This document shows, piece by piece, positions 1-64,000 of a DNA stretch of 64,000 nt (positions within the stretch are counted from its first letter, which is position 1; every line of letters starts with the position of its first letter). The translations under genes and the position numbers were made by a program. The DNA is taken from positions 1 through 64,000 of the forward strand of contig JAGATB010000024.1 of NCBI GenBank assembly GCA_017621495.1. The letters are read 5' to 3'. The stretch is from Clostridia bacterium (lineage in GTDB: Bacteria > Bacillota > Clostridia > UMGS1810). The notes under the pieces were generated by a model, which saw only the letters and a list, made by a program, of their open reading frames with translations, made no database searches and had not been told where the DNA came from.

Positions 1-1663
1 CTAACCTCATTAGAATAGAGAATGGTTTTTCGTGCAGTTCCATATTTACATCAGCTTCAACATCTTTGTATATATCATAACTGTATTTACGTCCGTATTT
101 CTCTTGTAGCTTTTGTATATTTGATTTTGTGTATTCATCATGGATTGTATAGCGTTCAGCCTGTACCGCCACCATATCTTCGGACGGAATACTCTTTTTG
201 ATTGATATAAATTCAGCTTTATCGTCAGCACATTGTTTTTCTAATTCTGTATTATTTGCAGCAATTTCTATAATAATATCATCATTTTTTATGTGCAATG
301 CTTTATACTGTGGAATATCTTTTTCAGATTTGCAACTCATTTTGTCAAGGAAGGCGGATTTGAGATTTTGCAATTTTTTTATTTCTTTTTCCGTCTTGTC
401 TATATGTTCCGTCAATTCTTTATGGCGAAAAATGTGTATTGGATTTAAATGTTTCTGCTCGGCTTTCATTTTCTTCAATTCGGTAATTTTATTATCTAAC
501 TGCTGGACAATTCCGTTATACCTTTGAACAGTAACATCAATAGTGGTGTTATACTGTTTGAGTTCTGTGGATATGTTTTCATTTTGCGTTATTTCATAAC
601 GGTTAAATATATATCTGTTCCGCAAATTCTCTAATGTATTTGCAAAATCCAAAACAGTTTTTTTCACCTTATCTACAACTATTGCCGATAGCTTTTTGAT
701 TTGTTTCTTTATTTCAAGCAACAAAGCGTTATCAGCTTTTATTTGCCTGTTCATTTCGCACCGTTCCGAAACACCGCCGCGCTGTTCTATGATATGCGCG
801 GAAACACCCTCGTGAATAGTCGGCTGCTCGTCAATGCCGCACTCCTTGAAGCTGCGGCAGTCAACGCGTGCGTCAATGCTGTTCTGCTCCAGTGCCTTAT
901 TCGTGACTCCTTCCCATGCTTTGCGCCAACGTAAGACCTGTTCCTCGCTGTTCCACTCGGCGCATATGGGATTTTGCCTTCCGTATCGCGTACTTTTGGG
1001 ATTTTTGCTTACCCTCTCATATCCCTGCTGTTCGGCTTCGGTGGGAGTCATATACAGCTTTTTCTTGTCTACCTTATACTGATACTGCTTTTCCCAGCCG
1101 TCAGCTTGTGCAGTCTTGAACTCGGCTGCTGTAAAGCCGCGTTCTTCATCACCGCGTTTGCATAAATACTCTTTCTGCGTCTTAGCCTGCCACTTGCCTT
1201 TATCATCAATCGGTCGCATAGTTAGCAGAATATGCGCATGAGGATTATGCCCGTCGGTGTCATGTATGCTGACGTCAGCACACATACCCTTATTGACGCA
1301 CTGTTTGGATATAAAATCTTTAAGAATGGCTTTCCATTCATCAAGTCCGATTTCAACGGGTAAGGCAACAATCAGCTCCCGTGCAAGTCGGCTGTCCTTA
1401 GCTTTTTCGGCAGCTTCGACAGCGTTCCATAATTCTGTCCTATCCTGCCATTCTGGCGGAGCATTGGACGGCAAGAATATTTCGCTGTAAACACAACCGT
1501 GCTTGCGCGTATAGTCATGCATCATGCCGTCATAATCGTTGTAGATTTTCGAGCATGACGCATAAGCCGCAGCAGCTACTACGGAACGTCCAGTGCCGCG
1601 GCTTATCATCTTTGCTTCAAAATGGTAGATTGCTATTTTGAACACCTCCGTATGGTCTGCCAT
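1..1663 (-). CDS. MobA/MobL-family relaxase, C-terminus outside the window
   Basis: This relaxase would nick oriT and pilot the transferred strand during mobilization by a conjugative helper. The frame is open for 554 codons from an ATG at 1661-1663 and runs off the left edge. The N-terminus has the family pattern AIYHFEAKMISRG, followed by SVVAAAAYASCSKI. The metal-binding histidine motif HDTDGHNPHAHILLTMR is near residues 134-150. A charged coiled-coil-like region occupies about residues 320-550. The start is problematic: the best Shine-Dalgarno (GGAGG, 1646-1650) is followed 8 nt later by ATA, exactly where homologues begin M-AIYH. The ATG used here lies upstream of that site and has no ribosome site. 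The oriT is just upstream (1905-1939). Confidence 0.85.
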   Translation of the reverse strand, partial: MADHTEVFKIAIYHFEAKMISRGTGRSVVAAAAYASCSKIYNDYDGMMHDYTRKHGCVYSEIFLPSNAPPEWQDRTELWNAVEAAEKAKDSRLARELIVALPVEIGLDEWKAILKDFISKQCVNKGMCADVSIHDTDGHNPHAHILLTMRPIDDKGKWQAKTQKEYLCKRGDEERGFTAAEFKTAQADGWEKQYQYKVDKKKLYMTPTEAEQQGYERVSKNPKSTRYGRQNPICAEWNSEEQVLRWRKAWEGVTNKALEQNSIDARVDCRSFKECGIDEQPTIHEGVSAHIIEQRGGVSERCEMNRQIKADNALLLEIKKQIKKLSAIVVDKVKKTVLDFANTLENLRNRYIFNRYEITQNENISTELKQYNTTIDVTVQRYNGIVQQLDNKITELKKMKAEQKHLNPIHIFRHKELTEHIDKTEKEIKKLQNLKSAFLDKMSCKSEKDIPQYKALHIKNDDIIIEIAANNTELEKQCADDKAEFISIKKSIPSEDMVAVQAERYTIHDEYTKSNIQKLQEKYGRKYSYDIYKDVEADVNMELHEKPFSILMRL

Positions 1664-1696
1664 GCAGACACAAGTTTTTGTTTCTTTTTTCAAAAA

Positions 1697-1781
1697 GAAA
1701 ATGAGCGGCAGCTCATGCTTGCTAAAAGCTGTCGGTGACAGGTTTTAGCAAACAGCCGAGAAAATGAGCGGTGCTCATTTT
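1697..1781. repeat. Cluster of three hairpins between oriT and relaxase
   Basis: Three adjacent dyads are visible: ATGAGC/GCTCAT (1701-1706/1711-1716), a 15-nt-arm imperfect stem built on TTGCTAAAA/TTTTAGCAA (1719-1733/1737-1751), and a perfect 9-bp stem AAAATGAGC/GCTCATTTT (1761-1769/1773-1781). The unit AAAATGAGCGG occurs twice, at about 1698 and 1761. They lie in the 330-nt gap upstream of the relaxase. They could be relaxosome binding sites or attenuator structures for mob transcription; the sequence does not decide. Confidence 0.6.
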
Positions 1782-1904
1782 GCATTGGCAACAATGCTTT
1801 GCGGGAGTGGTCTCCAGCAATTCGGCTGTACCGATAATTACGCTTGCGTGATTGTCGGCGCTCCCGGCAAGGGCGCAACGTCTGCCGCTGAAAGCGAGCA
1901 GTAC

Positions 1905-1939
1905 CACCACCTTTACGGTGGTGAGTAAGTGCGCCCTTA
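1905..1939 (+). other. Putative oriT, RSF1010/R1162 (MobQ) type
   Basis: A perfect inverted repeat CACCACC (1905-1911) / GGTGGTG (1917-1923) with a 5-nt loop is followed two bases later by TAAGTGCGCCCTTA (1926-1939). A hairpin immediately 5' of TAAGTGCGCCCT is the hallmark of RSF1010/R1162-class origins, where MobA nicks inside the GCGCCC segment. The site lies about 240 bp upstream of the relaxase start, the normal arrangement. The exact nick position is inferred from the family. Confidence 0.8.
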
Positions 1940-1993
1940 ACAGGGAGAAGAAGGAGCTTCGCTCCTCGAAACCCCCTCAAAATAGGTACCCGT

Positions 1994-2200
1994 TTAAAAA
2001 TCTGTCCTCATTCGGCTATGCAGAAACTCCTCCAGTTTTTCAAGTTCTACTGTTACTATCTGCGGAAAAACTTTTTCAAGAACCGCGCCTTCCTGAATTA
2101 ATCTTCTCGTCCTCGCCTTACGTTCACGTACACGATTACGCGCTTCTGCTTCTTCAAGCCTGTGCTTTGCCTGTAATAATTTCTTCTCATCTTCCGTCAT
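1994..2200 (-). CDS. DUF3847-family small protein
   Basis: This 68-residue, very basic and helical protein (ARNRVRERKARTRRLIQEG in the middle) matches the small DUF3847 proteins found just upstream of MobA/MobL genes in Firmicute elements. It has no catalytic motif. Its function is unproven; by size, charge and position it could be a MobC-like relaxosome accessory. Its start overlaps the stop of the DnaC-like gene by 4 nt (ATGA), so the two are translationally coupled. The oriT lies between this gene and the relaxase. Confidence 0.75.
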   Translation of the reverse strand: MTEDEKKLLQAKHRLEEAEARNRVRERKARTRRLIQEGAVLEKVFPQIVTVELEKLEEFLHSRMRTDF

Positions 2201-3045
2201 TGCTCATCACCTCCAACAAGCAATTCTTTTGCCGCCGAAAAATTCATAGCGGCGTTCATTGTTCGTATGTTTCTGTTGTTTATCTTCAGTGGCACACACC
2301 GTTCAAGCACTCTGTCATAGATACGCTTTCTTGAAATATCCGCAGGATTTTTCAGCTCGTCCAACGTCAGATTAGTCGTCACGATCAGCGGCCTTTTGCT
2401 CCTGTAACGGCTGTCAATAACGTTATAAACCTGTTCAAGCGCAAATTCCGATTGGCGTTCCATTCCCAAATCATCAATTATCAGCAACTCGTATTTATTA
2501 AGACTGTCTATAAATCCGTTTCTGTCCTCAGAAAACATATTTGTAAGACTGTTTAAAATCCTTGCAAAATTCGTCATAAGAACGGGAACGCCTGTGTCAA
2601 TCAATGCATTAGCCACACAGCCCGCGAAAAACGTTTTTCCTGTTCCTGTGCCTCCCCATAGCAGTAAGCCCGTCGACATAGCCTTCATCTTGTCCCATTG
2701 CTCAACATATTTATGCGCTTTTTCCATTTCGGGATTATAGCCTTTGTCGTTCTCAAAGGTATAATCTCTTAAAGCCTTATCATGCAACCCGCTTGAACGC
2801 AGACGTGCTATATATTCCATACACTCACGCTTTTTGCTTTCTTCCTGTTCCTTTTTGTATTCAATACTTCTGCACCTGCACATCACCGGTACAGTCAATT
2901 GTTTAGATAGTATTTCAATTTTCATCTGTTTTGGCGTATTGCATTTGGAACAATAAATAAAACCGTCAGTTTTATTTATATATTCATTTTCTTTCAGCGG
3001 CTGTTCCTTGGGAATGCCATTTAATATTTTATCAATCCTTCTCAT
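2197..3045 (-). CDS. DnaC/IstB-like ATP-binding protein (helicase loader)
   Basis: This 282-residue AAA+ protein would load the replicative helicase onto the element's origin. A Cys-rich N-terminus is visible (YCSKCNTPKQ, then a second pair in VMCRCRS), likely a small zinc-binding segment. Next come Walker A GGTGTGKTFF (about residues 130-139), Walker B LLIIDDLGME and the sensor region PLIVTTNLTLDEL. It overlaps RepA_N upstream and DUF3847 downstream by 4 nt each. The pairing of a RepA_N initiator with a DnaC-like loader is standard in these elements. Confidence 0.88.
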   Translation of the reverse strand: MRRIDKILNGIPKEQPLKENEYINKTDGFIYCSKCNTPKQMKIEILSKQLTVPVMCRCRSIEYKKEQEESKKRECMEYIARLRSSGLHDKALRDYTFENDKGYNPEMEKAHKYVEQWDKMKAMSTGLLLWGGTGTGKTFFAGCVANALIDTGVPVLMTNFARILNSLTNMFSEDRNGFIDSLNKYELLIIDDLGMERQSEFALEQVYNVIDSRYRSKRPLIVTTNLTLDELKNPADISRKRIYDRVLERCVPLKINNRNIRTMNAAMNFSAAKELLVGGDEQ

Positions 3046-3785
3046 AAGCTTTCATCCTCTCCGCAATCATAGTTTCTTGTCTGCTGTTTGCTTTGTTGCT
3101 TGTTTCTGTCCTGCAATATCCAGCTTCGGATAGTAGCCGCGTGGTTCTGATATGTTTTACCCTTAGAAGACATGTACCTCGACAACCGTTCTATATACTC
3201 GTCACACTCCGGAAAATCAGTATGCAGCTTTTTATAATCCTCACCAGATAAAAACACGTTCAGAAAACTGCCATAGGCAGTGCGTTCTTCTTGTTCCCTC
3301 ATTCTTATTATATTATTCTTATTTATATCATTCTTATTTCCGGGCATATTTCTGCCATCGGAATGAACAATTTTCTGCCCTTGATTTGATAAAAAACTGT
3401 CCTCGGCAAGACTGTTTTCTGTCCTCGGTACAGTCAGATTTTTGCCTTTGTAATCATGAGGGATTTTTACATATATCCGGCTCGCCTGTCCTATGCCTTG
3501 ATGTACTCGCAAAATTAGTTTGTTGTCCTCCAACGCGGTAAGTGCTTTTTTTACTGTTGTACGGCTGCGGTCAATATCGGCGGCTATATCGTCAAGAGGG
3601 TAGTATACGAATATCCGTCCCTGACTGTCTGAGTAATCGGCGTTGACTATTGACAGCCGCGCTCTGTCAAGCAGCATGATATATACAAGCTTTGACGTTT
3701 CGCTTAACGGCACTGTAAGCAAAAATTTCGGATACATCATATACGGCAGCATAACTGTATGCGCTGTTATGTAGTCAGTCAACAT
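3042..3785 (-). CDS. RepA_N-family replication initiator
   Basis: The N-terminal half has the RepA_N winged-helix pattern: YPKFLLTVPLSETSKLVYIM, then LLDRARLS, then DIDRSRTTVKKALTALE as the recognition helix region. The C-terminal part resembles DnaD-type helicase-loading tails. The start at 3785 is chosen because AGGAGG sits 6 nt before that ATG; an earlier in-frame TTG at 3791 lies inside the spacing. It overlaps the end of tnpW by 11 nt and the DnaC-like gene by 4 nt, forming one operon. Expected role: replication of the excised circular form. Confidence 0.85.
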   Translation of the reverse strand: MLTDYITAHTVMLPYMMYPKFLLTVPLSETSKLVYIMLLDRARLSIVNADYSDSQGRIFVYYPLDDIAADIDRSRTTVKKALTALEDNKLILRVHQGIGQASRIYVKIPHDYKGKNLTVPRTENSLAEDSFLSNQGQKIVHSDGRNMPGNKNDINKNNIIRMREQEERTAYGSFLNVFLSGEDYKKLHTDFPECDEYIERLSRYMSSKGKTYQNHAATIRSWILQDRNKQQSKQQTRNYDCGEDESL

Positions 3786-3957
3786 CTTCAACCTCCTTTA
3801 CAGTTTCTCTTATGCGATTTTCAAGTATCTGCAAGATTAAATCCTCTGCTGTATTCTTTGCATTCGGGTTCCCGAACGATGAAATGATAAAAGTGGTATT
3901 GCCGCACTTGCGCTTGTACGGTGCGCCAAGTGTAGCTGTCTGTAAAATATGTGGCAT
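3775..3957 (-). CDS. tnpW: TnpW-family transposon-encoded small protein
   Basis: The protein has 60 residues. The segment TATLGAPYKRKCGNTTFIIS followed by AEDLILQILE matches the small TnpW-type proteins encoded beside RepA_N in Tn4451-like elements. The function is unknown in the family. The ribosome site AGGAGG is 8 nt before ATG. It is the first gene of the tnpW-repA-dnaC-DUF3847 operon; the promoter candidate (TATATT on the minus strand, 3987-3992) and the phased repeats at 4019-4047 lie just upstream. Confidence 0.75.
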   Translation of the reverse strand: MPHILQTATLGAPYKRKCGNTTFIISSFGNPNAKNTAEDLILQILENRIRETVKEVEDVD

Positions 3958-4018
3958 AAAAAATGCCTCCTTTCGCTGTAAACTTTAATATAAGTCTACA
4001 CGAAAAGAGGCAAAAACT

Positions 4019-4047
4019 CATTGACTGCAAATTGAGCGTAAATTGAC
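4019..4047 (-). promoter_or_regulatory. Three 11-bp-phased GTCAAT-type direct repeats upstream of the rep/mob operon
   Basis: On the minus strand the motif reads GTCAATTTACG, CTCAATTTGCA, GTCAATGAGTT, three direct repeats one helical turn apart. They are followed 26 nt later by a TATATT -10-like box with only a weak -35. This is the geometry of an activator array before a weak promoter. The same repeat, with the same 11-bp period, occurs at 11095-11123. The binding protein is inferred to be the element's STAND protein. Confidence 0.6.
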
Positions 4048-4129
4048 TAATTTGCCGATATTAAATTTTTAATGTTTACTCCGTATACCGCAGCCATATT
4101 TTTAAGCTCAGTCAGCTTCATTTGCAATA
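4046..4129 (-). repeat. 84-bp direct repeat, left copy (orphan 3' end of the STAND gene)
   Basis: These 84 bases match 8775-8858 with one mismatch (C4056 versus T8785, a silent serine codon change). They encode the last 25 or so codons and the stop of the STAND gene, here without the rest of the gene. The fragment fuses by chance to upstream bases to give a 62-codon reading frame (4047-4235) that is not considered a gene. Everything between the two copies appears to be inserted. Confidence 0.92.
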
Positions 4130-4252
4130 CACATTGAAAACAAATCGCATTGTGCAAGGTGTATAATGAAAACACTTTGGACGGTAAATTATTAAATATA
4201 TTATAATACTTATATGTGTCTTGGCTATGATGCAAGAAATATACTGCTTTGA

Positions 4253-5983
4253 TTAAATTTCATTTTGTATGTTATGATTATCAGCCACCCAACTAATTGC
4301 AGTCTTTTGTAATTTTTCTAAAAGTTCAATATGTTTTTTATAATTAATATTGTTTAAACATCTTCGTTTTCCAGTTAATTTAATCACATTACTCGCTTTT
4401 TCTTCCATTCCGGTTTCTCGTTCAGTTCCAACAATAACCTGTCCTTCATCAGATAAAAATAGTTCTAACGATTTAAAAATAGACCCCAAATTTTCAGTGT
4501 CTTGACCCTGCTGATTAGGCGTATCAACTACATAAAAATTGAATGGGCTATATGCTCTCTCCAGATTATATAGATACAATGCAGATTGATACATATAAAC
4601 CAATCGTGGAGTTTCACTACCCGTACGATTTATTACCTGCACGAAATCTCTTAGTTTTATAAATGTTTTTGGAACATTAATTGCGTCTGCCAATGTACGG
4701 CAATACCTTTCAATATCTTCTCGTATATCTTTGGAACGCTCCTTGGATTTCTTTTCGTTTATTTTTTCATCAGTTATTGCAATTTTAGAAACACATGAAT
4801 TTATTTCACCTTGAAGTACATCCAACTGTCTCTTACAAGATTCATATATTTCAAATTGACCTTTACTTTTATAAAAAGAAGAGTAGGATAGTAGCTCTTG
4901 AGTGTTTTGAACTTTTTGTTCAATAGACTGAATCTCTACAGAAACATCGTTATACTTGTTCTTAAGTTCTTCCAATTCTTTTGTGGCAACAGATATACTG
5001 CTTTTCAGCTCTGCAATAAGATTTTCACAATGGGCATAATCCGAGGTTATATTTAATTGCTCATTTATTCCGTTTGAATAAATAGTACCACAAAATGGAC
5101 AAATCAGCTCATCTTCTTGAGTCATTGCATACTCAATATCTTTTTTTGTCTCTATTAGGTTGTGTTCAACAATGTGTAGTTTATGCTGATTGATATATAT
5201 ATCATTTTCCAAAACTGTCATCTCTGCGTTATAAGAAAATTGTAATTTCCTTAATTCTTCCGCTTTAGCAAGTAGAAGCTCAATATCTGTTGTAACATCT
5301 TCAACAGATTCTATATCTTCTATTCGTGTAAGTGTAGATGTAATACGGGAAACAAAGTTTTGATTATAGTTCAATTCTTTTTTCTTATCATCTCTTTCAA
5401 GTATATGTTCTGCTTTTTGTGCTTGAAGTGCATAGTAGGAATCATCAAGGTATCCACACACATATTTATTTGTATTTGCTTTCCAATCTTTAATATAAGC
5501 AACATTCTTAAAAGAATCAGCTATCTTGCTCCACCCTTCGTCTTGGTCAATATATTGAAATCTAAAAAGCAATGGTGGTGTTATATTGAATTGTTTTCCG
5601 TCTTTAGATATGCAAGGCATCTTAATTTCTAAAATATCCATTAAGCAATTGCTGTATTCATGAAAAGCATTTGTTTCAATGATGCAAGAAAAATCATTGT
5701 TTATATTTTCAAAAATTTGAAACTTTTTATCTTGGCGAACAATACAGAATTGTCTTTCTCCATATTTAAAGAACAATAAATAGGTAGAAACTAATTTTTT
5801 CCAATCCGCCTCAACCCTTTTGCATTCACATCCCAAAGTAGTAAATATGCTTTTGATAATAGAAGACTTTCCAGTTTTATTTCCGCCCAAAATAATATTA
5901 AGTCCTTTTTCAAAAGGAACCTCTAACGAACGAGACTCACTTTGACTGATGACTATCAGTTTTCTTATCATTAGCCTTTTCAT
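4253..5983 (-). CDS. SMC/Rad50-like ABC ATPase, LmuB-like (Lamassu / ABC-three-component)
   Basis: The protein has 576 residues. Walker A GGNKTGKSS is at 33-41. Long coiled coils (about 185-290 and 310-425) are separated by a single hook-like CPFCG at 295-299. A signature-like segment RTGSETPRLVYMYQSALYL follows (453-471), then Walker B YVVDTPNQQGQD (484-495) and an H-loop-like region IVGTERETG. In Lamassu and ABC-3C systems such an ATPase senses aberrant or phage DNA and licenses the effector nuclease. The coiled coils are short compared with Rad50, and the usual Walker B glutamate position is a threonine. AGGAGG precedes the ATG, and the start lies inside the 45-codon ORF. Confidence 0.8.
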   Translation of the reverse strand: MKRLMIRKLIVISQSESRSLEVPFEKGLNIILGGNKTGKSSIIKSIFTTLGCECKRVEADWKKLVSTYLLFFKYGERQFCIVRQDKKFQIFENINNDFSCIIETNAFHEYSNCLMDILEIKMPCISKDGKQFNITPPLLFRFQYIDQDEGWSKIADSFKNVAYIKDWKANTNKYVCGYLDDSYYALQAQKAEHILERDDKKKELNYNQNFVSRITSTLTRIEDIESVEDVTTDIELLLAKAEELRKLQFSYNAEMTVLENDIYINQHKLHIVEHNLIETKKDIEYAMTQEDELICPFCGTIYSNGINEQLNITSDYAHCENLIAELKSSISVATKELEELKNKYNDVSVEIQSIEQKVQNTQELLSYSSFYKSKGQFEIYESCKRQLDVLQGEINSCVSKIAITDEKINEKKSKERSKDIREDIERYCRTLADAINVPKTFIKLRDFVQVINRTGSETPRLVYMYQSALYLYNLERAYSPFNFYVVDTPNQQGQDTENLGSIFKSLELFLSDEGQVIVGTERETGMEEKASNVIKLTGKRRCLNNINYKKHIELLEKLQKTAISWVADNHNIQNEI

Positions 5984-6074
5984 TGTCTTTTTCCTCCTGT
6001 TGCTTTCGCAAATTTCTGATTAAAATTTTGTAATTTTGCTCCTGTTTAATTGTTTCAACTAAATTTTTGCTCAT
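5937..6074 (-). CDS. 45-residue ORF between nuclease and ATPase, candidate middle component
   Basis: A GAGGTG ribosome site ends 8 nt before the ATG at 6072-6074. The frame starts 20 nt inside the end of the nuclease gene and stops 47 nt inside the ATPase gene. The product is highly charged and helical: MSKNLVETIKQEQ, then NLRKQQEEKDNEKAND, then a lysine- and serine-rich end. Known Lamassu and ABC-3C operons often have a small middle component (LmuC/MC) between effector and ATPase. This one is much shorter than usual. It might instead act as a leader coupling the two larger genes. Confidence 0.6.
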   Translation of the reverse strand: MSKNLVETIKQEQNYKILIRNLRKQQEEKDNEKANDKKTDSHQSK

Positions 6075-7146
6075 AATATAACACCTCAATTAAAGATTTA
6101 TCAAGAGAATCCGACAGAAGATTATGCTTTTGCAATTCTTGAATGCATAATCTTTTCAATTCGCCACTAAACTCATTTGCCTTAAATGATTCACAATATG
6201 TAGAAATTGTTTTTCGCAGAATAATTACAATTTCTTGATATCTAACATCTTTTACATCAAGCCATTTTGCATCGTGGAGTGTTTTAGCTGCTTCTATACG
6301 ACAAATATCATTGTCTGATAATGCTTGTGTAATTAAGTAATCGTGAAATGCATTGTAATTTCCGCTATTTTTTATATTACCATCAATTTTCTTGCCTATT
6401 TGAGCGACATCGATACCCTTTTTCTCAACTAAGCTTTTCTTACTAATAGGTACTTTAATTTTCTCTTTACTCTTTTTTCTTACATCATTTAGCAATTGTT
6501 GAAGAATAAGATTAGCTGTATTTGTTGGAATATTCTTATCAGCTAAGTGACTGAAAAATTCTCCCTTAGTTTGATTTTCATATGCCGCTAATTGCAAATC
6601 AGATTTATGAACAAAAGTATTTTGTATAAACGCATCAAATACAGAATCAAAATTGCTTGGCATATCATTGGTAAATTCATCTTTTAATCTGTTTTTGATT
6701 TTTTGATATAGTACACTGTTTTCTTCTTGCAACTTTTTGCCGTCTTCAATAACTGCCTGCCATAACAAAACTTCTTTATCAAAATCATTATTTGACACAA
6801 AATGACAATGTGAGCATTCTGCACCAAATACCAAATAGTTATAAAAAATAAAACCTAAAAAGGACTTCTTATATCCACCACTTTTTTTCTTTTCCCGTTT
6901 AGACATTTCTGCAATAGTCCAGTCAGAGGAATCTTCTTTGGTCTTTACTTGAAAAAACTGATACTGTTGATTATCGGGAGAAAATTCTGCCATATCATCG
7001 TGAAACTCGCAAAAGACAATACACTCCGCATCCTCTTGAAGTTTACTTATTATATGGCATACAATCCAGTGAACTTGATACTCGAATCTATTATACGAGT
7101 CGGAACCTGCTTGTTCGCGCTGTTCAACAGTAAGTACTTTGCTCAT
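6055..7146 (-). CDS. DUF4297/Cap4-type dsDNA nuclease, LmuA-like effector
   Basis: The protein has 363 residues. The N-terminal domain has the Cap4/DUF4297 pattern SDSYNRFEYQVHWIV (15-29), acidic residues in FCEFHDDMAEF (E47, D50, D51) and the catalytic QVKTK at 66-70, a PD-(D/E)XK fold signature. The C-terminal 240 residues are mostly helical and unassigned. In CBASS and Lamassu this nuclease degrades DNA when triggered. It overlaps the stop of AbiEii by 4 nt (ATGA) with AAGGAG upstream, so it is coupled to the AbiE genes. Identification rests on motifs; the effector role is inferred. Confidence 0.8.
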   Translation of the reverse strand: MSKVLTVEQREQAGSDSYNRFEYQVHWIVCHIISKLQEDAECIVFCEFHDDMAEFSPDNQQYQFFQVKTKEDSSDWTIAEMSKREKKKSGGYKKSFLGFIFYNYLVFGAECSHCHFVSNNDFDKEVLLWQAVIEDGKKLQEENSVLYQKIKNRLKDEFTNDMPSNFDSVFDAFIQNTFVHKSDLQLAAYENQTKGEFFSHLADKNIPTNTANLILQQLLNDVRKKSKEKIKVPISKKSLVEKKGIDVAQIGKKIDGNIKNSGNYNAFHDYLITQALSDNDICRIEAAKTLHDAKWLDVKDVRYQEIVIILRKTISTYCESFKANEFSGELKRLCIQELQKHNLLSDSLDKSLIEVLYYEQKFS

Positions 7147-8060
7147 GATTCAAGGCTCCTTTCTTTTTTATCCCATTTGGTAATAAAGTTCCATACTTTT
7201 TGCCATTCATCTTCATTCACTATCGCCTCAAAAACAGGCTCAAGGAAAGTCTGTATCTCATCAATTACAACAGAAAATTCAAGTGTATCATCCTTGATAT
7301 TCTTCAAGAAATACTTCCACCGTTTCTGCATATCTATATCATCTGCAAGGGATATAACTCGCTTGAAGCTATCCTTATCATAGGGCGTTCCGCGCCGCCG
7401 CAAGGTTTCAAAAATTGCCTTCTGTAATCGTGCTACATTAAAATCAAAAGTCCTTGCCAGATAATAGATGTCATGAAAATCTTTCATTCGGCTGGTCAGC
7501 TCAAAGCGTTGCAGAATAGTGTCGAACTTTTCCGCAATGGTGCTTTCCAGAGAGTAGGTTTTGATAAAAGGTGCCTCAAAATCTGGGAGCTGTGTATTGA
7601 TTTTGCGTTGTTCTGCCTTTGGTACAATAACATCTCCAACACCTATATCCACATTAAAAGGCACTCGTATATTTTTTATCTGTCCTATAATCTGAGTACT
7701 GACGCCATGATACTTTCTTTGCGGAGAAATCTCCTCAAATCCTTTTGCAGTCATATTGATATAGTTGTTGCCCGTGGGAGTGTCAATAATTTTGCAAATT
7801 AAACCCTTAACATCGTCTATGGAATTAGAGTATCCACGGAGCAGAAAATCAACGTCAATAGTGGCTCTGCTTTCAAAATTTGTAATGGTATAGATAAATA
7901 AGCCGCCTTTTAAAACCAGAAAATTATCATATCCTGATTTTGAAAGTTTTCGCAAAAATTCCTCCTGCATAAACAGCTGTAAGCACTGTTGATAACTAAT
8001 ACCGGATGCTTTTGCTTTATTTTTAAGCTTTGCAAGAACGGATGCTGCTATATCTGCCAT
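7143..8060 (-). CDS. AbiEii-type nucleotidyltransferase toxin
   Basis: The protein has 305 residues. The nucleotidyltransferase motif I region is LVLKGGLFIYTITNFESRA then TIDVDFLLRG (the DxD pair). The family block SLESTIAEKFDTILQRFE plus SRMKDFHDIYYL follows. AbiE toxins modify cell targets and cause bacteriostasis unless balanced by AbiEi. The start at 8060 is chosen because GGAGTG lies 9 nt upstream and the ATG shares one base with the AbiEi stop (TAATG). It is followed with a 4-nt overlap by the Cap4-type nuclease, an unusual coupling. Confidence 0.87.
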   Translation of the reverse strand: MADIAASVLAKLKNKAKASGISYQQCLQLFMQEEFLRKLSKSGYDNFLVLKGGLFIYTITNFESRATIDVDFLLRGYSNSIDDVKGLICKIIDTPTGNNYINMTAKGFEEISPQRKYHGVSTQIIGQIKNIRVPFNVDIGVGDVIVPKAEQRKINTQLPDFEAPFIKTYSLESTIAEKFDTILQRFELTSRMKDFHDIYYLARTFDFNVARLQKAIFETLRRRGTPYDKDSFKRVISLADDIDMQKRWKYFLKNIKDDTLEFSVVIDEIQTFLEPVFEAIVNEDEWQKVWNFITKWDKKERSLES

Positions 8061-8665
8061 TATAACCACACTCCAATCAAATCTTTGACGCGTTTTTGAA
8101 CTCGCAATTCTTTTGCATAACGCATAAGGTTGGGAATATTTTTTTGAGGATCCTTTACATAACCTTGAATGGATTTATTAAAAATTTCCCTATCCATTTT
8201 ATTCATGTTTTTAAGAACATCGCACATTGTGCGATCGCGGTCATAAATACGAACCGGAGTAAAATCTATTTCACCTTTTGTTTCACCTATGAGTAACAAA
8301 TCGGATTCGATTCGATAAGCCCTGACAAACGGATAGTCTATTTTCGTGCGCTGTCTTGATGCATTTTTGTCTATTGCTATATGCCATTCGGCAGGGTTCC
8401 TGTCACTATAGCTGTAATAGAACAATGCTGTTTCCATGCAGAGGATTGCGTCTGGGAATAGTTTGTTTATAATAACAACTTCTTTGCAATCATTATCTTC
8501 AATCCAATGGTAGTAACCTCTTTTTACCTTTTCAATCATGCCTTTTTTTAGCATTTGCTGAATATCTCTGTAGTACAGTTTTTCCAAATTCAATTGAGCT
8601 GTCGTCATAATATAATCATACTTTGTGAATATCTGTTTAAGATATTCTGTATTTAGTTTAATCAT
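8060..8665 (-). CDS. AbiEi-type antitoxin / autorepressor
   Basis: The protein has 201 residues. An N-terminal winged helix (IMTTAQLNLEKLYYRDIQQM then GMIEKVKRGYYHW) is followed by the AbiEi C-terminal domain (FPDAILCMETALFYY, ending in VKDLIGVWL). The family antitoxin neutralizes AbiEii and represses its own promoter by binding inverted repeats. The ATG at 8665 follows GAGG by 7 nt; an upstream GTG at 8671 overlaps the ribosome site. A perfect 13-bp inverted repeat and a consensus promoter lie just upstream and would govern all five genes. Confidence 0.87.
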   Translation of the reverse strand: MIKLNTEYLKQIFTKYDYIMTTAQLNLEKLYYRDIQQMLKKGMIEKVKRGYYHWIEDNDCKEVVIINKLFPDAILCMETALFYYSYSDRNPAEWHIAIDKNASRQRTKIDYPFVRAYRIESDLLLIGETKGEIDFTPVRIYDRDRTMCDVLKNMNKMDREIFNKSIQGYVKDPQKNIPNLMRYAKELRVQKRVKDLIGVWL

Positions 8666-8679
8666 AGTCACACCTCTGT

Positions 8680-8721
8680 ATTAAATCACACCTTGATTTT
8701 TAAATTGTGGTGTGATTTAAT
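8680..8721. promoter_or_regulatory. Perfect 13-bp inverted repeat, likely AbiEi operator
   Basis: ATTAAATCACACC (8680-8692) and GGTGTGATTTAAT (8709-8721) are exact reverse complements separated by 16 nt. The right arm starts 2 nt downstream of the -10 box, so the expected transcription start lies inside the operator. AbiEi proteins are known to autoregulate through inverted repeats of this kind. Confidence 0.8.
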
Positions 8722-8723
8722 GC

Positions 8724-8752
8724 ATTATATCAAATATCTGTTATACTGTCAA
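8724..8752 (-). promoter_or_regulatory. Consensus sigma-A promoter of the defence operon
   Basis: On the minus strand TTGACA (8747-8752) and TATAAT (8724-8729) are separated by exactly 17 nt. Both boxes match the consensus completely, so this is a strong promoter that needs repression by the adjacent operator. Confidence 0.85.
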
Positions 8753-8774
8753 TAACTTTATAAACTTTTGTGTT

Positions 8775-8858
8775 ACTAATTTGCTGATATTAAATTTTTA
8801 ATGTTTACTCCGTATACCGCAGCCATATTTTTAAGCTCAGTCAGCTTCATTTGCAATA
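8775..8858 (-). repeat. 84-bp direct repeat, right copy (3' end of the intact STAND gene)
   Basis: This is the in-gene copy of the repeat whose orphan counterpart is at 4046-4129. Identity stops abruptly at both edges: bases left of 8775 and right of 8858 do not match the other copy's flanks. Confidence 0.92.
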
Positions 8859-11076
8859 GCTCCGGCTCGTTTGCCCATAAATCGGTATATATCCTTAGTG
8901 CAGTTTTAAAATACATTACGGCAGTGTCTTTATCACGCATTTGTGTATAGATACAGCCTATATCCCACGCCAGATTGGCGTAGTCGCTGCTGTTTTCCGA
9001 ATTGTATTCCTTAACCGCGTTCGCACAGCGTTTTAACGCCTGTATTGCTTTTCTCGGTTCTCCCATACTGGCAGCTAAATTAGCGTAGTTGCAAACCTGA
9101 ATAACCGCGTCATTAGTAAAATCAATACCGCTGTCAACAAGCGTTTGATACGCAAGCTCCATATAATATTTAGCTTTATCAAGCTGATTTTCAGTGTGAT
9201 ACAAACCGCCGATATTACCGTAAATATTCGCCGCTAAATGCGGATTGACCGTCGCTATTTCCTCACATAGCTTGACCGCCCGCTGCTCATATTGCAAAGC
9301 CTTTTTATGATTTTTATTGCATATATGTTCGTACGCAGCTTTATAATCAAGCAGTATAGCCTTGTCCTCGTTCGTATCAACAAGCGATTGCAATTCTGAT
9401 ATAATTAGCTCCATTCCCGAACGGTAAGCATATTTCTCCATATATGCAAACACATCTTTAAGAAACAGCTTATACCGCTCTGTATCGTCATTATTCGCAA
9501 TATCTATTGTGTTCTCAGCTATTTTAAACAAGAGCGTGTGATACGGTAAATCTAAACCGTGATATAGGCACAGTATCCTTACGGCTTCAATTAAGTTTAT
9601 ACAGCTTGATATGCCCGGTTTTGTATCGTCTATGGCAATTTCCTGTATAAGTGGATGGAGCGTGATTTTTCTGTAATCGTTTTCTTGTATAAAGCCGTAT
9701 TCTATAAGCTCATTTATAGTGTTAAGATTATTCAATCCTATCCATTTCGCCAACATTCTCGGATTTATTCCATCATACGGTATCAGCGTCATACAGCGCA
9801 TAATTTTGACAGCTTTATCCGATAACCCTATCAAGGACAACAGCTTATGGATATGCTCATAATAGGTCGCTTTTGAGCTTGTACCATCCTTTACGATGTT
9901 GATTTTATCATCTGTGTGAAGTACGCTCTTTGTGCTTTGAAGCTCCGTTAACAGTCTGCATGGCTCCAAGATCCCAGAAGTCAATAAGCGTGCTGCAAGT
10001 TCTACCGACAACGTATGGTAGTGCAATTCATTGATAATGTTTTCAACCACATTAGTATTACTTCGTGTATCTGCATAGAAATATTCTGATAACGTTAAAA
10101 GGCTTTCAAGCGGCATTTCTTTTAGCTCAAAGTATGTATAATCCTTAAAACGACTTCGCGTGGTAAACAATATTTTGCATCGATATTTCATTATCACGTC
10201 AAATAATTCATCGTCTGATGCGGTGATATTAAAATTGTCGATAATTATTAAGGTGTCTTCTTTTAAGCTCCTCAAAAAGCGGTTATGCTTTTTTAAGAGA
10301 ATATTCTTGCCGTCCGTAAGGCTATCATCGGCGAAATCACAGTCTGTAATCATTTGCTTTAAACTGCCGCCATAGCTGAAATACAGAATGTTCGTGTATT
10401 CCTTTTTGTATTTTTGAGCATACATTTTAACAAACTCACTTTTACCTATACCGGCAATGCCCTGAATAAAGATCTTGTTTTCATCTTCTAACATGGTATG
10501 CAGTTTTTCAAGCTCGTTATCGCGGCCGCAGAAATGCTTACAGGGTTTGGGGACAAGACTGTATATGTAATCCTTTGTCTGAGGAGAAAGCGCTCCGGAA
10601 GCGATCAGCTTCTTTGTGTTAGCATCTCTTTTTATGAATTTCCTTTCCATTCCAAAAAAGACAAGCTTACTAATGAAGTTTGATATATCAGCATCATCTT
10701 TGTATGGATAATTGTCTGCAAGCTCTTGCTTTTTTGTTTCAGATACAGTTGTATCACTCATCAGCAGATCATACAGTTCCGTAACAGCCATATCTTTATC
10801 ATAAAACAAAGGCAATATATTTTCTTCAATATCAATAGCCATAGCTTCAAGATTGCCAAGCGCAGAATAATACGCTGTGATTTTAGGGCTTAGTTTTGCA
10901 GTACCATTCAGCCAACGGCATACAAGTCCGTTGTCAAAATCGAAATCTTTGGCTTCATCGCTTTCCATAAAATCTTTAAAAAGCTCATACATAAAATCAA
11001 TTTGGTTTATATTTTTGCTCTCACCGATAAAGTCCATAAGAATCTTTGCGGTAGAACAGAAATCACATATCTTCAC
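8776..11076 (-). CDS. STAND-class NB-ARC ATPase with C-terminal TPR repeats
   Basis: The protein has 766 residues from a GTG start at 11076, chosen because GGAGG lies 8 nt upstream; the longer frame to 11118 has no ribosome site. The N-terminal 170 residues include an HTH-like segment LVCRWLNGTAKLSPKI. The NB-ARC core has Walker A GIAGIGKS (206-213), Walker B TLIIIDNF (about 275) and ILFTTRSR (302-309). The last 250 residues are TPR-like helices (ANIYGNIGGLYHTENQLDKA). STAND proteins are signal-gated switches; family members serve as transcription activators (AfsR/SARP-like) or antiphage sensors. The element context and shared repeats favour regulation, as inference. Confidence 0.8.
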   Translation of the reverse strand: MKICDFCSTAKILMDFIGESKNINQIDFMYELFKDFMESDEAKDFDFDNGLVCRWLNGTAKLSPKITAYYSALGNLEAMAIDIEENILPLFYDKDMAVTELYDLLMSDTTVSETKKQELADNYPYKDDADISNFISKLVFFGMERKFIKRDANTKKLIASGALSPQTKDYIYSLVPKPCKHFCGRDNELEKLHTMLEDENKIFIQGIAGIGKSEFVKMYAQKYKKEYTNILYFSYGGSLKQMITDCDFADDSLTDGKNILLKKHNRFLRSLKEDTLIIIDNFNITASDDELFDVIMKYRCKILFTTRSRFKDYTYFELKEMPLESLLTLSEYFYADTRSNTNVVENIINELHYHTLSVELAARLLTSGILEPCRLLTELQSTKSVLHTDDKINIVKDGTSSKATYYEHIHKLLSLIGLSDKAVKIMRCMTLIPYDGINPRMLAKWIGLNNLNTINELIEYGFIQENDYRKITLHPLIQEIAIDDTKPGISSCINLIEAVRILCLYHGLDLPYHTLLFKIAENTIDIANNDDTERYKLFLKDVFAYMEKYAYRSGMELIISELQSLVDTNEDKAILLDYKAAYEHICNKNHKKALQYEQRAVKLCEEIATVNPHLAANIYGNIGGLYHTENQLDKAKYYMELAYQTLVDSGIDFTNDAVIQVCNYANLAASMGEPRKAIQALKRCANAVKEYNSENSSDYANLAWDIGCIYTQMRDKDTAVMYFKTALRIYTDLWANEPELLQMKLTELKNMAAVYGVNIKNLISAN

Positions 11077-11094
11077 GATCCACACCTCCGATTT

Positions 11095-11123
11095 TGTCAA
11101 TTTACGGTCAAATTCCACTCAAT
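11095..11123 (+). promoter_or_regulatory. Three 11-bp-phased GTCAAT-type direct repeats between STAND gene and recombinase
   Basis: The plus strand reads GTCAATTTACG, GTCAAATTCCA, CTCAATGTAAA, the same array as at 4019-4047. It lies in the divergent region between the STAND start (11076) and the recombinase start (11314). On the plus strand a TATATT box follows at 11140-11145, one helical turn closer than in the other copy, so the array may drive the recombinase. It also overlaps the likely leader of the STAND gene, allowing autoregulation. Confidence 0.6.
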
Positions 11124-11143
11124 GTAAAATATCATGATTTATA

Positions 11144-11160
11144 TTATACTACCAGTATAA
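11144..11160. promoter_or_regulatory. Palindrome TTATACT-acc-AGTATAA
   Basis: A perfect 7-bp inverted repeat with a 3-nt centre lies in the divergent promoter region. TATACT/AGTATA resembles -10 boxes on both strands, so it could be an operator overlapping back-to-back promoters. No binding protein can be named. Confidence 0.45.
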
Positions 11161-11313
11161 CACAAATCGTTATAAAAATATATAGAAATGAGAACAGCAA
11201 TTATTAATATTTTGTAAAATAATTCGACATTTTCTATTGCATTTTATCTCATCTTGCGGTAAAATAGTAATATACAAAATATCTTGAATTGCTGTTTCGG
11301 AAAGGAATAAAAA

Positions 11314-12927
11314 ATGAAACAGAAACAGCAGTATAATAAAATAACGGCTCTTTATTGCAGACTGAGCAGAGATGATGAATTTAACGGCGACAGCGTGAGC
11401 ATACAGACACAAAAGGCAATGCTAAAACATTACGCAGATGAAAACGGTTTCGGTAACTGCCAATACTTCATAGACGACGGATACTCAGGCACTAACTACA
11501 ACCGTCCCGATTTTCAGCGGCTCCTCTCAGAGATTGAAGCAGGCAAGGTCGGAACGGTCATAGTAAAGGATTTATCCCGATTAGGCAGAGAGTATTTGCA
11601 GACGGGATATTACACCGAGGTGTTGTTCCCAAAACATAATGTTAGATTTATCGCAGTCAATGATGGTATTGACAGTGATAACGGTGAGAACGAATTTGCT
11701 CCGTTCAAGAACATCATAAACGAATGGTATGCAAAGGATATTTCCAAAAAAGTTCGTTCGGCGTACAGAACAAAGGCTCTGAAAGGCGAATACACGGGCA
11801 GACGCGCTCCATACGGCTATATGAAATCGCCGGAGGATAAGCACAAGCTCATTCCCGATGAACACGCTCCTATTGTACAGCGCATGTACCGTATGGCATT
11901 GGAGGGTAAGACCTGCACCGAGATTGCATATACTCTTAAACAGGAGCATATACCAACTCCCGGAGCGTATACAAGGGATAAAAACGGCGTTCTACAGAAA
12001 ACGGAGGGCATACAGTTTCCGTATGATTGGATAAAGCGCGGCGTACAGGTTATTCTTCAAAATCCTGTTTATATGGGCGATATGGTCAGCCAGCGGCGCA
12101 CGTCAAAATCATTTAAGGATAAGCGCGTTATTGTAAGACCGGAAAGCGAGTGGATAACCGTTCCGAATACACATGAGCCGCTTGTCAGCCGAGAGGATTT
12201 TGAAACGGTACAGAAGCGTATCAGCGTTAAGAAGCATTTTAACGAAGCCAATCCCGATAATATCTTTAAGGGTTTGCTTGTATGCGGAGAGTGCGGAAAA
12301 ACAATTGTATACAAAAAGGAACACAGCGTTAATCATACTCCGAAATATAAATGCAACAGGTATGTAAGGCATGGTAGAGGCAGCTGCACACCTCATTCAA
12401 TAAATGCTGATGATTTAAAGGCCATTGTATTGGAAGATATAAACCGCCATATCGCGCTTTCAAGCAATGATAGGTCATTATACATAGAGCGGTTTATTAA
12501 TCGTTCTGACAGCCAAATACACGATGAGAAAACCTCTTACCAAAAGGAAATGCAGAAAACAAAACAGCGTCTTGACGAGCTGAATATAATCCTGCAAAAC
12601 CTTTACGAAGATAAGGTTTTTAAACGCATTTCCGAGGAACGGTATTTCGCGATGTCCGCAAACATTGAAAAAGAGGAAGCGCAGCTAAAAGAGCGATACA
12701 ATGAGCTTCAAATAAAGCTCACTCATTATACAAAGCAGAGCAAATCCGTACAGGAATTTGCGGATTTACTCGAACAATACACAACGATAACCGAGCTTGA
12801 CGCGGTTTTACTGAATACCTTGATTGAGAAAATCGTTATCCATGAACAGATAGACGAGGACGGTAACAAAGTAATGCCGATTGAGATCTACTATCGATTT
12901 ATCGGGAATGTCGGTATCGGTTCATAA
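11314..12927 (+). CDS. Large serine recombinase (element integrase/excisionase)
   Basis: The protein has 537 residues. The resolvase-type catalytic domain starts with ALYCRLSRDDEFNGDSVSIQ, with S18 as the attacking serine. IVKDLSRLGREYLQTGYYTE follows. A recombinase domain with PYGYMKSPEDKHKLIPDE comes next, then a zinc ribbon (CGECGKTIVYKKE, then CNRYVRHGRGSC), a coiled coil and a DUF4368-like end (TLIEKIVIHEQI). These enzymes integrate and excise clostridial elements without host factors. Length is typical of this class, shorter than TnpX (about 700). A 195-nt leader separates it from the divergent STAND gene. Confidence 0.93.
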   Translation: MKQKQQYNKITALYCRLSRDDEFNGDSVSIQTQKAMLKHYADENGFGNCQYFIDDGYSGTNYNRPDFQRLLSEIEAGKVGTVIVKDLSRLGREYLQTGYYTEVLFPKHNVRFIAVNDGIDSDNGENEFAPFKNIINEWYAKDISKKVRSAYRTKALKGEYTGRRAPYGYMKSPEDKHKLIPDEHAPIVQRMYRMALEGKTCTEIAYTLKQEHIPTPGAYTRDKNGVLQKTEGIQFPYDWIKRGVQVILQNPVYMGDMVSQRRTSKSFKDKRVIVRPESEWITVPNTHEPLVSREDFETVQKRISVKKHFNEANPDNIFKGLLVCGECGKTIVYKKEHSVNHTPKYKCNRYVRHGRGSCTPHSINADDLKAIVLEDINRHIALSSNDRSLYIERFINRSDSQIHDEKTSYQKEMQKTKQRLDELNIILQNLYEDKVFKRISEERYFAMSANIEKEEAQLKERYNELQIKLTHYTKQSKSVQEFADLLEQYTTITELDAVLLNTLIEKIVIHEQIDEDGNKVMPIEIYYRFIGNVGIGS

Positions 12928-12993
12928 CATATGATTTTTAGGGCAGTTCTCATGACCGCCCATTACAGGAAAGTTACCGCCGCAATAAACAAC

Positions 12994-13932
12994 TCACTTG
13001 TTTGGGGACTGAATTTTTTCTAATATAATTTGTCTTTCTTCACCTGTTATTTGGAGCATATCCAGTGCTTTTTCCGCTGTTGCTCCGGTTGTAGTCATTA
13101 AGCTCTTGACAGAACCTAATTTTGCTTCGAATTTTCCGTTATTGTATACACCATCGCTCAAATTACACATTTCTGCCACCTCGCTTTCGTAATCTGATGA
13201 CATCTTTATGTCATACTCTTTTTCCAATATTTCTATTCTGTTTTGGCTATCGGCTCTGCAGGTGAGAAGTGTCTCCAAAAGTCCGATAACCGTATCTGTT
13301 TCCTTATCTCCGTTGCCCAGGCACAGCATTATTATGTTCATCAAGTCATAATGCTGTTTATTTTCTTTAACCGAGCCAATTACATTCTCTTCGGATATTC
13401 TATACCTTGTTATTGTGCTGCGATGACTTTGGGGAGGATTGGAGCATATCCATATGGAATACACTTTCTTTATTTTATTATATTCCGAATTGAAAAATTC
13501 CATACCCTTTTGTGCAGATATCATTCTGCTGCAATAATACACTGCCCTTTTGAGCAAAGGGTAATCCGGCTTGAAAGCATTCTGAGCTTCTACATTTATG
13601 ATAAGCTGTATGATTTCACCATCCGAGCCCGGTGCATTCGCCTCGAAGCGTATATCGTATGTAATCTTGCCTTCGTTTACAGATATATCTTCATTGGCAA
13701 GTGCTTTGATGCTTTCGGCAGTTTCGACTGCATCCACACCTACGGAAGCTATTTGCGGCTCACCGGATATATAGTTTACGATTTCATCTATTGTGCATTC
13801 CTTAAATTCCTCGGCACAGTATTTGAGTATCCATGCAAGTATCTGCTTGTTGGAAAGCAGTTTTTTGCATTGCTCATCATATCTTGCCTTGGAATCTATC
13901 AAACGAATATTTTTCTTTAGTTGATTATCCAC
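12994..13932 (-). CDS. PD-(D/E)XK nuclease-family (Rpn/transposase-like) protein
   Basis: About 312 residues. The start is taken as GTG at 13932, 8 nt after GAGG; in-frame ATG and GTG codons also occur at 13938 and 13941. The nuclease-like core is ITYDIRFEANAP, then LIINVEAQNAFKPDYPLLKR, where D and E-x-Q fit a PD-(D/E)XK site. YYCSRMISAQKG follows. Proteins of this kind are abundant in clostridial genomes and usually named Rpn or PDDEXK transposase-family; their role is unclear. Its 3' end abuts the mobile element's presumed right border, so the element may have inserted at or near the end of this gene. Confidence 0.7.
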   Translation of the reverse strand: MDNQLKKNIRLIDSKARYDEQCKKLLSNKQILAWILKYCAEEFKECTIDEIVNYISGEPQIASVGVDAVETAESIKALANEDISVNEGKITYDIRFEANAPGSDGEIIQLIINVEAQNAFKPDYPLLKRAVYYCSRMISAQKGMEFFNSEYNKIKKVYSIWICSNPPQSHRSTITRYRISEENVIGSVKENKQHYDLMNIIMLCLGNGDKETDTVIGLLETLLTCRADSQNRIEILEKEYDIKMSSDYESEVAEMCNLSDGVYNNGKFEAKLGSVKSLMTTTGATAEKALDMLQITGEERQIILEKIQSPNK

Positions 13933-14037
13933 GAGCATCACCTCTTACGAATTTATTATATCACATTTGTTGCGTCAATTCAACTATTTATTATAATTTT
14001 TTCAACCTTTTCTAACACAAATGAATATTTTTGAAAT

Positions 14038-14144
14038 TTTTGTAATTTTATTGTAAAATTGTGTGCTTTTGGGTAAAAAAGCAGCAAGGAACCGTAAAGA
14101 TTCCTTGCTAATTTACGGCACATCCTAAAGGCTGTGCCCTACAA
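14038..14144. repeat. 107-bp perfect direct repeat, left copy
   Basis: It is identical over all 107 bases to 15000-15106. It holds a terminator-like hairpin (14083-14109 with a T-run when read on the minus strand), a GGCACA..TGTGCC hairpin (14117-14138) and the end CCCTACAA. The last bases supply the TAG stop of the HEPN gene (14139-14141). Together the two copies bracket a HEPN/MNT toxin-antitoxin module. Confidence 0.95.
14075..14109 (-). terminator. Rho-independent terminator of the HEPN/MNT operon, inside the repeat
   Basis: On the minus strand a 9-bp stem AGCAAGGAA/TTCCTTGCT with a 9-nt loop is followed by GC and six T. It lies 30 nt past the HEPN stop codon. The same structure sits in the second repeat copy, upstream of the MNT promoter. 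Confidence 0.85.
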
Positions 14145-14555
14145 ACAACTTTTCTCCAAAAAGTCGGTTACATACTTTTCTATTTCGTCCAAGAACAACT
14201 TTGCATTGTCAATTTGTCGTTTGGTATCCTCTTTTGATATTATATAAAAATCATCATAATCAGAACTTTCTCTTACCATAGCTGTTGTTTGTATTATTGT
14301 GCTCATTTTCTTATCAAATGTGCCGTTCTTTATATATTCTTTTCTAAAATATGCTATTACGCCGGAATGATGTTTGAAATCGACACCATCAATCGCCAAA
14401 ACAGACCTCATTGCATGAAACACACAGTAATAAGCACGATTTGCTGCCGCCTTCAATTGCTCGCCATCATACAAAATTTGTGCTGATATCAAATTATCTT
14501 TAGCCGTTTGCAATCTATACAAGATATAGCTCTTCCGTGTTTCATCATGCAACAA
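14139..14555 (-). CDS. HEPN-domain protein (toxin of HEPN/MNT pair)
   Basis: The protein has 138 residues with the family pattern AANRAYYCVFHAMRSVL (37-53), KHHSGVIAYFRKEYI and RESSDYDDFYIIS (95-107). HEPN proteins of this type are RNases or cell-arrest toxins held in check by the partner nucleotidyltransferase. It overlaps the MNT gene by 11 nt, so the pair is coupled. The final two codons and stop fall within the 107-bp repeat, implying that the repeat junction reshaped the C-terminus or always formed it. Confidence 0.85.
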   Translation of the reverse strand: MLHDETRKSYILYRLQTAKDNLISAQILYDGEQLKAAANRAYYCVFHAMRSVLAIDGVDFKHHSGVIAYFRKEYIKNGTFDKKMSTIIQTTAMVRESSDYDDFYIISKEDTKRQIDNAKLFLDEIEKYVTDFLEKSCL

Positions 14556-14886
14556 GACCTATGCCCTCCTTTTGCACATTCTTAAAAAATGGTATTATGT
14601 CTTTGTATTTCATGAATTTTTCATGACTCTCTATTACCGGGGATATAACAATATCATAGTCCAAAAGCAGTTCACCGAGATACTCAGCAATAGTATAAAC
14701 ATGCTGCATAATCTCAGATTCTTCTATGTCTGCAATAACCATAATATCAACATCAGATTTCTCGTTGTAATCTCCTCTTGCATATGAACCGTACAGAATA
14801 ACCTGCTTAAGCTTTGTGCCAAACATTCTCTTTATTTCAGAAACAAAGCTTTGTAACACAAAATCCAAATCCGCCTTTGTACACAT
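14545..14886 (-). CDS. MNT-domain minimal nucleotidyltransferase (antitoxin)
   Basis: The protein has 113 residues. The nucleotidyltransferase motif LYGSYARGDYNEKSDVDIMV gives GS at 33-34 and the metal-binding pair D45/D47. In characterized HEPN/MNT pairs the MNT protein inactivates HEPN by AMPylating it. A promoter (14927-14955) lies 41 nt upstream. The order is antitoxin first, toxin second. Confidence 0.88.
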   Translation of the reverse strand: MCTKADLDFVLQSFVSEIKRMFGTKLKQVILYGSYARGDYNEKSDVDIMVIADIEESEIMQHVYTIAEYLGELLLDYDIVISPVIESHEKFMKYKDIIPFFKNVQKEGIGLVA

Positions 14887-14926
14887 AATATCACCCTCTT
14901 TATGTCAGTATAAGTTATCTGTTTTT

Positions 14927-14955
14927 AGTATAACTCATAAATTTTAAAAATGCAA
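14927..14955 (-). promoter_or_regulatory. Promoter of the MNT/HEPN operon
   Basis: TTGCAT (14950-14955) and TATACT (14927-14932) are separated by 17 nt on the minus strand. A second TTATACT lies 20 nt downstream of the first, a direct repeat that may serve autoregulation. Confidence 0.7.
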
Positions 14956-14999
14956 CTGTTTTTTGAAAAATCTTTCACACAATCATAAATCCCGGCCTA

Positions 15000-15106
15000 T
15001 TTTGTAATTTTATTGTAAAATTGTGTGCTTTTGGGTAAAAAAGCAGCAAGGAACCGTAAAGATTCCTTGCTAATTTACGGCACATCCTAAAGGCTGTGCC
15101 CTACAA
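15000..15106. repeat. 107-bp perfect direct repeat, right copy
   Basis: It is identical to 14038-14144. It fills much of the 326-nt gap between the MNT gene and the Rieske-FAD gene. The rest of the gap is AT-rich promoter sequence with no other feature seen. Confidence 0.95.
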
Positions 15107-15212
15107 TTTAATTTATAAATTAAAATAATTTCTTCATTTAATTATAATGCTATATTGCATATTTTTCAAATATTAATTAATCATATTAATATAAATTTCT
15201 CGGAGGTAACAT

Positions 15213-16514
15213 ATGAAACATTCTGTTTGGTCTGATACAATAATTATGCCCGAATTTGAAAAATTAATCGGTGACAAAAAAACCGATGTGCTGATAATTG
15301 GCGGAGGGGTGTGCGGTATTCTGTGTGCGTATTACTTGAAGCAAGCCGGGGTGGACTGCATTTTGGCAGAAGGCAGCAGGATTGCCTCAGGCATTACCAA
15401 GAATACCACAGCTAAAATAACCTTGCAGCACGGGCTGATTTATGACAAGCTCATACGCACCTTCAGCAAAGAGGAAGCACAGATGTACCTGCTTGCCAAT
15501 CAAAATGCACTCATGGAATATGAAAAGCTATGTAAAAACATAGACTGTGATTTTGAGAAGAAAAGTGCCTACACCTACTCCATGACAGACAGAGAAAAAG
15601 TCGAGAAAGAAGTGGATGCGGTAAACTCTCTGGGCTACAAGGCACACTTTGCACAGGAAACGGAGCTGCCATTCAAAACTCAGGGTGCCGTTCAGTTTGA
15701 CAATCAGGCTCAGTTTAATCCTCTCAAATTTATTGCAGAGATTGCTAAAGACTTAAATATATACGAAAACACCTTCATCAGGGACATAACCCCTACTGCT
15801 GCCATATCGGACACAGGCAAAATAACGGCTGAAAAAATCATAGTTGCTACGCATTTCCCGTTTATCAACAAACACGGCAGTTACTTTCTGAAGCTATATC
15901 AGCACCGCTCATATGTATCGGCTTTTGAAAGTCCGGTAGAGCTCAAGGGCATGTATGTGGACGAGGATTTAAAGGGTCTTTCGTTTCGCTCATATGATAA
16001 CCTGCTGCTTATAGGGGGCGGAAGCCACCGAACCGGAAAGCAGGGCGGCAACTGGAGGGATATTGACGATTTCGCCAAAGAATACTGCCCGAACATCATG
16101 CTTAAATATCAGTGGGCTACTCAGGACTGCATGAGTCTGGACGGCGTACCCTACATCGGTCAGTACTCCAAGCGTACGCCAAATCTGTATGTGGCTACAG
16201 GGTTTAACAAGTGGGGCTTCACCTCGGCGATGGCTGCGGCAATCATACTTTGCGACATGGTTCAAGGTGTACAAAACGATTTGGCGGAGGTGTTTTCGCC
16301 TCAGAGAAGCATGATAAAGCCTCAGCTTTTGGTAAACGGATTGGAAGCCACGGTCAATCTGCTCACTCCCACAGCCAAGCGATGCCCGCACCTCGGCTGT
16401 GCTCTCAAATGGAACAAAGCCGAGCACACCTGGGACTGCCCCTGCCACGGGTCGAGATTTCAAAAAGACGGAACACTGATTGATAATCCGGCGACCGGGG
16501 ACGGAAATTTTTAA
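15213..16514 (+). CDS. FAD-dependent oxidoreductase with C-terminal Rieske [2Fe-2S] domain
   Basis: The protein has 433 residues. The N-terminal FAD-binding motif DVLIIGGGVCGILCAYYLKQ is followed by a DAO-type substrate domain with SGITKNTTAKITLQHG. The C-terminus carries both Rieske cluster motifs, CPHLGC and CPCHGSRF, the second Cys-His pair being complete. Family relatives (YhfW type) are cytosolic amine/sugar-acid-like oxidoreductases with unknown substrate. Usual length in the family is 420-510. The ribosome site CGGAGG precedes the ATG. It is transcribed away from the toxin-antitoxin module. Confidence 0.88.
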   Translation: MKHSVWSDTIIMPEFEKLIGDKKTDVLIIGGGVCGILCAYYLKQAGVDCILAEGSRIASGITKNTTAKITLQHGLIYDKLIRTFSKEEAQMYLLANQNALMEYEKLCKNIDCDFEKKSAYTYSMTDREKVEKEVDAVNSLGYKAHFAQETELPFKTQGAVQFDNQAQFNPLKFIAEIAKDLNIYENTFIRDITPTAAISDTGKITAEKIIVATHFPFINKHGSYFLKLYQHRSYVSAFESPVELKGMYVDEDLKGLSFRSYDNLLLIGGGSHRTGKQGGNWRDIDDFAKEYCPNIMLKYQWATQDCMSLDGVPYIGQYSKRTPNLYVATGFNKWGFTSAMAAAIILCDMVQGVQNDLAEVFSPQRSMIKPQLLVNGLEATVNLLTPTAKRCPHLGCALKWNKAEHTWDCPCHGSRFQKDGTLIDNPATGDGNF

Positions 16515-16595
16515 CATACTATTTCCTTTTTGCACATATATTTTACCAATGCAGTTTTTTTATATTCTTGACATGTGCAGGAAGGAATGATTTCG

Positions 16596-16850
16596 TTGAA
16601 GGATTATATATCCGAAAGAGCTGTTACCATAGGTCAATACATGGTGGAGCATCGCTCCACCGTGCGCAGTGCCGCGAAAAAATTCGGTGTATCAAAGAGC
16701 ACGGTTCACAAAGACATCAGCGAAAGACTTGTTAAGATAAACCCATCACTCGCCCACGAGGCAAAGAAGCTACTGGATATAAACAAAGCCGAGAGACATA
16801 TTCGAGGCGGTATAGCTACCAAAAATAAATATAAGGCAAATGCTGTGTAA
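16596..16850 (+). CDS. spoIIID: SpoIIID, mother-cell sporulation regulator
   Basis: The protein has 84 residues from a TTG start at 16596, chosen because AAGGA lies 9 nt upstream and the product then begins MKDYISERAVTIGQYM, in register with known SpoIIID. An upstream ATG (16575) would add seven residues that the family lacks. The helix-turn-helix is RSAAKKFGVSKSTVHKDISE, and the conserved basic end includes RHIRGGIATKNKYK. SpoIIID tunes sigma-E and sigma-K genes in the mother cell, so the organism has an endospore programme. Confidence 0.95.
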   Translation: MKDYISERAVTIGQYMVEHRSTVRSAAKKFGVSKSTVHKDISERLVKINPSLAHEAKKLLDINKAERHIRGGIATKNKYKANAV

Positions 16851-16854
16851 ATAC

Positions 16855-16883
16855 TTGAATTTTTTAGAACAATATGGTACAAT
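16855..16883 (+). promoter_or_regulatory. Promoter of the nucleotidyltransferase gene
   Basis: TTGAAT (16855-16860), 17 nt, TACAAT (16878-16883). It starts 5 nt after the spoIIID stop and lies 31 nt before the next ATG. Confidence 0.75.
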
Positions 16884-16914
16884 TGTTTTATAACCTAAAA
16901 TACGGAGGAAAATT

Positions 16915-17655
16915 ATGAAAGCTATTATTCTTGCAGCAGGCTACGCAACAAGGCTCTACCCACTCACAATCGACAGACCGAAGGCTCTCCTGCCCATAGC
17001 AGGCAAACCAATCCTTAATTACATAGTGGATGAAATCGCCACCATAAGTGAGATTGACGAGCTCATCATAGTAAGCAATACCAAATTCTATAAGAATTTC
17101 TGCGACTGGAAGGACACCTACTCCACCAGATTATCTGTAACCGTGCTTGACGATAAAACCACAGATGATACCAACAAGCTGGGTGCTGTAGGCGACATAG
17201 GCTTTGCCATAGACACGCTCGGTTTAGATGACGACCTGCTGATAATGGCAGGCGACAACATATTCACATTCCCATTAAAGGACTACCACGAAGCATATAA
17301 GGTTCAGGGCAAAGATATGATACTGGTAAAAGAAATGGAATCCGACGAGGACCTGACTCGTATGGCAAATGTGGTAACCGATGAAAACGGCATCGTAATT
17401 GATTTGGTGGAAAAGCCGCCCGTACCCGTGAGCAAGACTGCAGCTTTTGCATCATACATATATCGCAGAGACACCGTACCGCTTATCAAGAAGTATCTGG
17501 CAGAGGGCAATAACCCCGATGCACCGGGCTTCTTCCCCGCTTGGCTTCACAAGATAAAGCCGGTGTATGCGTATGCATTTGAGGGCGAGTGCTATGACAT
17601 AGGCACCCCCAAGGCATATGAAGAAGTAAACAAAATTTTTCAAATCAATCCGTAA
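16915..17655 (+). CDS. Sugar-phosphate nucleotidyltransferase (NDP-sugar pyrophosphorylase-like)
   Basis: The protein has 246 residues. The N-terminal signature MKAIILAAGYATRLYPLT with RPKALLPIAGKPILN is that of NTP:sugar-1-phosphate transferases. The metal-binding GDNIFTF and the EKPPVPVSK substrate loop are present. It lacks the C-terminal left-handed beta-helix of GlmU/GlgC, so the product sugar is unclear. It forms the 3' end of a convergent pair, overlapping the HAD gene by 16 nt. Confidence 0.85.
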   Translation: MKAIILAAGYATRLYPLTIDRPKALLPIAGKPILNYIVDEIATISEIDELIIVSNTKFYKNFCDWKDTYSTRLSVTVLDDKTTDDTNKLGAVGDIGFAIDTLGLDDDLLIMAGDNIFTFPLKDYHEAYKVQGKDMILVKEMESDEDLTRMANVVTDENGIVIDLVEKPPVPVSKTAAFASYIYRRDTVPLIKKYLAEGNNPDAPGFFPAWLHKIKPVYAYAFEGECYDIGTPKAYEEVNKIFQINP

Positions 17656-18431
17656 TGCACAAGTGCCTTGTATATGCCCTCATTTTTGACAGTATCGGTC
17701 ACGTATTCACATACTTTGTCCAATACATCTGCGTGATACTCCATAGCTACGCCATGACCTGCGAAATCAAGCAGTTCGTAATCATTGGTGCCGTCACCAA
17801 AGGCATATATATTTTCCGGATTTATGTCAAAATACTCTGCCAGGCGCCGTGCACCCACGGACTTGTTGATCCATGTGGGCTGCACATCTGCAGATAGATA
17901 TTTGCGGTGCATGGCAAATGTAAACTTGTCTTTAAACATTTCGCTCAAATGCCGGTGCTCGTCCAAGCTGCTGTAAACCACAAGCAGTTTGGATATATCC
18001 GGCAATTCACCTTCATTCAGATTTTGAAACACATCGGCAGATATGTTGAAATTATCTATCATCGCCTTAAATATAGGTTCATTTACATCCTTAGCATAGC
18101 ATTTGCGCTGATTTTCCATAGAATAAAACAGACCCATGTTCTCAAATGCATCTACAAGCTCCTTCACATCATCAGTGGGTATGAAATTCTGATATATTTC
18201 CATGCCGTCAGCCTCGGCGTATGAGCCGTTTGACACCACATATCCGCCGAAATCCACACCCACATCGGGTATATAGCACAGCGACCTGCCTGTGGCGAGC
18301 ACACTCAAATAGCCATTTTGTCTGAGACGTGATATGGCTTCCTTGGTAGCATGTGTGGGATAGTATATGCCCTCTGTTTCGTCAGCTAAGGTGCCGTCAT
18401 AGTCGAAAAAAACTATTCCTTTATAATTCAT
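17640..18431 (-). CDS. Cof-type HAD-superfamily phosphatase
   Basis: The protein has 263 residues. Motif I FFDYDGTLADE, motif II LATGRS, motif III with K of NKSVGARRLAEYF and motif IV FGDGTNDYELLDFAG are all present, as in the Cof/YidA class with a C2 cap. These enzymes remove phosphate from sugar phosphates or cofactors; the exact substrate cannot be read. It is convergent with the nucleotidyltransferase and separated from rnpB by a terminator. Confidence 0.88.
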   Translation of the reverse strand: MNYKGIVFFDYDGTLADETEGIYYPTHATKEAISRLRQNGYLSVLATGRSLCYIPDVGVDFGGYVVSNGSYAEADGMEIYQNFIPTDDVKELVDAFENMGLFYSMENQRKCYAKDVNEPIFKAMIDNFNISADVFQNLNEGELPDISKLLVVYSSLDEHRHLSEMFKDKFTFAMHRKYLSADVQPTWINKSVGARRLAEYFDINPENIYAFGDGTNDYELLDFAGHGVAMEYHADVLDKVCEYVTDTVKNEGIYKALVHYGLI

Positions 18432-18475
18432 GTTGGTCTCCTTTTTATTCCTTTATAAACATAGCATTCGCACAC

Positions 18476-18499
18476 AAAAACCTCCCTGTTTGGGAGGCT
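18476..18499 (-). terminator. Terminator of rnpB
   Basis: A CCTCCC/GGGAGG stem (18481-18486/18492-18497) is followed on the minus strand by a T-run from 18480 to 18476. It sits just beyond the 3' end of the RNase P RNA. Confidence 0.85.
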
Positions 18500-18503
18500 T
18501 TTA

Positions 18504-18853
18504 TGGTGAGTAAATCTATAAGCCGAGTTCTGTATTTGACAGTTATCTATCTACGATGTACATTTCTGCACACCTCCAGCCACCTTGGGGAGACGCCGAG
18601 CAAGCTTAACCTCCCATATACGGTGTTGCATCAGGTGGGGTTTACACGGCCCCACGGTCTCCCGTGAGCCGGTGAGCTCTTACCTCGCCTTTTCACCCTT
18701 ACCATGCGGATGCATGGCGGTATATCTTTCTGTTGCACTTTCCTTAGAGTCGCCTCCACCGGGAGTTACCCGGCACCCTGCTCTGTGATGCTCGGACTTT
18801 CCTCGTGCGGAGCCTTTCGGCTTCCGCCCGCAACTGTCTGGTCTACTCACATG
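18504..18853 (-). ncRNA. rnpB: RNase P RNA, bacterial class A
   Basis: On the minus strand the conserved 5' block CGAGGAAAGTCCGAGCAT, the middle block GGTGCCGGGTAA and the 3' end ACAGAACTCGGCTTATAG are present in order. Terminal helix P1 forms between GTGAGTAGA at the 5' end and the TTTACTCAC end. Ends are approximate to a few bases. Several chance reading frames in this interval are shadows. Confidence 0.95.
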
Positions 18854-18926
18854 AATGCACTGCATCCGAAACGGCACACATGCCGTTCCCTACAGGAAAT
18901 GATTATATCAAAAATAATTCAATTTG

Positions 18927-19724
18927 TCAAACAGAATATGATTTTATCATATTAGTATTAGCCCTTGACTTGATAACCTCCAGCTCCGGAAGCTTGCGTG
19001 CAAACCATGATTCAAACAAATCCATGGCTATGTGCTCGCTGTCAAAGTGCATAATATCCACTATATTCATGCCGTTTTCACGGGCGTCGCGGTAGGCATT
19101 GTACTTGACGTCCCCGGTTATGAGGGTATCGCACCCTGCAGCTATGCAGGTATCTATGATGCCGGCTCCGCCGCCTGTATTAACGGCAAGCTTAGTTACC
19201 TTATCATCCGGTGAACCGGTATAACGCAGACCGTCTGCACCGAATACGGATATTACCCTATCCATAAGCTCCTTCAAAGTCAGGCTTTCCTTCAAAGTAC
19301 AAATTCTGCCGTAGCCGTGTACTCCCCTATCGTCCTCGCCTTCCGGCTCGGCAACCGTGGTATCCTCCATACCCAGAAGTGAAGCCATGAGGTCATTAAG
19401 CCCACCGGGAGCTGTGTCCAGATTGGTATGGGCAGCATAGTGTGATATGCCGTTTGATATCATAAGCCGTATGGCACTCTGCTCCGGATTGGACTCCGTA
19501 AGCCGGTTGGTCTTATGAAACATAAGCGGATGATGACTTACGATAAGGTTAGCACCGCATGCTATAGCCTCTCTCACTACACCGATATCCACATCGCAGG
19601 TAGCCAGTACCTTGGTAACATCGGCAGCTTCATCACCTATAAGGAGTCCTACATTGTCACCGTCAAAGGCATACTCGGTAGGGAACTCCGCCTCAAAAAT
19701 TTTTATAATATCCTTAATAATCAT
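18927..19724 (-). CDS. Nif3-like dinuclear metal centre protein (YqfO/YbgI family)
   Basis: The protein has 265 residues. The metal-binding motif NLIVSHHPLMFHKTN is near residue 60, AAHTNLDTAPGGLND follows, and the C-terminal DIMHFDSEHIAMDLFE supplies further ligands. The family forms hexameric rings with two metal ions; some are GTP cyclohydrolase I-like in fold and the cellular role is unsettled. In Firmicutes it normally lies beside trmK. Here two unrelated genes (stalk-domain protein, DinD) separate them. Confidence 0.92.
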   Translation of the reverse strand: MIIKDIIKIFEAEFPTEYAFDGDNVGLLIGDEAADVTKVLATCDVDIGVVREAIACGANLIVSHHPLMFHKTNRLTESNPEQSAIRLMISNGISHYAAHTNLDTAPGGLNDLMASLLGMEDTTVAEPEGEDDRGVHGYGRICTLKESLTLKELMDRVISVFGADGLRYTGSPDDKVTKLAVNTGGGAGIIDTCIAAGCDTLITGDVKYNAYRDARENGMNIVDIMHFDSEHIAMDLFESWFARKLPELEVIKSRANTNMIKSYSV

Positions 19725-19736
19725 AGTCTACCCCGC

Positions 19737-20888
19737 TTATTCATAATCATACTCGTCCAAATCCACTGTATACTGCATTGTAGTTGCTCCGTGAGGTCCG
19801 GCAAAAGGTGTCACAGTGTGTTTAACCGTATTCGTACCGTATTCAGCATCTGCTTCATCAAACCAAAATTTAATCTCACGGTCTCCGTATTCACTTAAAA
19901 ATCCATCTGTCACAAAGCCGCCTTGCTTGTTTATATAAACAAACAAGAGACCCTTTGTTTCATGCTCTGCCATCAAAGCTGTATAGCTGTCGTTTTCTAT
20001 CTTTTGGCGGATATTGCATTCCGTCTCAAAATATGCCATTGCTTCGTCATGAGTTTTTTGAGGATTTTTGAATGTCTTTATCATGCTCCTTACTAATTCT
20101 GCATCTTCAACAAATATCAGGGCATCGTTGCGGTTATTGGGGTTTGCAACGCAAAGACCTATCTTGACCTGCTGTCCGTGATTATCAAAATACAAGGGTT
20201 TAATATTGTATATGGATGCACCTGTGCCGGGGCTGTAGGTGTACATACCTGTAAACTCACCTTCCGGCATAGCTGCAAACTCGCTTCTGCCGCAGAAATC
20301 ATCGGCAAAGGTATATATTACATTATCCTTAAATCGGTGATAAACCCTCGAAATACCCAAAATCTTATCTTCATTTTTGATGTATGAATCGTAGCATATC
20401 TTTCTATCCTCAGGATACCATACGCTTCTGCCCAGATATTGCGAATATCCGTAATCTGCATTCGGGCTGTCGGCAGTGTCTCCCAAATCTTCAAGACAAA
20501 TCGCTGTCCTGCCGCCGATGTTGTATCCTTTAATCAAAATCCCGTTGTAGTACACTTTAATGTCCGTCTTATAGATACTTCCCAGGATTTCACCTACTTT
20601 ACCTCTCGGTATCTCCTTGCTGTCCTCATTACCGGGGGTGAAATATGAGATGACCTTCAAAGTCCTGATTTCATCGTTGTATTCCACATTAAAACCGTAG
20701 CCATCCAAATCTTCGGCGATTACCACAGTCCTGCCGCCTATATTATAACTGTCGATTGGTTTTCCGTTTACATAGGCAAGAATATCGGTGGAATAAATAT
20801 AACCTTCGGTACCTTCCGCTGCAAAAGATGCTTGTACAAAAGTACTGCACATCAGCGTTATCAGTATAATAGAAATGATTTTTTTCAT
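19737..20888 (-). CDS. Secreted protein with two stalk/copper amine oxidase-like repeats
   Basis: The protein has 383 residues with a clear signal peptide (MKKIISIILITLMCSTFVQ, cleavage after the ASFAA segment). Two related repeats follow: STDILAYVNGKPIDSYNIGG plus RTVVIAEDL, and KTDIKVYYNGILIKGYNIGG plus RTAICLEDL. Such stalk domains are found on exported clostridial proteins. The C-terminal 200 residues are beta-rich and unassigned. The role is unknown, probably at the cell surface. Confidence 0.75.
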   Translation of the reverse strand: MKKIISIILITLMCSTFVQASFAAEGTEGYIYSTDILAYVNGKPIDSYNIGGRTVVIAEDLDGYGFNVEYNDEIRTLKVISYFTPGNEDSKEIPRGKVGEILGSIYKTDIKVYYNGILIKGYNIGGRTAICLEDLGDTADSPNADYGYSQYLGRSVWYPEDRKICYDSYIKNEDKILGISRVYHRFKDNVIYTFADDFCGRSEFAAMPEGEFTGMYTYSPGTGASIYNIKPLYFDNHGQQVKIGLCVANPNNRNDALIFVEDAELVRSMIKTFKNPQKTHDEAMAYFETECNIRQKIENDSYTALMAEHETKGLLFVYINKQGGFVTDGFLSEYGDREIKFWFDEADAEYGTNTVKHTVTPFAGPHGATTMQYTVDLDEYDYE

Positions 20889-20972
20889 ATATATCCCTCC
20901 TCGTGAATTTCTTTATTAATATTATATCATTTAACATAGATAATTACAAGATTTTATCGACTTTTAAAATTG

Positions 20973-21833
20973 TTATTCATCAAGCATCAAGGTTCCTTCT
21001 TTTGATTTCTTCCTTAGTCTTTGCATCTGCTCTTTTTCAATTTGAGCAATACTCTTTTCAGGCGTTGGCAAATCTTCAGGCATTGTTCCGCCAATTTCTT
21101 CAATTGCCTTTCTGACTTCTCTGCCAACTGTATTATGAACTTTTGTGGCAGTTTCTGCATTATCAATTTTATCTTTTCTCAATTTTTCTTCTGTTTGTGA
21201 AATTCTGAAAAGATTGGCAATAAGTTCTGTACTTCCCATATAATCGAGAATTTTCTGACCAACCGCAAGTCCTTTTCTTTGATGAATATCTTCAACATCA
21301 AGTCCTCCATAAAGTCCCATGTAACCTGCATTTTGGAAAATTGCAAATTCTTCATTTGTTATAACTCCGGCATTTCTTGCAGTTTCCGCAAGAAGCTGAT
21401 TCCATTGTTTTATATCACCGCGGACAACCAATCTTCTACTGTCTTCATCAAGCTGATTAAACCTGTCTGCAACTTCCTGTCTGTATGTCTGTATAGCAAA
21501 GTATGTTTGTCCAAGTGCAATAACTTCTTTTCTCGGATCGCCGTTCTGAACAATTAAATAACAAGCATATCTTGTAAGTTCATAATCCAAGACCGGTTTT
21601 TCGGTTGCACCTGCTTTTACGATTTTCCTGACCTCGGGAAAATCGCATATAATGTCGTGTCCGCTATTTTCACAAGCAATCATTGCACGCTTTATAACCT
21701 TATGAAAATTTTCCCATTTGTTATAATCTAAAACAGTAGCCAACTCTCTTGCAAACCAATATTCTGTTCCATCTTGTTTTACATGCTTAATATCTTCAAA
21801 GAATTTATATTCTTTTGCAATCAAATTGCTCAT
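20973..21833 (-). CDS. DinD-like DNA-damage-inducible protein
   Basis: The protein has 286 residues. It begins with a BRO-N/Bro-like domain: YWFARELATVLDYNKWENF, then HKVIKRAMIAC, with the DinD blocks YGGLDVEDIHQRKGL and AETATKVHNTVGREVRKAIE. E. coli DinD inhibits RecA-mediated strand exchange; here function is inferred from family. It stands alone between a stalk-domain gene and trmK. No LexA-like box was recognized upstream. Confidence 0.85.
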   Translation of the reverse strand: MSNLIAKEYKFFEDIKHVKQDGTEYWFARELATVLDYNKWENFHKVIKRAMIACENSGHDIICDFPEVRKIVKAGATEKPVLDYELTRYACYLIVQNGDPRKEVIALGQTYFAIQTYRQEVADRFNQLDEDSRRLVVRGDIKQWNQLLAETARNAGVITNEEFAIFQNAGYMGLYGGLDVEDIHQRKGLAVGQKILDYMGSTELIANLFRISQTEEKLRKDKIDNAETATKVHNTVGREVRKAIEEIGGTMPEDLPTPEKSIAQIEKEQMQRLRKKSKEGTLMLDE

Positions 21834-21981
21834 TATTTATTCCTCTTTTCTTAATTGTTTTTCATTTTTATCCATCATTCGACACATTTCTTACTCGTGT
21901 CAAGTCAGGAACAAAAAATTATTTGTTAAATTTATATATCCGATCTAAAATCTCATTACATTTCATACCATTTATACTAAA

Positions 21982-22026
21982 ACAATATCCTACAATTTGT
22001 ATTATATACAAATCGCAGGATATTGT
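21982..22026. repeat. 45-bp near-perfect dyad, possible terminator
   Basis: Arms of 21 nt (ACAATATCCT..ATTTGTAT and ATACAAAT..AGGATATTGT) surround a 3-nt centre with only a 3-nt mismatch patch. It lies downstream of trmK and upstream of the DinD-like gene in a 224-nt gap. On the minus strand it is followed by TTTTAG, a weak T-run. An operator for the DinD-like gene is the alternative. Confidence 0.55.
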
Positions 22027-22058
22027 CAACATATTATTTTCAACACAATACTATGCAT

Positions 22059-22724
22059 TTACCACATTTTCAGTTCTCTTTCAAGAGATAAAATTTTATC
22101 TGTATCATCATTTGATGATTTCTTGTATCCGGATATTATTTTATTTAAAATTCCGGTATGCTTATCTCTGTAGGCATCGAAGCACTCCGGTGAATTTCGG
22201 CGGATATTCCTGCCTATGGTTATATCCTCCGGAGTGGGAGTATACTTCAGGCCTGCACGGGCTAATATTATGTTGTACACTTTATTGCCCTCAACGGCAA
22301 GGTACTCATCTGTTACGGCATTGCCGGATGAATACAGATACTCTCTGAGTTCCTTTTGCGCAAGCATCGGCTGCAAAATCAGGAGAGTGCCTTCTTTTAA
22401 CACATCGGGGTGTGCACTGAGGATGTTTTGGATAAGCAAGCCGCCCATACCGGCTATTACGATTACATCGGCTTCACCTGGTGACAATCCTGCTATACCG
22501 TCCGACAGCCGCAGCTCCACCCTGTCTGCTACGCCGTATTTATCTACGGTATCCCGTGCACGGTCGAGGGGACCTTGATTTACATCCATGGCAAATGCCC
22601 TCGGCGATATGCCGCTAAGCAGGCAGTATGTGGGCAGATATGCATGGTCTGTGCCTATATCTGCCACAACAGAGCCCTTAGGTATAAGTTCTGAAATTTT
22701 CTTTAGTCTGGGGGTTAATTCCAT
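22059..22724 (-). CDS. trmK: tRNA (adenine-22-N1)-methyltransferase TrmK
   Basis: The protein has 221 residues. LTPRLKKISELIPKGSVVAD then IGTDHAYLPTYC is the SAM-binding motif, and DVIVIAGMGGLLIQNIL the NPPY-like region of this family. It makes m1A22 in tRNA. The start overlaps the pgi stop by one base. Length (about 220-235) is normal. Confidence 0.93.
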   Translation of the reverse strand: MELTPRLKKISELIPKGSVVADIGTDHAYLPTYCLLSGISPRAFAMDVNQGPLDRARDTVDKYGVADRVELRLSDGIAGLSPGEADVIVIAGMGGLLIQNILSAHPDVLKEGTLLILQPMLAQKELREYLYSSGNAVTDEYLAVEGNKVYNIILARAGLKYTPTPEDITIGRNIRRNSPECFDAYRDKHTGILNKIISGYKKSSNDDTDKILSLERELKMW

Positions 22725-24055
22725 TATAATCTCTTTTCAAGCTCTTCCTTCTCTGACTCGTAGCCGGGCTTACCGAGAAGCGCAAACATATTCTTCTTGT
22801 ATGCTTCAACACCGGGCTGGTTAAAGGGGTTAACACCCAATATATAACCGCTGACACCACAAGCTTTTTCAAAGAAGTAAACCATAGCTCCGAAGTTGTA
22901 TGCATCAAGCTTGGGAATATTGATTACCAGATTGGGTACATTGCCGTCTGTATGAGCCAAAAGTGTGCCCTGGAATGCTTTGGTATTTACAAAGTCTACA
23001 CTCTTGCCTGCAAGGAAGTTGAGCTTATCTACATTAGCTTCATCATAGGGAATCTCCACATCGCTTACGGGTGAATCCACCTTGAGCACGGTTTCAAACA
23101 TAAGTCTGGTACCGTCCTGGATGTACTGACCCATAGAATGAAGGTCTGTGGAGAAGCTGCAGGATGCAGGGAAAATACCCCTGTTGTCCTTACCTTCACT
23201 CTCACCGTAGAGCTGTTTCCACCACTCGGAGAAGTAGATGAGTGCAGGCTCATAGTTTACCATGATTTCCACACTCTTGCCCTTGCGGTTGAGAATGTTT
23301 CTCACTGCAGCATATTTGTAGCAGTCGTTATCATCAAAGGGCTTCTTGTACTCTACCATAGCATCGTATGCACCCTGCATCATGGCATCTATATCTATAC
23401 CTGCAGCCGCAATCGGAAGAAGTCCTACTGCTGTAAGCACAGAAAATCTGCCGCCTACATCGTCCGGAATAACGAAAGTCTCATAGCCCTCCTTATCGGA
23501 GAACTCCTTAAGTGCGCCCCTTGCTTTATCGGTTGTAGCGTAAATTCTCGCCTTTGCTTCAGCTTCGCCGTACTTTTCAATAAGAAGTGAACGGAGCATC
23601 CTGAAAGCAATCGCCGGCTCTGTGGTAGTACCGGACTTGGATATGATATTAACGGAGAAGTCCTTATCCTTTAAATATGACATAAGGTCCGAAAGATATG
23701 CGGAGCTTATGGAGTTACCTGCAAATAAAATCTGAGGTGTCTTGCGGTCTGTTCTTAAATTATAGAAGCTGTCTGTGAGCATCTCGATAGCTGCTCTGGC
23801 ACCGAGATATGAACCGCCTATACCTACAACTACCAGGACCTCAGAATCTGAGCAGATTTTGTCTGCGCACTTTTTGATTCTGGCGAATTCCTCTTTATCG
23901 TAGTTTGCAGGGAGGTCTACCCAACCCAAAAAGTCATTACCTGCGCCTGTACCCTCTGTAAGAGTCTTTGCCGCATTCTCGGTAATAGACTTCATATTCT
24001 CAATTTCTTCAGCAGAGATGAAGCCTGCTGCCTTTGAATAATCAAAACTAATCAT
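22724..24055 (-). CDS. pgi: Glucose-6-phosphate isomerase
   Basis: The protein has 443 residues, a typical Firmicute length. It interconverts glucose-6-P and fructose-6-P. Visible family blocks are [37 protein letters not shown] (phosphosugar-binding SIS domain), [17 protein letters not shown] and [16 protein letters not shown]. The catalytic glutamate region [20 protein letters not shown] is intact. AGGAGG precedes the ATG. It is followed immediately by trmK. Confidence 0.97.
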
Positions 24056-24138
24056 TGTTTATGCCTCCTGTATCAAAGTATAAATACATTTTACAATATT
24101 CTGGGAATTTTTTCAACTGTAATTTGCACAAAAATGCA

Positions 24139-24762
24139 CTATTTTTTAAAGTTTAATTTGGATTCTGTACCGTTTAGCAGTCTTTGAATGTTTGAACGAT
24201 GCTTAAACAGTGCCAATGCACCGATAGCAACAGAAACCGCCGCAAGTACGAAATTGCCCCAATGGAATATGATGATAAGCACCGGGAACAATACAGCACC
24301 TATGCAAGAACCGAGAGATACGTATTTGGTAGTAAGCATTACAGTGATGCAGATTACAAACACTGTGAGCCCTATACGCCAGTCCAGCATAAACATAACC
24401 GCCGTAGTAGTCATGATACCCTTGCCGCCTTTGAAGCCGAAATACACAGGATATACATGACCCAGCATTACTGCCAGTGCACTGAAGCACACGGGGGCAT
24501 TGCTGTCTGCGCCGAATAAAACCGACACCATACGTGCGGCAAGTATTGCCAATACACCCTTGAGACCGTCAAAGAGAGCAACCATAGCCGCTGCCTTCTT
24601 GCCCATAACTCTTAAGGTATTGGTAGCACCGGCGTTGCCGCTGCCTTCTTTTCTGATATCCTTGCCGCTTAGAGCAGAAATTATAATTGCCGTGTTCACA
24701 CTACCCAGAAGATAAGCTATAACCGCACTGACAATAACCGAAATCAACTGCATATCAATCAT
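24139..24762 (-). CDS. plsY: Glycerol-3-phosphate acyltransferase PlsY
   Basis: The protein has about 204-207 residues with five hydrophobic segments. Motifs seen are YLLGSVNTAIIIS, SGNAGATNTLRVMGKKAA (phosphate-binding loop), GHVYPVYFGFKGGKGIMT and a C-terminal LALFKHRSNIQRLL. It transfers acyl from acyl-phosphate to glycerol-3-P at the membrane, the first step of phospholipid synthesis. Start may be ATG 24762 or 24753; both follow GAGGAAAGG. It overlaps der by 8 nt, a conserved clostridial pairing. Confidence 0.95.
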   Translation of the reverse strand: MIDMQLISVIVSAVIAYLLGSVNTAIIISALSGKDIRKEGSGNAGATNTLRVMGKKAAAMVALFDGLKGVLAILAARMVSVLFGADSNAPVCFSALAVMLGHVYPVYFGFKGGKGIMTTTAVMFMLDWRIGLTVFVICITVMLTTKYVSLGSCIGAVLFPVLIIIFHWGNFVLAAVSVAIGALALFKHRSNIQRLLNGTESKLNFKK

Positions 24763-26080
24763 CCTTTCCTCGTTCTCTTATGATAAACCTTACCGGTGTG
24801 CCTTCCAGTCCGAAGGCTGTGCGGATTTGATTTTCCAGATATCTTATATAGGAGAAGTGAGCCAGCTCTCTGTCGTTTACAAAGAGTATGAACGTAGGGG
24901 GCTTGGTGGTAGCCTGAGTGATATAGTATATCTTGAGTCTCTTACCCTTGTCCGAAGGGGGCTGAACCTTGGTGATTGCTTCATTGAGCACGTCATTTAA
25001 CACTCCTGTGGATATACGCATAGCATGCTGATTATTGACATACTTTATAAGCTCGAATATCTTGTTTAATCTGGAGCCTGTCTTAGCCGAGAAAAATGCC
25101 ACAGGCGCGTATGTCATATATGCCAGGTCTCTGTTTACATCATTGCGGTACAGCTCCATGGTATTGGTATTCTTATCTATCAAATCCCACTTATTAACAC
25201 ATACTATGCTTGCTTTGCCTTTTTCATGCGCATAACCTGCAATTTTGGTATCCTGCTCGGTTACGCCCTCCTGTGCATCTATAAGTATCAGTACCACATC
25301 ACTGCGGTCAACTGCCGCCAATGAACGTATGACACTGTAGCGCTCTATGCTTTCGTCAATCTTGCCCCGCTTACGCATACCGGCAGTATCTATAAATATA
25401 TACTTCTGCCCTTCGTGCTCGTAGGGTGTGTCGATGGCATCTCTGGTAGTTCCGGCTATATCGCTTACTATAACGCGGTTCTCTCCGAGGATTTTATTTA
25501 TAAGCGAGGATTTACCTACATTCGGCTTACCGATTACGGCTACCTTGATTGCATCCTCGTCCTCCTCTGTCTCCTCGTCAAAATCTATGAAGCTGTAGAG
25601 CTTATCCAGGAGGTCTCCGGTACCCAGACCGTGGATTGATGAAACTGCAATGGGGTCATCCAGACCCAGATTGTAGAACTCATAAAACTCCATAGGCACA
25701 TCACCTACGTTATCTACCTTGTTGCACACCAGAACTATGGGTTTGCCGCTCTTTACAAGCATGGCGGCTACGTCCTTGTCTGCAGAGGTGAGACCGGATT
25801 TGACATCCACCATAAATATGATGGCATCGGACATTTCTATAGCCATCTCCGCCTGCAGACGCATCTGACCGGGTATGATGTCGTTGGTCTTGAGCTCTAT
25901 ACCTCCGGTATCTATGAGTATAAACTTCTTGCCTACCCATTCGCCCTCGGCATAGATTCTGTCTCTGGTAACTCCGGGAGTATCCTCCACTATGGATATC
26001 CTCTCGCCTATTAATTTGTTAAAAAGTGTTGACTTGCCGACATTTGGTCTGCCGACAATCGCAAAGGTGGGTTTCTTCAT
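24755..26080 (-). CDS. der: Ribosome-assembly GTPase Der (EngA)
   Basis: The protein has 441 residues. Two tandem GTPase domains have P-loops GRPNVGKST (near residue 8) and GKPNVGKSS (near 180), each with DT(G/A)G switches and NKxD motifs (CNKVDNV, VNKWDL). A KH-like C-terminal domain ends in RFIIRERGKDD. The ATG at 26080 is used because AAAGGA lies 9 nt before it; the longer frame begins at a TTG inside that spacing. It is needed for 50S assembly. Confidence 0.97.
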   Translation of the reverse strand: MKKPTFAIVGRPNVGKSTLFNKLIGERISIVEDTPGVTRDRIYAEGEWVGKKFILIDTGGIELKTNDIIPGQMRLQAEMAIEMSDAIIFMVDVKSGLTSADKDVAAMLVKSGKPIVLVCNKVDNVGDVPMEFYEFYNLGLDDPIAVSSIHGLGTGDLLDKLYSFIDFDEETEEDEDAIKVAVIGKPNVGKSSLINKILGENRVIVSDIAGTTRDAIDTPYEHEGQKYIFIDTAGMRKRGKIDESIERYSVIRSLAAVDRSDVVLILIDAQEGVTEQDTKIAGYAHEKGKASIVCVNKWDLIDKNTNTMELYRNDVNRDLAYMTYAPVAFFSAKTGSRLNKIFELIKYVNNQHAMRISTGVLNDVLNEAITKVQPPSDKGKRLKIYYITQATTKPPTFILFVNDRELAHFSYIRYLENQIRTAFGLEGTPVRFIIRERGKDD

Positions 26081-26085
26081 GGAAA

Positions 26086-27399
26086 TCAATTCCTTTCCGT
26101 TAAAATTGAGCTTACAAAATCCTCGCCGGAGTTATCGTTTATTATAACCTTAACTCCGAGTGCATTCTCTATATCCTCAAGGGTTACGTCGTCCAAAAGT
26201 ACGTCGCAGTCATCCTTAAACATGGATGATGAAAGCATCAGATAATCACCAAGCTCCCTGCCCTTTAGCTGCTCTATGATGTCACAGCCGCACAACAGTC
26301 CCGTTACGGTGATATACCCTCCGAAGAAGTTGTTCTTTATCTTAAATACGTTTATGCTCAGATTGGGGCATTTTTCTTTTATTTTTGCCACAAAAGAGCA
26401 GATGTAATCGTATGCTATTTCCGATGTTGCTATAGATTTGGGTGCAGGGTCACAATCGGATATGCCCGACTTAAGCACTTCGTCTATTTCGCAGGCAAGC
26501 GTGGTCATAAGTCCCACACCGTTTTCAATCTGAGGGAAGTCCTCATAACAGCCAAAGTCCGGCAGCTGCTCCCCTGCTTTAATATAAAATTCGTCTCCGA
26601 GGTATACAAGCCTCGTACCTAACTTCATGGCGAGGTCTCTTTGATATGTGTGAACCTCATCTATGACCTTTTTGCAGTCTGCAGCTTCAAAGGGTTCAAG
26701 CTCATAAAGCCCCTCACGGTATCCGGTAAGCCCTACGGGCACCACAGATATACTGCGCACATACGGGAATAAATCCGCAAGGTCATATATGGATTTTTTT
26801 AAGCTTTCGCCGTCGTTTATACCCTTGCAAAGCACTATCTGTGCATTCATAAATATGCCTGCATCGGCAAACCGCCTCATAATGGACAGCACCCTGCCTG
26901 CAAAGCGGTTACTGAGCATCATACATCTTAAATCCTCATCGGTTGCATGAACCGACACATTTATGGGGCTTACCTTAAGGGTGCACAGACGCTCTATCTC
27001 TGCATCACTCAGATTGGTAAGTGTCACGTAGTTACCCTCCAAAAAGGAAAGTCTGACGTCATCATCTTTAAAATACATGGTAGAACGCATATTGTGCGGA
27101 AGCTGATCCATAAAACAGAATATGCACTTGTTACGGCAAGTCTTGGGGTCATCCATGAGGGAATTTTCAAATTCACAGCCAAACTACTCATAGAGGTCGT
27201 TGTACACCTCTATCTCCTCCAAAGTGCCGTCCTTCTTTAGCACCTCCACCACATAGTATTCGTCAGAGGTAAGGTAGCGAAAGTCCAGAACATCCGAAAA
27301 TTCCTTATTATTAACTTTTGTGATTGTGTCGCCCTGCTCTATACCGCAGTCCTCTGCAATAGAGTACGGGTCCACGGATTTAACTACTGCTTTGCTCAT
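26086..27399 (-). pseudogene. PDZ / radical SAM / DUF512 protein interrupted by an in-frame TAG
   Basis: Two pieces lie in one reading frame. The PDZ part (27399 down to the stop) holds SVDPYSIAEDCGIEQGDTIT and ends ..YNDLYE. The radical SAM/DUF512 part has CRNKCIFCFMDQLP (CxxxCxxC) and VPVGLTGYREGLYELEPF. Between them a single TAG at 27184-27186 is followed without frame change by FGCEFENSLMDDPKT, as in intact homologues. Everything else looks functional. It overlaps neither neighbour, and sits in the conserved HAD-DUF512-der-plsY run. It could be a true nonsense mutation, a sequencing error or readthrough; an internal ATG (27156) could restart the second part. Confidence 0.8.
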
Positions 27400-27413
27400 A
27401 TAATTACCTCGTT

Positions 27414-28064
27414 TCACGGCAGGATGCTCGCTATATCACCTGCACTGTCTGCCAATCCCACATTAGGATATGCGTTAAGTTCATCACGAGTGCCGAAGCC
27501 GTAAAGCACGCCCAGTGCATCTATACCGAAATACTCTGCACCGGCAAGGTCATACTTGGTATCGCCTATCATAAGGCAATCTGATACATCGGTGATATTA
27601 AGAGATTGCAATATATAGCCCAGGACATCCTCTTTATTGGAGATAGTACCGCCGATTTGTGCTCCTGCTATAAAGTGAAAATATCCGTCAATCTCATAGC
27701 GCTCCATAATCCTGCGGGCAAATATCTCCGGCTTGCTGGTAGCCAGCACAAGCTTGTAGCCTCGGTGGACAAGCTCCTTTAAAAGCTCCCGTACACCATC
27801 GTAGAGTCTGCACTCAAGTATACCCACATCGGTATAGCGCTCCCGGTACTTGGCTACAGCCTCTATGGCTTTATCTTCATCAAAATCATATAAATTCATG
27901 AAAGAGTCTTTAAGGGGCGGTCCGATTACGGGTCTCAGCACTGCCAAATCATCTACATTGATGCCGTAATGCTTCAGAGCATATGCAAAGGATTTGCACA
28001 CACCCTCGGAGGAGTCTATAATAGTACCGTCCAAATCAAAAAAGAGATATTGATATTTTTTCAT
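27414..28064 (-). CDS. HAD-superfamily phosphatase, phosphoglycolate-phosphatase-like
   Basis: The protein has 216 residues. Motif I FFDLDGTIIDSSEG, motif II LATSKPEIFARRI and motif IV MIGDTKYDLAGAE with a C1-type helical cap (PVIGPPLKDSFMN) place it in the Gph/PpaX group. The substrate is uncertain. It is the upstream gene of the DUF512-der-plsY run, 14 nt before the PDZ start. Confidence 0.88.
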   Translation of the reverse strand: MKKYQYLFFDLDGTIIDSSEGVCKSFAYALKHYGINVDDLAVLRPVIGPPLKDSFMNLYDFDEDKAIEAVAKYRERYTDVGILECRLYDGVRELLKELVHRGYKLVLATSKPEIFARRIMERYEIDGYFHFIAGAQIGGTISNKEDVLGYILQSLNITDVSDCLMIGDTKYDLAGAEYFGIDALGVLYGFGTRDELNAYPNVGLADSAGDIASILP

Positions 28065-28082
28065 ACTTTACCTCCACTGCTT

Positions 28083-28113
28083 AAAAGACCTGCCCTCGTG
28101 AGGACAGGTCTTT
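28083..28113 (-). terminator. Terminator after rpmF
   Basis: AAAGACCTG..CCTC / GAGG..CAGGTCTTT forms a strong stem with a 2-nt centre and T-rich end on the minus strand, 10 nt beyond the rpmF stop. It may also act on the plus strand. Confidence 0.85.
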
Positions 28114-28122
28114 AGAAAAGCA

Positions 28123-28299
28123 TTATTCAGCCTTTATAACTTCTTTGCCGTCATAGTAGCCGCAAGCTTTGCAAACTCTGTGCGGTAACTTATATTCCTG
28201 ACACTTGGGGCATTTTACCATACCCGGTAAAACGAGCTTCCAATTTGCTCTTCTTTTATCTCTTCTTGCTTTTGATGTTTTTCTCTTGGGTACTGCCAT
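28123..28299 (-). CDS. rpmF: 50S ribosomal protein L32
   Basis: The protein has 58 residues beginning [19 protein letters not shown], with the zinc-binding pairs CPKC and CKAC separated by EYKLPHRV. This is the zinc-containing form of L32. It lies directly after the YceD-family gene, the standard yceD-rpmF order, and before a terminator. Confidence 0.97.
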
Positions 28300-28327
28300 G
28301 ATTCCACCTCCTGATATTTGTAAGAAA

Positions 28328-28828
28328 CTAATCTTTTAAAAATTGTTTAAGTACAGCCAGTCTCGGATCTGTATTGTCGCTGTCGCATGTGCAGGTCTCG
28401 TGATTGAGATTGCATCCACATACCGGGCACAGGCCCTTGCAATCTTCACTGCACAGGTAGTTTATCGGAAGTGCTCCGACAAATGCCCTTTCGATGACCT
28501 CATCCAAATCAATATTGCCTGACTCAAGCACTGTGATATCATCATCCTCTGTATCCGGCTCCGCCTTGGAAAAGGCTTCACTGATTTCAAAAGGAAAATG
28601 CACACTCACGCTGTCCAGACATCTGGCGCACTGTGTAGTAAAGGATACATCTGCAGTAAGATTTAAATATAAAACTCCTGCAATGTTTTTTACCGCTCCT
28701 TTAAGATGAAAAGGTGTTTCAAAAACAATATCCTGACCGTTAAAGGAAAGATTGTCCAGCGTAGAAGAAAAATCCAATTCCTTAACTGCGCCGTCGTTTT
28801 GTATTAGCTGTGATACATCTAAAATCAT
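28328..28828 (-). CDS. YceD family (DUF177) protein
   Basis: The protein has 166 residues from ATG 28828 (GAGG 7 nt upstream; earlier in-frame ATGs lack a site). The conserved YceD core is [20 protein letters not shown], and the C-terminal [18 protein letters not shown] is a CxxC-rich tail typical of clostridial members. In plants and E. coli the family is linked to 23S rRNA accumulation. It shares an operon with rpmF. Confidence 0.88.
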
Positions 28829-28852
28829 AATACACCTCGACATAACAAAACT

Positions 28853-28881
28853 ATTATATATATTTATTTGCAATTTGTCAA
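28853..28881 (-). promoter_or_regulatory. Consensus promoter of yceD-rpmF
   Basis: On the minus strand TTGACA (28876-28881) and TATAAT (28853-28858) are separated by 17 nt, a complete consensus match, 25 nt before the start codon. Confidence 0.88.
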
Positions 28882-28903
28882 GTTTTTTTTGATAATATTG
28901 TAA

Positions 28904-30094
28904 TTATTTTACTAATGCTGCAGTATCTAATGCAATCATAAGTTCTTCGTTGGTAGGAATAACCAAAGTCTTGACCTTTGCACCGGGTGCGGAGATATCC
29001 TTCTGGACACCTCTGCAGTTGTTTGCTTCCTTATCAATTTCGATTCCCATGAATTCCAGACCCGAGGTAACATCCTCTCTGGTAATCTTGGTGTTTTCAC
29101 CTACGCCTGCAGTAAATACAACAGCGTCCACACCGCCCATTGCCGCTGCATATGCACCGATGAGCTTCTTGACACCGTATGCGAACATATCTAAAGCAAG
29201 CTTAGCTCTTTCGTTGGTCTCCATAGCAGCTTCAAGGTCTCTGAAGTCACTGCTGATACCGGAGATACCAAACACACCGGATTCTTTGTTCATAAGTGCG
29301 TCTACACCCTTTGCATCAAGGCCTTCCTTCTCCATGAGGTAGGTTACGATTGCGGGGTCTATATCGCCGCAGCGAGTACCCATAGGTACACCTGCAAGAG
29401 GAGTAAAGCCCATGGAGGTATCAACGGAGTGACCGTTCATTACAGCGGATACGGAGGAGCCGTTACCCAGGTGTGCTGTGATGAGCTTGAGCTCTTCGAG
29501 GGGCTTTCCGAGCATCTTGGCAGCCTGCTGAGCTACATACTTATGGCTGGTGCCGTGGAAGCCGTATCTTCTGACCTTGTGCTTGGTGTAGCACTCATAA
29601 GGCAGTGCATACATAAATGCCTTAGCCGGCATCTGCTGATGGAAAGCTGTGTCAAACACACCTACCTGGGGAGTGCCGGGCATAGCCTTCTGGCAAGCTT
29701 CTATACCTATAATATTTGCAGGGTTGTGGAGGGGAGCAAGGGGGATACAATCCTTAAGTGCTTCCATAACCTTGTCATCGATTACAACGGAACCGCTGAA
29801 CACTTCACCGCCGTGTACAACTCTGTGACCTACAGCGTCGATTTTGCTCATGTCGGGAATTACGTTGTGCTCGGGACCTGTCAAGGCTTCGATAACCATC
29901 TTGATGGCATCGGAGTGGTCATTCATATGCTCTTCTCTTACGAGGTTTTCCTTACCTTCTACCTTCTGTGTGAGCATAGAACCTTCGATACCGATTCTTT
30001 CGCAGAGACCCTTTGCCAGTACAGCCTGAGTATCGATATCGATAAACTGATACTTAAGCGAGGAGCTTCCTGCATTGATAACTAAAATATTCAT
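28904..30094 (-). CDS. ackA: Acetate kinase
   Basis: The protein has 396 residues. The start [16 protein letters not shown] is the phosphate-binding motif, and [13 protein letters not shown] and [15 protein letters not shown] are family signatures. It makes ATP and acetate from acetyl phosphate, the last step of fermentative acetate production. It lies 30 nt after pta, forming a pta-ackA operon. Confidence 0.98.
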
Positions 30095-30124
30095 TGTATA
30101 ATCAATCCTTTCGAATTTTATGTA

Positions 30125-31123
30125 TTATTTATTGCCCTGTGCCTGTACAGCAGTGATAGCTACAACACCTACGATATCATCTGCAGAGCAGCCTCTGGAG
30201 AGGTCGTTGATAGGCATTGCTATACCCTGAGTTACAGGGCCGTATGCCTCTGCCTTTGCCAGTCTCTGTACCAGCTTGTAGCCGATATTACCTGCATCCA
30301 GGTCGGGGAATACGAGGACGTTTGCCTTACCTGCCACATCGGAGTCGGGAGCCTTGGAGCTGCCCACGGAGGGTACTATTGCAGCATCGAGCTGGAGCTC
30401 GCCGTCTACCTTGAGGTTGGGGTTGTTTGCCTTGCAGATAGCAGTAGCTTCTACAACCTTATCTACATCTGCATGCTTAGCACTTCCCTTGGTGGAGTGA
30501 GAGAGCATGGCAACGATAGCTTCCTTCTCTGCAAGAAGCTCAAAAGACTCTGCGGAGCATGCTGCGATTGCTGCAAGCTTCTCGGGGTCGGGATTCTGCT
30601 CAAGACCGCTGTCTGCAAATATAAATGTGCCGTCTGCTCCGTACTCGCAATCCGGTACCACCATGAGGAAGAATGCAGATACAAGCTTAACTCCGGGCTT
30701 GGTCTTGATAATCTGAAGGCTGGGTCTTAATGTGTTTGCAGTGGAGTGACATGCACCGGATACCACACCGTCAGCATCGCCTGCTTTAACCATAAGGCAC
30801 GCATAGTACATGTAATCACCGAGTGCAGTTTCCTTAGCCTGCTCATATGTGAGACCCTTTGACTTTCTGAGTTCTACGAAAAGGTTTAAGTATTCTTCTG
30901 TCTTTTCGTATGTAAAGGGGTTGATGATTGTAGCCTTGGATATGTCTAAGCCCTTGCTGTTTGCCTCAACCTCTTCGGGTGTACCTATGATGATGATATT
31001 TGCAATGTCCTCTTTCAAAACAGTCTCTGCCGCTTCAAAGGTCCTTCTGTCCATGGACTCAGGCAATACGATTGTCTTCTTGTCCGCTCTTGCTCTTTCT
31101 TTGATTCTGTCAATAAAGCTCAT
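30125..31123 (-). CDS. pta: Phosphate acetyltransferase
   Basis: The protein has 332 residues, the single-domain form without the regulatory N-terminal part found in enterics. Family blocks include KTIVLPESMDRRTFEAAE, DADGVVSGACHSTANTLRP and ANVLVFPDLDAGNIGYKLVQ. It converts acetyl-CoA to acetyl phosphate. AGGAGG precedes the ATG. The upstream 160 nt are very AT-rich, with several possible -10 boxes but no single clear promoter. Confidence 0.98.
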   Translation of the reverse strand: MSFIDRIKERARADKKTIVLPESMDRRTFEAAETVLKEDIANIIIIGTPEEVEANSKGLDISKATIINPFTYEKTEEYLNLFVELRKSKGLTYEQAKETALGDYMYYACLMVKAGDADGVVSGACHSTANTLRPSLQIIKTKPGVKLVSAFFLMVVPDCEYGADGTFIFADSGLEQNPDPEKLAAIAACSAESFELLAEKEAIVAMLSHSTKGSAKHADVDKVVEATAICKANNPNLKVDGELQLDAAIVPSVGSSKAPDSDVAGKANVLVFPDLDAGNIGYKLVQRLAKAEAYGPVTQGIAMPINDLSRGCSADDIVGVVAITAVQAQGNK

Positions 31124-31280
31124 TTTGTCCTCCTATATTATATCAAAATATTTTATAACAAATACATCAAATTATATTTTACAACAAATTTCAACATTTT
31201 ACAATAGTAAATTGGTGTTTTTTTCAAATTATTTAAAATTTTGTTGCATTTAGTGCTTGTCTCATATTAATTATATGCAC

Positions 31281-31324
31281 AAAAAACATCCTGCAGCCGT
31301 CGGATTTTGATATCCGGGTGCAGG
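31281..31324 (-). terminator. Terminator after the giant glycosidase gene
   Basis: On the minus strand a CCTGCA..TGCAGG-based stem with inner CCGGATA/ATCCGACGG pairing is followed by TG and six T (31286-31281). The segment 31288-31310 recurs at 59979-60001 with one change. The rest of the 261-nt gap up to pta shows only AT-rich sequence. Confidence 0.75.
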
Positions 31325-31384
31325 AGGTTTTTAATATAATATTCGTTGAGCATACTTTACGGTGCTCAGCTTATTTTAGAGTTG

Positions 31385-34300
31385 TTACTGTGTCTTTATT
31401 GCTAAAGATAAGCGTTCGTCAGCCATCCTATTGCCGTTTGCATCAACAAAGGAAATGGTGAGTTCTCTCTTACTTGCATTATTGTATCTCTGTACTGTAA
31501 ATGGTAACTCAATATACTTGTATCCGTTTGAATAGAGTACAAAACTTTCGGATGATGCTATTTGATTGCCATCTTCATCATAAAGTCTGAGTGTTCCGCT
31601 GAACGGGAGCTTTGAATAATTGTTTGCATTTATCTTTATTTTGATATCTGCATTTTCATACGCAGCTCTTGATTCCGGGAGTACTTGAGAGAGCAATCCG
31701 TAATTCAGAATCTTTTCACTATCCGAAAAGCTGTCAAACCAGTCGCAGTATACCTTGGTCAAAAGTCCCCAGCCTGCTATATATCCCTTGGTATCCTCCG
31801 GAGAATAGTCAAGGCTGCAGAGCTTGGCTGCTTTTTCTTCGGTGTTCACTGCATATGACAATATAGAATCAGAATACTGCATTATACGATTATCATCACG
31901 GTAAAGGCTGTCTGCCTTAGCTTGAACCTCCGCAGTAGAATATACCGGTTTATCGAGTGCCTCTCCGTCATATTCACTCATATAAACAACACCAAGCGTC
32001 TCTACTGTCTTTGATAATTCATATGTAGCACGCGATGCAACCAAGTCGGTAATTGCTCCATTTTCAAACTTGGCGATTATATCAAGTCCAAGCTGATTAA
32101 ATTCTTCTATGGAAGCTCTTATATTGGATTCGGTTGCATTATCAAGTGCACTCTCGGCATTGGCAAATGCGGTTTCTGCTTGGGCGAGGATATCAGCCGG
32201 CAGCATACTCTGGTAAGTATCTTCAAACAGGCTCCTGTCATACACCACATCCTCTTTTGCTGCCATTGCAATATATTTGTGTGAAAGACCATTTAAATAC
32301 ACCGGATTTTTGGTAAGGGTAACAGTAGATGTGTTTGATGATACTAAATTACCGTTTAAATCAGTTACGCTGAATTGTTCACCGTTAAGGGTCAGAGTGT
32401 GACTGTCTTCTAAAAACCATTCATCCCACCATGCCATCACCACGGGCTTACCCTGTTTTAGATATACAAAGGCACGGATTCTGTCATTTTTCAGATTTAA
32501 TTCTCCTACGTAGATAGCGCCGTTTAACTGTCTGTTTCGCTCAGCAACAGAAACATAGTGCTTTTTGGGGGTTGCATCGTATCTCAGCATTCCCCAGTTT
32601 TGCTCTTTGTCAGCAGGGTCTGTACCACGGTCATTTAATGCAAAAGCAAAGAACTTATGTCCTTTTTGGTCGCAGATTGTGTAGAGCTTGGGTAAGTTTT
32701 CAGCGATATCGGTTTCTTCCCTCGTCGTAGAAGCTGTGCCTGTATGCCATCCGCTTTCGGTTACATACATAGGCTTCCATCCACCTCTTGCTATAACCTG
32801 TGCCTCCATAGCATCAAGTCTGTTTTCATAGGCATTATCGTCATCTATATCCAAATGTGTTGTATAAAAATGATATGTCAAATCGCTCATATACGGATAT
32901 AATCCAAAATCAAGATAATCTCCCAGCTCGTCATAGCTGCTTTGATATGCAAAAGCCATGCCGCCTATAGATTTATTTTTAAAATTGCTTCTTATAGTTG
33001 CGGTCGTTGCTTTAAGCAAATCGGGATATTCATAATTCATGTCTTCTCTTGCTTCGGTTACTGTAGTATAATCCGATTGCCAGAAGCCTATGTTTGGCTC
33101 ATTCCAGATTTCAAGATTTGAAATCTTGGGGAAACGGTTCAAAACTTCAATTCCGTAATTGGCATAACCGCGGATACCCTCCTGAGTATGAGGAGCCATT
33201 CTGACATCTGCATTTACAGGCAGTGTCTTTCCTACATATGACTGCCACATGGGGTAAACAGAGCCGTTGCCATAGTCTAAGATTGCGTTCCAGGATACAT
33301 CCTTGGCGAGCATCTCGTCTGCCCAATTCGCAATAAATGACCAGTCAAATGTACCTTTGGTTTTTTCAACATATGACCAGTAAGTGTCTTTTCTGACTGC
33401 GGTAAAGCCCGCAAAATCAAACAAATCCATGTACAAGTCATCCGATACATTTTTAGAACCGCTCCAGTTTATACCGAATTCTGAAAACTCATCCATAAAC
33501 TGTTTTTCGTAACCGTTCATAACTACAAGGTCTTTTGCGGAAGTATATACAGTATTTTCACCGTCTTTTACGGTTATGACGATATTGTGTTCACCGTTTT
33601 CTATACCGGTAAAGTCATAACTCTGTTTTCTGGTAATTCCGGGTGTGACAGTCATAGTGCCAAGTAAGTATTCTTCGGCGTAGTCCACGCTTGCATAAGC
33701 CTTGTATGTTATAGGTGTTGAATTAATAAGCTCTGCAGTTATCTCGAATACAACCTCTTCGGAATCGATGACGCAGGGCTCCACAAGATTTCGCCATTTT
33801 CCGCTGAACTGTTCGCTTTTTTCTATGGGTTCAGGAGCCGATACAGCATCTTTTTCCTCAAAAACGGCCTTGTAAGGTGTCAGATTACTTTTCCATACAA
33901 AGGTTTTGTATACTGCATCTGCGTCAAATTTTACCGTAAGCTTTACATTTTTGGTTTCTCCGGCAGATAAAGTCACTGACTCCGAATCACATTCTATCAA
34001 AGCATTATCCTTGTATTTGGCCAGGAACACCCGTATATCCTGTGATTTGTTTCCGTTTTTAATAATAAACTCTGTAGACATATCTGTCTGTGAAGCGGTA
34101 TGTCTCAAAACTGCTACCAGGTCATCAAATCCGGTTGCAATCATCATATCTTTAGAGTAGTCAGACAGGTATTTTGCCTGGATAGTTCTTGTATGCTTTA
34201 TCATTTCTGACATGTCGGCTTCTATAGAGACAGCAGACGTTTCTCCGGTAGTTTTGCCTACAGATATGTCGTAGATTCCGGCATGGTTTTTCAACGGGAA

Positions 34301-35020
34301 AGATAAACTGAAAGTACCGTGGGAATCTGCGCAGACTGTATCGGCATACACCATTGCATCGTTAAATTTCATCCTTACGGAAACATAGCTTCCGGCTTGC
34401 GCAGGACCGCTGAGTGTAAGCATGCCGGAGCTTGATACATCATAGCTTATACCATCTGTTTCTCCGGTGAAAGCTTCAAATGTGTTCTCTGCGATTTTGA
34501 TTTTATCGGCGGCAATATCTGCCAGTGACTTGCTGTAGATAACCCTTTCATCATCAGTGGTATTTGCAAACTCTGAGATGCCGCTGCAAAGCCGTGCCAA
34601 TGAATCAATATCTGCATCAGCTTCTATCGCACCTGCGCTTGAATATGTTTCGGCAATCTTCTGTACATCTTCTCCTATAAGATGTATACTGTAAAGAAGC
34701 TCAAAAAGCTGTAAATCATCCAGTGTAAAAGCTCCTGTAATCTGTCCGTTTAAAAGTTCAGAGCCCAGCTCATAAGTGTCTGTAAGTATCCGGACATATT
34801 CTTCACCTGTGTCGGCTGAATTCACAGCATCTTTAAGTGCAGCGATATCCTGTGATAATATATCAACATTCTTCTCTGCCAGCAAAGCAGATAATTCATC
34901 GTATTTCAAAGCAAGATTATCCGCACCGGAGCTTAAAGCATCGGCAAATATACATGGAATAGAACCAATAATTATCTGTAGTACAACAATCATGCATATA
35001 ATACGTCTTTTCCAATTCAT
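31385..35020 (-). CDS. Secreted clan GH-A (GH39-like) glycosidase, 1211 residues
   Basis: The start at 35020 follows AAAGGAGGAG; a signal peptide ends near residue 27 (IPCIFADA). Residues 30-190 are helical and 190-400 are Ig/beta domains absent from the neighbour paralogue. A beta domain and TIM barrel follow (about 405-830), with acid/base E641 in EIWNEPNIGFW and nucleophile E755 in MYVTESGWHTGT. A helical bundle (about 900-1080) and a C-terminal beta domain finish it. The WNEPN and TESGW motifs fit clan GH-A, most like GH39; the substrate is unknown. It has no SLH or sortase signal, so it is released or held by other means. It is the last gene of the glycan locus. Confidence 0.8.
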   Translation of the reverse strand: MNWKRRIICMIVVLQIIIGSIPCIFADALSSGADNLALKYDELSALLAEKNVDILSQDIAALKDAVNSADTGEEYVRILTDTYELGSELLNGQITGAFTLDDLQLFELLYSIHLIGEDVQKIAETYSSAGAIEADADIDSLARLCSGISEFANTTDDERVIYSKSLADIAADKIKIAENTFEAFTGETDGISYDVSSSGMLTLSGPAQAGSYVSVRMKFNDAMVYADTVCADSHGTFSLSFPLKNHAGIYDISVGKTTGETSAVSIEADMSEMIKHTRTIQAKYLSDYSKDMMIATGFDDLVAVLRHTASQTDMSTEFIIKNGNKSQDIRVFLAKYKDNALIECDSESVTLSAGETKNVKLTVKFDADAVYKTFVWKSNLTPYKAVFEEKDAVSAPEPIEKSEQFSGKWRNLVEPCVIDSEEVVFEITAELINSTPITYKAYASVDYAEEYLLGTMTVTPGITRKQSYDFTGIENGEHNIVITVKDGENTVYTSAKDLVVMNGYEKQFMDEFSEFGINWSGSKNVSDDLYMDLFDFAGFTAVRKDTYWSYVEKTKGTFDWSFIANWADEMLAKDVSWNAILDYGNGSVYPMWQSYVGKTLPVNADVRMAPHTQEGIRGYANYGIEVLNRFPKISNLEIWNEPNIGFWQSDYTTVTEAREDMNYEYPDLLKATTATIRSNFKNKSIGGMAFAYQSSYDELGDYLDFGLYPYMSDLTYHFYTTHLDIDDDNAYENRLDAMEAQVIARGGWKPMYVTESGWHTGTASTTREETDIAENLPKLYTICDQKGHKFFAFALNDRGTDPADKEQNWGMLRYDATPKKHYVSVAERNRQLNGAIYVGELNLKNDRIRAFVYLKQGKPVVMAWWDEWFLEDSHTLTLNGEQFSVTDLNGNLVSSNTSTVTLTKNPVYLNGLSHKYIAMAAKEDVVYDRSLFEDTYQSMLPADILAQAETAFANAESALDNATESNIRASIEEFNQLGLDIIAKFENGAITDLVASRATYELSKTVETLGVVYMSEYDGEALDKPVYSTAEVQAKADSLYRDDNRIMQYSDSILSYAVNTEEKAAKLCSLDYSPEDTKGYIAGWGLLTKVYCDWFDSFSDSEKILNYGLLSQVLPESRAAYENADIKIKINANNYSKLPFSGTLRLYDEDGNQIASSESFVLYSNGYKYIELPFTVQRYNNASKRELTISFVDANGNRMADERLSLAIKTQ

Positions 35021-35100
35021 ACGGTACTCTCCTCCTTTTAATTTTACATTCATATTATCAAGCATAGCCACCATTTCAGGTGGCCATGCTCAACATATTA

Positions 35101-38100
35101 TTATTCGCCGAGCTTTTCGGGGAATAAAGTAACTGCTTTACCATCGATATAATTATCCTTATTTCCCGATTGAGTAAACGAGAAATCTGAATAAAGCGAC
35201 GGATTCTTGGTATCCGCAGTACCTTTGGTGAACTGATAAAACATATCCCTGTTGAGAACATCTGCCTCATTAATTGCAATGTTCATTCCAAATGTATTAC
35301 CATCAGCCAACTCAAGTCCTGAAAGCTCCGCCTTGGGGAAGGCTGCAATGTATCGGGTGATTTTATTTTCATCGTCACGGATTATATTTATGAAATCCAC
35401 ATTACCCGTACTGCTCTTAATAGGTGTCTGCCATGCCCACAATTCTATGCCGGCACCGCCTATTGCCATACCCAGTTCAAAGTCATCAGAATCGTATGAG
35501 CCTACAGAATCGGTATTTTTGGGGTCAATAGATATCTGCACGCTGTCACCGTCCCAGATACCGGTTCCTGTCATATAGTTGTAATGAACGTCATCATATG
35601 CATCAATAAGCAGATACAGATGATCATTGTCCCACTTAAGGAAAGCCCTTGCGGATATTTCTGCATTATCCCAGGAAGCTTTATCATCGGGATTTTCAGG
35701 TGAATTAATGTATATGGGATATGCATCATACCAATCCGAAATATCTCCGTTGAATTCCTTAGGATTAATTTCGTTTTCTGCTTTAACAATCGCTGTAAAG
35801 TTTAGCGGAACTGTATCGCTCGCTATAACGATACCTTCATCATTTACCGCTTCATATTTCACGGTATAATGATGGAATTTGGTTTCTTTTATTTCAGAAA
35901 CGGGCAGCTCAACAATCTTTTCTTCCTTAGCTCCAATTACGATGCTATGAGTGTTAGATGCAAACTGATAATTTTCATTCGATTCAACATTCAGCTTGAA
36001 TTTGAGCTCTTCATCCGTTAAGTTGGTAAATCTCAAATCAACGCTATCCATCTTGTCCACGGTTGTGGTACATGGCTGAACGAATGCATGCAAGCTGTCG
36101 TTTACTTTGAGGGTGAATCTCTCATCATGGAGTCTGTTGCCTTCAGCATCAACAAACGCTATCGTAAGCTCTCTCTTGCTCAAATCGTTATATCGCTGTA
36201 CGTTAAAGGGTAATTCGATATATTTAAAACCGCCCTCCTCAAGAGCAAACATTTCTGATGAAACAATCTCGTTGTTTTCCTCATCATAAAGGCGTATGGT
36301 GCCGCTGAAAGGAAGCTCTGAATAATTATTGGCATTGATTTTAATAATCTTATTATCATTTACATAGGCTTTTCGTGATTCGGGCAATACCTGAGCAAGC
36401 AAGCCGTAACTGATTATGCTTTCGTTATCCGAGAAGCTGTCAAACCAGTCACAATACACCTTGGTAAGGAGGCTCCATCCTGCGATGTAACCCTTGGTAT
36501 CCTTCGGTGCATAATCAAGCTCACAGAGCTTTAACGCATTCGCCTCTGCATTCAAGGCATATGTCAGTATAGCATCGGAATACCGCATTATGCGGTTATC
36601 ATCACGATAAAGTCTATCCGCCTTAGCCTGTGCTTCCACGGTGGTATATATAGGCTTTGAAAGCTCGCTGCCATCATACTCACTCATGTATACGGTACAC
36701 AATGTATTTACTGTTTTGGATAGCTCATATGTAGCACGTGAGGCAACAGTATCTGTGATTTCTCCCGATTTAAACTTGTCAATAATATCCAGACCAAGCT
36801 GTGTAAATTCATCAATTGACGCCTTCACATTTTTCTCGTTTGCATCATCGAGTGCCTTTTCTGCATTGGCAAAAGTGCTGTCTGCCTTTGTGAGGATATC
36901 CTGAGGCAGCATATCTGCGTAGGTTTGAGCGTATAATGCACGATCATATTTAACGTCTTCTTTTGCTGCCATAGCAATATACTTATCGGATAGACCATTT
37001 ATATATGCAGGCCATTTGGTAAGAGTTACTTTATCCGTGTTTGAAGATACAAGATTTCCATAAGCATCTGTGACGCTGAAATTCTCTTCATCAAATACAA
37101 ATTCAACCTCTTCTCTGTCCTTTGAACCATCCCATATAATCACTACAGGCTTACCCTCTTTGAGATAGACAAATGCCCTAATCTCGTCATCACCAAGGTC
37201 AAGCTCACCAACATATACACCACCGTTTATCTGCTTGTTGCGTGCGGCAAGAGTGAAGTACGCTTCCTTGGGAGTACCGTCCATTTTAATTATACCCCAG
37301 GTAGATTCTTTGTCTGCTTCGTTGGTACCTGCATCATTAAAAGAGAATGCAAGAAGCTCGTGGCCCTTTTGGTCACAAATCGTATACAGCTTGACCAGGT
37401 TTTCGGCAACATACTCCTCATCTCTGGCAGTTGATGCCGTACCGGTATGCCATCCGCACTCTGTAAGCTGCATTGGCTTCCAGCCGCCTCTGTCTATGAC
37501 ATAGCTTTCATATTTATCAAGTCTGTTTTCATATGTATTTTCATCGTCTATGCCTGCTCCGACTGCATAAAAGTGATATGCCAGCTCAGTCATATACGGC
37601 AGAATATCATAGTCAAGATAATCACCGAGCTCATCGAAGCTTCCTGAATGTGCAAAGCATAAGCCGGCTATTCTCTTGTTTTTAAGCTCACCTCTTATGG
37701 TTGCGGTAGTGGCTTTGAGCAGGTCGATGTATTCATAGTTGAAATCATCTTCACTTTTGCTGACGGTAGTTTGGTCAGAACGCCAGAATCCTATATTGGG
37801 CTCATTCCATATTTCCATATTTTTCATTCCGGGAAATCTCTTAAAGGATTCAACACCAAAGTTAGCATATGCGCGGATTCCTTCCTGGGTATGAGGAGCC
37901 ATTCTGACATCAGCATTTGCAGGAAGCGCTTTACCCACATATGATTGCCACATGGGGTAAACACTGCCGTTACCATAGGCTAAAGTGGCAGTCAGGTCTA
38001 TACCCTTAGATAAGACTTCATCTTTTTTCTGACCTATAAATGACCATTCATATACACCCTTGCTTTTTTCAACATAAGACCAATATAGACATCTTCTTAC

Positions 38101-38625
38101 GCCTTGGAATCCTGCACTTTCAAAAAGCTGCATATAGAGCGGATCAAGCTTATTGGAAGAACCTGTCCAGTTTATTCCGGAATGAGAAAACTCGTCCATA
38201 AATTGCTTTTCATAGCTGTCCATTATGATGACTTCATCTTCATAGCTGTAAAGCTCTGTAGCCTTGTCATTGACGGTTATCTTCAAATCATGCTTTCCGT
38301 TCTCCAGATTTAAATTAAAGTCCTTATTAATCTGTTTTCCGGGTATGAGCTTAAGTGTGCCTATAGACTGAGGCTGCTTACCTTCCGTGGTAAGATAAAC
38401 CGTATATGTGCGTGGCTTATAGCCTTTGAGCTCTGCCGACACAGCGAATACAGCTTTTCCTGCAGGGATTATACCTGTATCATTCATGTGCTTCCACTTT
38501 CCGGTTATATCAACACTTGATTTGGAAGAAGCAGTATTGTCACTGATAAAGCTCGCATAGCCGGTAATAGAAAACGATGTTATCAAAATTGAGACAACAA
38601 TTAAAACACTTAAAAATCTTTTCAT
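35101..38625 (-). CDS. Secreted clan GH-A glycosidase with C-terminal CBM9-like domain, 1174 residues
   Basis: It is a paralogue of the next gene. The start at 38625 follows AGGAGG, with a signal peptide to about residue 24 (SFSITGYASF). A beta domain (40-135) leads to the TIM barrel (140-480) with E275 in EIWNEPNIGFW and E389 in MQLTECGWHTGT, then the same helical bundle. Beyond the shared part it adds an Ig-like region and a CBM9/DOMON-like domain (EFNGDISDWYDAYPIYIN, then FLKWDNDHLYLLIDAYDD). The two proteins thus share a core and differ at opposite ends. It starts 10 nt after the SLH gene. Confidence 0.8.
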   Translation of the reverse strand: MKRFLSVLIVVSILITSFSITGYASFISDNTASSKSSVDITGKWKHMNDTGIIPAGKAVFAVSAELKGYKPRTYTVYLTTEGKQPQSIGTLKLIPGKQINKDFNLNLENGKHDLKITVNDKATELYSYEDEVIIMDSYEKQFMDEFSHSGINWTGSSNKLDPLYMQLFESAGFQGVRRCLYWSYVEKSKGVYEWSFIGQKKDEVLSKGIDLTATLAYGNGSVYPMWQSYVGKALPANADVRMAPHTQEGIRAYANFGVESFKRFPGMKNMEIWNEPNIGFWRSDQTTVSKSEDDFNYEYIDLLKATTATIRGELKNKRIAGLCFAHSGSFDELGDYLDYDILPYMTELAYHFYAVGAGIDDENTYENRLDKYESYVIDRGGWKPMQLTECGWHTGTASTARDEEYVAENLVKLYTICDQKGHELLAFSFNDAGTNEADKESTWGIIKMDGTPKEAYFTLAARNKQINGGVYVGELDLGDDEIRAFVYLKEGKPVVIIWDGSKDREEVEFVFDEENFSVTDAYGNLVSSNTDKVTLTKWPAYINGLSDKYIAMAAKEDVKYDRALYAQTYADMLPQDILTKADSTFANAEKALDDANEKNVKASIDEFTQLGLDIIDKFKSGEITDTVASRATYELSKTVNTLCTVYMSEYDGSELSKPIYTTVEAQAKADRLYRDDNRIMRYSDAILTYALNAEANALKLCELDYAPKDTKGYIAGWSLLTKVYCDWFDSFSDNESIISYGLLAQVLPESRKAYVNDNKIIKINANNYSELPFSGTIRLYDEENNEIVSSEMFALEEGGFKYIELPFNVQRYNDLSKRELTIAFVDAEGNRLHDERFTLKVNDSLHAFVQPCTTTVDKMDSVDLRFTNLTDEELKFKLNVESNENYQFASNTHSIVIGAKEEKIVELPVSEIKETKFHHYTVKYEAVNDEGIVIASDTVPLNFTAIVKAENEINPKEFNGDISDWYDAYPIYINSPENPDDKASWDNAEISARAFLKWDNDHLYLLIDAYDDVHYNYMTGTGIWDGDSVQISIDPKNTDSVGSYDSDDFELGMAIGGAGIELWAWQTPIKSSTGNVDFINIIRDDENKITRYIAAFPKAELSGLELADGNTFGMNIAINEADVLNRDMFYQFTKGTADTKNPSLYSDFSFTQSGNKDNYIDGKAVTLFPEKLGE

Positions 38626-38635
38626 ACTGTGCCTC

Positions 38636-41251
38636 CTATCTGTAAACAACCAACATCTGAGCAGCTGTCTGCCAGGTATAATAGAATATATCCGACGCAG
38701 CATCTTCACCAAAATGTTTTACATCATATATGTCTTCAATAGTTCCCTTCTTTACATAAGTACCGTTTCTGCTATTATCTACAACATATATCGGCACGTT
38801 ATTTAAAGAAACAAATTTATTATTGGCGATATTTATATCATCCCTTAATACCAGAATGTTTCCTGCTCTGTCGTATACTCTGCCGCAATGAGGATTAAAC
38901 TCACTGCCAAAGTACTCTGTAGCGAATTTATTATCCGGATGGAAGCCTCTGAGCTTAGCGGAGTAGATGATATTGATATCCGAGATATCATTTCTCATGT
39001 CCACAGTGTAATTAACAAAATCACCTATTTCAATCATTAAATTTTTGGATTCAAGCTCCTTGGTCATAGCCAAAGTTGTTTCTTCTCCGGTTTTGGTTAC
39101 AAGTTTAAGCTTGGTTACAGCCTCGCCCTCGCTGTTCAATCCCTGTACAATCTTGGTAACAACGGATGAGCGGTTACCTCTTGCAAGATTTCCTCCGCCT
39201 TCATTTATCATATATACAACATCAGGAATATACGAATCCGGATTGTCATTAAATCCCTGAAATACCTTTGTGGCATTCGCAGTAAGATAAGAAAGGGATG
39301 TTACCATATAATCCTCATCACCGACACCCTGTTCAGACTCATTGGGAACAATATAAAGCTTAGTGTTATTGTCGGGAATCAGAGTACAGTACAATGGTGA
39401 TATGGTAGTATCTAATCCACCCTCATGGAAGGAACCGCCAAATACTTTAAGAGCCGGATAATATTTCATTGTACCCTTAGGGGTAAGAGTGCGTAAAGTA
39501 GCATCTCCTTCGGAGTCGGTCTTATTTACGGTGTCAATTTCCTTAAGAACATCATCACCTGTAAGCTTGTATCTTATAATCTGAGGCTTGCTCAGTGTAT
39601 CAAACATTGAATCAGTATACTTCTCTCCGTCTACCTTGAGGTTTTCATCAGTATCCAGAATTGCTACAGTGCCGTTGCTTTTCATCATTTTAATCCTGAT
39701 ATTGGCATCAAGGGCGGACTCACCGTCACCTGCTGCTATTATATATCCATACTCCATGTCATCGGAGGCATCCTCTATGGCAGCTATTCTGCCGGTATAG
39801 TCCAGGCAGAAGGTAGCCTTGGTACCGATTGCAGGCAGTGTGCTTACCTTCTTTAAGTAGCTGTCGGATACTATGTATTCTGTGCCGTCAAGCGACAGGT
39901 AAATGTTTCCGTTCATATCCGAGCGGCTGTCAACAGTACCGGATTTCTTGTTGTCTACTATAATTATCCTCACATACTGACCGTCACGGCTCTTAACGAA
40001 GTTGCCTACAACGCCTGTAGTAAGCTGTGACAGGGTGAGCTGTTCAAATTTGGTATTCCATATAATCCAGTCCTTGGCATCCTCCAGCTCTATGAGAGAG
40101 GTATTGTCATACTTGTCGATTAATCTTTCGTTTTCTACATCGATACCGTCTATGTATATACTGCCCCATGCAGTCACATTAACCACATCGATTTTGCCGT
40201 TGCGGTCATTATCTACAAGACGGAAGTCAGCATCCGGGGTTTTAAAGATATCCATGGTATAATCGGGGTATGCCTTGCCGTTGTAAATAAGCTTTGCCGA
40301 ACCGGGAATGGTCTCGCTGTCCTTTCTTTCTCCGGAATAGTAGCTTACACTGCGGTCGGAAACTGTGATGTTATCCTCCCAACTGATATATGTAACTTTA
40401 TTTGAGCTTGTGGGCTCCAGATAGAGCACGAAATCACCTTTTTCGTCCTCCTGGTAGTAGTACTCCACTTCATATCCCAGGTAGTTCTCGGCATTAACAC
40501 CGCCGTAAATCTTACCCTTGAAATCACCTATTACTATCTCATTGTCATGGTCCTTGGGTGCAGTGAGAGTGGTATAGCTGTTTTCTGTGAGTACACCCTC
40601 TCCGCGGCGGATTTTGAATGCATTGTACAGAAGCGTCTCTCCGCTTTGGAAGGTTATACCCTTCTCTACCGATATTGCACTGATTTCATTGACCTCTGTG
40701 TTGAGGGCATTGAGAAGCAGCACCAGAGAATCACCATAGCTGAAATATGCATCAGCCTCTATACCAACATTTAAATCAAGAGTATTGGCTACAGTATGAT
40801 AGCCTGCCGGGAAGCCTCCCTTGGCTGCAGCAACCATATCATATCCCAGAAGGCTTATGGTTATCTTGAGAGCTTCGTTATATGTCACGGCATCACCGGG
40901 ACGGAAGCTCCCTGAGCCGTTGCCGGAAATAATACCAAGCTCGGTAGCGGCACATATATATTCATATGCTGCATCGGAGGTACTAACATCCGTAAAGGGT
41001 GAGCCGGGCAGCTTATACCCCTTAAGCTCCGGGAAAGCAACAGAGATATACATGGATATAAGCTCTGCTCTGGTTACAGTATCTTCGTATGCCTTGCCGG
41101 GGGTATCGTAACGTTCAAATACACCTATAGCCTCCAGCAAGGTACGGGTCTTTTCATATTCATTGACTGAGTTGGCTGTATCGGCAGAAACAACGCCTAC
41201 ACTGCCAAGCATAGCTAATATAATAAACAGTGATATAATACGTTTAATCAT
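38636..41251 (-). CDS. SLH-domain surface protein, 871 residues
   Basis: A signal peptide (MIKRIISLFIILAMLGSVGV) is followed by N-terminal SLH repeats: AYEDTVTRAELISMYIS, then FTDVSTSDAAYEYICAA with LGIISGNGSGSFRPGDAVTY, then a degenerate third with AYFSYGDSLVLLLNALN. SLH domains bind pyruvylated cell-wall polymer. The remaining 650 residues are beta-rich, with repeated short strands and many acidic residues, and have no recognized catalytic site. Probably a wall-anchored binding or scaffold protein for the glycan locus. Confidence 0.82.
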   Translation of the reverse strand: MIKRIISLFIILAMLGSVGVVSADTANSVNEYEKTRTLLEAIGVFERYDTPGKAYEDTVTRAELISMYISVAFPELKGYKLPGSPFTDVSTSDAAYEYICAATELGIISGNGSGSFRPGDAVTYNEALKITISLLGYDMVAAAKGGFPAGYHTVANTLDLNVGIEADAYFSYGDSLVLLLNALNTEVNEISAISVEKGITFQSGETLLYNAFKIRRGEGVLTENSYTTLTAPKDHDNEIVIGDFKGKIYGGVNAENYLGYEVEYYYQEDEKGDFVLYLEPTSSNKVTYISWEDNITVSDRSVSYYSGERKDSETIPGSAKLIYNGKAYPDYTMDIFKTPDADFRLVDNDRNGKIDVVNVTAWGSIYIDGIDVENERLIDKYDNTSLIELEDAKDWIIWNTKFEQLTLSQLTTGVVGNFVKSRDGQYVRIIIVDNKKSGTVDSRSDMNGNIYLSLDGTEYIVSDSYLKKVSTLPAIGTKATFCLDYTGRIAAIEDASDDMEYGYIIAAGDGESALDANIRIKMMKSNGTVAILDTDENLKVDGEKYTDSMFDTLSKPQIIRYKLTGDDVLKEIDTVNKTDSEGDATLRTLTPKGTMKYYPALKVFGGSFHEGGLDTTISPLYCTLIPDNNTKLYIVPNESEQGVGDEDYMVTSLSYLTANATKVFQGFNDNPDSYIPDVVYMINEGGGNLARGNRSSVVTKIVQGLNSEGEAVTKLKLVTKTGEETTLAMTKELESKNLMIEIGDFVNYTVDMRNDISDINIIYSAKLRGFHPDNKFATEYFGSEFNPHCGRVYDRAGNILVLRDDINIANNKFVSLNNVPIYVVDNSRNGTYVKKGTIEDIYDVKHFGEDAASDIFYYTWQTAAQMLVVYR

Positions 41252-41260
41252 TTCTACCTC

Positions 41261-42859
41261 CTATTTGTTTAAAAGTCTGTATAACATTACTGCAGCTTCT
41301 GCACGGGAAGCGTTATTTAATGGTCTGAAGCTGCCGTCCTCGTATCCGTTGATGATACCTGCCTGTGCCATGCTGAGGACACTGTCCTTGGCATAGTCAT
41401 ATACGGTATCCATATCTGTAAGCTCACCTTTATTTACAGCGGCAAGCTCTACTCCTGTAAGCTCTGCAGCTCTGGCAATAAGCACTGATGCGTCCTGTCT
41501 GGTAATCTTGCTGCCATAGCCGAAGTTAGTGTCGTCGATGCCCTTTACTATTCCCTTGCTAAATGCGCAGGATATGTAGGGGTATGCCCAGTTATCAGCG
41601 TCTACATCTGCAAAGCTGCTTTCTTCGCCATCGGTATACAATCCGAAGGCAAGCAGGAGCATCTTGACAAACTGCTCTCTGGTTACATTGTCTGCAGGGT
41701 TAAATCTGCCTGTACCGTCACCGGAGATAATGCCGCGTTCGCTTAATGCGGTTACCGCCGGCTCTGCCCATGAGAAGCTTGCCATATCGCTGTAGAGAGC
41801 TTGGGGTTCTTCGGGCAGGAGTGTGATAGTGCCGTAGCCCTTGGAGCCGCCCTTATCCTTCTTTTTGGAGGGGGTGGTGCCGGAGCCGGTGCCGAGACCG
41901 TCATAGTATGACTTAATGGCATCATACAGCTCCTCTGATGAATCGTAATCATCATCACATATAGCGGAGGCAAGGTCACCCTTGTCACATTTATCATAGT
42001 AAGTAGTATCTATACCGGTGTAGGCGATGTATGTACCCAGAGCTGTCTTGAAGTCACTCCACTGAGAGGTGTTGTTTATTATGGTGAGTGCCACTGATGC
42101 TTCAAAAAGCTCTAATACTTCCTCCGGGGTTTCGCAGTCTGCGCCTGCCATCTTAGCATACACATCATCTTTGGCAAGTTTAGCAAATTCGTCATACAGC
42201 TCGCTTGATGACAAATTGAAATACGAGGTATACTGCTCCATAATCTTGGTTATGGTAGTATCATCTGCATTTTTTATAAGTGCATATGCAGTAGCCGTCT
42301 CCAAATCCACCACGAAGTCATCAATTAAGGTGTATGAGTCCTCTTCGAGAAGTGCAGCAAGCACATCACCTTTAGCGGAACCCAGAGATGTATACATATC
42401 TTTGTCTACACCGAGGTATAGATAATAGTCCAATACAGCTTTATCCAAGGCAGCCTTGGCATCGTCTTCATCTTCTATAATTAAAGCGTCATTGACCGCT
42501 TTGAGAGCGATAGACTTTTGCGTGGGTGTAACATAAAACAGCGGTGCGGTCTTTACTACACCCTTGCCGTACACACCGGCAGAGACCGTATAGTAACCAC
42601 CCGGAGCTTCCTCATAAAAATCAAAGCTGTCGCCAAATGAATCGCTGTCATTGGTGCGAAGGGTAGATGCCCAGCCGATAGTGTCCTCCTCGTCATTTAT
42701 CACGGTGATACTCACCAGACCATTGTAGTCTGCCTCGGGAGCTGAGCCGCTGATAACATACAAGCCTGTATTGGGGTCATATTTCGCTGTAAGCTCTGCG
42801 GCAAATACCGGGGTGATACCCATGAGCAATGCCACAGCTGTACATATAAATTTTTTCAT
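41261..42859 (-). CDS. SLH-domain surface protein, 532 residues
   Basis: The ATG at 42859 follows AGGAGG; the signal peptide is MKKFICTAVALLMGITPVFA. A small beta domain and a helical middle of about 230 residues lead through a Gly/Lys-rich linker (GTGSGTTPSKKKDKGGSKGY) to three C-terminal SLH repeats: MASFSWAEPAVTALSERGII, FADVDADNWAYPYISCAFSK and LSMAQAGIINGYEDGSFRPL. It is wall-anchored at its C-terminus, opposite to the neighbouring SLH protein. The function of the helical part is unknown. Confidence 0.85.
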   Translation of the reverse strand: MKKFICTAVALLMGITPVFAAELTAKYDPNTGLYVISGSAPEADYNGLVSITVINDEEDTIGWASTLRTNDSDSFGDSFDFYEEAPGGYYTVSAGVYGKGVVKTAPLFYVTPTQKSIALKAVNDALIIEDEDDAKAALDKAVLDYYLYLGVDKDMYTSLGSAKGDVLAALLEEDSYTLIDDFVVDLETATAYALIKNADDTTITKIMEQYTSYFNLSSSELYDEFAKLAKDDVYAKMAGADCETPEEVLELFEASVALTIINNTSQWSDFKTALGTYIAYTGIDTTYYDKCDKGDLASAICDDDYDSSEELYDAIKSYYDGLGTGSGTTPSKKKDKGGSKGYGTITLLPEEPQALYSDMASFSWAEPAVTALSERGIISGDGTGRFNPADNVTREQFVKMLLLAFGLYTDGEESSFADVDADNWAYPYISCAFSKGIVKGIDDTNFGYGSKITRQDASVLIARAAELTGVELAAVNKGELTDMDTVYDYAKDSVLSMAQAGIINGYEDGSFRPLNNASRAEAAVMLYRLLNK

Positions 42860-42869
42860 AGTAGTCCTC

Positions 42870-43781
42870 CTATCCTTTGACACCGCCGATATTTACTCCA
42901 CCCATGATTTGTTTCTGGAAGAAAGCAAATATTATAAACGGCGGTATGCTGGCAAATACAAGAGCCATAAAGTAAGTGTTCATCTGAATACCGGTATCGG
43001 ACTGCAGTCTGTATATAGAAAGCGGTACCACCACGTTCTTGTCAAGCACCAAAAGCGGTGTGAAGAATTCCGACCAAGCAGCACTGAGTACGTTAATAGA
43101 TTCAAATATGATTACCGGCATAGCCAATGGGAGCATTATCTTAAAGAAAACTCCGTAGTTGGTGCATCCATCCAGCTTAGCAGCCTCTACATATGAGTTA
43201 GAGAGACCGTCGAATGCGTTCTTGAAGAGAAGCACCGAGAAGGTATTGGCACCGGCACCGAGCCACATGGGCCAGTATGTATCCAAGAGATTGATTCCAA
43301 AACCTATATCTGCCGCAAAAGGAAAATGCAGCCAAGAAATATAGTTGGGTACAAGTCTTATCTGGCTTGGCATCATCATGGTCCATACCACCAAAGTAAA
43401 TATGAGCTTAGTGCCCGTAGGCTTGAGCTTAGACAATACGTATCCGCCAAAGCCACAGACTATAATGCTTACTGCAAGGTTACCCAGTGAAAGCACAATG
43501 GTGTTTATAAACGACTCACCGAGCTGCAGATATCCCCAGGATTCGGTAATTCTGGTAACAAATCTATCCCACGACATATCCTTCGGCAAGAAGCTGAAGG
43601 AGGAGTATATCTCCTGTGTATCCTTAAAGGCTGTAAGCACTGTCCAAACTGCAGGCAAAAGTGAGCATATAGCTGCCACTACAAGTATTGCAATAAATGT
43701 CCAATATATAGCCTGACCTTTGACTGTTTTTAAGTCGGAGGCACTGAGTACTCCTGTTTGTTTAGATTTAAATTTCTTCAT
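42870..43781 (-). CDS. Carbohydrate ABC transporter permease, MalG/LacG-like
   Basis: The protein has 303 residues with six predicted membrane segments. The EAA loop is SNSYVEAAKLDGCTNYGVFF, followed by KIMLPLAMPVIIFESI, the ATPase contact. The C-terminal region PPFIIFAFFQKQIMGGVNIG is typical of CUT1 permeases. It works with the adjacent MalF-like permease and the binding lipoprotein. No ATPase gene is present in the window, so a shared MsmK-type ATPase elsewhere is expected. Confidence 0.93.
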   Translation of the reverse strand: MKKFKSKQTGVLSASDLKTVKGQAIYWTFIAILVVAAICSLLPAVWTVLTAFKDTQEIYSSFSFLPKDMSWDRFVTRITESWGYLQLGESFINTIVLSLGNLAVSIIVCGFGGYVLSKLKPTGTKLIFTLVVWTMMMPSQIRLVPNYISWLHFPFAADIGFGINLLDTYWPMWLGAGANTFSVLLFKNAFDGLSNSYVEAAKLDGCTNYGVFFKIMLPLAMPVIIFESINVLSAAWSEFFTPLLVLDKNVVVPLSIYRLQSDTGIQMNTYFMALVFASIPPFIIFAFFQKQIMGGVNIGGVKG

Positions 43782-43794
43782 GTACTCGCCTCCT

Positions 43795-44730
43795 TTAATA
43801 TCTGTCTTCTACTTTTTTGTTGAGCCAGAAGTAGAATATGGTAAACACTATCAATATGAGGAAGATGATAACACCCAGCGCCATAGCCTGACCGGTGCCC
43901 TTACCACCGCTGTTGAAGCCGTATTGATAGAGCTGATATGCGAGTGAAGTCGAAGCACCGTTTGGTCCGCCGCCGGTCATGGCAAGCGGCTGCTCCATAA
44001 TCTGAAATACACTGATAATCTGACGAACCAGATTGAGAAGGAGCAGACCCTCCATAGCCGGTCTGGTAACGTGCCAGAGTCTCTTGAAGGGACCTGCACC
44101 GTCTATGATGGCTGCTTCATAAACCTCAGTAGATACACCCTGAAGTGATGCATAATACAGCAGCATGGTACCTGCAAAGCCCTTCCATGTGGTATAAATG
44201 ATAATTCCCACAATTGTAAATTTGGGGTTGTTTAGCCAGGTAAAAGGCTCTATGCCGAATTTGGCAAGTATCATATTGAGAAGTCCCGTCTGATCCGGAT
44301 AGTACATAAAGTACCACATGAGCATAGCGGCGATACCGGGAATTACCGCAGGTATGTATATGAGCACTCTAAAGCCGCTCTTGAAGTGAACTATCTCGTT
44401 GATCATGATAGCTATAAACAGCGGAGGCAGAAAGCCTATAACAAGTGACCAGAGTACATACTGAACTGTATTCCATAACGTAGGCAAAAACTGTGTGTGG
44501 GATATTACTTTAATATAGTTATCCAATCCGCAGAACTCTGCGATAGAATATGCCTTCATATTAAAGAAAGACCATATACCACTCAAAACAGTGGGCCGCC
44601 ATACGAACAGATATAGAATGACAACCATAGGGAGCATTAGTATCCATGCGTCTATGTTATTGCGAAATTTGGTTCTTCTTTTGTGTTTTTGGGTTAATGC
44701 TGCAACATCCGTGTTTTGATGATTTTTCAA
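43795..44730 (-). CDS. Carbohydrate ABC transporter permease, MalF/LacF-like
   Basis: The protein has 311 residues with six membrane segments; the basic N-terminus faces the cytoplasm. The EAA loop is STEVYEAAIIDGAGPFKRLW, followed by HVTRPAMEGLLLLN. The glycine-rich MTGGGPNGASTSLAYQLYQY is typical of CUT1 permeases. It lies 13 nt upstream of its partner. Confidence 0.93.
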   Translation of the reverse strand: MKNHQNTDVAALTQKHKRRTKFRNNIDAWILMLPMVVILYLFVWRPTVLSGIWSFFNMKAYSIAEFCGLDNYIKVISHTQFLPTLWNTVQYVLWSLVIGFLPPLFIAIMINEIVHFKSGFRVLIYIPAVIPGIAAMLMWYFMYYPDQTGLLNMILAKFGIEPFTWLNNPKFTIVGIIIYTTWKGFAGTMLLYYASLQGVSTEVYEAAIIDGAGPFKRLWHVTRPAMEGLLLLNLVRQIISVFQIMEQPLAMTGGGPNGASTSLAYQLYQYGFNSGGKGTGQAMALGVIIFLILIVFTIFYFWLNKKVEDRY

Positions 44731-44762
44731 ATGTCATCTTCCTTTCTGAGATGTTTTTTGGC

Positions 44763-44787
44763 GGGCGATTCGTGAATCGCCCCTACA
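44763..44787. repeat. REP-like hairpin with CCCTACA tail
   Basis: GGGCGATTC (44763-44771) and GAATCGCCC (44774-44782) form a perfect stem, followed by CTACA. The hairpin at 46436-46462 has different arms but the same tail, and the 107-bp repeats end similarly. It lies in the 263-nt gap between the permease and binding-protein genes. Confidence 0.75.
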
Positions 44788-44839
44788 TGTTTGTTCTACG
44801 GCAGACAAGGCGAGCCGACTTGGGAGAGACTAATAAAGT

Positions 44840-44936
44840 AAAAGGTAATAGTTAAGAGGTAATAGGTTATGAACAAAATCGCCAACAGCGATTTTGAACC
44901 ATACTTATTCACTATTCACTATTCCCTATTACTTTT
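44840..44936. repeat. 97-bp palindromic (MITE-like) intergenic repeat
   Basis: Outer ends AAAAGGTAATAG and CTATTACTTTT are near inverted repeats. The centre is a perfect AAAATCGC/GCGATTTT stem (44875-44882/44888-44895). The right arm contains TTCACTA units in tandem (44908-44923). It resembles short repeats scattered in clostridial genomes; copy number cannot be judged here. Confidence 0.55.
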
Positions 44937-44993
44937 AAACGTCTCATCCCCTATCGTCACTCACTACATAGTTCCCGATGTCTGCCTGATTGA

Positions 44994-46403
44994 TTAGTAT
45001 GTTAAGTTATCAAGGTAGTTCTTCTGGAAGTCTTTTGCTGCGTTTTTAATAAGCTTAGCGCAATCTGCGTTTTTGTTTGTGAGTACTTCCTGGATGCATC
45101 CGTCGAGGATAGCGTAGAGCTCCTGACAGCATGCGGGCTCTTCCGGCTGGATATCCGCCGGGCAATTTGCCACGAAGTCGTTGTACAGCTTAACATGAGC
45201 GAGATCGGCGTTAGCCATCTTATCAATAACAGAGTGCTCATATGCCAAGCCTTCGGAATTGCTGCTCCATGGGCTCATAGCCTTGATTCCTATATGATGC
45301 TTATTGGCAATCTTTGTTTCGTATCTTCTGTTGATAGCTTCTTTAAAAGCATCTGTAGCTTTATAGTTATACATTGTTTCCAGCCATCTTACAGATGCAT
45401 CAATCTGGTCGGCTGTTGCATTATTGCTTACACATTGCACAGCACCGCCGAGAAGTGTAACATGACGCTTGGGACCTGCAGGCATAGCCATAGCACCCAG
45501 AGCGTTAACATCCATACCATACTGAGATACATTGCCTGAATAATCACCGGGTATGATGTACATACCTGCACCGTTGGTACCGATTGTCTTGTAGTACTCG
45601 GTGGGGTCTATGAGGCTGTTGGCAGGGAGTACGTCGTACTTCCATTTGAGGTCTTTGATAAACTGAAGAGCTTCTACAGCTTCCTTGGTATCAAAGGTTG
45701 CCTGCCATTTGCCGTCCTTATTCTGCTCCATAAAGTCTACGCCAAACGACCACGCTATAGGCATATACATCCATCCGCCGCAGTTGGCAGATGTTGGAAT
45801 TACAAATCCGGGCTTACCGGTTTTTTCCTTAATACGAACAGCAAATTCAGCCATTTCATACCAATCCTTTGGCTGCTTGGGGGTGCCGTCTTCATTTATG
45901 AGACCTGCCTTCTTCATGATGTCCATATTGCAGCCCAGACCAAATATATAGGCGTTCTTGGGGAATGCAAGGATTTTGCCATCTTTGGATACAAGTTCAA
46001 GAATCTTCTCATTGAACATACCTTTATAACCGCGTTTATTAAGTACATCGGTAAGGTCAGCGGAATACCCGGAATTGATGATTTCCGGCACTTCTGTGTA
46101 AGCTGTCTCATATACTATGGGAAGCTGACCGCCGGCTGCCTTGGCATAGAAGGTCTTGCGTTCAAATGTATACGCATCACCTTCGATTACCACATCCGGA
46201 TTGTCCTTTTCAAATCTCTTTTTATTAGCGTTTGCATTATCAAGCTCTGCGCCCTCTTTGGAAGGCCAGTTGCCTACTGTAACTATGGTTCTGCCCTCTT
46301 CATCCTTGTCAGTTGCCTTCTTGCCACAGCCGGTAAATATACCGGCTGTGAGGGCAAAGGATAAAGTGAGAGCAGTTATTTGTTTGAAACTAAGCTTTTT
46401 CAT
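44994..46403 (-). CDS. Sugar-binding lipoprotein of the ABC importer
   Basis: The protein has 469 residues from ATG 46403. A lipoprotein signal peptide ends in LTAGIFTGCGKK, with the lipobox cysteine near residue 24. The mature part is a type 1 extracellular solute-binding protein (GAELDNANANKKRFEKDNPD; GGWMYMPIAWSFG). The longer frame to 46451 lacks a ribosome site. It delivers oligosaccharides to the two downstream permeases; ligand unknown. REP-like sequences flank the gene on both sides. Confidence 0.92.
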   Translation of the reverse strand: MKKLSFKQITALTLSFALTAGIFTGCGKKATDKDEEGRTIVTVGNWPSKEGAELDNANANKKRFEKDNPDVVIEGDAYTFERKTFYAKAAGGQLPIVYETAYTEVPEIINSGYSADLTDVLNKRGYKGMFNEKILELVSKDGKILAFPKNAYIFGLGCNMDIMKKAGLINEDGTPKQPKDWYEMAEFAVRIKEKTGKPGFVIPTSANCGGWMYMPIAWSFGVDFMEQNKDGKWQATFDTKEAVEALQFIKDLKWKYDVLPANSLIDPTEYYKTIGTNGAGMYIIPGDYSGNVSQYGMDVNALGAMAMPAGPKRHVTLLGGAVQCVSNNATADQIDASVRWLETMYNYKATDAFKEAINRRYETKIANKHHIGIKAMSPWSSNSEGLAYEHSVIDKMANADLAHVKLYNDFVANCPADIQPEEPACCQELYAILDGCIQEVLTNKNADCAKLIKNAAKDFQKNYLDNLTY

Positions 46404-46435
46404 GTTTTCCTCTCCTTTGAGTTTTATTGGGAAAC

Positions 46436-46462
46436 GGGCGGATGTAGGCATCCGCCCCTACA
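46436..46462. repeat. REP-like hairpin with CCCTACA tail
   Basis: GGGCGGATG (46436-46444) and CATCCGCCC (46449-46457) pair perfectly around TAGG, followed by CTACA. It lies between the stop of the 851-residue secreted protein gene and the binding-protein start; it may also attenuate transcription. Confidence 0.75.
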
Positions 46463-46479
46463 ATTATGTGAAACGACAA

Positions 46480-49035
46480 TTACTTTAATTCTATCATTGC
46501 GTATGGACGGATAGTATCTAAGTTATCCCAAACCATAGCTTTAACCTTGTGATTTGCTGTAACTGTGAAGGTGGTTGGTAAGCTTGCACTGTATGTGTCC
46601 TTACCGGTTTTAGCTGTGATATCTTCTGTAACTACGTGTGCCAGGGAGTTGTCGGCTTTGTTGTATACGCAGTAGAGGATGACCATAGCCTTATTTGCAG
46701 CTGCGTTGTCTATGGTGAATACTGCATTGGTGCTTGTGATGATTACGGGTGTAACTACGATGTCGGCTCTCTCAGCGATGGGGCCTACCAAGCCGGACTT
46801 AACGGCTGCACTCTTGATACCTCCTGCGTTGGTTACTCTAACGCTTACTGCTATGTATTTGCCCAGCATATCATCTGTTACTACATAGGTAGCTGCAGTA
46901 GCGCCTGTAATCTTATTGAGGTCACCTGTTGCAGTGTCTGCATAGTACCACTGATATTCTACAGAAGTCGCATCATCACAAACATAGTCTGCAGTGAGTG
47001 TCTGAGCTACGGAAGCTATACCCTGCGCAGATACACCTGATACCACGGGCTCGCTTCCTGTAAATCCTATAGCGGTGAGTTCATCTTCTGTATATCCTGC
47101 GCTTGCTATTTCACTCTTTGCAAAGTTATTTACAAGCATTTCCTTTACTTTAGAACCCATATCAACTAACTTTTTGTGTACGTCCGTTGCATTGCTTACA
47201 TAGAGTTTCTGATTTTTGAAAAACTCCTTATTAAGTCTGAATATAAATCTCGGATAAGCATTACTTGACATATACAAAGGAGCTTTTTGAGCCTCGGCAG
47301 CTGTATTTCCGTATGTACCAAACACCTGTACATTTCCGTTGTTTAAAACATATGGCGTTCTGGTTGACCATGAATTATAAGCGGCAACTGATGATGCACC
47401 TTTGATACCTATTCTGTCCTTGTACTTTAATACTTCTGTAGCTGACGGAAGTGTAGCAGCCGACTCAAAAACATATTCCTCAAGATCTGCCGCAGCAAAG
47501 CCTTCTGTTCGCCACATTGCCTTTGTGTTCACATAAGGTACCATACTTGTCGGTAAACCATACACATTACCTTTCTGCCATTTACTGTTTGTTATTGACC
47601 ATGGTGTTGTATCGTTGCTGAGTATACCTTCTTTCATATATTTCGGTAAATATTCGTTCTTTGTAGGATCAAAGGTGTTTATACCCAGACCACCATCACC
47701 ATTGTCCGGTCTTGCTTTCGCCGTCCCCTGGTCAACACGGTCTGCAAGAAGAACAACCTCATCGCCATCTTCTTCAAGCAAGGTAAAGTTTGTGTAGCTT
47801 GTAGAGAACATATAATCGGGATCGTTATATTCAAGTATCCATGCCGATAAATCATCAAGTGAGTCATATGTCGGTAGTGCTGCCGCAATCTGTACGGGAG
47901 CCGAGTATACTGTGGTGCTGCCCGAGGTTACACCTGCGCAGAAATACTTTCCGCCTGCACTTGAAGGAATTTTTGCAGTAGTACCGCTTACACCGTCAAG
48001 CTTTACAGGACTTGAGCCATCTGCGTCACAAGTATAATACGCAACAGCAGCCGAAGCACCGGCAGGTTCAATATCATAAGTAACAGTAGCTGTGCCGCCG
48101 GGAGCATTGATATTTGTGCTGAGGTTTACATTGCTGATCTCAGCCGAAACATCAGCTTCAAAGCCCATTGCAATAAGTTCCTCTTCTGTATATAATGAAG
48201 CAAGCTCTGATTTCTCATAATCAGCTACAAGCTGAGCTTTAACCGCAGTACCGATATTTCCAACCTTCTCACTCTTAAAGAAGTCTTCATTTACCCAGAA
48301 GAAAAGCTGAATACCGCTGTTAGCACTTCCGCTATCCGGAGCTCTGCGTCCCAATAATCCTGTGCCATCCGCAGCTGAATTTGCGGTTGAAACCTGAAGC
48401 ATAAGCTTTGTAGCTTGCGTACCACTCATATCATTTGACGGAGTTCTCAGCCAAACATAGTACCAGCCTGTGTTTGTAAAAGCTTTAGATGAATTAAGTT
48501 TATCTCTGTATGTTTTATATTCTGTATAAGAAGGTAGTACTGCCTTTGCAGTGATTGTTCTCTCAGGAAGGCTCTGAGCCTCTGATGCCTCAATCTTCCA
48601 CTGTTTTTCAACTATATAATCACGAATCTTACCTATATAGTGAAGCGCTCTGCCACTTGTGCCGTTGTGTAAATAGGTGTTTACCCAATACGCAACATTA
48701 CTTTCATCAGTAGGGTCATATTGCCAGCCATTGCTTAAATCGTTGTCAAAATTAAATGTATCTTTCACAAGTAACTGGTTTGTTGCCATCAGATACTCAC
48801 CTGTTGTCTCATCTTTATCAAGCAATACAAAGCTTGCACCCTCGGGGGCATTTACAGTTTTATATGTAAATGCGTATGCTGAGTTATCGTTACCGACATT
48901 ACCCAATTCACTCTCCGTTGAGACGCTTGTCGGCGGTGTCAATAAAGTTGTAGGGTATGCTGCAGATACACTCACGCATCCAATCAGCATAAGCGCGCTT
49001 AAAACTAAACTTAAAATCCTTTTTGTGTTTTTCAT
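46480..49035 (-). CDS. Secreted protein with internally duplicated domains, function unknown
   Basis: The protein has 851 residues with signal peptide MKNTKRILSLVLSALMLIGC and onward. Two copies of one module of about 280 residues are seen; each ends in a matched block, VNEDFFKSEKVGNIGTAVKA with YTEEELIAMGF, and LNKEFFKNQKLYVSNATDVH with YTEDELTAIGF. An Ig-like domain (YQWYYADTATGDLNKITG, TYVVTDDMLGKYIAVSVRV) and a further beta domain end the protein. There is no SLH, sortase or known catalytic motif. Its place beside the importer suggests glycan capture. Confidence 0.7.
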   Translation of the reverse strand: MKNTKRILSLVLSALMLIGCVSVSAAYPTTLLTPPTSVSTESELGNVGNDNSAYAFTYKTVNAPEGASFVLLDKDETTGEYLMATNQLLVKDTFNFDNDLSNGWQYDPTDESNVAYWVNTYLHNGTSGRALHYIGKIRDYIVEKQWKIEASEAQSLPERTITAKAVLPSYTEYKTYRDKLNSSKAFTNTGWYYVWLRTPSNDMSGTQATKLMLQVSTANSAADGTGLLGRRAPDSGSANSGIQLFFWVNEDFFKSEKVGNIGTAVKAQLVADYEKSELASLYTEEELIAMGFEADVSAEISNVNLSTNINAPGGTATVTYDIEPAGASAAVAYYTCDADGSSPVKLDGVSGTTAKIPSSAGGKYFCAGVTSGSTTVYSAPVQIAAALPTYDSLDDLSAWILEYNDPDYMFSTSYTNFTLLEEDGDEVVLLADRVDQGTAKARPDNGDGGLGINTFDPTKNEYLPKYMKEGILSNDTTPWSITNSKWQKGNVYGLPTSMVPYVNTKAMWRTEGFAAADLEEYVFESAATLPSATEVLKYKDRIGIKGASSVAAYNSWSTRTPYVLNNGNVQVFGTYGNTAAEAQKAPLYMSSNAYPRFIFRLNKEFFKNQKLYVSNATDVHKKLVDMGSKVKEMLVNNFAKSEIASAGYTEDELTAIGFTGSEPVVSGVSAQGIASVAQTLTADYVCDDATSVEYQWYYADTATGDLNKITGATAATYVVTDDMLGKYIAVSVRVTNAGGIKSAAVKSGLVGPIAERADIVVTPVIITSTNAVFTIDNAAANKAMVILYCVYNKADNSLAHVVTEDITAKTGKDTYSASLPTTFTVTANHKVKAMVWDNLDTIRPYAMIELK

Positions 49036-49077
49036 AGAATTACACTCCTTTAAAAATTATTATAATCTATATAAACT

Positions 49078-49767
49078 TTACAGCAAAACCTGACGGTTAG
49101 TGCCGTAAAAAATATCTTTGTGGCCGCTTATCATCCGGCAAAGCTCTTCAAACTTCTTCCAGCGTTCACCGGTTTGCGATTCATCAAGCTCGTCGAATTC
49201 ATAGCTGTGACCCCATATATAAAACAGCTGCGGTTTATCCGGGGAGGAATTCAAAAATTCTTCTCCAAGCTCAAAGAGTTTGTCAAGCTCTATATGATAT
49301 ACCGTAGGGTTAAACCTGTATAGATTGTCCTGCAAATCAAAGCTGTAGGTTGATGTTATAGTCCGGGCATATCTGATTGGTGTATGGTCTCTTATAATTC
49401 CTGCAACACGGTCATCGTTGTTAACACCGCCGCAGGGATACGCCATACCGGTTATGCTGTATCCGACCAATTCTTCAAGGTTCTTTCTGTCTTGCTCTAC
49501 CTGGCGTATTATCTCATCATCATCCAGCTCGGTCAGTCTGGGATGAGTCAAGGTGTGTACAGCTACTTCGTGGCCTTCATATACATTACGCACTTCATGT
49601 GGCTGCACCTTCCAACGGGTTTTCTTGGGTCCGTTGTCAAACAACTCAGAATTCAAATTAAATGTTGCCTTGAGACCGTATTTATTGAATATCTCTATAA
49701 GACGTTTATCCTGCAATACTCCGTCGTCATAGCTGAAGGTGACCGCCTTTAATTTACCGTTCCACAT
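49078..49767 (-). CDS. Polysaccharide deacetylase family (NodB) protein
   Basis: The protein has 229 residues from ATG 49767 (GGAGGTGAGC upstream); the longer frame to 49851 is not supported. The catalytic motif is TFSYDDG (D14, D15) and the metal-binding HxxxH is in VAVHTLTHPRL. It has no signal peptide, so it acts in the cytoplasm, probably on acetylated or N-acetylated oligosaccharides brought in by the importer. It lies 19 nt after the GH105 gene. Confidence 0.85.
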   Translation of the reverse strand: MWNGKLKAVTFSYDDGVLQDKRLIEIFNKYGLKATFNLNSELFDNGPKKTRWKVQPHEVRNVYEGHEVAVHTLTHPRLTELDDDEIIRQVEQDRKNLEELVGYSITGMAYPCGGVNNDDRVAGIIRDHTPIRYARTITSTYSFDLQDNLYRFNPTVYHIELDKLFELGEEFLNSSPDKPQLFYIWGHSYEFDELDESQTGERWKKFEELCRMISGHKDIFYGTNRQVLL

Positions 49768-49786
49768 ATTGCTCACCTCCCACACG

Positions 49787-50926
49787 TCAACCGAGATATC
49801 GCTGCATTTCTGCACACATGAGGATAAATGCACCCACACCGTGGAGGTCATTTTTTATCTTTTCTCTGTTTATGTAGTGCTCATAGGTGCCTGAATCTAT
49901 ACAGGTTCCTATACATACATTATCTATGACGATATCACCTTTTTCATCATATGACAGAGAATCGATTATACCGGCGTATGCCTTATCTATAACCGATGCA
50001 TATTTATCCTTAGCTACGATTCCCTTGCGCACAGCCTTGGCATAGGCATATGTAATCAAGCATGAGCATGAAGTTTCAATCCAGTTATCTTCAGCATCAA
50101 TTTTGTCGATTACTTCATACCACATTCCCGTAGCTGCGTCCTGATAATTAACGAGAGCTTCAAGCAAATCAGCTTCTATCTTATTAAGACGCTCCACTGC
50201 AGGGTGGTTGTCCGGTATATAATCCAGTATATCCAGTACAGCGACTGCGTACCAGCCTATAGCTCTGCCCCAGAACTGCCCGGAGAGACCGGTTTCTTTA
50301 TCAGACCAAGGCTCCTCTTTGGATTCGTCCCAGCCGTGATAGTAGAGGCCTGTGTTTTTATCTTTCATGTGTCTTTCCATGATGAAAACCTGCTCTATGG
50401 CACGTTCACGCAGTGTATCATCACCGAATCTATGAGCATACATTACTGATAAAGGACCTGCCATATAGGCTCCGTCCAGCCACATCTGATTGTGCTGTGT
50501 CATCATGTGCCAGTAGCCCTTCTCTGAGTTTACAGGCCAGAAATACATTGACTGAGCAATAGTTTTTATTGCATTCATATATTTTTCTTCGCCTGTCTCA
50601 TCATACAAATTATAAAGCAGAATGCTTGGTTGCTTGCAGTCAAGCAACTGAATTGCAGAAGACACAAACCAAGAGGCATCCTGTGGGGTTATCTCATGAC
50701 ATATGCCAAAAAGCTCTCCGTTTTCTCCTATTACACTATCGATATATTCTTTTATGTAATCAAAGTATTTTTTATCGCCCGTCAGATAATATACATTCTG
50801 CATACCCGACAGAAACACTCCCTGATGGTAGAAAAATGCACCCTTTGGAGGCAAATCTTTTGCCTCATAGTTATTCATCATCATTTTGCAGGCAAGCTCT
50901 GCATATCCTAAAGGTGTTATTTCCAT
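49787..50926 (-). CDS. GH105/GH88-like unsaturated uronyl hydrolase
   Basis: The protein has 379 residues, an alpha6/alpha6 barrel. MWLDGAYMAGPLSVMYAHRF carries the catalytic aspartate D151, and SGQFWGRAIGWYAVAVLDIL is the second family signature. GH105 removes the 4,5-unsaturated uronic acid left by lyases on rhamnogalacturonan or related acidic glycans. No signal peptide is present, so it acts inside the cell. This is the strongest evidence that the substrate polymer contains uronic acid cut by a lyase. Confidence 0.92.
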   Translation of the reverse strand: MEITPLGYAELACKMMMNNYEAKDLPPKGAFFYHQGVFLSGMQNVYYLTGDKKYFDYIKEYIDSVIGENGELFGICHEITPQDASWFVSSAIQLLDCKQPSILLYNLYDETGEEKYMNAIKTIAQSMYFWPVNSEKGYWHMMTQHNQMWLDGAYMAGPLSVMYAHRFGDDTLRERAIEQVFIMERHMKDKNTGLYYHGWDESKEEPWSDKETGLSGQFWGRAIGWYAVAVLDILDYIPDNHPAVERLNKIEADLLEALVNYQDAATGMWYEVIDKIDAEDNWIETSCSCLITYAYAKAVRKGIVAKDKYASVIDKAYAGIIDSLSYDEKGDIVIDNVCIGTCIDSGTYEHYINREKIKNDLHGVGAFILMCAEMQRYLG

Positions 50927-50932
50927 TTGATT

Positions 50933-51793
50933 TCACTCCTTGCTTTGCGACTCTTTCTCATTATATTCTATTGTGAAAAGCATCGGCGTTTCAGAAAGTC
51001 GGTCCATCATATAATCAGTTTCTTTAACTCCATCAACCAGATGGGTGTCCGCACTTCCAAATTTAACCTTTTCAGCAATTCCTCTTTCAAGAAATTCAGG
51101 CTCCATCTTGTTAAAATACCAATTATGATGAGGATTGTGTCTCTGATATTCAAGAGGGAAGGTATTCCCGTCATAATCGGTTACCGTGAACTTCCACACA
51201 AAGGGAGCAAACAAATCTGGAACCTTTGCCCATTCCTCAATAGCGTGCATCAATGTATTGCAGGACATTGTTGTGCCGAGGAAAAGAATTTTTGCTTTTC
51301 TGTCATAAAGCCTGTGCCATGGTCCCTCTATTGCATAAGGCGTCTTACATTTTTCATGTCCGCTGCAAAATTCTTCTGCGTCCTTTCCGTATGCTGCAAG
51401 CGAGGTTGTCGGACTCAGCGAACGCACAACCCCTTCTCTCTTTCTGAAAATCTCGGGAATTATACCAAGGTCTGTACTCGGTGTTGTCTTTACATCATAA
51501 TCACTTCCGTATGGATAAAACCCGTCAAGATTTTCGTCAAAGGGTGGGCGGTATTCGCCTTTATCATTTATCATCCAGCCCATTTTCCAGCTCATTGTCG
51601 GAAATACCACAAGTCCTTTTTCGCCAAAATACTCAATAAACGCATCAACTATGGTATCCGCTCCTCCATCTACCCCGACATCACCCGCTATACTCTTATA
51701 TGATGAATGCACAAGAACTGTATCGGTTTCTTTGAGCCCCATTTTTTTTAAATCGTTAATTAAATCCTGTTTTGTATACATAATTTTTTCCAT
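50933..51793 (-). CDS. AAC(3)-family N-acetyltransferase
   Basis: The protein has 286 residues. Family blocks are TDTVLVHSSYKSIAGDVG, VVFPTMSWKMG, STDLGIIPEIFRKREGVVRS and HPTTS-like LSPTTSLAAYGKDAEEF. Members acetylate aminoglycoside antibiotics, but many homologues in metabolic loci act elsewhere. Here it lies between GH105 and a beta-propeller gene in the same operon, so an amino-sugar substrate is as likely as resistance. AGAGGTAGCT precedes the ATG. Confidence 0.85.
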   Translation of the reverse strand: MEKIMYTKQDLINDLKKMGLKETDTVLVHSSYKSIAGDVGVDGGADTIVDAFIEYFGEKGLVVFPTMSWKMGWMINDKGEYRPPFDENLDGFYPYGSDYDVKTTPSTDLGIIPEIFRKREGVVRSLSPTTSLAAYGKDAEEFCSGHEKCKTPYAIEGPWHRLYDRKAKILFLGTTMSCNTLMHAIEEWAKVPDLFAPFVWKFTVTDYDGNTFPLEYQRHNPHHNWYFNKMEPEFLERGIAEKVKFGSADTHLVDGVKETDYMMDRLSETPMLFTIEYNEKESQSKE

Positions 51794-51804
51794 AGCTACC
51801 TCTG

Positions 51805-53163
51805 TCAGTCTGCACAGTCAATGGTTGGCAACCAATTATAGCCGTTACCTGTCATTTTCTGCATAAAATATTTAAATCCGCTCTTATATCTGGCAAGCAA
51901 TGCTTCACTATCCTCTGCATCAACATCTCCCCAAATTCTTACCTTTTGTTCATCACGGTAATACGTCATAAACTGCTCACCCTTAAAGTCATACCATTTT
52001 CCTATTCTGATAATTGCACCGCCTGCGTATTTTATCAGGTTACCTTCCGAGTCATATACTTTACATATTCCATTGTCTGTCCACTTTGCATTAATAAATT
52101 CGTGATAGCCGTCACCATCAATATCTATCGGTCTAAGTTCCTTTAAAGCAAACGGGAAATCAAGCTTTTCGCCCGTTGCTGCATCAAAATAATATTCTAT
52201 ATCAAGAGTTGTATCCGTTCCGAACGAAATCTGTCTGTTGTGTGCTTTTGAATTGAAGGTATATCCCAAATGAATATGTCCGTGATTGAACTTCGTATGG
52301 TCTGCATATACATTTTCCCAAACTCTCTTTCCCTCACTGTCAAACATGACTATTCTCGGACAATTCTCATAGTTTCCGTTCTCACGGCAGGTATAAACAC
52401 ATCTCTTACCTGATTTTAAATCTGTAAATGGCTGTACCACATCAGAGTGTCCAAACCACTTATCTCCATCCATACAGAATAGTTCTTCACCTGTATCAAG
52501 ACTAATTACATGCTCTCCAAACAAGAACTCGTCTGTTCCGTCATTATTTAAATCCAGAACTGGTACCGAATGTGCACCTCTTGGTCCGTCACCGTCCTCT
52601 ATCACCTTTGTCCATCTTGAGCTCATATCCGCATTGTAACACTGAAAATACATTTCCTTGTATGTGCCCTGCTGTGCCACAAGGACCGGCTCACCGTCCA
52701 CATATCCGCCAAAGAGCATATATCTGTATGCCTCGCAAAGCATTATATATCCTATATTTTCAGCTTCAAACGGATATCGTCCTATTATCTCACCTGTTCT
52801 CGCATCAAGTCTCTCTATTACACGGCTTCGTATCATTAATGGTTTGTCCGATATATTATTTACAAACCATATTTCATCTACGCCGTCCTTATCCATATCA
52901 AGTGCAATAAAAGGCACAAACCATGGCCCGGGAATTAATGAAATTTCCATCTCCTTATGCCATAATTGCTGTCCTTCTTCCCCATACATAGCAAAGTGAA
53001 GCGGTTTATCGTAATGGCCGAAATGGCTATCACACGGGTCTATGACATTGGATTCGGAATAGACAAACAGCATACCGGTCTCTCTGCCCAGCTTCACATC
53101 GCAGGACCTGACCTGCTTTGGCTTTACGCCAAGGTCGTATTCTCTGAGAACCTTTATATTCAT
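51805..53163 (-). CDS. FG-GAP-like beta-propeller protein, possibly related to PL11 lyases
   Basis: The protein has 452 residues from ATG 53163 (GGAGG 8 nt upstream). Three calcium-loop repeats are visible: LDMDKDGVDEIWF, LDLNNDGTDEFLFG and IDIDGDGYHEFINAKW, typical of FG-GAP blades and of rhamnogalacturonan lyase family 11. It is shorter than PL11 enzymes (about 600) and has no signal peptide. A lyase role would fit the adjacent GH105, but catalytic residues cannot be assigned. Confidence 0.65.
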   Translation of the reverse strand: MNIKVLREYDLGVKPKQVRSCDVKLGRETGMLFVYSESNVIDPCDSHFGHYDKPLHFAMYGEEGQQLWHKEMEISLIPGPWFVPFIALDMDKDGVDEIWFVNNISDKPLMIRSRVIERLDARTGEIIGRYPFEAENIGYIMLCEAYRYMLFGGYVDGEPVLVAQQGTYKEMYFQCYNADMSSRWTKVIEDGDGPRGAHSVPVLDLNNDGTDEFLFGEHVISLDTGEELFCMDGDKWFGHSDVVQPFTDLKSGKRCVYTCRENGNYENCPRIVMFDSEGKRVWENVYADHTKFNHGHIHLGYTFNSKAHNRQISFGTDTTLDIEYYFDAATGEKLDFPFALKELRPIDIDGDGYHEFINAKWTDNGICKVYDSEGNLIKYAGGAIIRIGKWYDFKGEQFMTYYRDEQKVRIWGDVDAEDSEALLARYKSGFKYFMQKMTGNGYNWLPTIDCAD

Positions 53164-53302
53164 AGCAAACACCTCCGTAATTTCTTTTTACATTTACACT
53201 ATATCATATATTTGGGGCTGAAACATTAAAAATATTGCATATTTTACACTAATAAAAATTTTGTTATATTGCAGGGAGTAATAATACGATTTACCGCAAA
53301 TA

Positions 53303-53371
53303 CAGCAGCCGCAAATTGACACGATCCGAAATGTTTTGACAATTCAGACCTGTAATCATTTGCGGCTGCTG
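53303..53371. repeat. 14-bp perfect inverted repeat with 41-nt loop
   Basis: CAGCAGCCGCAAAT (53303-53316) and ATTTGCGGCTGCTG (53358-53371) pair perfectly. It lies in the 233-nt gap after the GH20-like gene and before the beta-propeller gene. There is no T-run on the minus strand, so it is more likely an mRNA-processing or stabilizing stem splitting the operon, or an operator, than a simple terminator. Confidence 0.6.
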
Positions 53372-53405
53372 CAATTTTATAATAATTTAAAACATATATA
53401 TATGA

Positions 53406-54767
53406 TTATTTGTACCATATGGAGCTGAAATTATCTACAAGCTCTTTTGCGGGCTTTTCGCCGCACCATTGGAGAGCTCCCGAGAGCACCACATAAGGCA
53501 CAGATGACTGCGGCTTATGCCATGTTGTCTGAAGCATACCATGGCTCTTTCTGTCACGGCACACATCTATCATGCTTTCAATGCTCTCCTCATTCATAAA
53601 GGGTGAATACACTGTTTCAAAGCCTTTATCCTCAAAGAAAGCAGCATCCTGCCATTTTTTACCGGGGTTGTTATGTGTCCATATATTTATAAGAATATTT
53701 TTGGGAAGAGTGTCTACTATTTCTTCTCTGCATTTCCAGTAAAGTGCATCCATGGAAGAATAAAGCATATCCGCCCACATAACCATTCTCACATTTTTCT
53801 CTGACAGATATGTATTGAGAGTGGAAAGATGCTTTGCCAGCAACACATCTGCACTCATGGTACGGTCCTCCTCTGTAGAACCAAAACCGAATGCCTTATC
53901 ACAACCGGTATGTAAATAAGGAGGATTTCTGAACATATCTATAAGTTCATCCATCAGAAGTCTCTGGAATTCCTTGGTCTTAGGATTCTCTGTAGCGAAG
54001 CACCATCCGCCGGGAATATACATATCCTCTAAGTCGGGTCTTTGGTCAAGTACGGTGTGCTTTCTTGAAATTATTCTGCTCCATGCTGCATGAGATGTCA
54101 TATTCTGCTGTGGAAGAGGTCGTATATGCAGTTTATCCATTGCATAACTAATAAGGTCTTTAACTTCTTCCTTTGAATATGCATTCGGCCAGTGTGCGTA
54201 GTCAAGACTGTATGGGAACATACCCCAGAATTCTACAAAGATGTGATTATAACCGCTGATTGCAGCAGCTTTCATCATTTTCTTGATATATTCCGGACTG
54301 GATTCTTCTTTTTCTGTACCATCATCGGGTCTGAACATACATACATGTACAGCTCTGAAGGGAATGTCGGGACGGTCTTTTATCTGCATCTGAGGCATAA
54401 CATCAAGCTCCTCTGACATTCTTATATATGCCTTCAAACCAAGGAGCATACCTTCTACTGTTTTGGCAGCAATAACAAGGCTGTCTTCACAAGTCTCAAG
54501 GTAATACTCTTCATCGTCGCAGAAGCTGAAATCTGCAATTTGAGGGTCCTTTTTTCCTATTGATAAGACATAAGCATTGTCCACACCTTCAAAGGCTACA
54601 ACATTTGCCGCATTTTCAAATCCGGCTAACTTAAGCAAATAGGAAAAATCACTCTCATCCGCATTTGTGTATACAGCCGCATTGTCGTTGTGGTTGTATG
54701 TGCCCTCCTTTAACACCAATTTCTTTGGCTTAATCAAGAGCTTTTTCAAAATATCATTTCTTTTCAT
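53406..54767 (-). CDS. GH20-like hexosaminidase-fold protein with altered active site
   Basis: The protein has 453 residues. The N-terminal 130 residues resemble the GH20b domain; the TIM barrel begins at DIPFRAVHVCMFRPDDG. At the usual H-x-G-G-D-E site the sequence is LHTGCDKAFGFG (H286 to K291): Asp kept, catalytic Glu replaced by Lys. No signal peptide is seen. It may be a GH20 relative with a different mechanism or a binding protein. It lies 13 nt after a SIS gene in the same operon. Confidence 0.7.
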   Translation of the reverse strand: MKRNDILKKLLIKPKKLVLKEGTYNHNDNAAVYTNADESDFSYLLKLAGFENAANVVAFEGVDNAYVLSIGKKDPQIADFSFCDDEEYYLETCEDSLVIAAKTVEGMLLGLKAYIRMSEELDVMPQMQIKDRPDIPFRAVHVCMFRPDDGTEKEESSPEYIKKMMKAAAISGYNHIFVEFWGMFPYSLDYAHWPNAYSKEEVKDLISYAMDKLHIRPLPQQNMTSHAAWSRIISRKHTVLDQRPDLEDMYIPGGWCFATENPKTKEFQRLLMDELIDMFRNPPYLHTGCDKAFGFGSTEEDRTMSADVLLAKHLSTLNTYLSEKNVRMVMWADMLYSSMDALYWKCREEIVDTLPKNILINIWTHNNPGKKWQDAAFFEDKGFETVYSPFMNEESIESMIDVCRDRKSHGMLQTTWHKPQSSVPYVVLSGALQWCGEKPAKELVDNFSSIWYK

Positions 54768-54780
54768 TTCGTAGTCCTCC

Positions 54781-55530
54781 TTAAAGCATTTTTATTAATT
54801 GTTTATATTTATCAAGATATTTTGCATTTTTTTCATCACCGCCGGGTGTATTGGCACTGGACCATACAGGCGGTACAATTCCTCTTTGGGTACATAGGTT
54901 AACTGTTTCTATCTCAAGCAGATGCGCTATGTAAAAATCAATTATATTTGAAACAGGTGCTATTGGTGTATCAAATCCGGGAACCGTAACTACGGCATCT
55001 CCTACGGGATTAAAATCATCGATACACACATCTGCATAATCAAACAGATTCTTCTTATTCGGATGGCGAATAAAGTGGTCCTCCGGCATCTGATTTTGCC
55101 AAAGTGAGCTTGACACTGCTATAATCTTGACGCCGCGTTTCTTTGCTTCCTCCGCCGCATCAATTGTTGCGGGATTGATGCCTATATTGTGGAAAATAAT
55201 GAGTACATCATCTTTGTGCAAATCATAGTACTTCATTATGGCACTGCCGTAATTTACAGTTCTTTCAAGCTCAAGGTACTTGAGTGCCTGGTTAAAGACA
55301 GACAGTCCTGTCTCCATAATGGGATTTATGCAAGCAAGACCGCCGGCTCTGAAAAACATCTCTCCCATACAAAGTGTGGTGTGACCGCCGCCACCATACA
55401 CACTGATTAGCTTATCATCAGCGATAGCGTTGCACATTAATTCTGCAGCCTTTTTGATATTATCGCACTGAGTATCATTAACCTGTTTGAAATTTTTCAA
55501 AAGACTTTCATAATAACCAAAATCATTCAT
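54781..55530 (-). CDS. SIS-domain sugar isomerase-like protein (first of two)
   Basis: The protein has 249 residues. The phosphosugar-binding features are LISVYGGGGHTTLCMGEMFF and DDVLIIFHNIGINPATIDAA, where a serine run usual in SIS loops is replaced by HNIGIN. It resembles sugar isomerase-domain proteins of the UPF0309 type. It overlaps the kinase gene by 8 nt. With the second SIS gene (56382-57104) it likely handles amino- or ketosugar phosphates. Confidence 0.8.
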   Translation of the reverse strand: MNDFGYYESLLKNFKQVNDTQCDNIKKAAELMCNAIADDKLISVYGGGGHTTLCMGEMFFRAGGLACINPIMETGLSVFNQALKYLELERTVNYGSAIMKYYDLHKDDVLIIFHNIGINPATIDAAEEAKKRGVKIIAVSSSLWQNQMPEDHFIRHPNKKNLFDYADVCIDDFNPVGDAVVTVPGFDTPIAPVSNIIDFYIAHLLEIETVNLCTQRGIVPPVWSSANTPGGDEKNAKYLDKYKQLIKML

Positions 55531-56368
55531 TATACAATCTCCTCTCTATTTCATGTCTGTAGGGTATGGAATTTAACACATATTTGCCACTTACGCTTAT
55601 GCCGGATGCTGTAACAGCATATTTACACGCTGTTTCAATATCTGTTTTTTCTGCTATACACGCAGCGAGAACTCCGTTAAAAACATCACCTGCACCGGTC
55701 GTATCTACAGCAGTAACATCAATTGCATCAATCGATACCTGCTCATTTATAAGGCATCCCTTACTACCGAGAGTGGTAATGCAGTTTTCAAACCTTTGCA
55801 CATCGATTGCTTGTTTCTCATGCTCATTCGGAGTTACTGCAAATATCCCCCGAGCCACATCATCCGTTATTTCCCTTATAGGTGCAGGATTTAATATAAC
55901 TTTAACATGATGCTTCTGAGAGAGCGCTACAGCCGCCTTATTTACTTCAGGAGATACTTCCTGCTGAAGCAGTAAAATATCACTTGAGGCTATCTCAGCT
56001 TCAAAATCCAGAACATCGCTTTCACACAGCTGTGCACTTTTGAACTCCGTAACACGGTTTTCTCCGGAAGCATCTTTCAGAATAAAAGCAAAAGCTGTAT
56101 TTTTATTGGTTTTGACCTTCCAAAATGCTTTCAAGCCGTTTTGCGAAGCAACATTACAGCACTGTCTGCCGCTATCGTCATCACCGATTGCAGCGAGGAA
56201 GCTGACTTCTGCCCCCATACGAGCGGCTGCTATAGCCTGATTAATGCCTTTGCCGCCTATCTCTTCATACACAGAATCAGCTATCAGGGTTTCGCCATTT
56301 TGGTGAAAATGTTCAACATACATAAAAGTTGATTTACCACATATTCCTATCACAGATACTTTTGGCAT
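55523..56368 (-). CDS. PfkB-family carbohydrate kinase (ribokinase-like)
   Basis: The protein has 281 residues. The N-terminal substrate signature is GGKGINQAIAAARMGAEVSF and the C-terminal ATP/anion-hole signature is DTTGAGDVFNGVLAACIAE, with catalytic Asp in GAGD. It would phosphorylate a sugar released by the glycosidases. It lies between the two SIS genes, suggesting a kinase-isomerase pathway. Confidence 0.92.
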   Translation of the reverse strand: MPKVSVIGICGKSTFMYVEHFHQNGETLIADSVYEEIGGKGINQAIAAARMGAEVSFLAAIGDDDSGRQCCNVASQNGLKAFWKVKTNKNTAFAFILKDASGENRVTEFKSAQLCESDVLDFEAEIASSDILLLQQEVSPEVNKAAVALSQKHHVKVILNPAPIREITDDVARGIFAVTPNEHEKQAIDVQRFENCITTLGSKGCLINEQVSIDAIDVTAVDTTGAGDVFNGVLAACIAEKTDIETACKYAVTASGISVSGKYVLNSIPYRHEIERRLYNE

Positions 56369-56381
56369 TACATGTCCTCCT

Positions 56382-57104
56382 TTACAAATGCTTTATCCTG
56401 GGAAGATATCTCCTTATAAGCTCTTTGTTGTATTCTTCACCGCCGTCAATATTTCCGCTCATATATATCGGCGGCAAAGCATGGCTTTTTGCCGCTAATG
56501 CGGCACCCTCCATCAAAATCGACTGAATCACAAATGAGCTCGCTATAGTAGATATACTTCCCATCTTGGTATTCGCTCCCGCGATATCTAATGTTGCATC
56601 ACCGTGCACTACACAATTGTCAACAAATATATCCGAGCATTGGTAAAGCATGGGCTCTGCCTTTTTATCTTCAAAATATGCGGAAGAAACAATAGATATA
56701 GTCTTTATATTGTTTTTCCTTGCTTCAAGCGCCATTTCTACCGGAACTGCATTTTTGCCGGATGTTGATACAACAATAATTGCATCATTAGCTTTTATAT
56801 CATATCTTTCAAATATACTTGATGCAATGCCGGACATCTTCTCCATTTTACTGCTTTTGGCTGCACCGTTATGAAGCATAAGGTCTGTATCAAGCATCGC
56901 ACTTACATTTGCCAGACCTCCTGCTCTGTAAAAAGTATCCAATGCTATCAAATGTGAATGTCCGCATCCGAATACATATATTATACCGTCATTAACGATA
57001 ACCTCGGAAATCATATCTGCTGCACTTGCAATTTTCTCTTTTTGAGTATCCTTGATTTTCTTTAAGACATCAATTATTTCACCATAATACTTCTCTGTAA
57101 TCAT
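56382..57104 (-). CDS. SIS-domain protein, UPF0309-like (second of two)
   Basis: The protein has 240 residues. GIIYVFGCGHSHLIALDTFY and AIIVVSTSGKNAVPVEMALE are the SIS nucleotide/phosphosugar loops, with the STSGKN motif intact. HALPPIYMSGNIDGGEEYNK closes the protein. It overlaps the TIM-barrel gene by 4 nt. Its better-preserved loop suggests it is the catalytic member of the SIS pair, or that the two form a heteromer. Confidence 0.85.
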   Translation of the reverse strand: MITEKYYGEIIDVLKKIKDTQKEKIASAADMISEVIVNDGIIYVFGCGHSHLIALDTFYRAGGLANVSAMLDTDLMLHNGAAKSSKMEKMSGIASSIFERYDIKANDAIIVVSTSGKNAVPVEMALEARKNNIKTISIVSSAYFEDKKAEPMLYQCSDIFVDNCVVHGDATLDIAGANTKMGSISTIASSFVIQSILMEGAALAAKSHALPPIYMSGNIDGGEEYNKELIRRYLPRIKHL

Positions 57105-58132
57105 TTTTTTAATACTCTCTTATAATTTCTGCCGATATTATCCCATAGTTCGATGGGATCTTTAGCAGCAACAGACGTGCCGTAGCCGCCGCGATATGTC
57201 CATGTAGCCAAACGATCAACTCCAAGCCCTTCATACATATCAACGACTTTATCAATTTGTGAAAAATCAGCCGGACGTTTGTTGTAGCCCATAAGCCATC
57301 TTTCGGATTGCTTGCCGTATTTCTTAGCCATAGCTACTGTTCTTTCTGTGATATCTTTAAAGAAGCTCTCCGGCAATTCCCAATTGATAATTGTTGTAGA
57401 GAATACATCAAAATACGGGCAGGATGCAACCATTTCCCAATTATCATAACCGCGAAGCTCAGTTACATAGTATGTATTTAATGTTGCGTGAACACAACAT
57501 GTAATTTCAAGATTGGGATTTAATTCTTTAAGTGCCTTTGAAGTATCTGACAGTGTAAACAATGCTTCACGCCATCTGAATTGCTTTACATCATCATTCA
57601 TAAACTTGGGCATTTCATATCCGTAATAATCCTCGAATTTTTTCATACATTCCGGACATCTGCATGCCCAGTCATCTCCTGCCCCACCTGTTATTGATGC
57701 GTATGATTTGGGATACGCGTAATGAGGCTCATCCCAGAAAAATCCATCAACCTCGGTCTCCCTTGCAAGCTTTAAACACATGTTTTTGAAATAATCTCTG
57801 AAAGAATTTGTGTTGAAGCATGCTGCATTGAGGATCTCCCCGGTATATGCGGATACCTGTCTGTGATGAATATTATTCTGAAGGAACAGGCTTACCTGCT
57901 CACCGCCAAAATACTTACCTATACCCCAAGTATCAGCAATTACTCTAAGCCCCATCTTGTGAGCCAATTTCACGATATTATTGATGTTCGGAAACCAAAA
58001 ATCCATATCAAACTCTGTAATTGCTAAAATAACCGTATCACAGCCATGGTCAATCATCTCCTGAAAATCTTTCTCTGCGTGCTCAACATAATTGAATCCG
58101 TAATAGCTTACTGACGTATGCTTAATCGACAT
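57101..58132 (-). CDS. TIM-barrel glycosidase-like protein with a CxCxxC motif
   Basis: The protein has 343 residues, no signal peptide. The barrel starts SVSYYGFNYVEHAEKDF; the strand end VDGFFWDEPHYAYPKSY has D and E placed like glycosidase acid residues, and the insertion WACRCPECMKKFEDYYG has three cysteines typical of a metal or structural knot. I cannot name a GH family. It is the first gene of the long leftward locus, next to the AraC promoter region, so it may act early in breakdown. Confidence 0.6.
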   Translation of the reverse strand: MSIKHTSVSYYGFNYVEHAEKDFQEMIDHGCDTVILAITEFDMDFWFPNINNIVKLAHKMGLRVIADTWGIGKYFGGEQVSLFLQNNIHHRQVSAYTGEILNAACFNTNSFRDYFKNMCLKLARETEVDGFFWDEPHYAYPKSYASITGGAGDDWACRCPECMKKFEDYYGYEMPKFMNDDVKQFRWREALFTLSDTSKALKELNPNLEITCCVHATLNTYYVTELRGYDNWEMVASCPYFDVFSTTIINWELPESFFKDITERTVAMAKKYGKQSERWLMGYNKRPADFSQIDKVVDMYEGLGVDRLATWTYRGGYGTSVAAKDPIELWDNIGRNYKRVLKK

Positions 58133-58231
58133 TTTTCTACCTCCTAAGTTTTATTTATTAATCTAAATTATAACGCAGATATGCTATTTTTAAAACACAC
58201 AAAAGAGTTTAAAAGGTGGACAAAACAACAC

Positions 58232-58260
58232 TTGACAAACTCTTATTTATAATTTATAAT
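58232..58260 (+). promoter_or_regulatory. Perfect consensus promoter with very short leader
   Basis: TTGACA (58232-58237), 17 nt, TATAAT (58255-58260). The expected transcription start (about 58267) lies downstream of the first ATG (58265) and 10 nt before the ATG at 58277, so the leader is about ten bases. This supports the later start codon. Confidence 0.85.
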
Positions 58261-58276
58261 AAAAATGGTGATAAGA

Positions 58277-59095
58277 ATGTTTTTCAGTGAAAATGATCAT
58301 ACATTAGAGCTTTTGGGTGTATTCAAAATTAATCGGAACAAGTTCTATCACGAAAGTGTGGACGGAAGATCATACGACTGTATTGGATTTCGGATTTCCG
58401 GCAACAGCAGCTTTACTTATGATAAAAAAGAATATTATGTGACACCGGAGGATATCATATATCTGCCGCACAATATTCACTATTCACAGGTTACAGAGGG
58501 AGAAACTATCATTTCCATAAACTTTATCAACTACAGCAGTGCAGGCAAACATGAATTGGAGATTTTGCATCTTGACTGTCCGGATAAGTACAATGAATTA
58601 ATCTTAAAAATGCACAAAATATGGACTAAAAAGGAGCCCGGATATAAGCACCTCTGCACCTCAATACTCTACGAAATTTTATATATGGCAAACAGACAGC
58701 TTAGTGCTGACATTTTGGATTTAGGCGATTACAACTCCATTATGAGCGATGCTGCCGAATACATGCATAAGAACTATAAAAGAAATAATATTTCAATATT
58801 AGAAATAGCGGCAAAATATTCTATCTCCGAAACATATTTTCGTAAATTATTTAACAAAAGATATATGACATCACCTATGCAATATATTATAAGCCTGCGG
58901 CTTGAATATGCATCTCAGCTTTTGCTCAGCAGATACTACACCATAACAGAAGTTGCCGAAAAAGCAGGTTTTAACGACCCTAAATATTTTAGCAGAATTT
59001 TTAAAAAGCATTATGGATACTCACCAAGAAGGTATATTAATGAATTTGATGATAATATGCTTGACTTGCGAAGCAACATAGAGTCAATAAAATAA
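58277..59095 (+). CDS. AraC-family transcription regulator (first of two)
   Basis: The protein has 272 residues from ATG 58277 (GGTGA 5 nt upstream; the promoter argues against ATG 58265). An N-terminal cupin-like sensor (YVTPEDIIYLPHNIHYSQ) is followed by two HTH motifs at the C-terminus: SILEIAAKYSISETYFRKLF and ITEVAEKAGFNDPKYFSRIF. It diverges from the glycan locus and probably activates it in response to a sugar. The 132-nt divergent region holds no obvious paired operator. Confidence 0.9.
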   Translation: MFFSENDHTLELLGVFKINRNKFYHESVDGRSYDCIGFRISGNSSFTYDKKEYYVTPEDIIYLPHNIHYSQVTEGETIISINFINYSSAGKHELEILHLDCPDKYNELILKMHKIWTKKEPGYKHLCTSILYEILYMANRQLSADILDLGDYNSIMSDAAEYMHKNYKRNNISILEIAAKYSISETYFRKLFNKRYMTSPMQYIISLRLEYASQLLLSRYYTITEVAEKAGFNDPKYFSRIFKKHYGYSPRRYINEFDDNMLDLRSNIESIK

Positions 59096-59122
59096 AAATA
59101 TGAAATGAACGAGGTGACCTAT

Positions 59123-59965
59123 ATGTATTCAATTAGCGATTTAAAGAAAAACGATTCAAGGCAGTTTGTTGTGTCTATATACAAAACAAACAGTAACCAT
59201 GTCATGAAAAGGAAACACAGTCACCAGCATTACGAAATAATAAATATTCAATCTCAAAATACAAGTAATCAATTCTTTGAAATCGATAACCGAAAATACA
59301 ATTTTACAAATAACGATTTCATGTTAATTCCACCAAATGTTCGTCATAAGCTAATTCGTGAACGAAAGAACTCCACCAGACTTCTCATTAATTTTACAGA
59401 GGATTTGGCTAAGGAAATTTTTGATTTTTTGGAAATAGACATAGACATATTTTTTGAGATTAATATAATAGAGCTAACCTCCGCACAAACGAAGGAAATT
59501 TATAATATTGCAAGTGAATTATCTGATTTTAATAATCCGGCTACACCGCAGGATATAGCATTAAGGAAAGCTAAGATTGTACTGGCAAAAATTCTGGAGA
59601 ATATATATTTCTTCAAAGGTAAACCCGTGAAACAGCTTATCTACGACGAAGATACCGACATAATGATAGATTATATCAAAGCAAATTTTCGTCAAGAAAT
59701 AAATCTCGACCATTTAGCAAAGAAATTCTTTATGAGTAAATACCAGCTATGCAGAGAAATCAGAAAGAAAACCGGGAGTTCTTACACAGAATTTATTACT
59801 GATTTGCGTCTGAATGAAGCGTGCAGACTACTTGAAAACACCGATCTATCCGTGACCGCCATTGCTCACGATGCAGGATTTAATTCTCCTTCGTACTTTT
59901 CTGTGCTGTTTAAAGAGAATAAAAATTTATCACCCAAAGAATACAGAAAAATATATAAAAAATGA
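59123..59965 (+). CDS. AraC-family transcription regulator (second of two)
   Basis: The protein has 280 residues from ATG 59123 (GAGGTG 6 nt upstream). The cupin sensor has HSHQHYEIINIQ and DFMLIPPNVRHKLIRE; HTH motifs are LDHLAKKFFMSKYQLCREI and VTAIAHDAGFNSPSYFSVLF. It lies 27 nt after the first AraC gene, so the two are co-transcribed. Two sensors of one class suggest two related ligands or heteromeric control. Confidence 0.9.
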   Translation: MYSISDLKKNDSRQFVVSIYKTNSNHVMKRKHSHQHYEIINIQSQNTSNQFFEIDNRKYNFTNNDFMLIPPNVRHKLIRERKNSTRLLINFTEDLAKEIFDFLEIDIDIFFEINIIELTSAQTKEIYNIASELSDFNNPATPQDIALRKAKIVLAKILENIYFFKGKPVKQLIYDEDTDIMIDYIKANFRQEINLDHLAKKFFMSKYQLCREIRKKTGSSYTEFITDLRLNEACRLLENTDLSVTAIAHDAGFNSPSYFSVLFKENKNLSPKEYRKIYKK

Positions 59966-59978
59966 TATATACACAAAT

Positions 59979-60001
59979 ATCCTGCAGCCGTAGGATTTTG
60001 A
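59979..60001 (+). repeat. 23-bp copy of the 31288-31310 terminator sequence
   Basis: It matches 31288-31310 with one change, includes an ATCCT/AGGAT stem, and lies between the second AraC stop and its terminator. The two copies lie at opposite ends of the glycan locus. Confidence 0.7.
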
Positions 60002-60023
60002 AATATAAGGCTCATAATATTTT

Positions 60024-60063
60024 AAGCTGACTTTAGTTTTTAATCCTCTAAAGTCAGCTTTTT
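60024..60063 (+). terminator. Strong terminator after the AraC pair
   Basis: AAGCTGACTTTAG (60024-60036) and CTAAAGTCAGCTT (60048-60060) form a 13-bp perfect stem followed by TTT. It is likely bidirectional with the ECF gene that ends at 60088 on the minus strand. Confidence 0.9.
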
Positions 60064-60087
60064 CATTTACATTCGTATACAGTTTTT

Positions 60088-60579
60088 TTAAAAATCCATA
60101 TGTTTATCAAATATCCTTATAAGCAAGGTGCCTATAATCAAGCCTGCTAATCCCTGCACAGCATTGGCAGGTATGTTTACCACAGAGGGTATAAATCCGT
60201 ACAGGAAGCCCTCAAACACATAGTATCCCAATACCATAATTATCTCCGATACGACACCGCTGATAATATATGCCGCCACTTGGGGGAGCTTTTTATTCAA
60301 TAGCTTAAATCCGTAATATGCCGCAGCTGCCATTATACCTTTTATGATAAAGGTAGCCGGTGCGTATGTAACATATCCGGAGAATAAATCTGCCAATGCA
60401 GAGCCTATGCCGGCAGCCATAAATCCGTAAAAGGGAGATAAAAACCAACCGGAAAGCAGTACTACGCAGTCTCCGAGGTTAAGATACCCCTTCAGCGGAG
60501 ACGGTATCTTGATTATCATTGTAGCTACGCATACCAGTGACGCAAGCATGGATGCCATTACTAATTTACGTGTTTTCAT
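60088..60579 (-). CDS. ECF transporter S component
   Basis: The protein has 163 residues with five or six membrane segments. It begins with the AxxxA-like N-terminus of S components (MKTRKLVMASMLASLVCVAT), followed by GYLNLGDCVVLLSGWFLSPF then YGFMAAGIGSALADL. It would bind a vitamin-like ligand and use shared EcfAA'T. The ligand cannot be read, and no riboswitch was recognized in the 130 nt upstream. Confidence 0.85.
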   Translation of the reverse strand: MKTRKLVMASMLASLVCVATMIIKIPSPLKGYLNLGDCVVLLSGWFLSPFYGFMAAGIGSALADLFSGYVTYAPATFIIKGIMAAAAYYGFKLLNKKLPQVAAYIISGVVSEIIMVLGYYVFEGFLYGFIPSVVNIPANAVQGLAGLIIGTLLIRIFDKHMDF

Positions 60580-60711
60580 TTGTCATTACTCCTTTGCTAT
60601 TTCATATATAAATTATACCCCAAATATTACCGCATTTCAAGTATATAATTAAATTTTTAAGTTACTTATCACCCACCGCTTCAGATGCTCTCATTATGTC
60701 AGTGCCGATAA

Positions 60712-61404
60712 TTATATTTGCAGCATCCTGTATCCTACGCTTGTATGGGTGTGGATATATTCATGTTGGCTATCTGTCTGAATTTTCCTTCTCAGTGACG
60801 CCATAAAGGTACGAAGTGTGGTAATGGTACTCTCCCAGCTGTTGCCCCAGATTTCTTTGGTTATATCTGTGTGGGTCAGTACCTTGCCGCAGTTGTGAGA
60901 GAGCATACACAAAATCTTATATTCAATAGGTGTAAGATGCACCTCTGTATCATTTACATAAACACAATTGGATGCATAATCGATGCGAAGCCCACCGTTA
61001 TAAAACACTGAAGATGAGCCGGGTGCCTCGTTGTAATGGGCGTACCTTCTCCCCATAACTCTGAGTCTTGCAAGAAGCTCCTCTACAGAGAATGGTTTGG
61101 TAACATAATCATCGGCACCTGCATCCAGAGCCATTACCTTATCATGATCCTCCATGCGGCTGCTCACAACCACTATGGGGACATCGGACCAGGAACGGAT
61201 TTTCCTGATTACTTCCGTGCCGTCCATGTCCGGGAGATTAAGTTCCAGAAGAACTGCCGCAGGATTGTTGGACGATGCCAGCAGAAGGGCGCTTTCACCA
61301 CCGTTTGCTGTGATGCACTTATAATCGTGTGCCTGTAATGTAATGTTGATAAGGTTGCGAATTCGCTTGTCACCATCCGCCACCAAGACTAACTCATTAT
61401 CCAT
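60712..61404 (-). CDS. OmpR-family response regulator with Glu at the phospho-acceptor site
   Basis: The protein has 230 residues. The receiver domain has D10/D12 in VLVADGDKR, but the strand-3 acceptor position reads VLLELNLPDMDG, so E54 replaces the usual Asp. SS of VVVSSRMED and K of VTKPFS are present. The C-terminal winged helix (LTPIEYKILCMLSHNCGKVL; HTHTSVGYRMLQI) is most like KdpE. No histidine kinase is adjacent. Glu at this site often mimics phosphorylation, so the protein may be permanently active. Confidence 0.88.
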   Translation of the reverse strand: MDNELVLVADGDKRIRNLINITLQAHDYKCITANGGESALLLASSNNPAAVLLELNLPDMDGTEVIRKIRSWSDVPIVVVSSRMEDHDKVMALDAGADDYVTKPFSVEELLARLRVMGRRYAHYNEAPGSSSVFYNGGLRIDYASNCVYVNDTEVHLTPIEYKILCMLSHNCGKVLTHTDITKEIWGNSWESTITTLRTFMASLRRKIQTDSQHEYIHTHTSVGYRMLQI

Positions 61405-61446
61405 CTCTACGACCTCCTTTTAAAAAACTTAATTTACAAACAAAAA

Positions 61447-61475
61447 ATCCTCACCTGCTGCCGGCAAGTGAGGAT
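61447..61475 (-). terminator. Terminator of the ilv operon
   Basis: ATCCTCAC/GTGAGGAT with an inner TGC/GCA forms a strong stem followed on the minus strand by six T. It closes transcription from ilvC-ilvD and the small ORF. Within the 333-nt gap 61405-61737, this terminator and the small ORF are all I see. Confidence 0.85.
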
Positions 61476-61509
61476 AAAGCTTAAACACTATTCTTGATAA
61501 GGAAAACTA

Positions 61510-61635
61510 TTATGATTGTATCTCAATTTTCCTACTCACAGGCAACATATTCATACACAAAGAAGCATAACCAATAATAATTATGCTGATAATAATGTAT
61601 ATAATTAGTGCCAGAGTATTGAAATTTGCAGTCAT
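61510..61635 (-). CDS. Small single-pass membrane protein, 41 residues
   Basis: It starts at ATG 61635 with AAAGGG upstream. One membrane segment (LALIIYIIISIIIIGYASLC) is followed by a short basic tail. It lies 102 nt after the ilvD stop and before the operon terminator. I do not recognize a family; it may be a real small protein or a chance AT-rich frame. Confidence 0.4.
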   Translation of the reverse strand: MTANFNTLALIIYIIISIIIIGYASLCMNMLPVSRKIEIQS

Positions 61636-61737
61636 TATGTTTCCCTTTCTGTTTTTTCTAATTATTATATACCTCTCAAAACAAAAAGTCAATACTTTCG
61701 TAAAGATTTTTTACAGAAAATTTGTTTTTATAAAAAT

Positions 61738-63393
61738 TTAATTCAATACAGCTCCTTTGGCACCGCTTGACACCAATGCTGCGTATCGTTTTAAATATCC
61801 GGAAAGCTCCTTCGTCCGAGGTGCAAAGTCTGCCATACGCTTTGATATTTCTTCATCAGGCACCTTTAGTTCAAGCTTGTTTGCGGGGATGTTTATGCTA
61901 ATGATATCTCCCTCTTTTACGATGCCAATCACTCCCCCGCTTGCAGCTTCCGGTGATACGTGACCGATACAGGCACCTCTCGTAGCTCCCGAAAATCTGC
62001 CGTCGGTAATAAGCGCCACACTATTGCCCAAGCCCATACCCATGATAGCAGAGGTGGGATTGAGCATCTCACGCATACCGGGTCCGCCCTTGGGGCCTTC
62101 ATAGCGGATGACCACCACGTCACCGGGGTTGATTTTACCCGTTAATATAGCTTGCTGAGCTTCTTCTTCACAATCGAAAACCCTTGCCGGACCTTCGTGT
62201 ACCAGCATTTCCGGCAAGACTGCACTTCTCTTTACCACACTTCCCTCAGGTGCCAGATTACCTCTAAGCACCGCTATACCGCCTGTCTCGCTGTATGGCT
62301 TATCAATCGGACGGATGATATCGGGGTTGTTGTTTTTACAGCCTGATATATTTTCTCCGATTGTTTTGCCTGTTACGGTAATACAATCGGTTTTGATGAG
62401 GCCTTTTTTATTTAACTCATTCATGACGGCGTACACACCGCCCGCTTCGTCCAGGTCTTGCATATAGGTTCTTCCGGCAGGTGCCAGATGACACAAATTG
62501 GGCGTTTTTGAGCTGATGTCATTTGCTATGTCCAGATTGATTTCAATACCGCATTCGTGGGCAATCGCCGGGATATGAAGCATGCTGTTTGTACTGCAGC
62601 CCAGTGCCATATCTACAGCAAGCGCATTATAAAAAGCATCCTTAGTCATAATATCACGTGGACGGATATCCTTCTTTACAAGCTCCATCACAGCCATACC
62701 GGCATGCTTGGCAAGCTCAATTCTGGAAGAATACACAGCCGGAACAGTACCGTTGCCCCTAAGCCCCATGCCCAGAGCTTCGGTCAGACAATTCATGGAA
62801 TTTGCTGTGTACATACCGGAGCAGGAACCGCAGGTAGGACAAGCCTTACATTCATATTCTGTGAGCTTCGCCTCGCTGAGCTTGCCTGCCGAGTATGAGC
62901 CTACTGCTTCAAACATACTTGATAAGCTCGTTTTATTGCCGTCAATTCTGCCTGCAAGCATAGGGCCGCCGCTGACAAATACAGTGGGTATGTTAGTACG
63001 GGCAGCTGCCATCAAAAGCCCCGGTACATTCTTGTCACAATTTGGTATCATAACAAGTGCATCAAAGCCGTGTGCCAACGTCATAGCTTCAGTGGAATCA
63101 GCAATCAGGTCACGGGTGACCAGAGAATACTTCATACCGTTGTGCCCCATAGCGATACCGTCGCATACTGCAATAGCCGGAAATACAATTGGTGTACCGC
63201 CTGCCATAGCAACACCCATTTTAACGGCATCAGTAATTTTATCAATATTCATATGTCCGGGCACAATCTCGTTATAGGAGCTTACAATTCCCACAAGGGG
63301 TTTTGATATTTCTTCCTCAGTCAGTCCCAAAGCATGATATAATGCTCTGTGGGGGGCATTTTGAGGGCCTTTTGTCAATTTATCGCTAACCAT
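61738..63393 (-). CDS. ilvD: Dihydroxy-acid dehydratase
   Basis: The protein has 551 residues. Cluster and metal ligands are in [11 protein letters not shown] and [19 protein letters not shown]; the C-terminus has [20 protein letters not shown]. It makes 2-keto acids for valine, isoleucine and leucine synthesis. It follows ilvC by 13 nt, the normal order in one operon. Confidence 0.98.
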
Positions 63394-63406
63394 ACTCTAC
63401 CTCCGA

Positions 63407-64000
<594 letters not shown>

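Follow-up and report, generated by a model that had tools for sequence, protein, structure and literature searches.

The relaxases of pIP501, pGO1 and pSK41 have been grouped with MobA of RSF1010 (available text of PMC4981023), and oriT consensus sequences have been published both for the MOBQ family, with the core TAAGTGCGCCCT (available text of PMC3832669), and for its Gram-positive members (available text of PMC10333310). That Gram-negative and Gram-positive MOBQ systems share a conserved target has been published before, and the site described below is ordinary in kind. MobA of RSF1010 cleaves TAAGTGCG/CCCT; it contacts only the base of the adjoining stem, and a shortened stem is cleaved as well as the full one (PMC4814116, in the part available). 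Mobilizable elements with serine recombinases are known in Firmicutes (PMC5704250, in the part available).

The window analysed here is a stretch of 64,000 nucleotides at the start of contig 8 in the 2.2 Mb draft genome (89% complete) of a Clostridia bacterium. On its + strand, a 7-bp hairpin (1905-1923) is followed by a 2-nt AG spacer and an exact TAAGTGCGCCCTTA (1926-1939). Sequence and fold define the 5' arm CACCACC (1905..1911), which is conserved and remains paired in relatives, and the loop TTTAC (1912..1916); the 3' arm GGTGGTG (1917..1923) is, by analogy with MobA of RSF1010, the probable recognition arm of the relaxase. The nick region (1926..1939) was assigned from its motif and from relatives, and the nick is predicted between 1933 and 1934 (TAAGTGCG/CCCT), a position transferred from oligonucleotides of RSF1010 (PMC4814116, in the part available). 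An inverted repeat is present directly 5' of the core on the strand predicted to be nicked.

Based on the motif, the hairpin, the relaxase family, the position, the strand and the conservation in relatives, we are confident that positions 1905-1939 form the core of an oriT belonging to an integrative mobilizable element that has a large serine recombinase, and nicking there would proceed as in RSF1010. All six of these lines support the original prediction, which had placed an RSF1010-class oriT core in such an element.

The neighbouring gene (2..1663, - strand), cut by the contig end, encodes a MOBQ (MobA/MobL) relaxase, matching PF03389 (E 3.4e-83; 279.3 bits, cut-off 26.7) and the NCBIfam MobQ model (236 bits, cut-off 200). 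The oriT lies ~260 bp upstream of this gene, on the opposite strand. Comparison with the PDB gave 4HT4 (NES, E 6.3e-37) and 2NS6 (MobA of RSF1010/R1162, E 4.4e-11); in both alignments the catalytic positions are matched by Y34 and H134/H142/H144 of the window's relaxase. At the position of the catalytic tyrosine the 4HT4 chain shows F, and it is presumably a Tyr-to-Phe mutant.

The closest described sites are those of the pSK41/pGO1-type staphylococcal plasmids, in which the oriT lies upstream of nes. The pSK41 site, 99 bp upstream of a MOBQ relaxase, is identical to the window over TAAGTGCGCCCTTA (14/14), and also has a hairpin directly 5' and lies on the opposite strand. However, its stem sequence is different and pSK41 has its own secretion system, whereas the window holds a chromosomal element with no such system seen. 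RSF1010/R1162 (IncQ1) shares TAAGTGCGCCCT (12/12) and a hairpin directly 5'; over the 14-mer the IncQ1 oriT matches at 12/14, with CC instead of TA after the core. Its stem has 10 bp of other sequence, and its neighbours are mobC and mobB, in contrast to a DUF3847-like neighbour here. The near-identity to the MobQ origin over a great distance, as originally claimed, is borne out by these two comparisons. Upstream of the core the published MOBQ consensus is NWACCNN, with ACC 5' of the core; the window has TGGTGAG at this place, its arm being GGTGGTGAG. We did not treat NWACCNN as defining, because pSK41 has GTTCGCA there, so that this region varies in Gram-positive members. TraA of pIP501 belongs to the same relaxase family and is also of Gram-positive origin (available text of PMC4981023), but pIP501 is a conjugative plasmid and is likened to the window by relaxase family. 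The Tn4451/Tn4453 group resembles the window in its large serine recombinase and TnpW-like protein (the latter below the cut-off here), but Tn4451 has a MobV relaxase, TnpZ (PMC5704250, in the part available), instead of MOBQ, and the element does not fall in this group.

When both strands were searched, the exact 14-mer TAAGTGCGCCCTTA was found once in the 64 kb window, with a chance expectation of ~0.0005 (uniform bases). With up to 3 mismatches allowed, there were 8 matches where shuffled sequence gave 4.98 on average, which leaves the exact copy as the only notable one. The 11-mer TAAGTGCGCCC has 2 copies in the 2.2 Mb genome. The second copy, at 23509, was attributed to chance; it sits within a 443-aa chromosomal ORF (22724-24055), which we take to be glucose-6-phosphate isomerase. 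Folded as DNA, the + strand of the site gave -12.8 kcal/mol against a shuffle mean of -4.63 (z -4.98; equalled by 0/200 shuffles). ORFs overlapping the oriT (e.g. 1690-1980 on the - strand and 1852-2334 on the + strand) were taken as spurious, and an Rfam search of window positions 1-16000 gave nothing up to E 1.

Conservation of the core and the hairpin in relatives

A genome scan yielded 80 loci encoding relatives of the relaxase, of which 6 with <300 nt upstream were excluded and 74 were scored. TAAGTGCGCCCT was exact in 66/74 of these Clostridia loci and had one mismatch in 4 more. The possibility, raised with the original prediction, that relatives lack the motif did not materialise, as 70/74 loci carry it with at most one mismatch. 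In all 70 it lies on the strand opposite the relaxase gene, 129-543 nt from a reference point near the relaxase start. Two loci with an intact relaxase start (L048 and L087) had no motif within 1 kb, and it was also absent from two in which the relaxase N-terminus was not matched (L035 and L113). In a second set of 30 loci (L004-L033), obtained by searching the whole class and from one viral contig, and lying partly in the same genomes as the 80-locus set, 23/30 had the motif with at most one mismatch on the strand opposite the relaxase gene and 3 had two mismatches. The 4 exceptions were L026, L027 and L012, without a close match, and L032, with the motif on the other strand. Alignment with RSF1010 and other MOBQ origins, a check proposed with the original prediction, also had a positive outcome: among 13 named MOBQ records, 8 were within one mismatch and 12 within two, and one Psychrobacter plasmid had no motif.

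The hairpin was compared in 71 oriTs including that of the window, representing 51 distinct 60-nt upstream sequences. The core was exact in 67/71 and the spacer was AG in 70/71. A stem ending two bases before the core scored at least 7 in 41/51 sequences, against 6/5100 dinucleotide shuffles. Across the 43 clean stems, there was no variation at pairs 2-4 and 6, and pair 5 was G-T in 34 and A-T in 9, whereas pairs 7-12 varied in both arms yet stayed paired in all cells but one. This pattern suggests that the lower stem, the AG spacer and TAAGTGCGCCCT matter and the upper stem does not, in agreement with the published contacts of MobA. Serine-recombinase elements are hereby added to the known range of the RSF1010-type target, and covariation supports the hairpin.

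Since some loci are near-identical (the 71 records reduce to the 51 distinct sequences), the motif might be conserved merely because the relatives are recent copies. We regard this as extremely improbable: the relaxases reach down to ~45% identity, the upper stems differ in sequence and length while pairing is kept, and the core is also found at MOBQ loci of Proteobacteria and Bacilli. The location of the hairpin just upstream of the relaxase gene would also suit a transcription terminator or an operator of the mob operon, with the match to TAAGTGCG incidental. This explanation is very unlikely, since the nick motif varies less than the stem (67/71 exact), is confined to one strand across the 70 relatives and recurs at MOBQ oriTs of unrelated plasmids; moreover, the stem is followed by TAAGTGCG and not by a T run. 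A regulatory role in addition to that of oriT is plausible, as the recognition repeats of the pIP501 relaxase overlap the tra promoter (available text of PMC4981023).

Among the loci of the second set, a more distant Clostridia MOBQ branch (L014, L015, L017-L019, L021-L025 and L030-L033) has GGTGTA preceding the oriT core, and mostly a small second inverted repeat 3' of the core (e.g. CCCTTGTAAACAAGGG).

A repeat at the hairpin tip of relatives

The part of this analysis worth following lies outside the window. Of the 51 distinct sequences, 8 had no clean hairpin; they correspond to 10/71 loci, and all of these carry an insert (L037, L039, L040, L041, L042, L063, L090, L097, L108 and L110, the insert of L110 repeating that of L108). 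The insert lies between a lower left arm (CACCGC or similar) and a lower right arm (GTGGTGAG or similar), where it replaces the upper stem and loop and leaves the lower stem and the nick core intact. Its unit also occurs away from oriT, in viral contigs, in other genomes and in L111. We read it as a hairpin and a long helix in which G-C pairs alternate with facing GA/AG bases, and refer to it as the GA-helix repeat.

A covariance model, R1, was derived from 19 copies that included 4 oriT inserts. It matched all ten oriT inserts, over spans of 71-118 nt, and recovered inserts not used in building it: L063 with 65 bits, L042 and L037 with 45, L040 with 40 and L039 with 26. In 62 aligned matches (59 distinct rows), 97.1% of the cells pair and 22/25 pairs change on both sides, in an alignment that was fitted to the model and so favours the structure; sliding the partners by 1-3 columns reduced pairing to 40-53%. 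Matches at E 1e-6 or better were present in 36/196 Clostridia genomes, with at least 19 in one genome, and at the same threshold R1 had no match in the genome of the window. The dispersed loci are L111, L119-L125, L140-L152 and L158-L187. Rfam 15 gave 0 matches at the gathering score for six insert-bearing loci; at E up to 5, 8 loci gave only 4 matches, none of which reached the family cut-off, and these were put down to chance. A narrow literature search for the GA-helix repeat or for insertions into oriT hairpins found nothing.

In 7/30 loci from the R1 genome scan (L168, L170, L176, L179, L180, L182 and L184) a tRNA or tmRNA gene that points towards the repeat ends at most 2 nt from its right end. 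There is a resemblance between the oriT arm (GGTGGTGAG) and the reverse complement of the tRNA/tmRNA 3' end (TGGTGGAG in the tmRNA cases). Counting from the repeat's last GACG, TGG starts within 3 nt in 22/59 distinct matches and ATG in 17 (some counted twice); some other dispersed repeats stand directly before an ATG.

The relaxase tree comprised 63 rows, 10 of them with the insert, and its bootstrap values were not fully settled. The insert label requires 8 gains or losses on this tree, at least 6 of which are forced by well-supported branches. It is nearly as scattered as shuffled labels, which required a mean of 9.3, with 73/500 shuffles as low. In two pairs, L067/L097 and L052/L037, the flanks are near-identical on both sides and the difference lies mainly at the hairpin tip. 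L081/L090 and L078/L063 are also sisters on the tree, but their left oriT flanks do not align, so recombination of the whole oriT region is possible there. The closest aligned copy of the L108, L090 and L063 inserts is a dispersed copy, and that of the L041 insert, and in a tie of L097, is the L108 oriT insert; the L037, L039, L040 and L042 inserts are similar to one another. Judged from the tree, the two sister pairs and the closest copies, the insert was likely gained several times independently, the exact number being unsure.

It is somewhat probable that, in this oriT family, the hairpin tip serves repeatedly as the landing site of a dispersed structured element not described before, the GA-helix repeat. 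This repeat may recognise an arm-like sequence or single-stranded hairpins. The relaxase, which would read only the base of the stem, would tolerate the insert. If confirmed, such a repeat, present in oriT hairpins as well as next to tRNA/tmRNA 3' ends, would be of broader interest.

Gene content, predicted transfer and ends of the element

Rightward from the relaxase, the window encodes a 68-aa DUF3847-like protein adjoining the oriT (1994..2200, -; PF12958, 36.6 bits, under the cut-off of 40), a DnaC/IstB-like ATPase and probable helicase loader identified by profile match (2197..3045, -), a RepA_N replication initiator (3042..3791, -; PF06970, 39.8 bits, cut-off 30), a TnpW-like small protein (3775..3957, -; PF14202, 23.2 bits, under the cut-off of 25), cargo, and a large serine recombinase with Resolvase, Recombinase, Zn ribbon and DUF4368 domains, the probable integrase of the element (11314..12927, +). 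L038 has the relaxase, oriT and serine recombinase in the same order. The DUF3847-like protein is a possible accessory protein of the relaxosome; a narrow search for literature on DUF3847 together with MobA/MobL found nothing. The site is the putative transfer start of an element family found in many gut Clostridia, here with defence genes.

By homology with the described systems, the MOBQ relaxase would bind the base of the hairpin and the adjoining single-stranded TAAGTGCG, and would cut the + strand after G1933 with Tyr34, remaining bound to the 5' end at C1934. Export would fall to a type IV secretion system supplied by a helper, none being encoded in the part of the element seen. Transfer in this direction would bring the replication genes into the recipient early on, with the relaxase gene arriving last; there, the strand would be closed, copied and inserted by the serine recombinase.

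The element combines a serine recombinase and a relaxase in a host genome (89% complete) without a PF02534 VirD4-type coupling protein, so transfer would need a helper from elsewhere. The lack of this protein, and a left end that was not seen, would also fit an inactive oriT, either a relic in a degraded element or part of an element without a helper. We consider this unlikely, since the relaxase frame is open with its catalytic residues in place and both the hairpin and the motif are intact. In addition, a MAG labelled Roseburia contains 11,345 bp that are 100% identical to window 178-11522 (L034, which is thus not independent of the window), and a MAG labelled Ruminococcus is 100% identical over 1,246 bp (window 1-1246, L035). 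These stretches suggest recent movement, although an error in MAG binning would look alike in the sequences.

The left end of the element is not in the contig, and the relaxase gene runs off it. At the other side, similarity to chromosomal repeats starts at 12998, so the right end should fall between 12927 and 12998; no att core was defined in this interval. The cargo at 4253-8671 consists of defence genes, namely Lamassu genes resembling LmuB and LmuA, and an AbiEii/AbiEi pair. The cargo block is flanked by an 84-bp direct repeat (99%; 4046-4129 and 8775-8858), which is located at the 3' end of a 780-aa STAND/TPR gene. In L011 the replication end and the STAND/TPR gene are adjacent and the cargo is absent. 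Adjoining the element, a region with a PD-(D/E)XK transposase-like gene (12998-13990) is repeated elsewhere in the genome, with copies on contig 20 (88%) and on contig 8 near 130 kb (80-88%).

Follow-up and report, generated by a model that had tools for sequence, protein, structure and literature searches.

A composite glycan-use locus in a Clostridia bacterium contains a portable cassette, probably for amino-sugar breakdown

Do the many carbohydrate-related genes that lie together on one strand of a clostridial contig serve a single polymer, or do they form several modules that merely adjoin? The window analysed here, a stretch of 64,000 nucleotides from a Clostridia bacterium (genome 2.2 Mb, 89% complete), carries a gene run on the minus strand, 58132 to 31385, which faces two divergent AraC-family regulators on the plus strand (araC1, 58265–59095, PF12833/PF00165; and a second at 59105–59965, PF12833 and PF02311) and ends before the genes for phosphotransacetylase and acetate kinase. 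A sequence-only reading had placed in this run a GH105 enzyme, a GH20-like protein, a deacetylase, an AAC(3)-like transferase, two SIS proteins and a PfkB kinase, all of which are confirmed by Pfam matches at that place and on that strand. It had proposed that the combination departs from the usual pectin set and targets one polymer of uronic and amino sugars, such as a capsule or glycosaminoglycan-like material. It had missed an RGL11_C-like propeller, two GH39/PslG-like proteins, an ABC importer, two SLH proteins and the gene at the head of the run, here called tim343. Elsewhere in the window there is a full-length RNase P class A RNA (18503–18849, minus strand).

The region from 31385 to 58132 consists of several adjoining modules and is not one inherited system. 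Because relatives split the gene run, and because a gap with a hairpin separates the GH20-fold gene (GH20-K) from the RGL11-like gene, we divide it into three. Module A (58132–53406) holds tim343, two NagS-like SIS proteins, a PfkB kinase and the GH20-fold protein; module B (53172–49078) holds the RGL11-like propeller, the AAC(3)-like transferase, a YteR-like GH105 and the deacetylase; and module C (49035–31385) holds the ABC importer, the SLH proteins, two secreted GH39/PslG-like enzymes and a secreted protein of 851 aa. The 233-bp gap between modules A and B (53173–53405) contains, at the end of module A, a hairpin on the minus strand (53300–53372; 19-nt arms, 89% complementary; −43 kcal/mol, z −8.3) that has no second copy within the window. 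Since this gap with its very stable hairpin splits the run, the gene spacing suggests that the region probably comprises more than one transcription unit.

The comparison with relatives was built on tim343 (57101–58132, minus strand), the 343-aa first gene of module A. Searching 391 genomes of the class gave orthologues at 73–95% identity in 10, the copy in G194 being only a fragment at a contig end, and a distant match (32%) in G287. A scan of public genomes with tim343 confirmed 102 places; the 80 retained, at 77–95% identity, include records from Planctomycetota, Lentisphaerota and Verrucomicrobiota. The cassette survey was seeded by the tim343 search, so its counts cover tim343 loci only; most loci come with up to 10 kb of flank and some with less, as flanks end at contig ends, and counts are uncorrected for kinship except where the tim343 tree was used. 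The neighbours that recur are an AraC regulator, the GH20-fold protein, sisA, pfkB and sisB, and the order araC / (GH20) tim343 sisA pfkB sisB is kept in Clostridia, Planctomycetota, Lentisphaerota and Verrucomicrobiota, with the AraC relative divergent beside tim343 in most surveyed loci, as araC1 is in the window. Most cassettes also carry a Gfo/Idh/MocA oxidoreductase together with a protein of ~230 aa, a pair for which no ortholog-level match is present in the window's genome. In one locus (L034:13369-15137) the oxidoreductase has 358 aa and its ~230-aa partner belongs to no Pfam family. When the window's GH105 was used as query against 84 cassette loci, it gave no match in the available flank. 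The sequence-only reading had named relatives lacking the amino-sugar genes as evidence against itself, and what we found is the reverse: relatives keep these genes and do so without GH105. It is thus well supported that module A is a portable, conserved unit, present without GH105 in dozens of gut Clostridia and PVC bacteria.

What might this cassette do? The tim343 protein has no match to a Pfam or NCBIfam family. Its AlphaFold model (pLDDT 81, pTM 0.85) finds its nearest folds in GH42, GH35 and PgaB (Z 22–26), and against the GH42 structure 4uni the comparison gave a VIA Z of 25.8 with an rmsd of 2.8 over 303 aa. In its model tim343 shares the barrel fold of the GH42 and GH35 enzymes of clan GH-A and, as they do, places acidic residues at strand 4 and strand 7; it differs from them in being a single 343-aa domain, with 12–16% identity to them and no sequence family of its own. 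Two of its glutamates, E135 (WDEPHY, at the end of strand 4) and E277 (SERW, on strand 7), are invariant in 35 sequences and sit in the model where a retaining GH-A enzyme would be expected to have them, making them a candidate catalytic pair. By its predicted fold tim343 would be a GH-A-type glycosidase, though likeness of fold does not in itself demonstrate a function. Unexpectedly, the window's protein shares 87–95% identity with those of other clostridial loci, although fourfold-degenerate sites are merely 27–48% identical, and sisA and pfkB of those same loci reach 48–72% identity. Recent transfer was considered as the source of this conservation and rejected, since synonymous sites are near saturation among Clostridia. 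A plasmid search for tim343 returned only distant haloarchaeal relatives (26–29%).

The two SIS proteins, sisA (56382–57104) and sisB (54781–55530), both on the minus strand, match the SIS_2 profile of Pfam (5e-45 and 5.5e-36 for the two proteins) and are homologous over their full length to NagS of Streptomyces coelicolor (SCO4393, UPF0309/SIS, PDB 9eol), at 3.2e-39 for sisA and 2.5e-26 for sisB. NagS is a GlcNAc-6P dehydratase in which the roles of the key residues are established (PMC12680351). Its essential residues H53, R64, E94 and D179 are present in both proteins. At nine positions compared over the cassette set, sisA reads HSRSESSDN, identical to NagS, and so has the phosphate-binding Ser54, Ser119 and Ser121. 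The sisB clade has the signature HTRLEHIDN with few variants; it retains H53, R64, E94, D179 and N228 and has T, L, H and I at S54, S91, S119 and S121, so that the three phosphate-binding serines are T, H and I. This unexpected loss, with the catalytic residues kept, suggests a phosphate-independent role for sisB; since the phosphate-contacting serines are individually non-essential in published NagS mutants (PMC12680351), it is suggestive and not proof. Furthermore, NagS homologues of 26–36% identity from outside the Streptomycetaceae showed no appreciable GlcNAc-6P dehydration (PMC12680351), and for that reason the SIS proteins of the cassette may instead isomerise, deaminate or catalyse an elimination on a different sugar. 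Amino-sugar use has a further SIS protein in AgaS, which acts as a deaminase/isomerase (PMC3668189). Compared with NagS, sisA and sisB are set apart by their place in a catabolic cassette of Clostridia and PVC bacteria, and sisB by the missing phosphate-binding serines.

The kinase gene between them, pfkB (55523–56368, minus strand; PF00294, 1e-40), encodes a ribokinase-like sugar kinase that scores below the ribokinase cut-off of TIGR02152. Across the 59 loci with enough flank, sisB occurs alone in 27, pfkB and sisA without sisB in 8, all three in 21, pfkB alone in 1 and none in 2; sisA without pfkB was seen in none of the 59. This pattern fits a kinase-dependent sisA and a kinase-free sisB. 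Orthologues of sisB (at least 68% identity) are found in 8 of 386 class genomes, each of which also has tim343.

The last gene of module A encodes GH20-K (53406–54767, minus strand), which matches PF00728 above cut-off (5.7e-13) and has GH20 proteins as its best Foldseek matches. Its model has a pLDDT of 90 overall and lower values around the Lys291 loop. It has the fold and pocket residues of GH20 beta-N-acetylhexosaminidases and lacto-N-biosidases (9fym, 8pxu) but, unexpectedly, differs from them in having a lysine in place of the catalytic glutamate: the general-acid Glu is Lys291 in 12 of 12 aligned clade members while Asp290 is kept, so the GH20 catalytic Asp-Glu dyad is absent. GH3 N-acetylglucosaminidases with a His replacing the acid Glu act as phosphorylases, and by analogy one possibility is that GH20-K is a phosphorylase; another is that the acid has been relocated to an invariant EE pair, and a third that activity has been lost. 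The Lys replacement in every aligned member would fit a GH20-K that is catalytically dead or serves in binding, but the invariance of Asp290, R138, H226, W331, D333, W363 and W416 across both GH20 clades in the alignment, and the motif CDK...FGS.EE found in 12 of 12 members, whose FGS.EE part suggests a changed rather than a lost function, make this rather unlikely.

Of 391 class genomes, 5 contain GH20-K and each of these has tim343; at other places GH20-K adjoins GH113-like or DUF4434-like barrels, relatives of the AAC(3)-like transferase, or a deacetylase. It never shares a cassette with the Gfo/~230-aa pair (0 of 51; Fisher 7e-8, uncorrected for kinship), and on the tim343 tree the exchange of one for the other takes 10 changes by parsimony, at least 3 of them forced by starred branches. 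The two are not strict alternatives at the level of the genome, an idea that was dropped because two genomes, G004 and G092, combine a Gfo-type cassette with a GH20-K gene at a separate locus. A more specific proposal is that tim343 and sisB form a kinase-free pathway in which sisB, as a NagS-like enzyme, eliminates or isomerises on an N-acetylhexosamine that is unphosphorylated or carries a C6 carboxylate, the pathway being fed by a Lys-type GH20 that may be a phosphorylase or lyase-like enzyme instead of a hydrolase; we consider this improbable.

The case for an amino sugar as the substrate draws on several kinds of gene. A NAGLU/GH89-like gene lies in 15 of the 84 cassette loci (for example L045:15236-17503, L079:7928-9811 and L110:11734-14196), never in cassettes that bear GH20-K, and NagA is encoded elsewhere in the window's genome. 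Taken together, the NagS-homologous SIS proteins with their catalytic residues, the GH20-fold and NAGLU/GH89-like genes that recur beside the cassette, and NagA support the prediction that module A degrades an N-acetylhexosamine-containing glycan.

All genes of modules B and C are also on the minus strand. The module B gene set was seen, among the genomes and loci compared, only in the window. Although the GH105 enzyme (49787–50926; PF07470, E 1e-97) is close to YteR, the GH105 unsaturated rhamnogalacturonyl hydrolase of B. subtilis (1.5e-92 to 1nc5), and keeps the catalytic Asp of QMWLDG, its neighbours are not an RG-I set and it has a 16-aa insertion. As a close YteR relative with the catalytic Asp, it likely targets an unsaturated uronyl end. 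The nearest orthologues, at 68% and 64%, are in two relatives of the same family (G009 and G006) that have no orthologous tim343, and the one in G009 lies near SLH proteins, of which one has a PL22-like match. The beta-propeller fragment (51805–53172; PF21348, 3.3e-10), a 455-aa protein in which no signal peptide was seen, matches only positions 177–317 of the 490 in the RGL11_C profile; an assignment to PL11 was rejected as this partial C-terminal match falls short of the full PL11 architecture. It is the sole RGL11 match in the genome, in keeping with the earlier view that this is not the usual pectin set. Heparinase II/III (PF07940) has no match in the 89%-complete genome, which argues against a glycosaminoglycan-like target, and the searches for RGL11 and heparinase II/III in this incomplete genome found no lyase partner for GH105.

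The Antibiotic_NAT/AAC(3)-like N-acetyltransferase (50933–51793; PF02522, 1.9e-52) scores below every AAC(3) equivalog cut-off, and given this and the glycan-use context a role in antibiotic resistance was rejected. Its relatives adjoin GH20-K in three other loci (L044, L048 and L054), and a 34% relative of the NodB-type polysaccharide deacetylase (49078–49851; PF01522, 7.8e-19), which would be cytosolic if its start is Met29, lies beside GH20-K at L170. These associations link some module B genes to module A.

Module C begins with the 851-aa secreted protein (46480–49035), which has a signal-peptide-like start and no Pfam match, followed by an ABC sugar-binding protein (44994–46451; PF01547), two permeases (43795–44730 and 42870–43781; PF00528), and surface proteins with three SLH domains (41261–42883) and one (38636–41251; both PF00395). 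At its end are gh39b (35101–38712), with a C-terminal CBM9 (CBM9_1, 1.2e-08), and gh39a (31385–35074), with NEPN and TESGW motifs and matches to 5jvk (9.6e-09) and PslG (2.8e-05). These two are paralogues, 62% identical and ~1,200 aa each, with CBM9 only on gh39b. The catalytic domain of gh39a resembles PslG-like and GH39-like secreted hydrolases; gh39a and gh39b differ from these as 1,200-aa multidomain secreted proteins, with CBM9 in gh39b, that adjoin SLH proteins. The surface genes (the 851-aa protein, two SLH proteins and GH39-like proteins) are again found as a group in G362 and G140, where the stretches examined carry no gene of module A, and relatives of the 851-aa protein occur in the surface modules L152 and L153. 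Two gaps of module C contain short GTAGGGGCG-type repeats (44777–44787 and 46452–46462, minus strand); L001, also from this genome, has one more exact match.

How far do these modules act together? If all acted on one acidic amino-sugar polymer, capsular or glycosaminoglycan-like, the sisB pocket with its His could read the C6 carboxylate of an N-acetylhexosaminuronic acid and GH105 would remove the unsaturated end made by a lyase. The adjacency on one strand of GH105, the transferase, the deacetylase and the amino-sugar cassette would then be explained, the change in the sisB pocket is real, and the GH39/PslG-like enzymes do resemble an exopolysaccharide hydrolase. However, with GH105 beside none of 84 surveyed cassettes, its best orthologues in relatives that lack a tim343 orthologue, heparinase II/III missing from the genome and a hairpin-bearing gap between modules A and B, we regard this as distinctly unlikely. 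The sequence-only reading thus stands as to its amino-sugar signal and the departure from the usual pectin set, but not as to a single polymer of uronic and amino sugars. It is very unlikely that the locus is instead of a rhamnogalacturonan type, with GH105 and the RGL11-like propeller serving pectin and module A adjoining by chance: the kinship of GH105 to YteR and the PL22-like neighbour of its G009 orthologue would agree with this, but the propeller match is partial and solitary, and relatives of the transferase and deacetylase accompany GH20-K elsewhere.

The reading we favour, and hold to be somewhat more likely than not, is a composite glycan-use locus whose module A would be a portable cassette working in the cytosol on an oligosaccharide that contains N-acetylhexosamine, through SIS steps of which one depends on the kinase and another does not. 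Module C would make and import the oligosaccharide at the surface, and tim343 and, in this variant, GH20-K would act on it once imported. The freed amino sugar would pass directly to sisB, which has lost the phosphate-binding serines, or alternatively be phosphorylated by PfkB and passed to sisA, which has kept them. Module B would trim local decorations, with GH105 removing an unsaturated uronate and the deacetylase and transferase acting on N-acyl groups. Observed directly are the genes present, the limits of the modules in relatives, the genes that occur together and the residue patterns; from these we infer every substrate and reaction of the scheme. Their adjacency suggests that the three modules may share one glycan, and the combination of amino-sugar genes with uronic-acid genes is a local one, only putatively functional.

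For the cassette, UPF0309 and the Lys-type GH20, the open-access literature gave nothing beyond NagS. In conclusion, the cassette probably breaks down an amino-sugar glycan with cytoplasmic enzymes by an unusual and unstudied route. Its most conserved member, tim343, is without a family model, which leaves the cassette unannotated in many genomes, and its range extends from Clostridia of the ruminant gut to PVC bacteria. The locus is also a warning that adjacent modules need not mean one polymer. If our inferences hold, a phosphate-independent branch would be added to the NagS/SIS family, together with a GH20 clade of altered chemistry.
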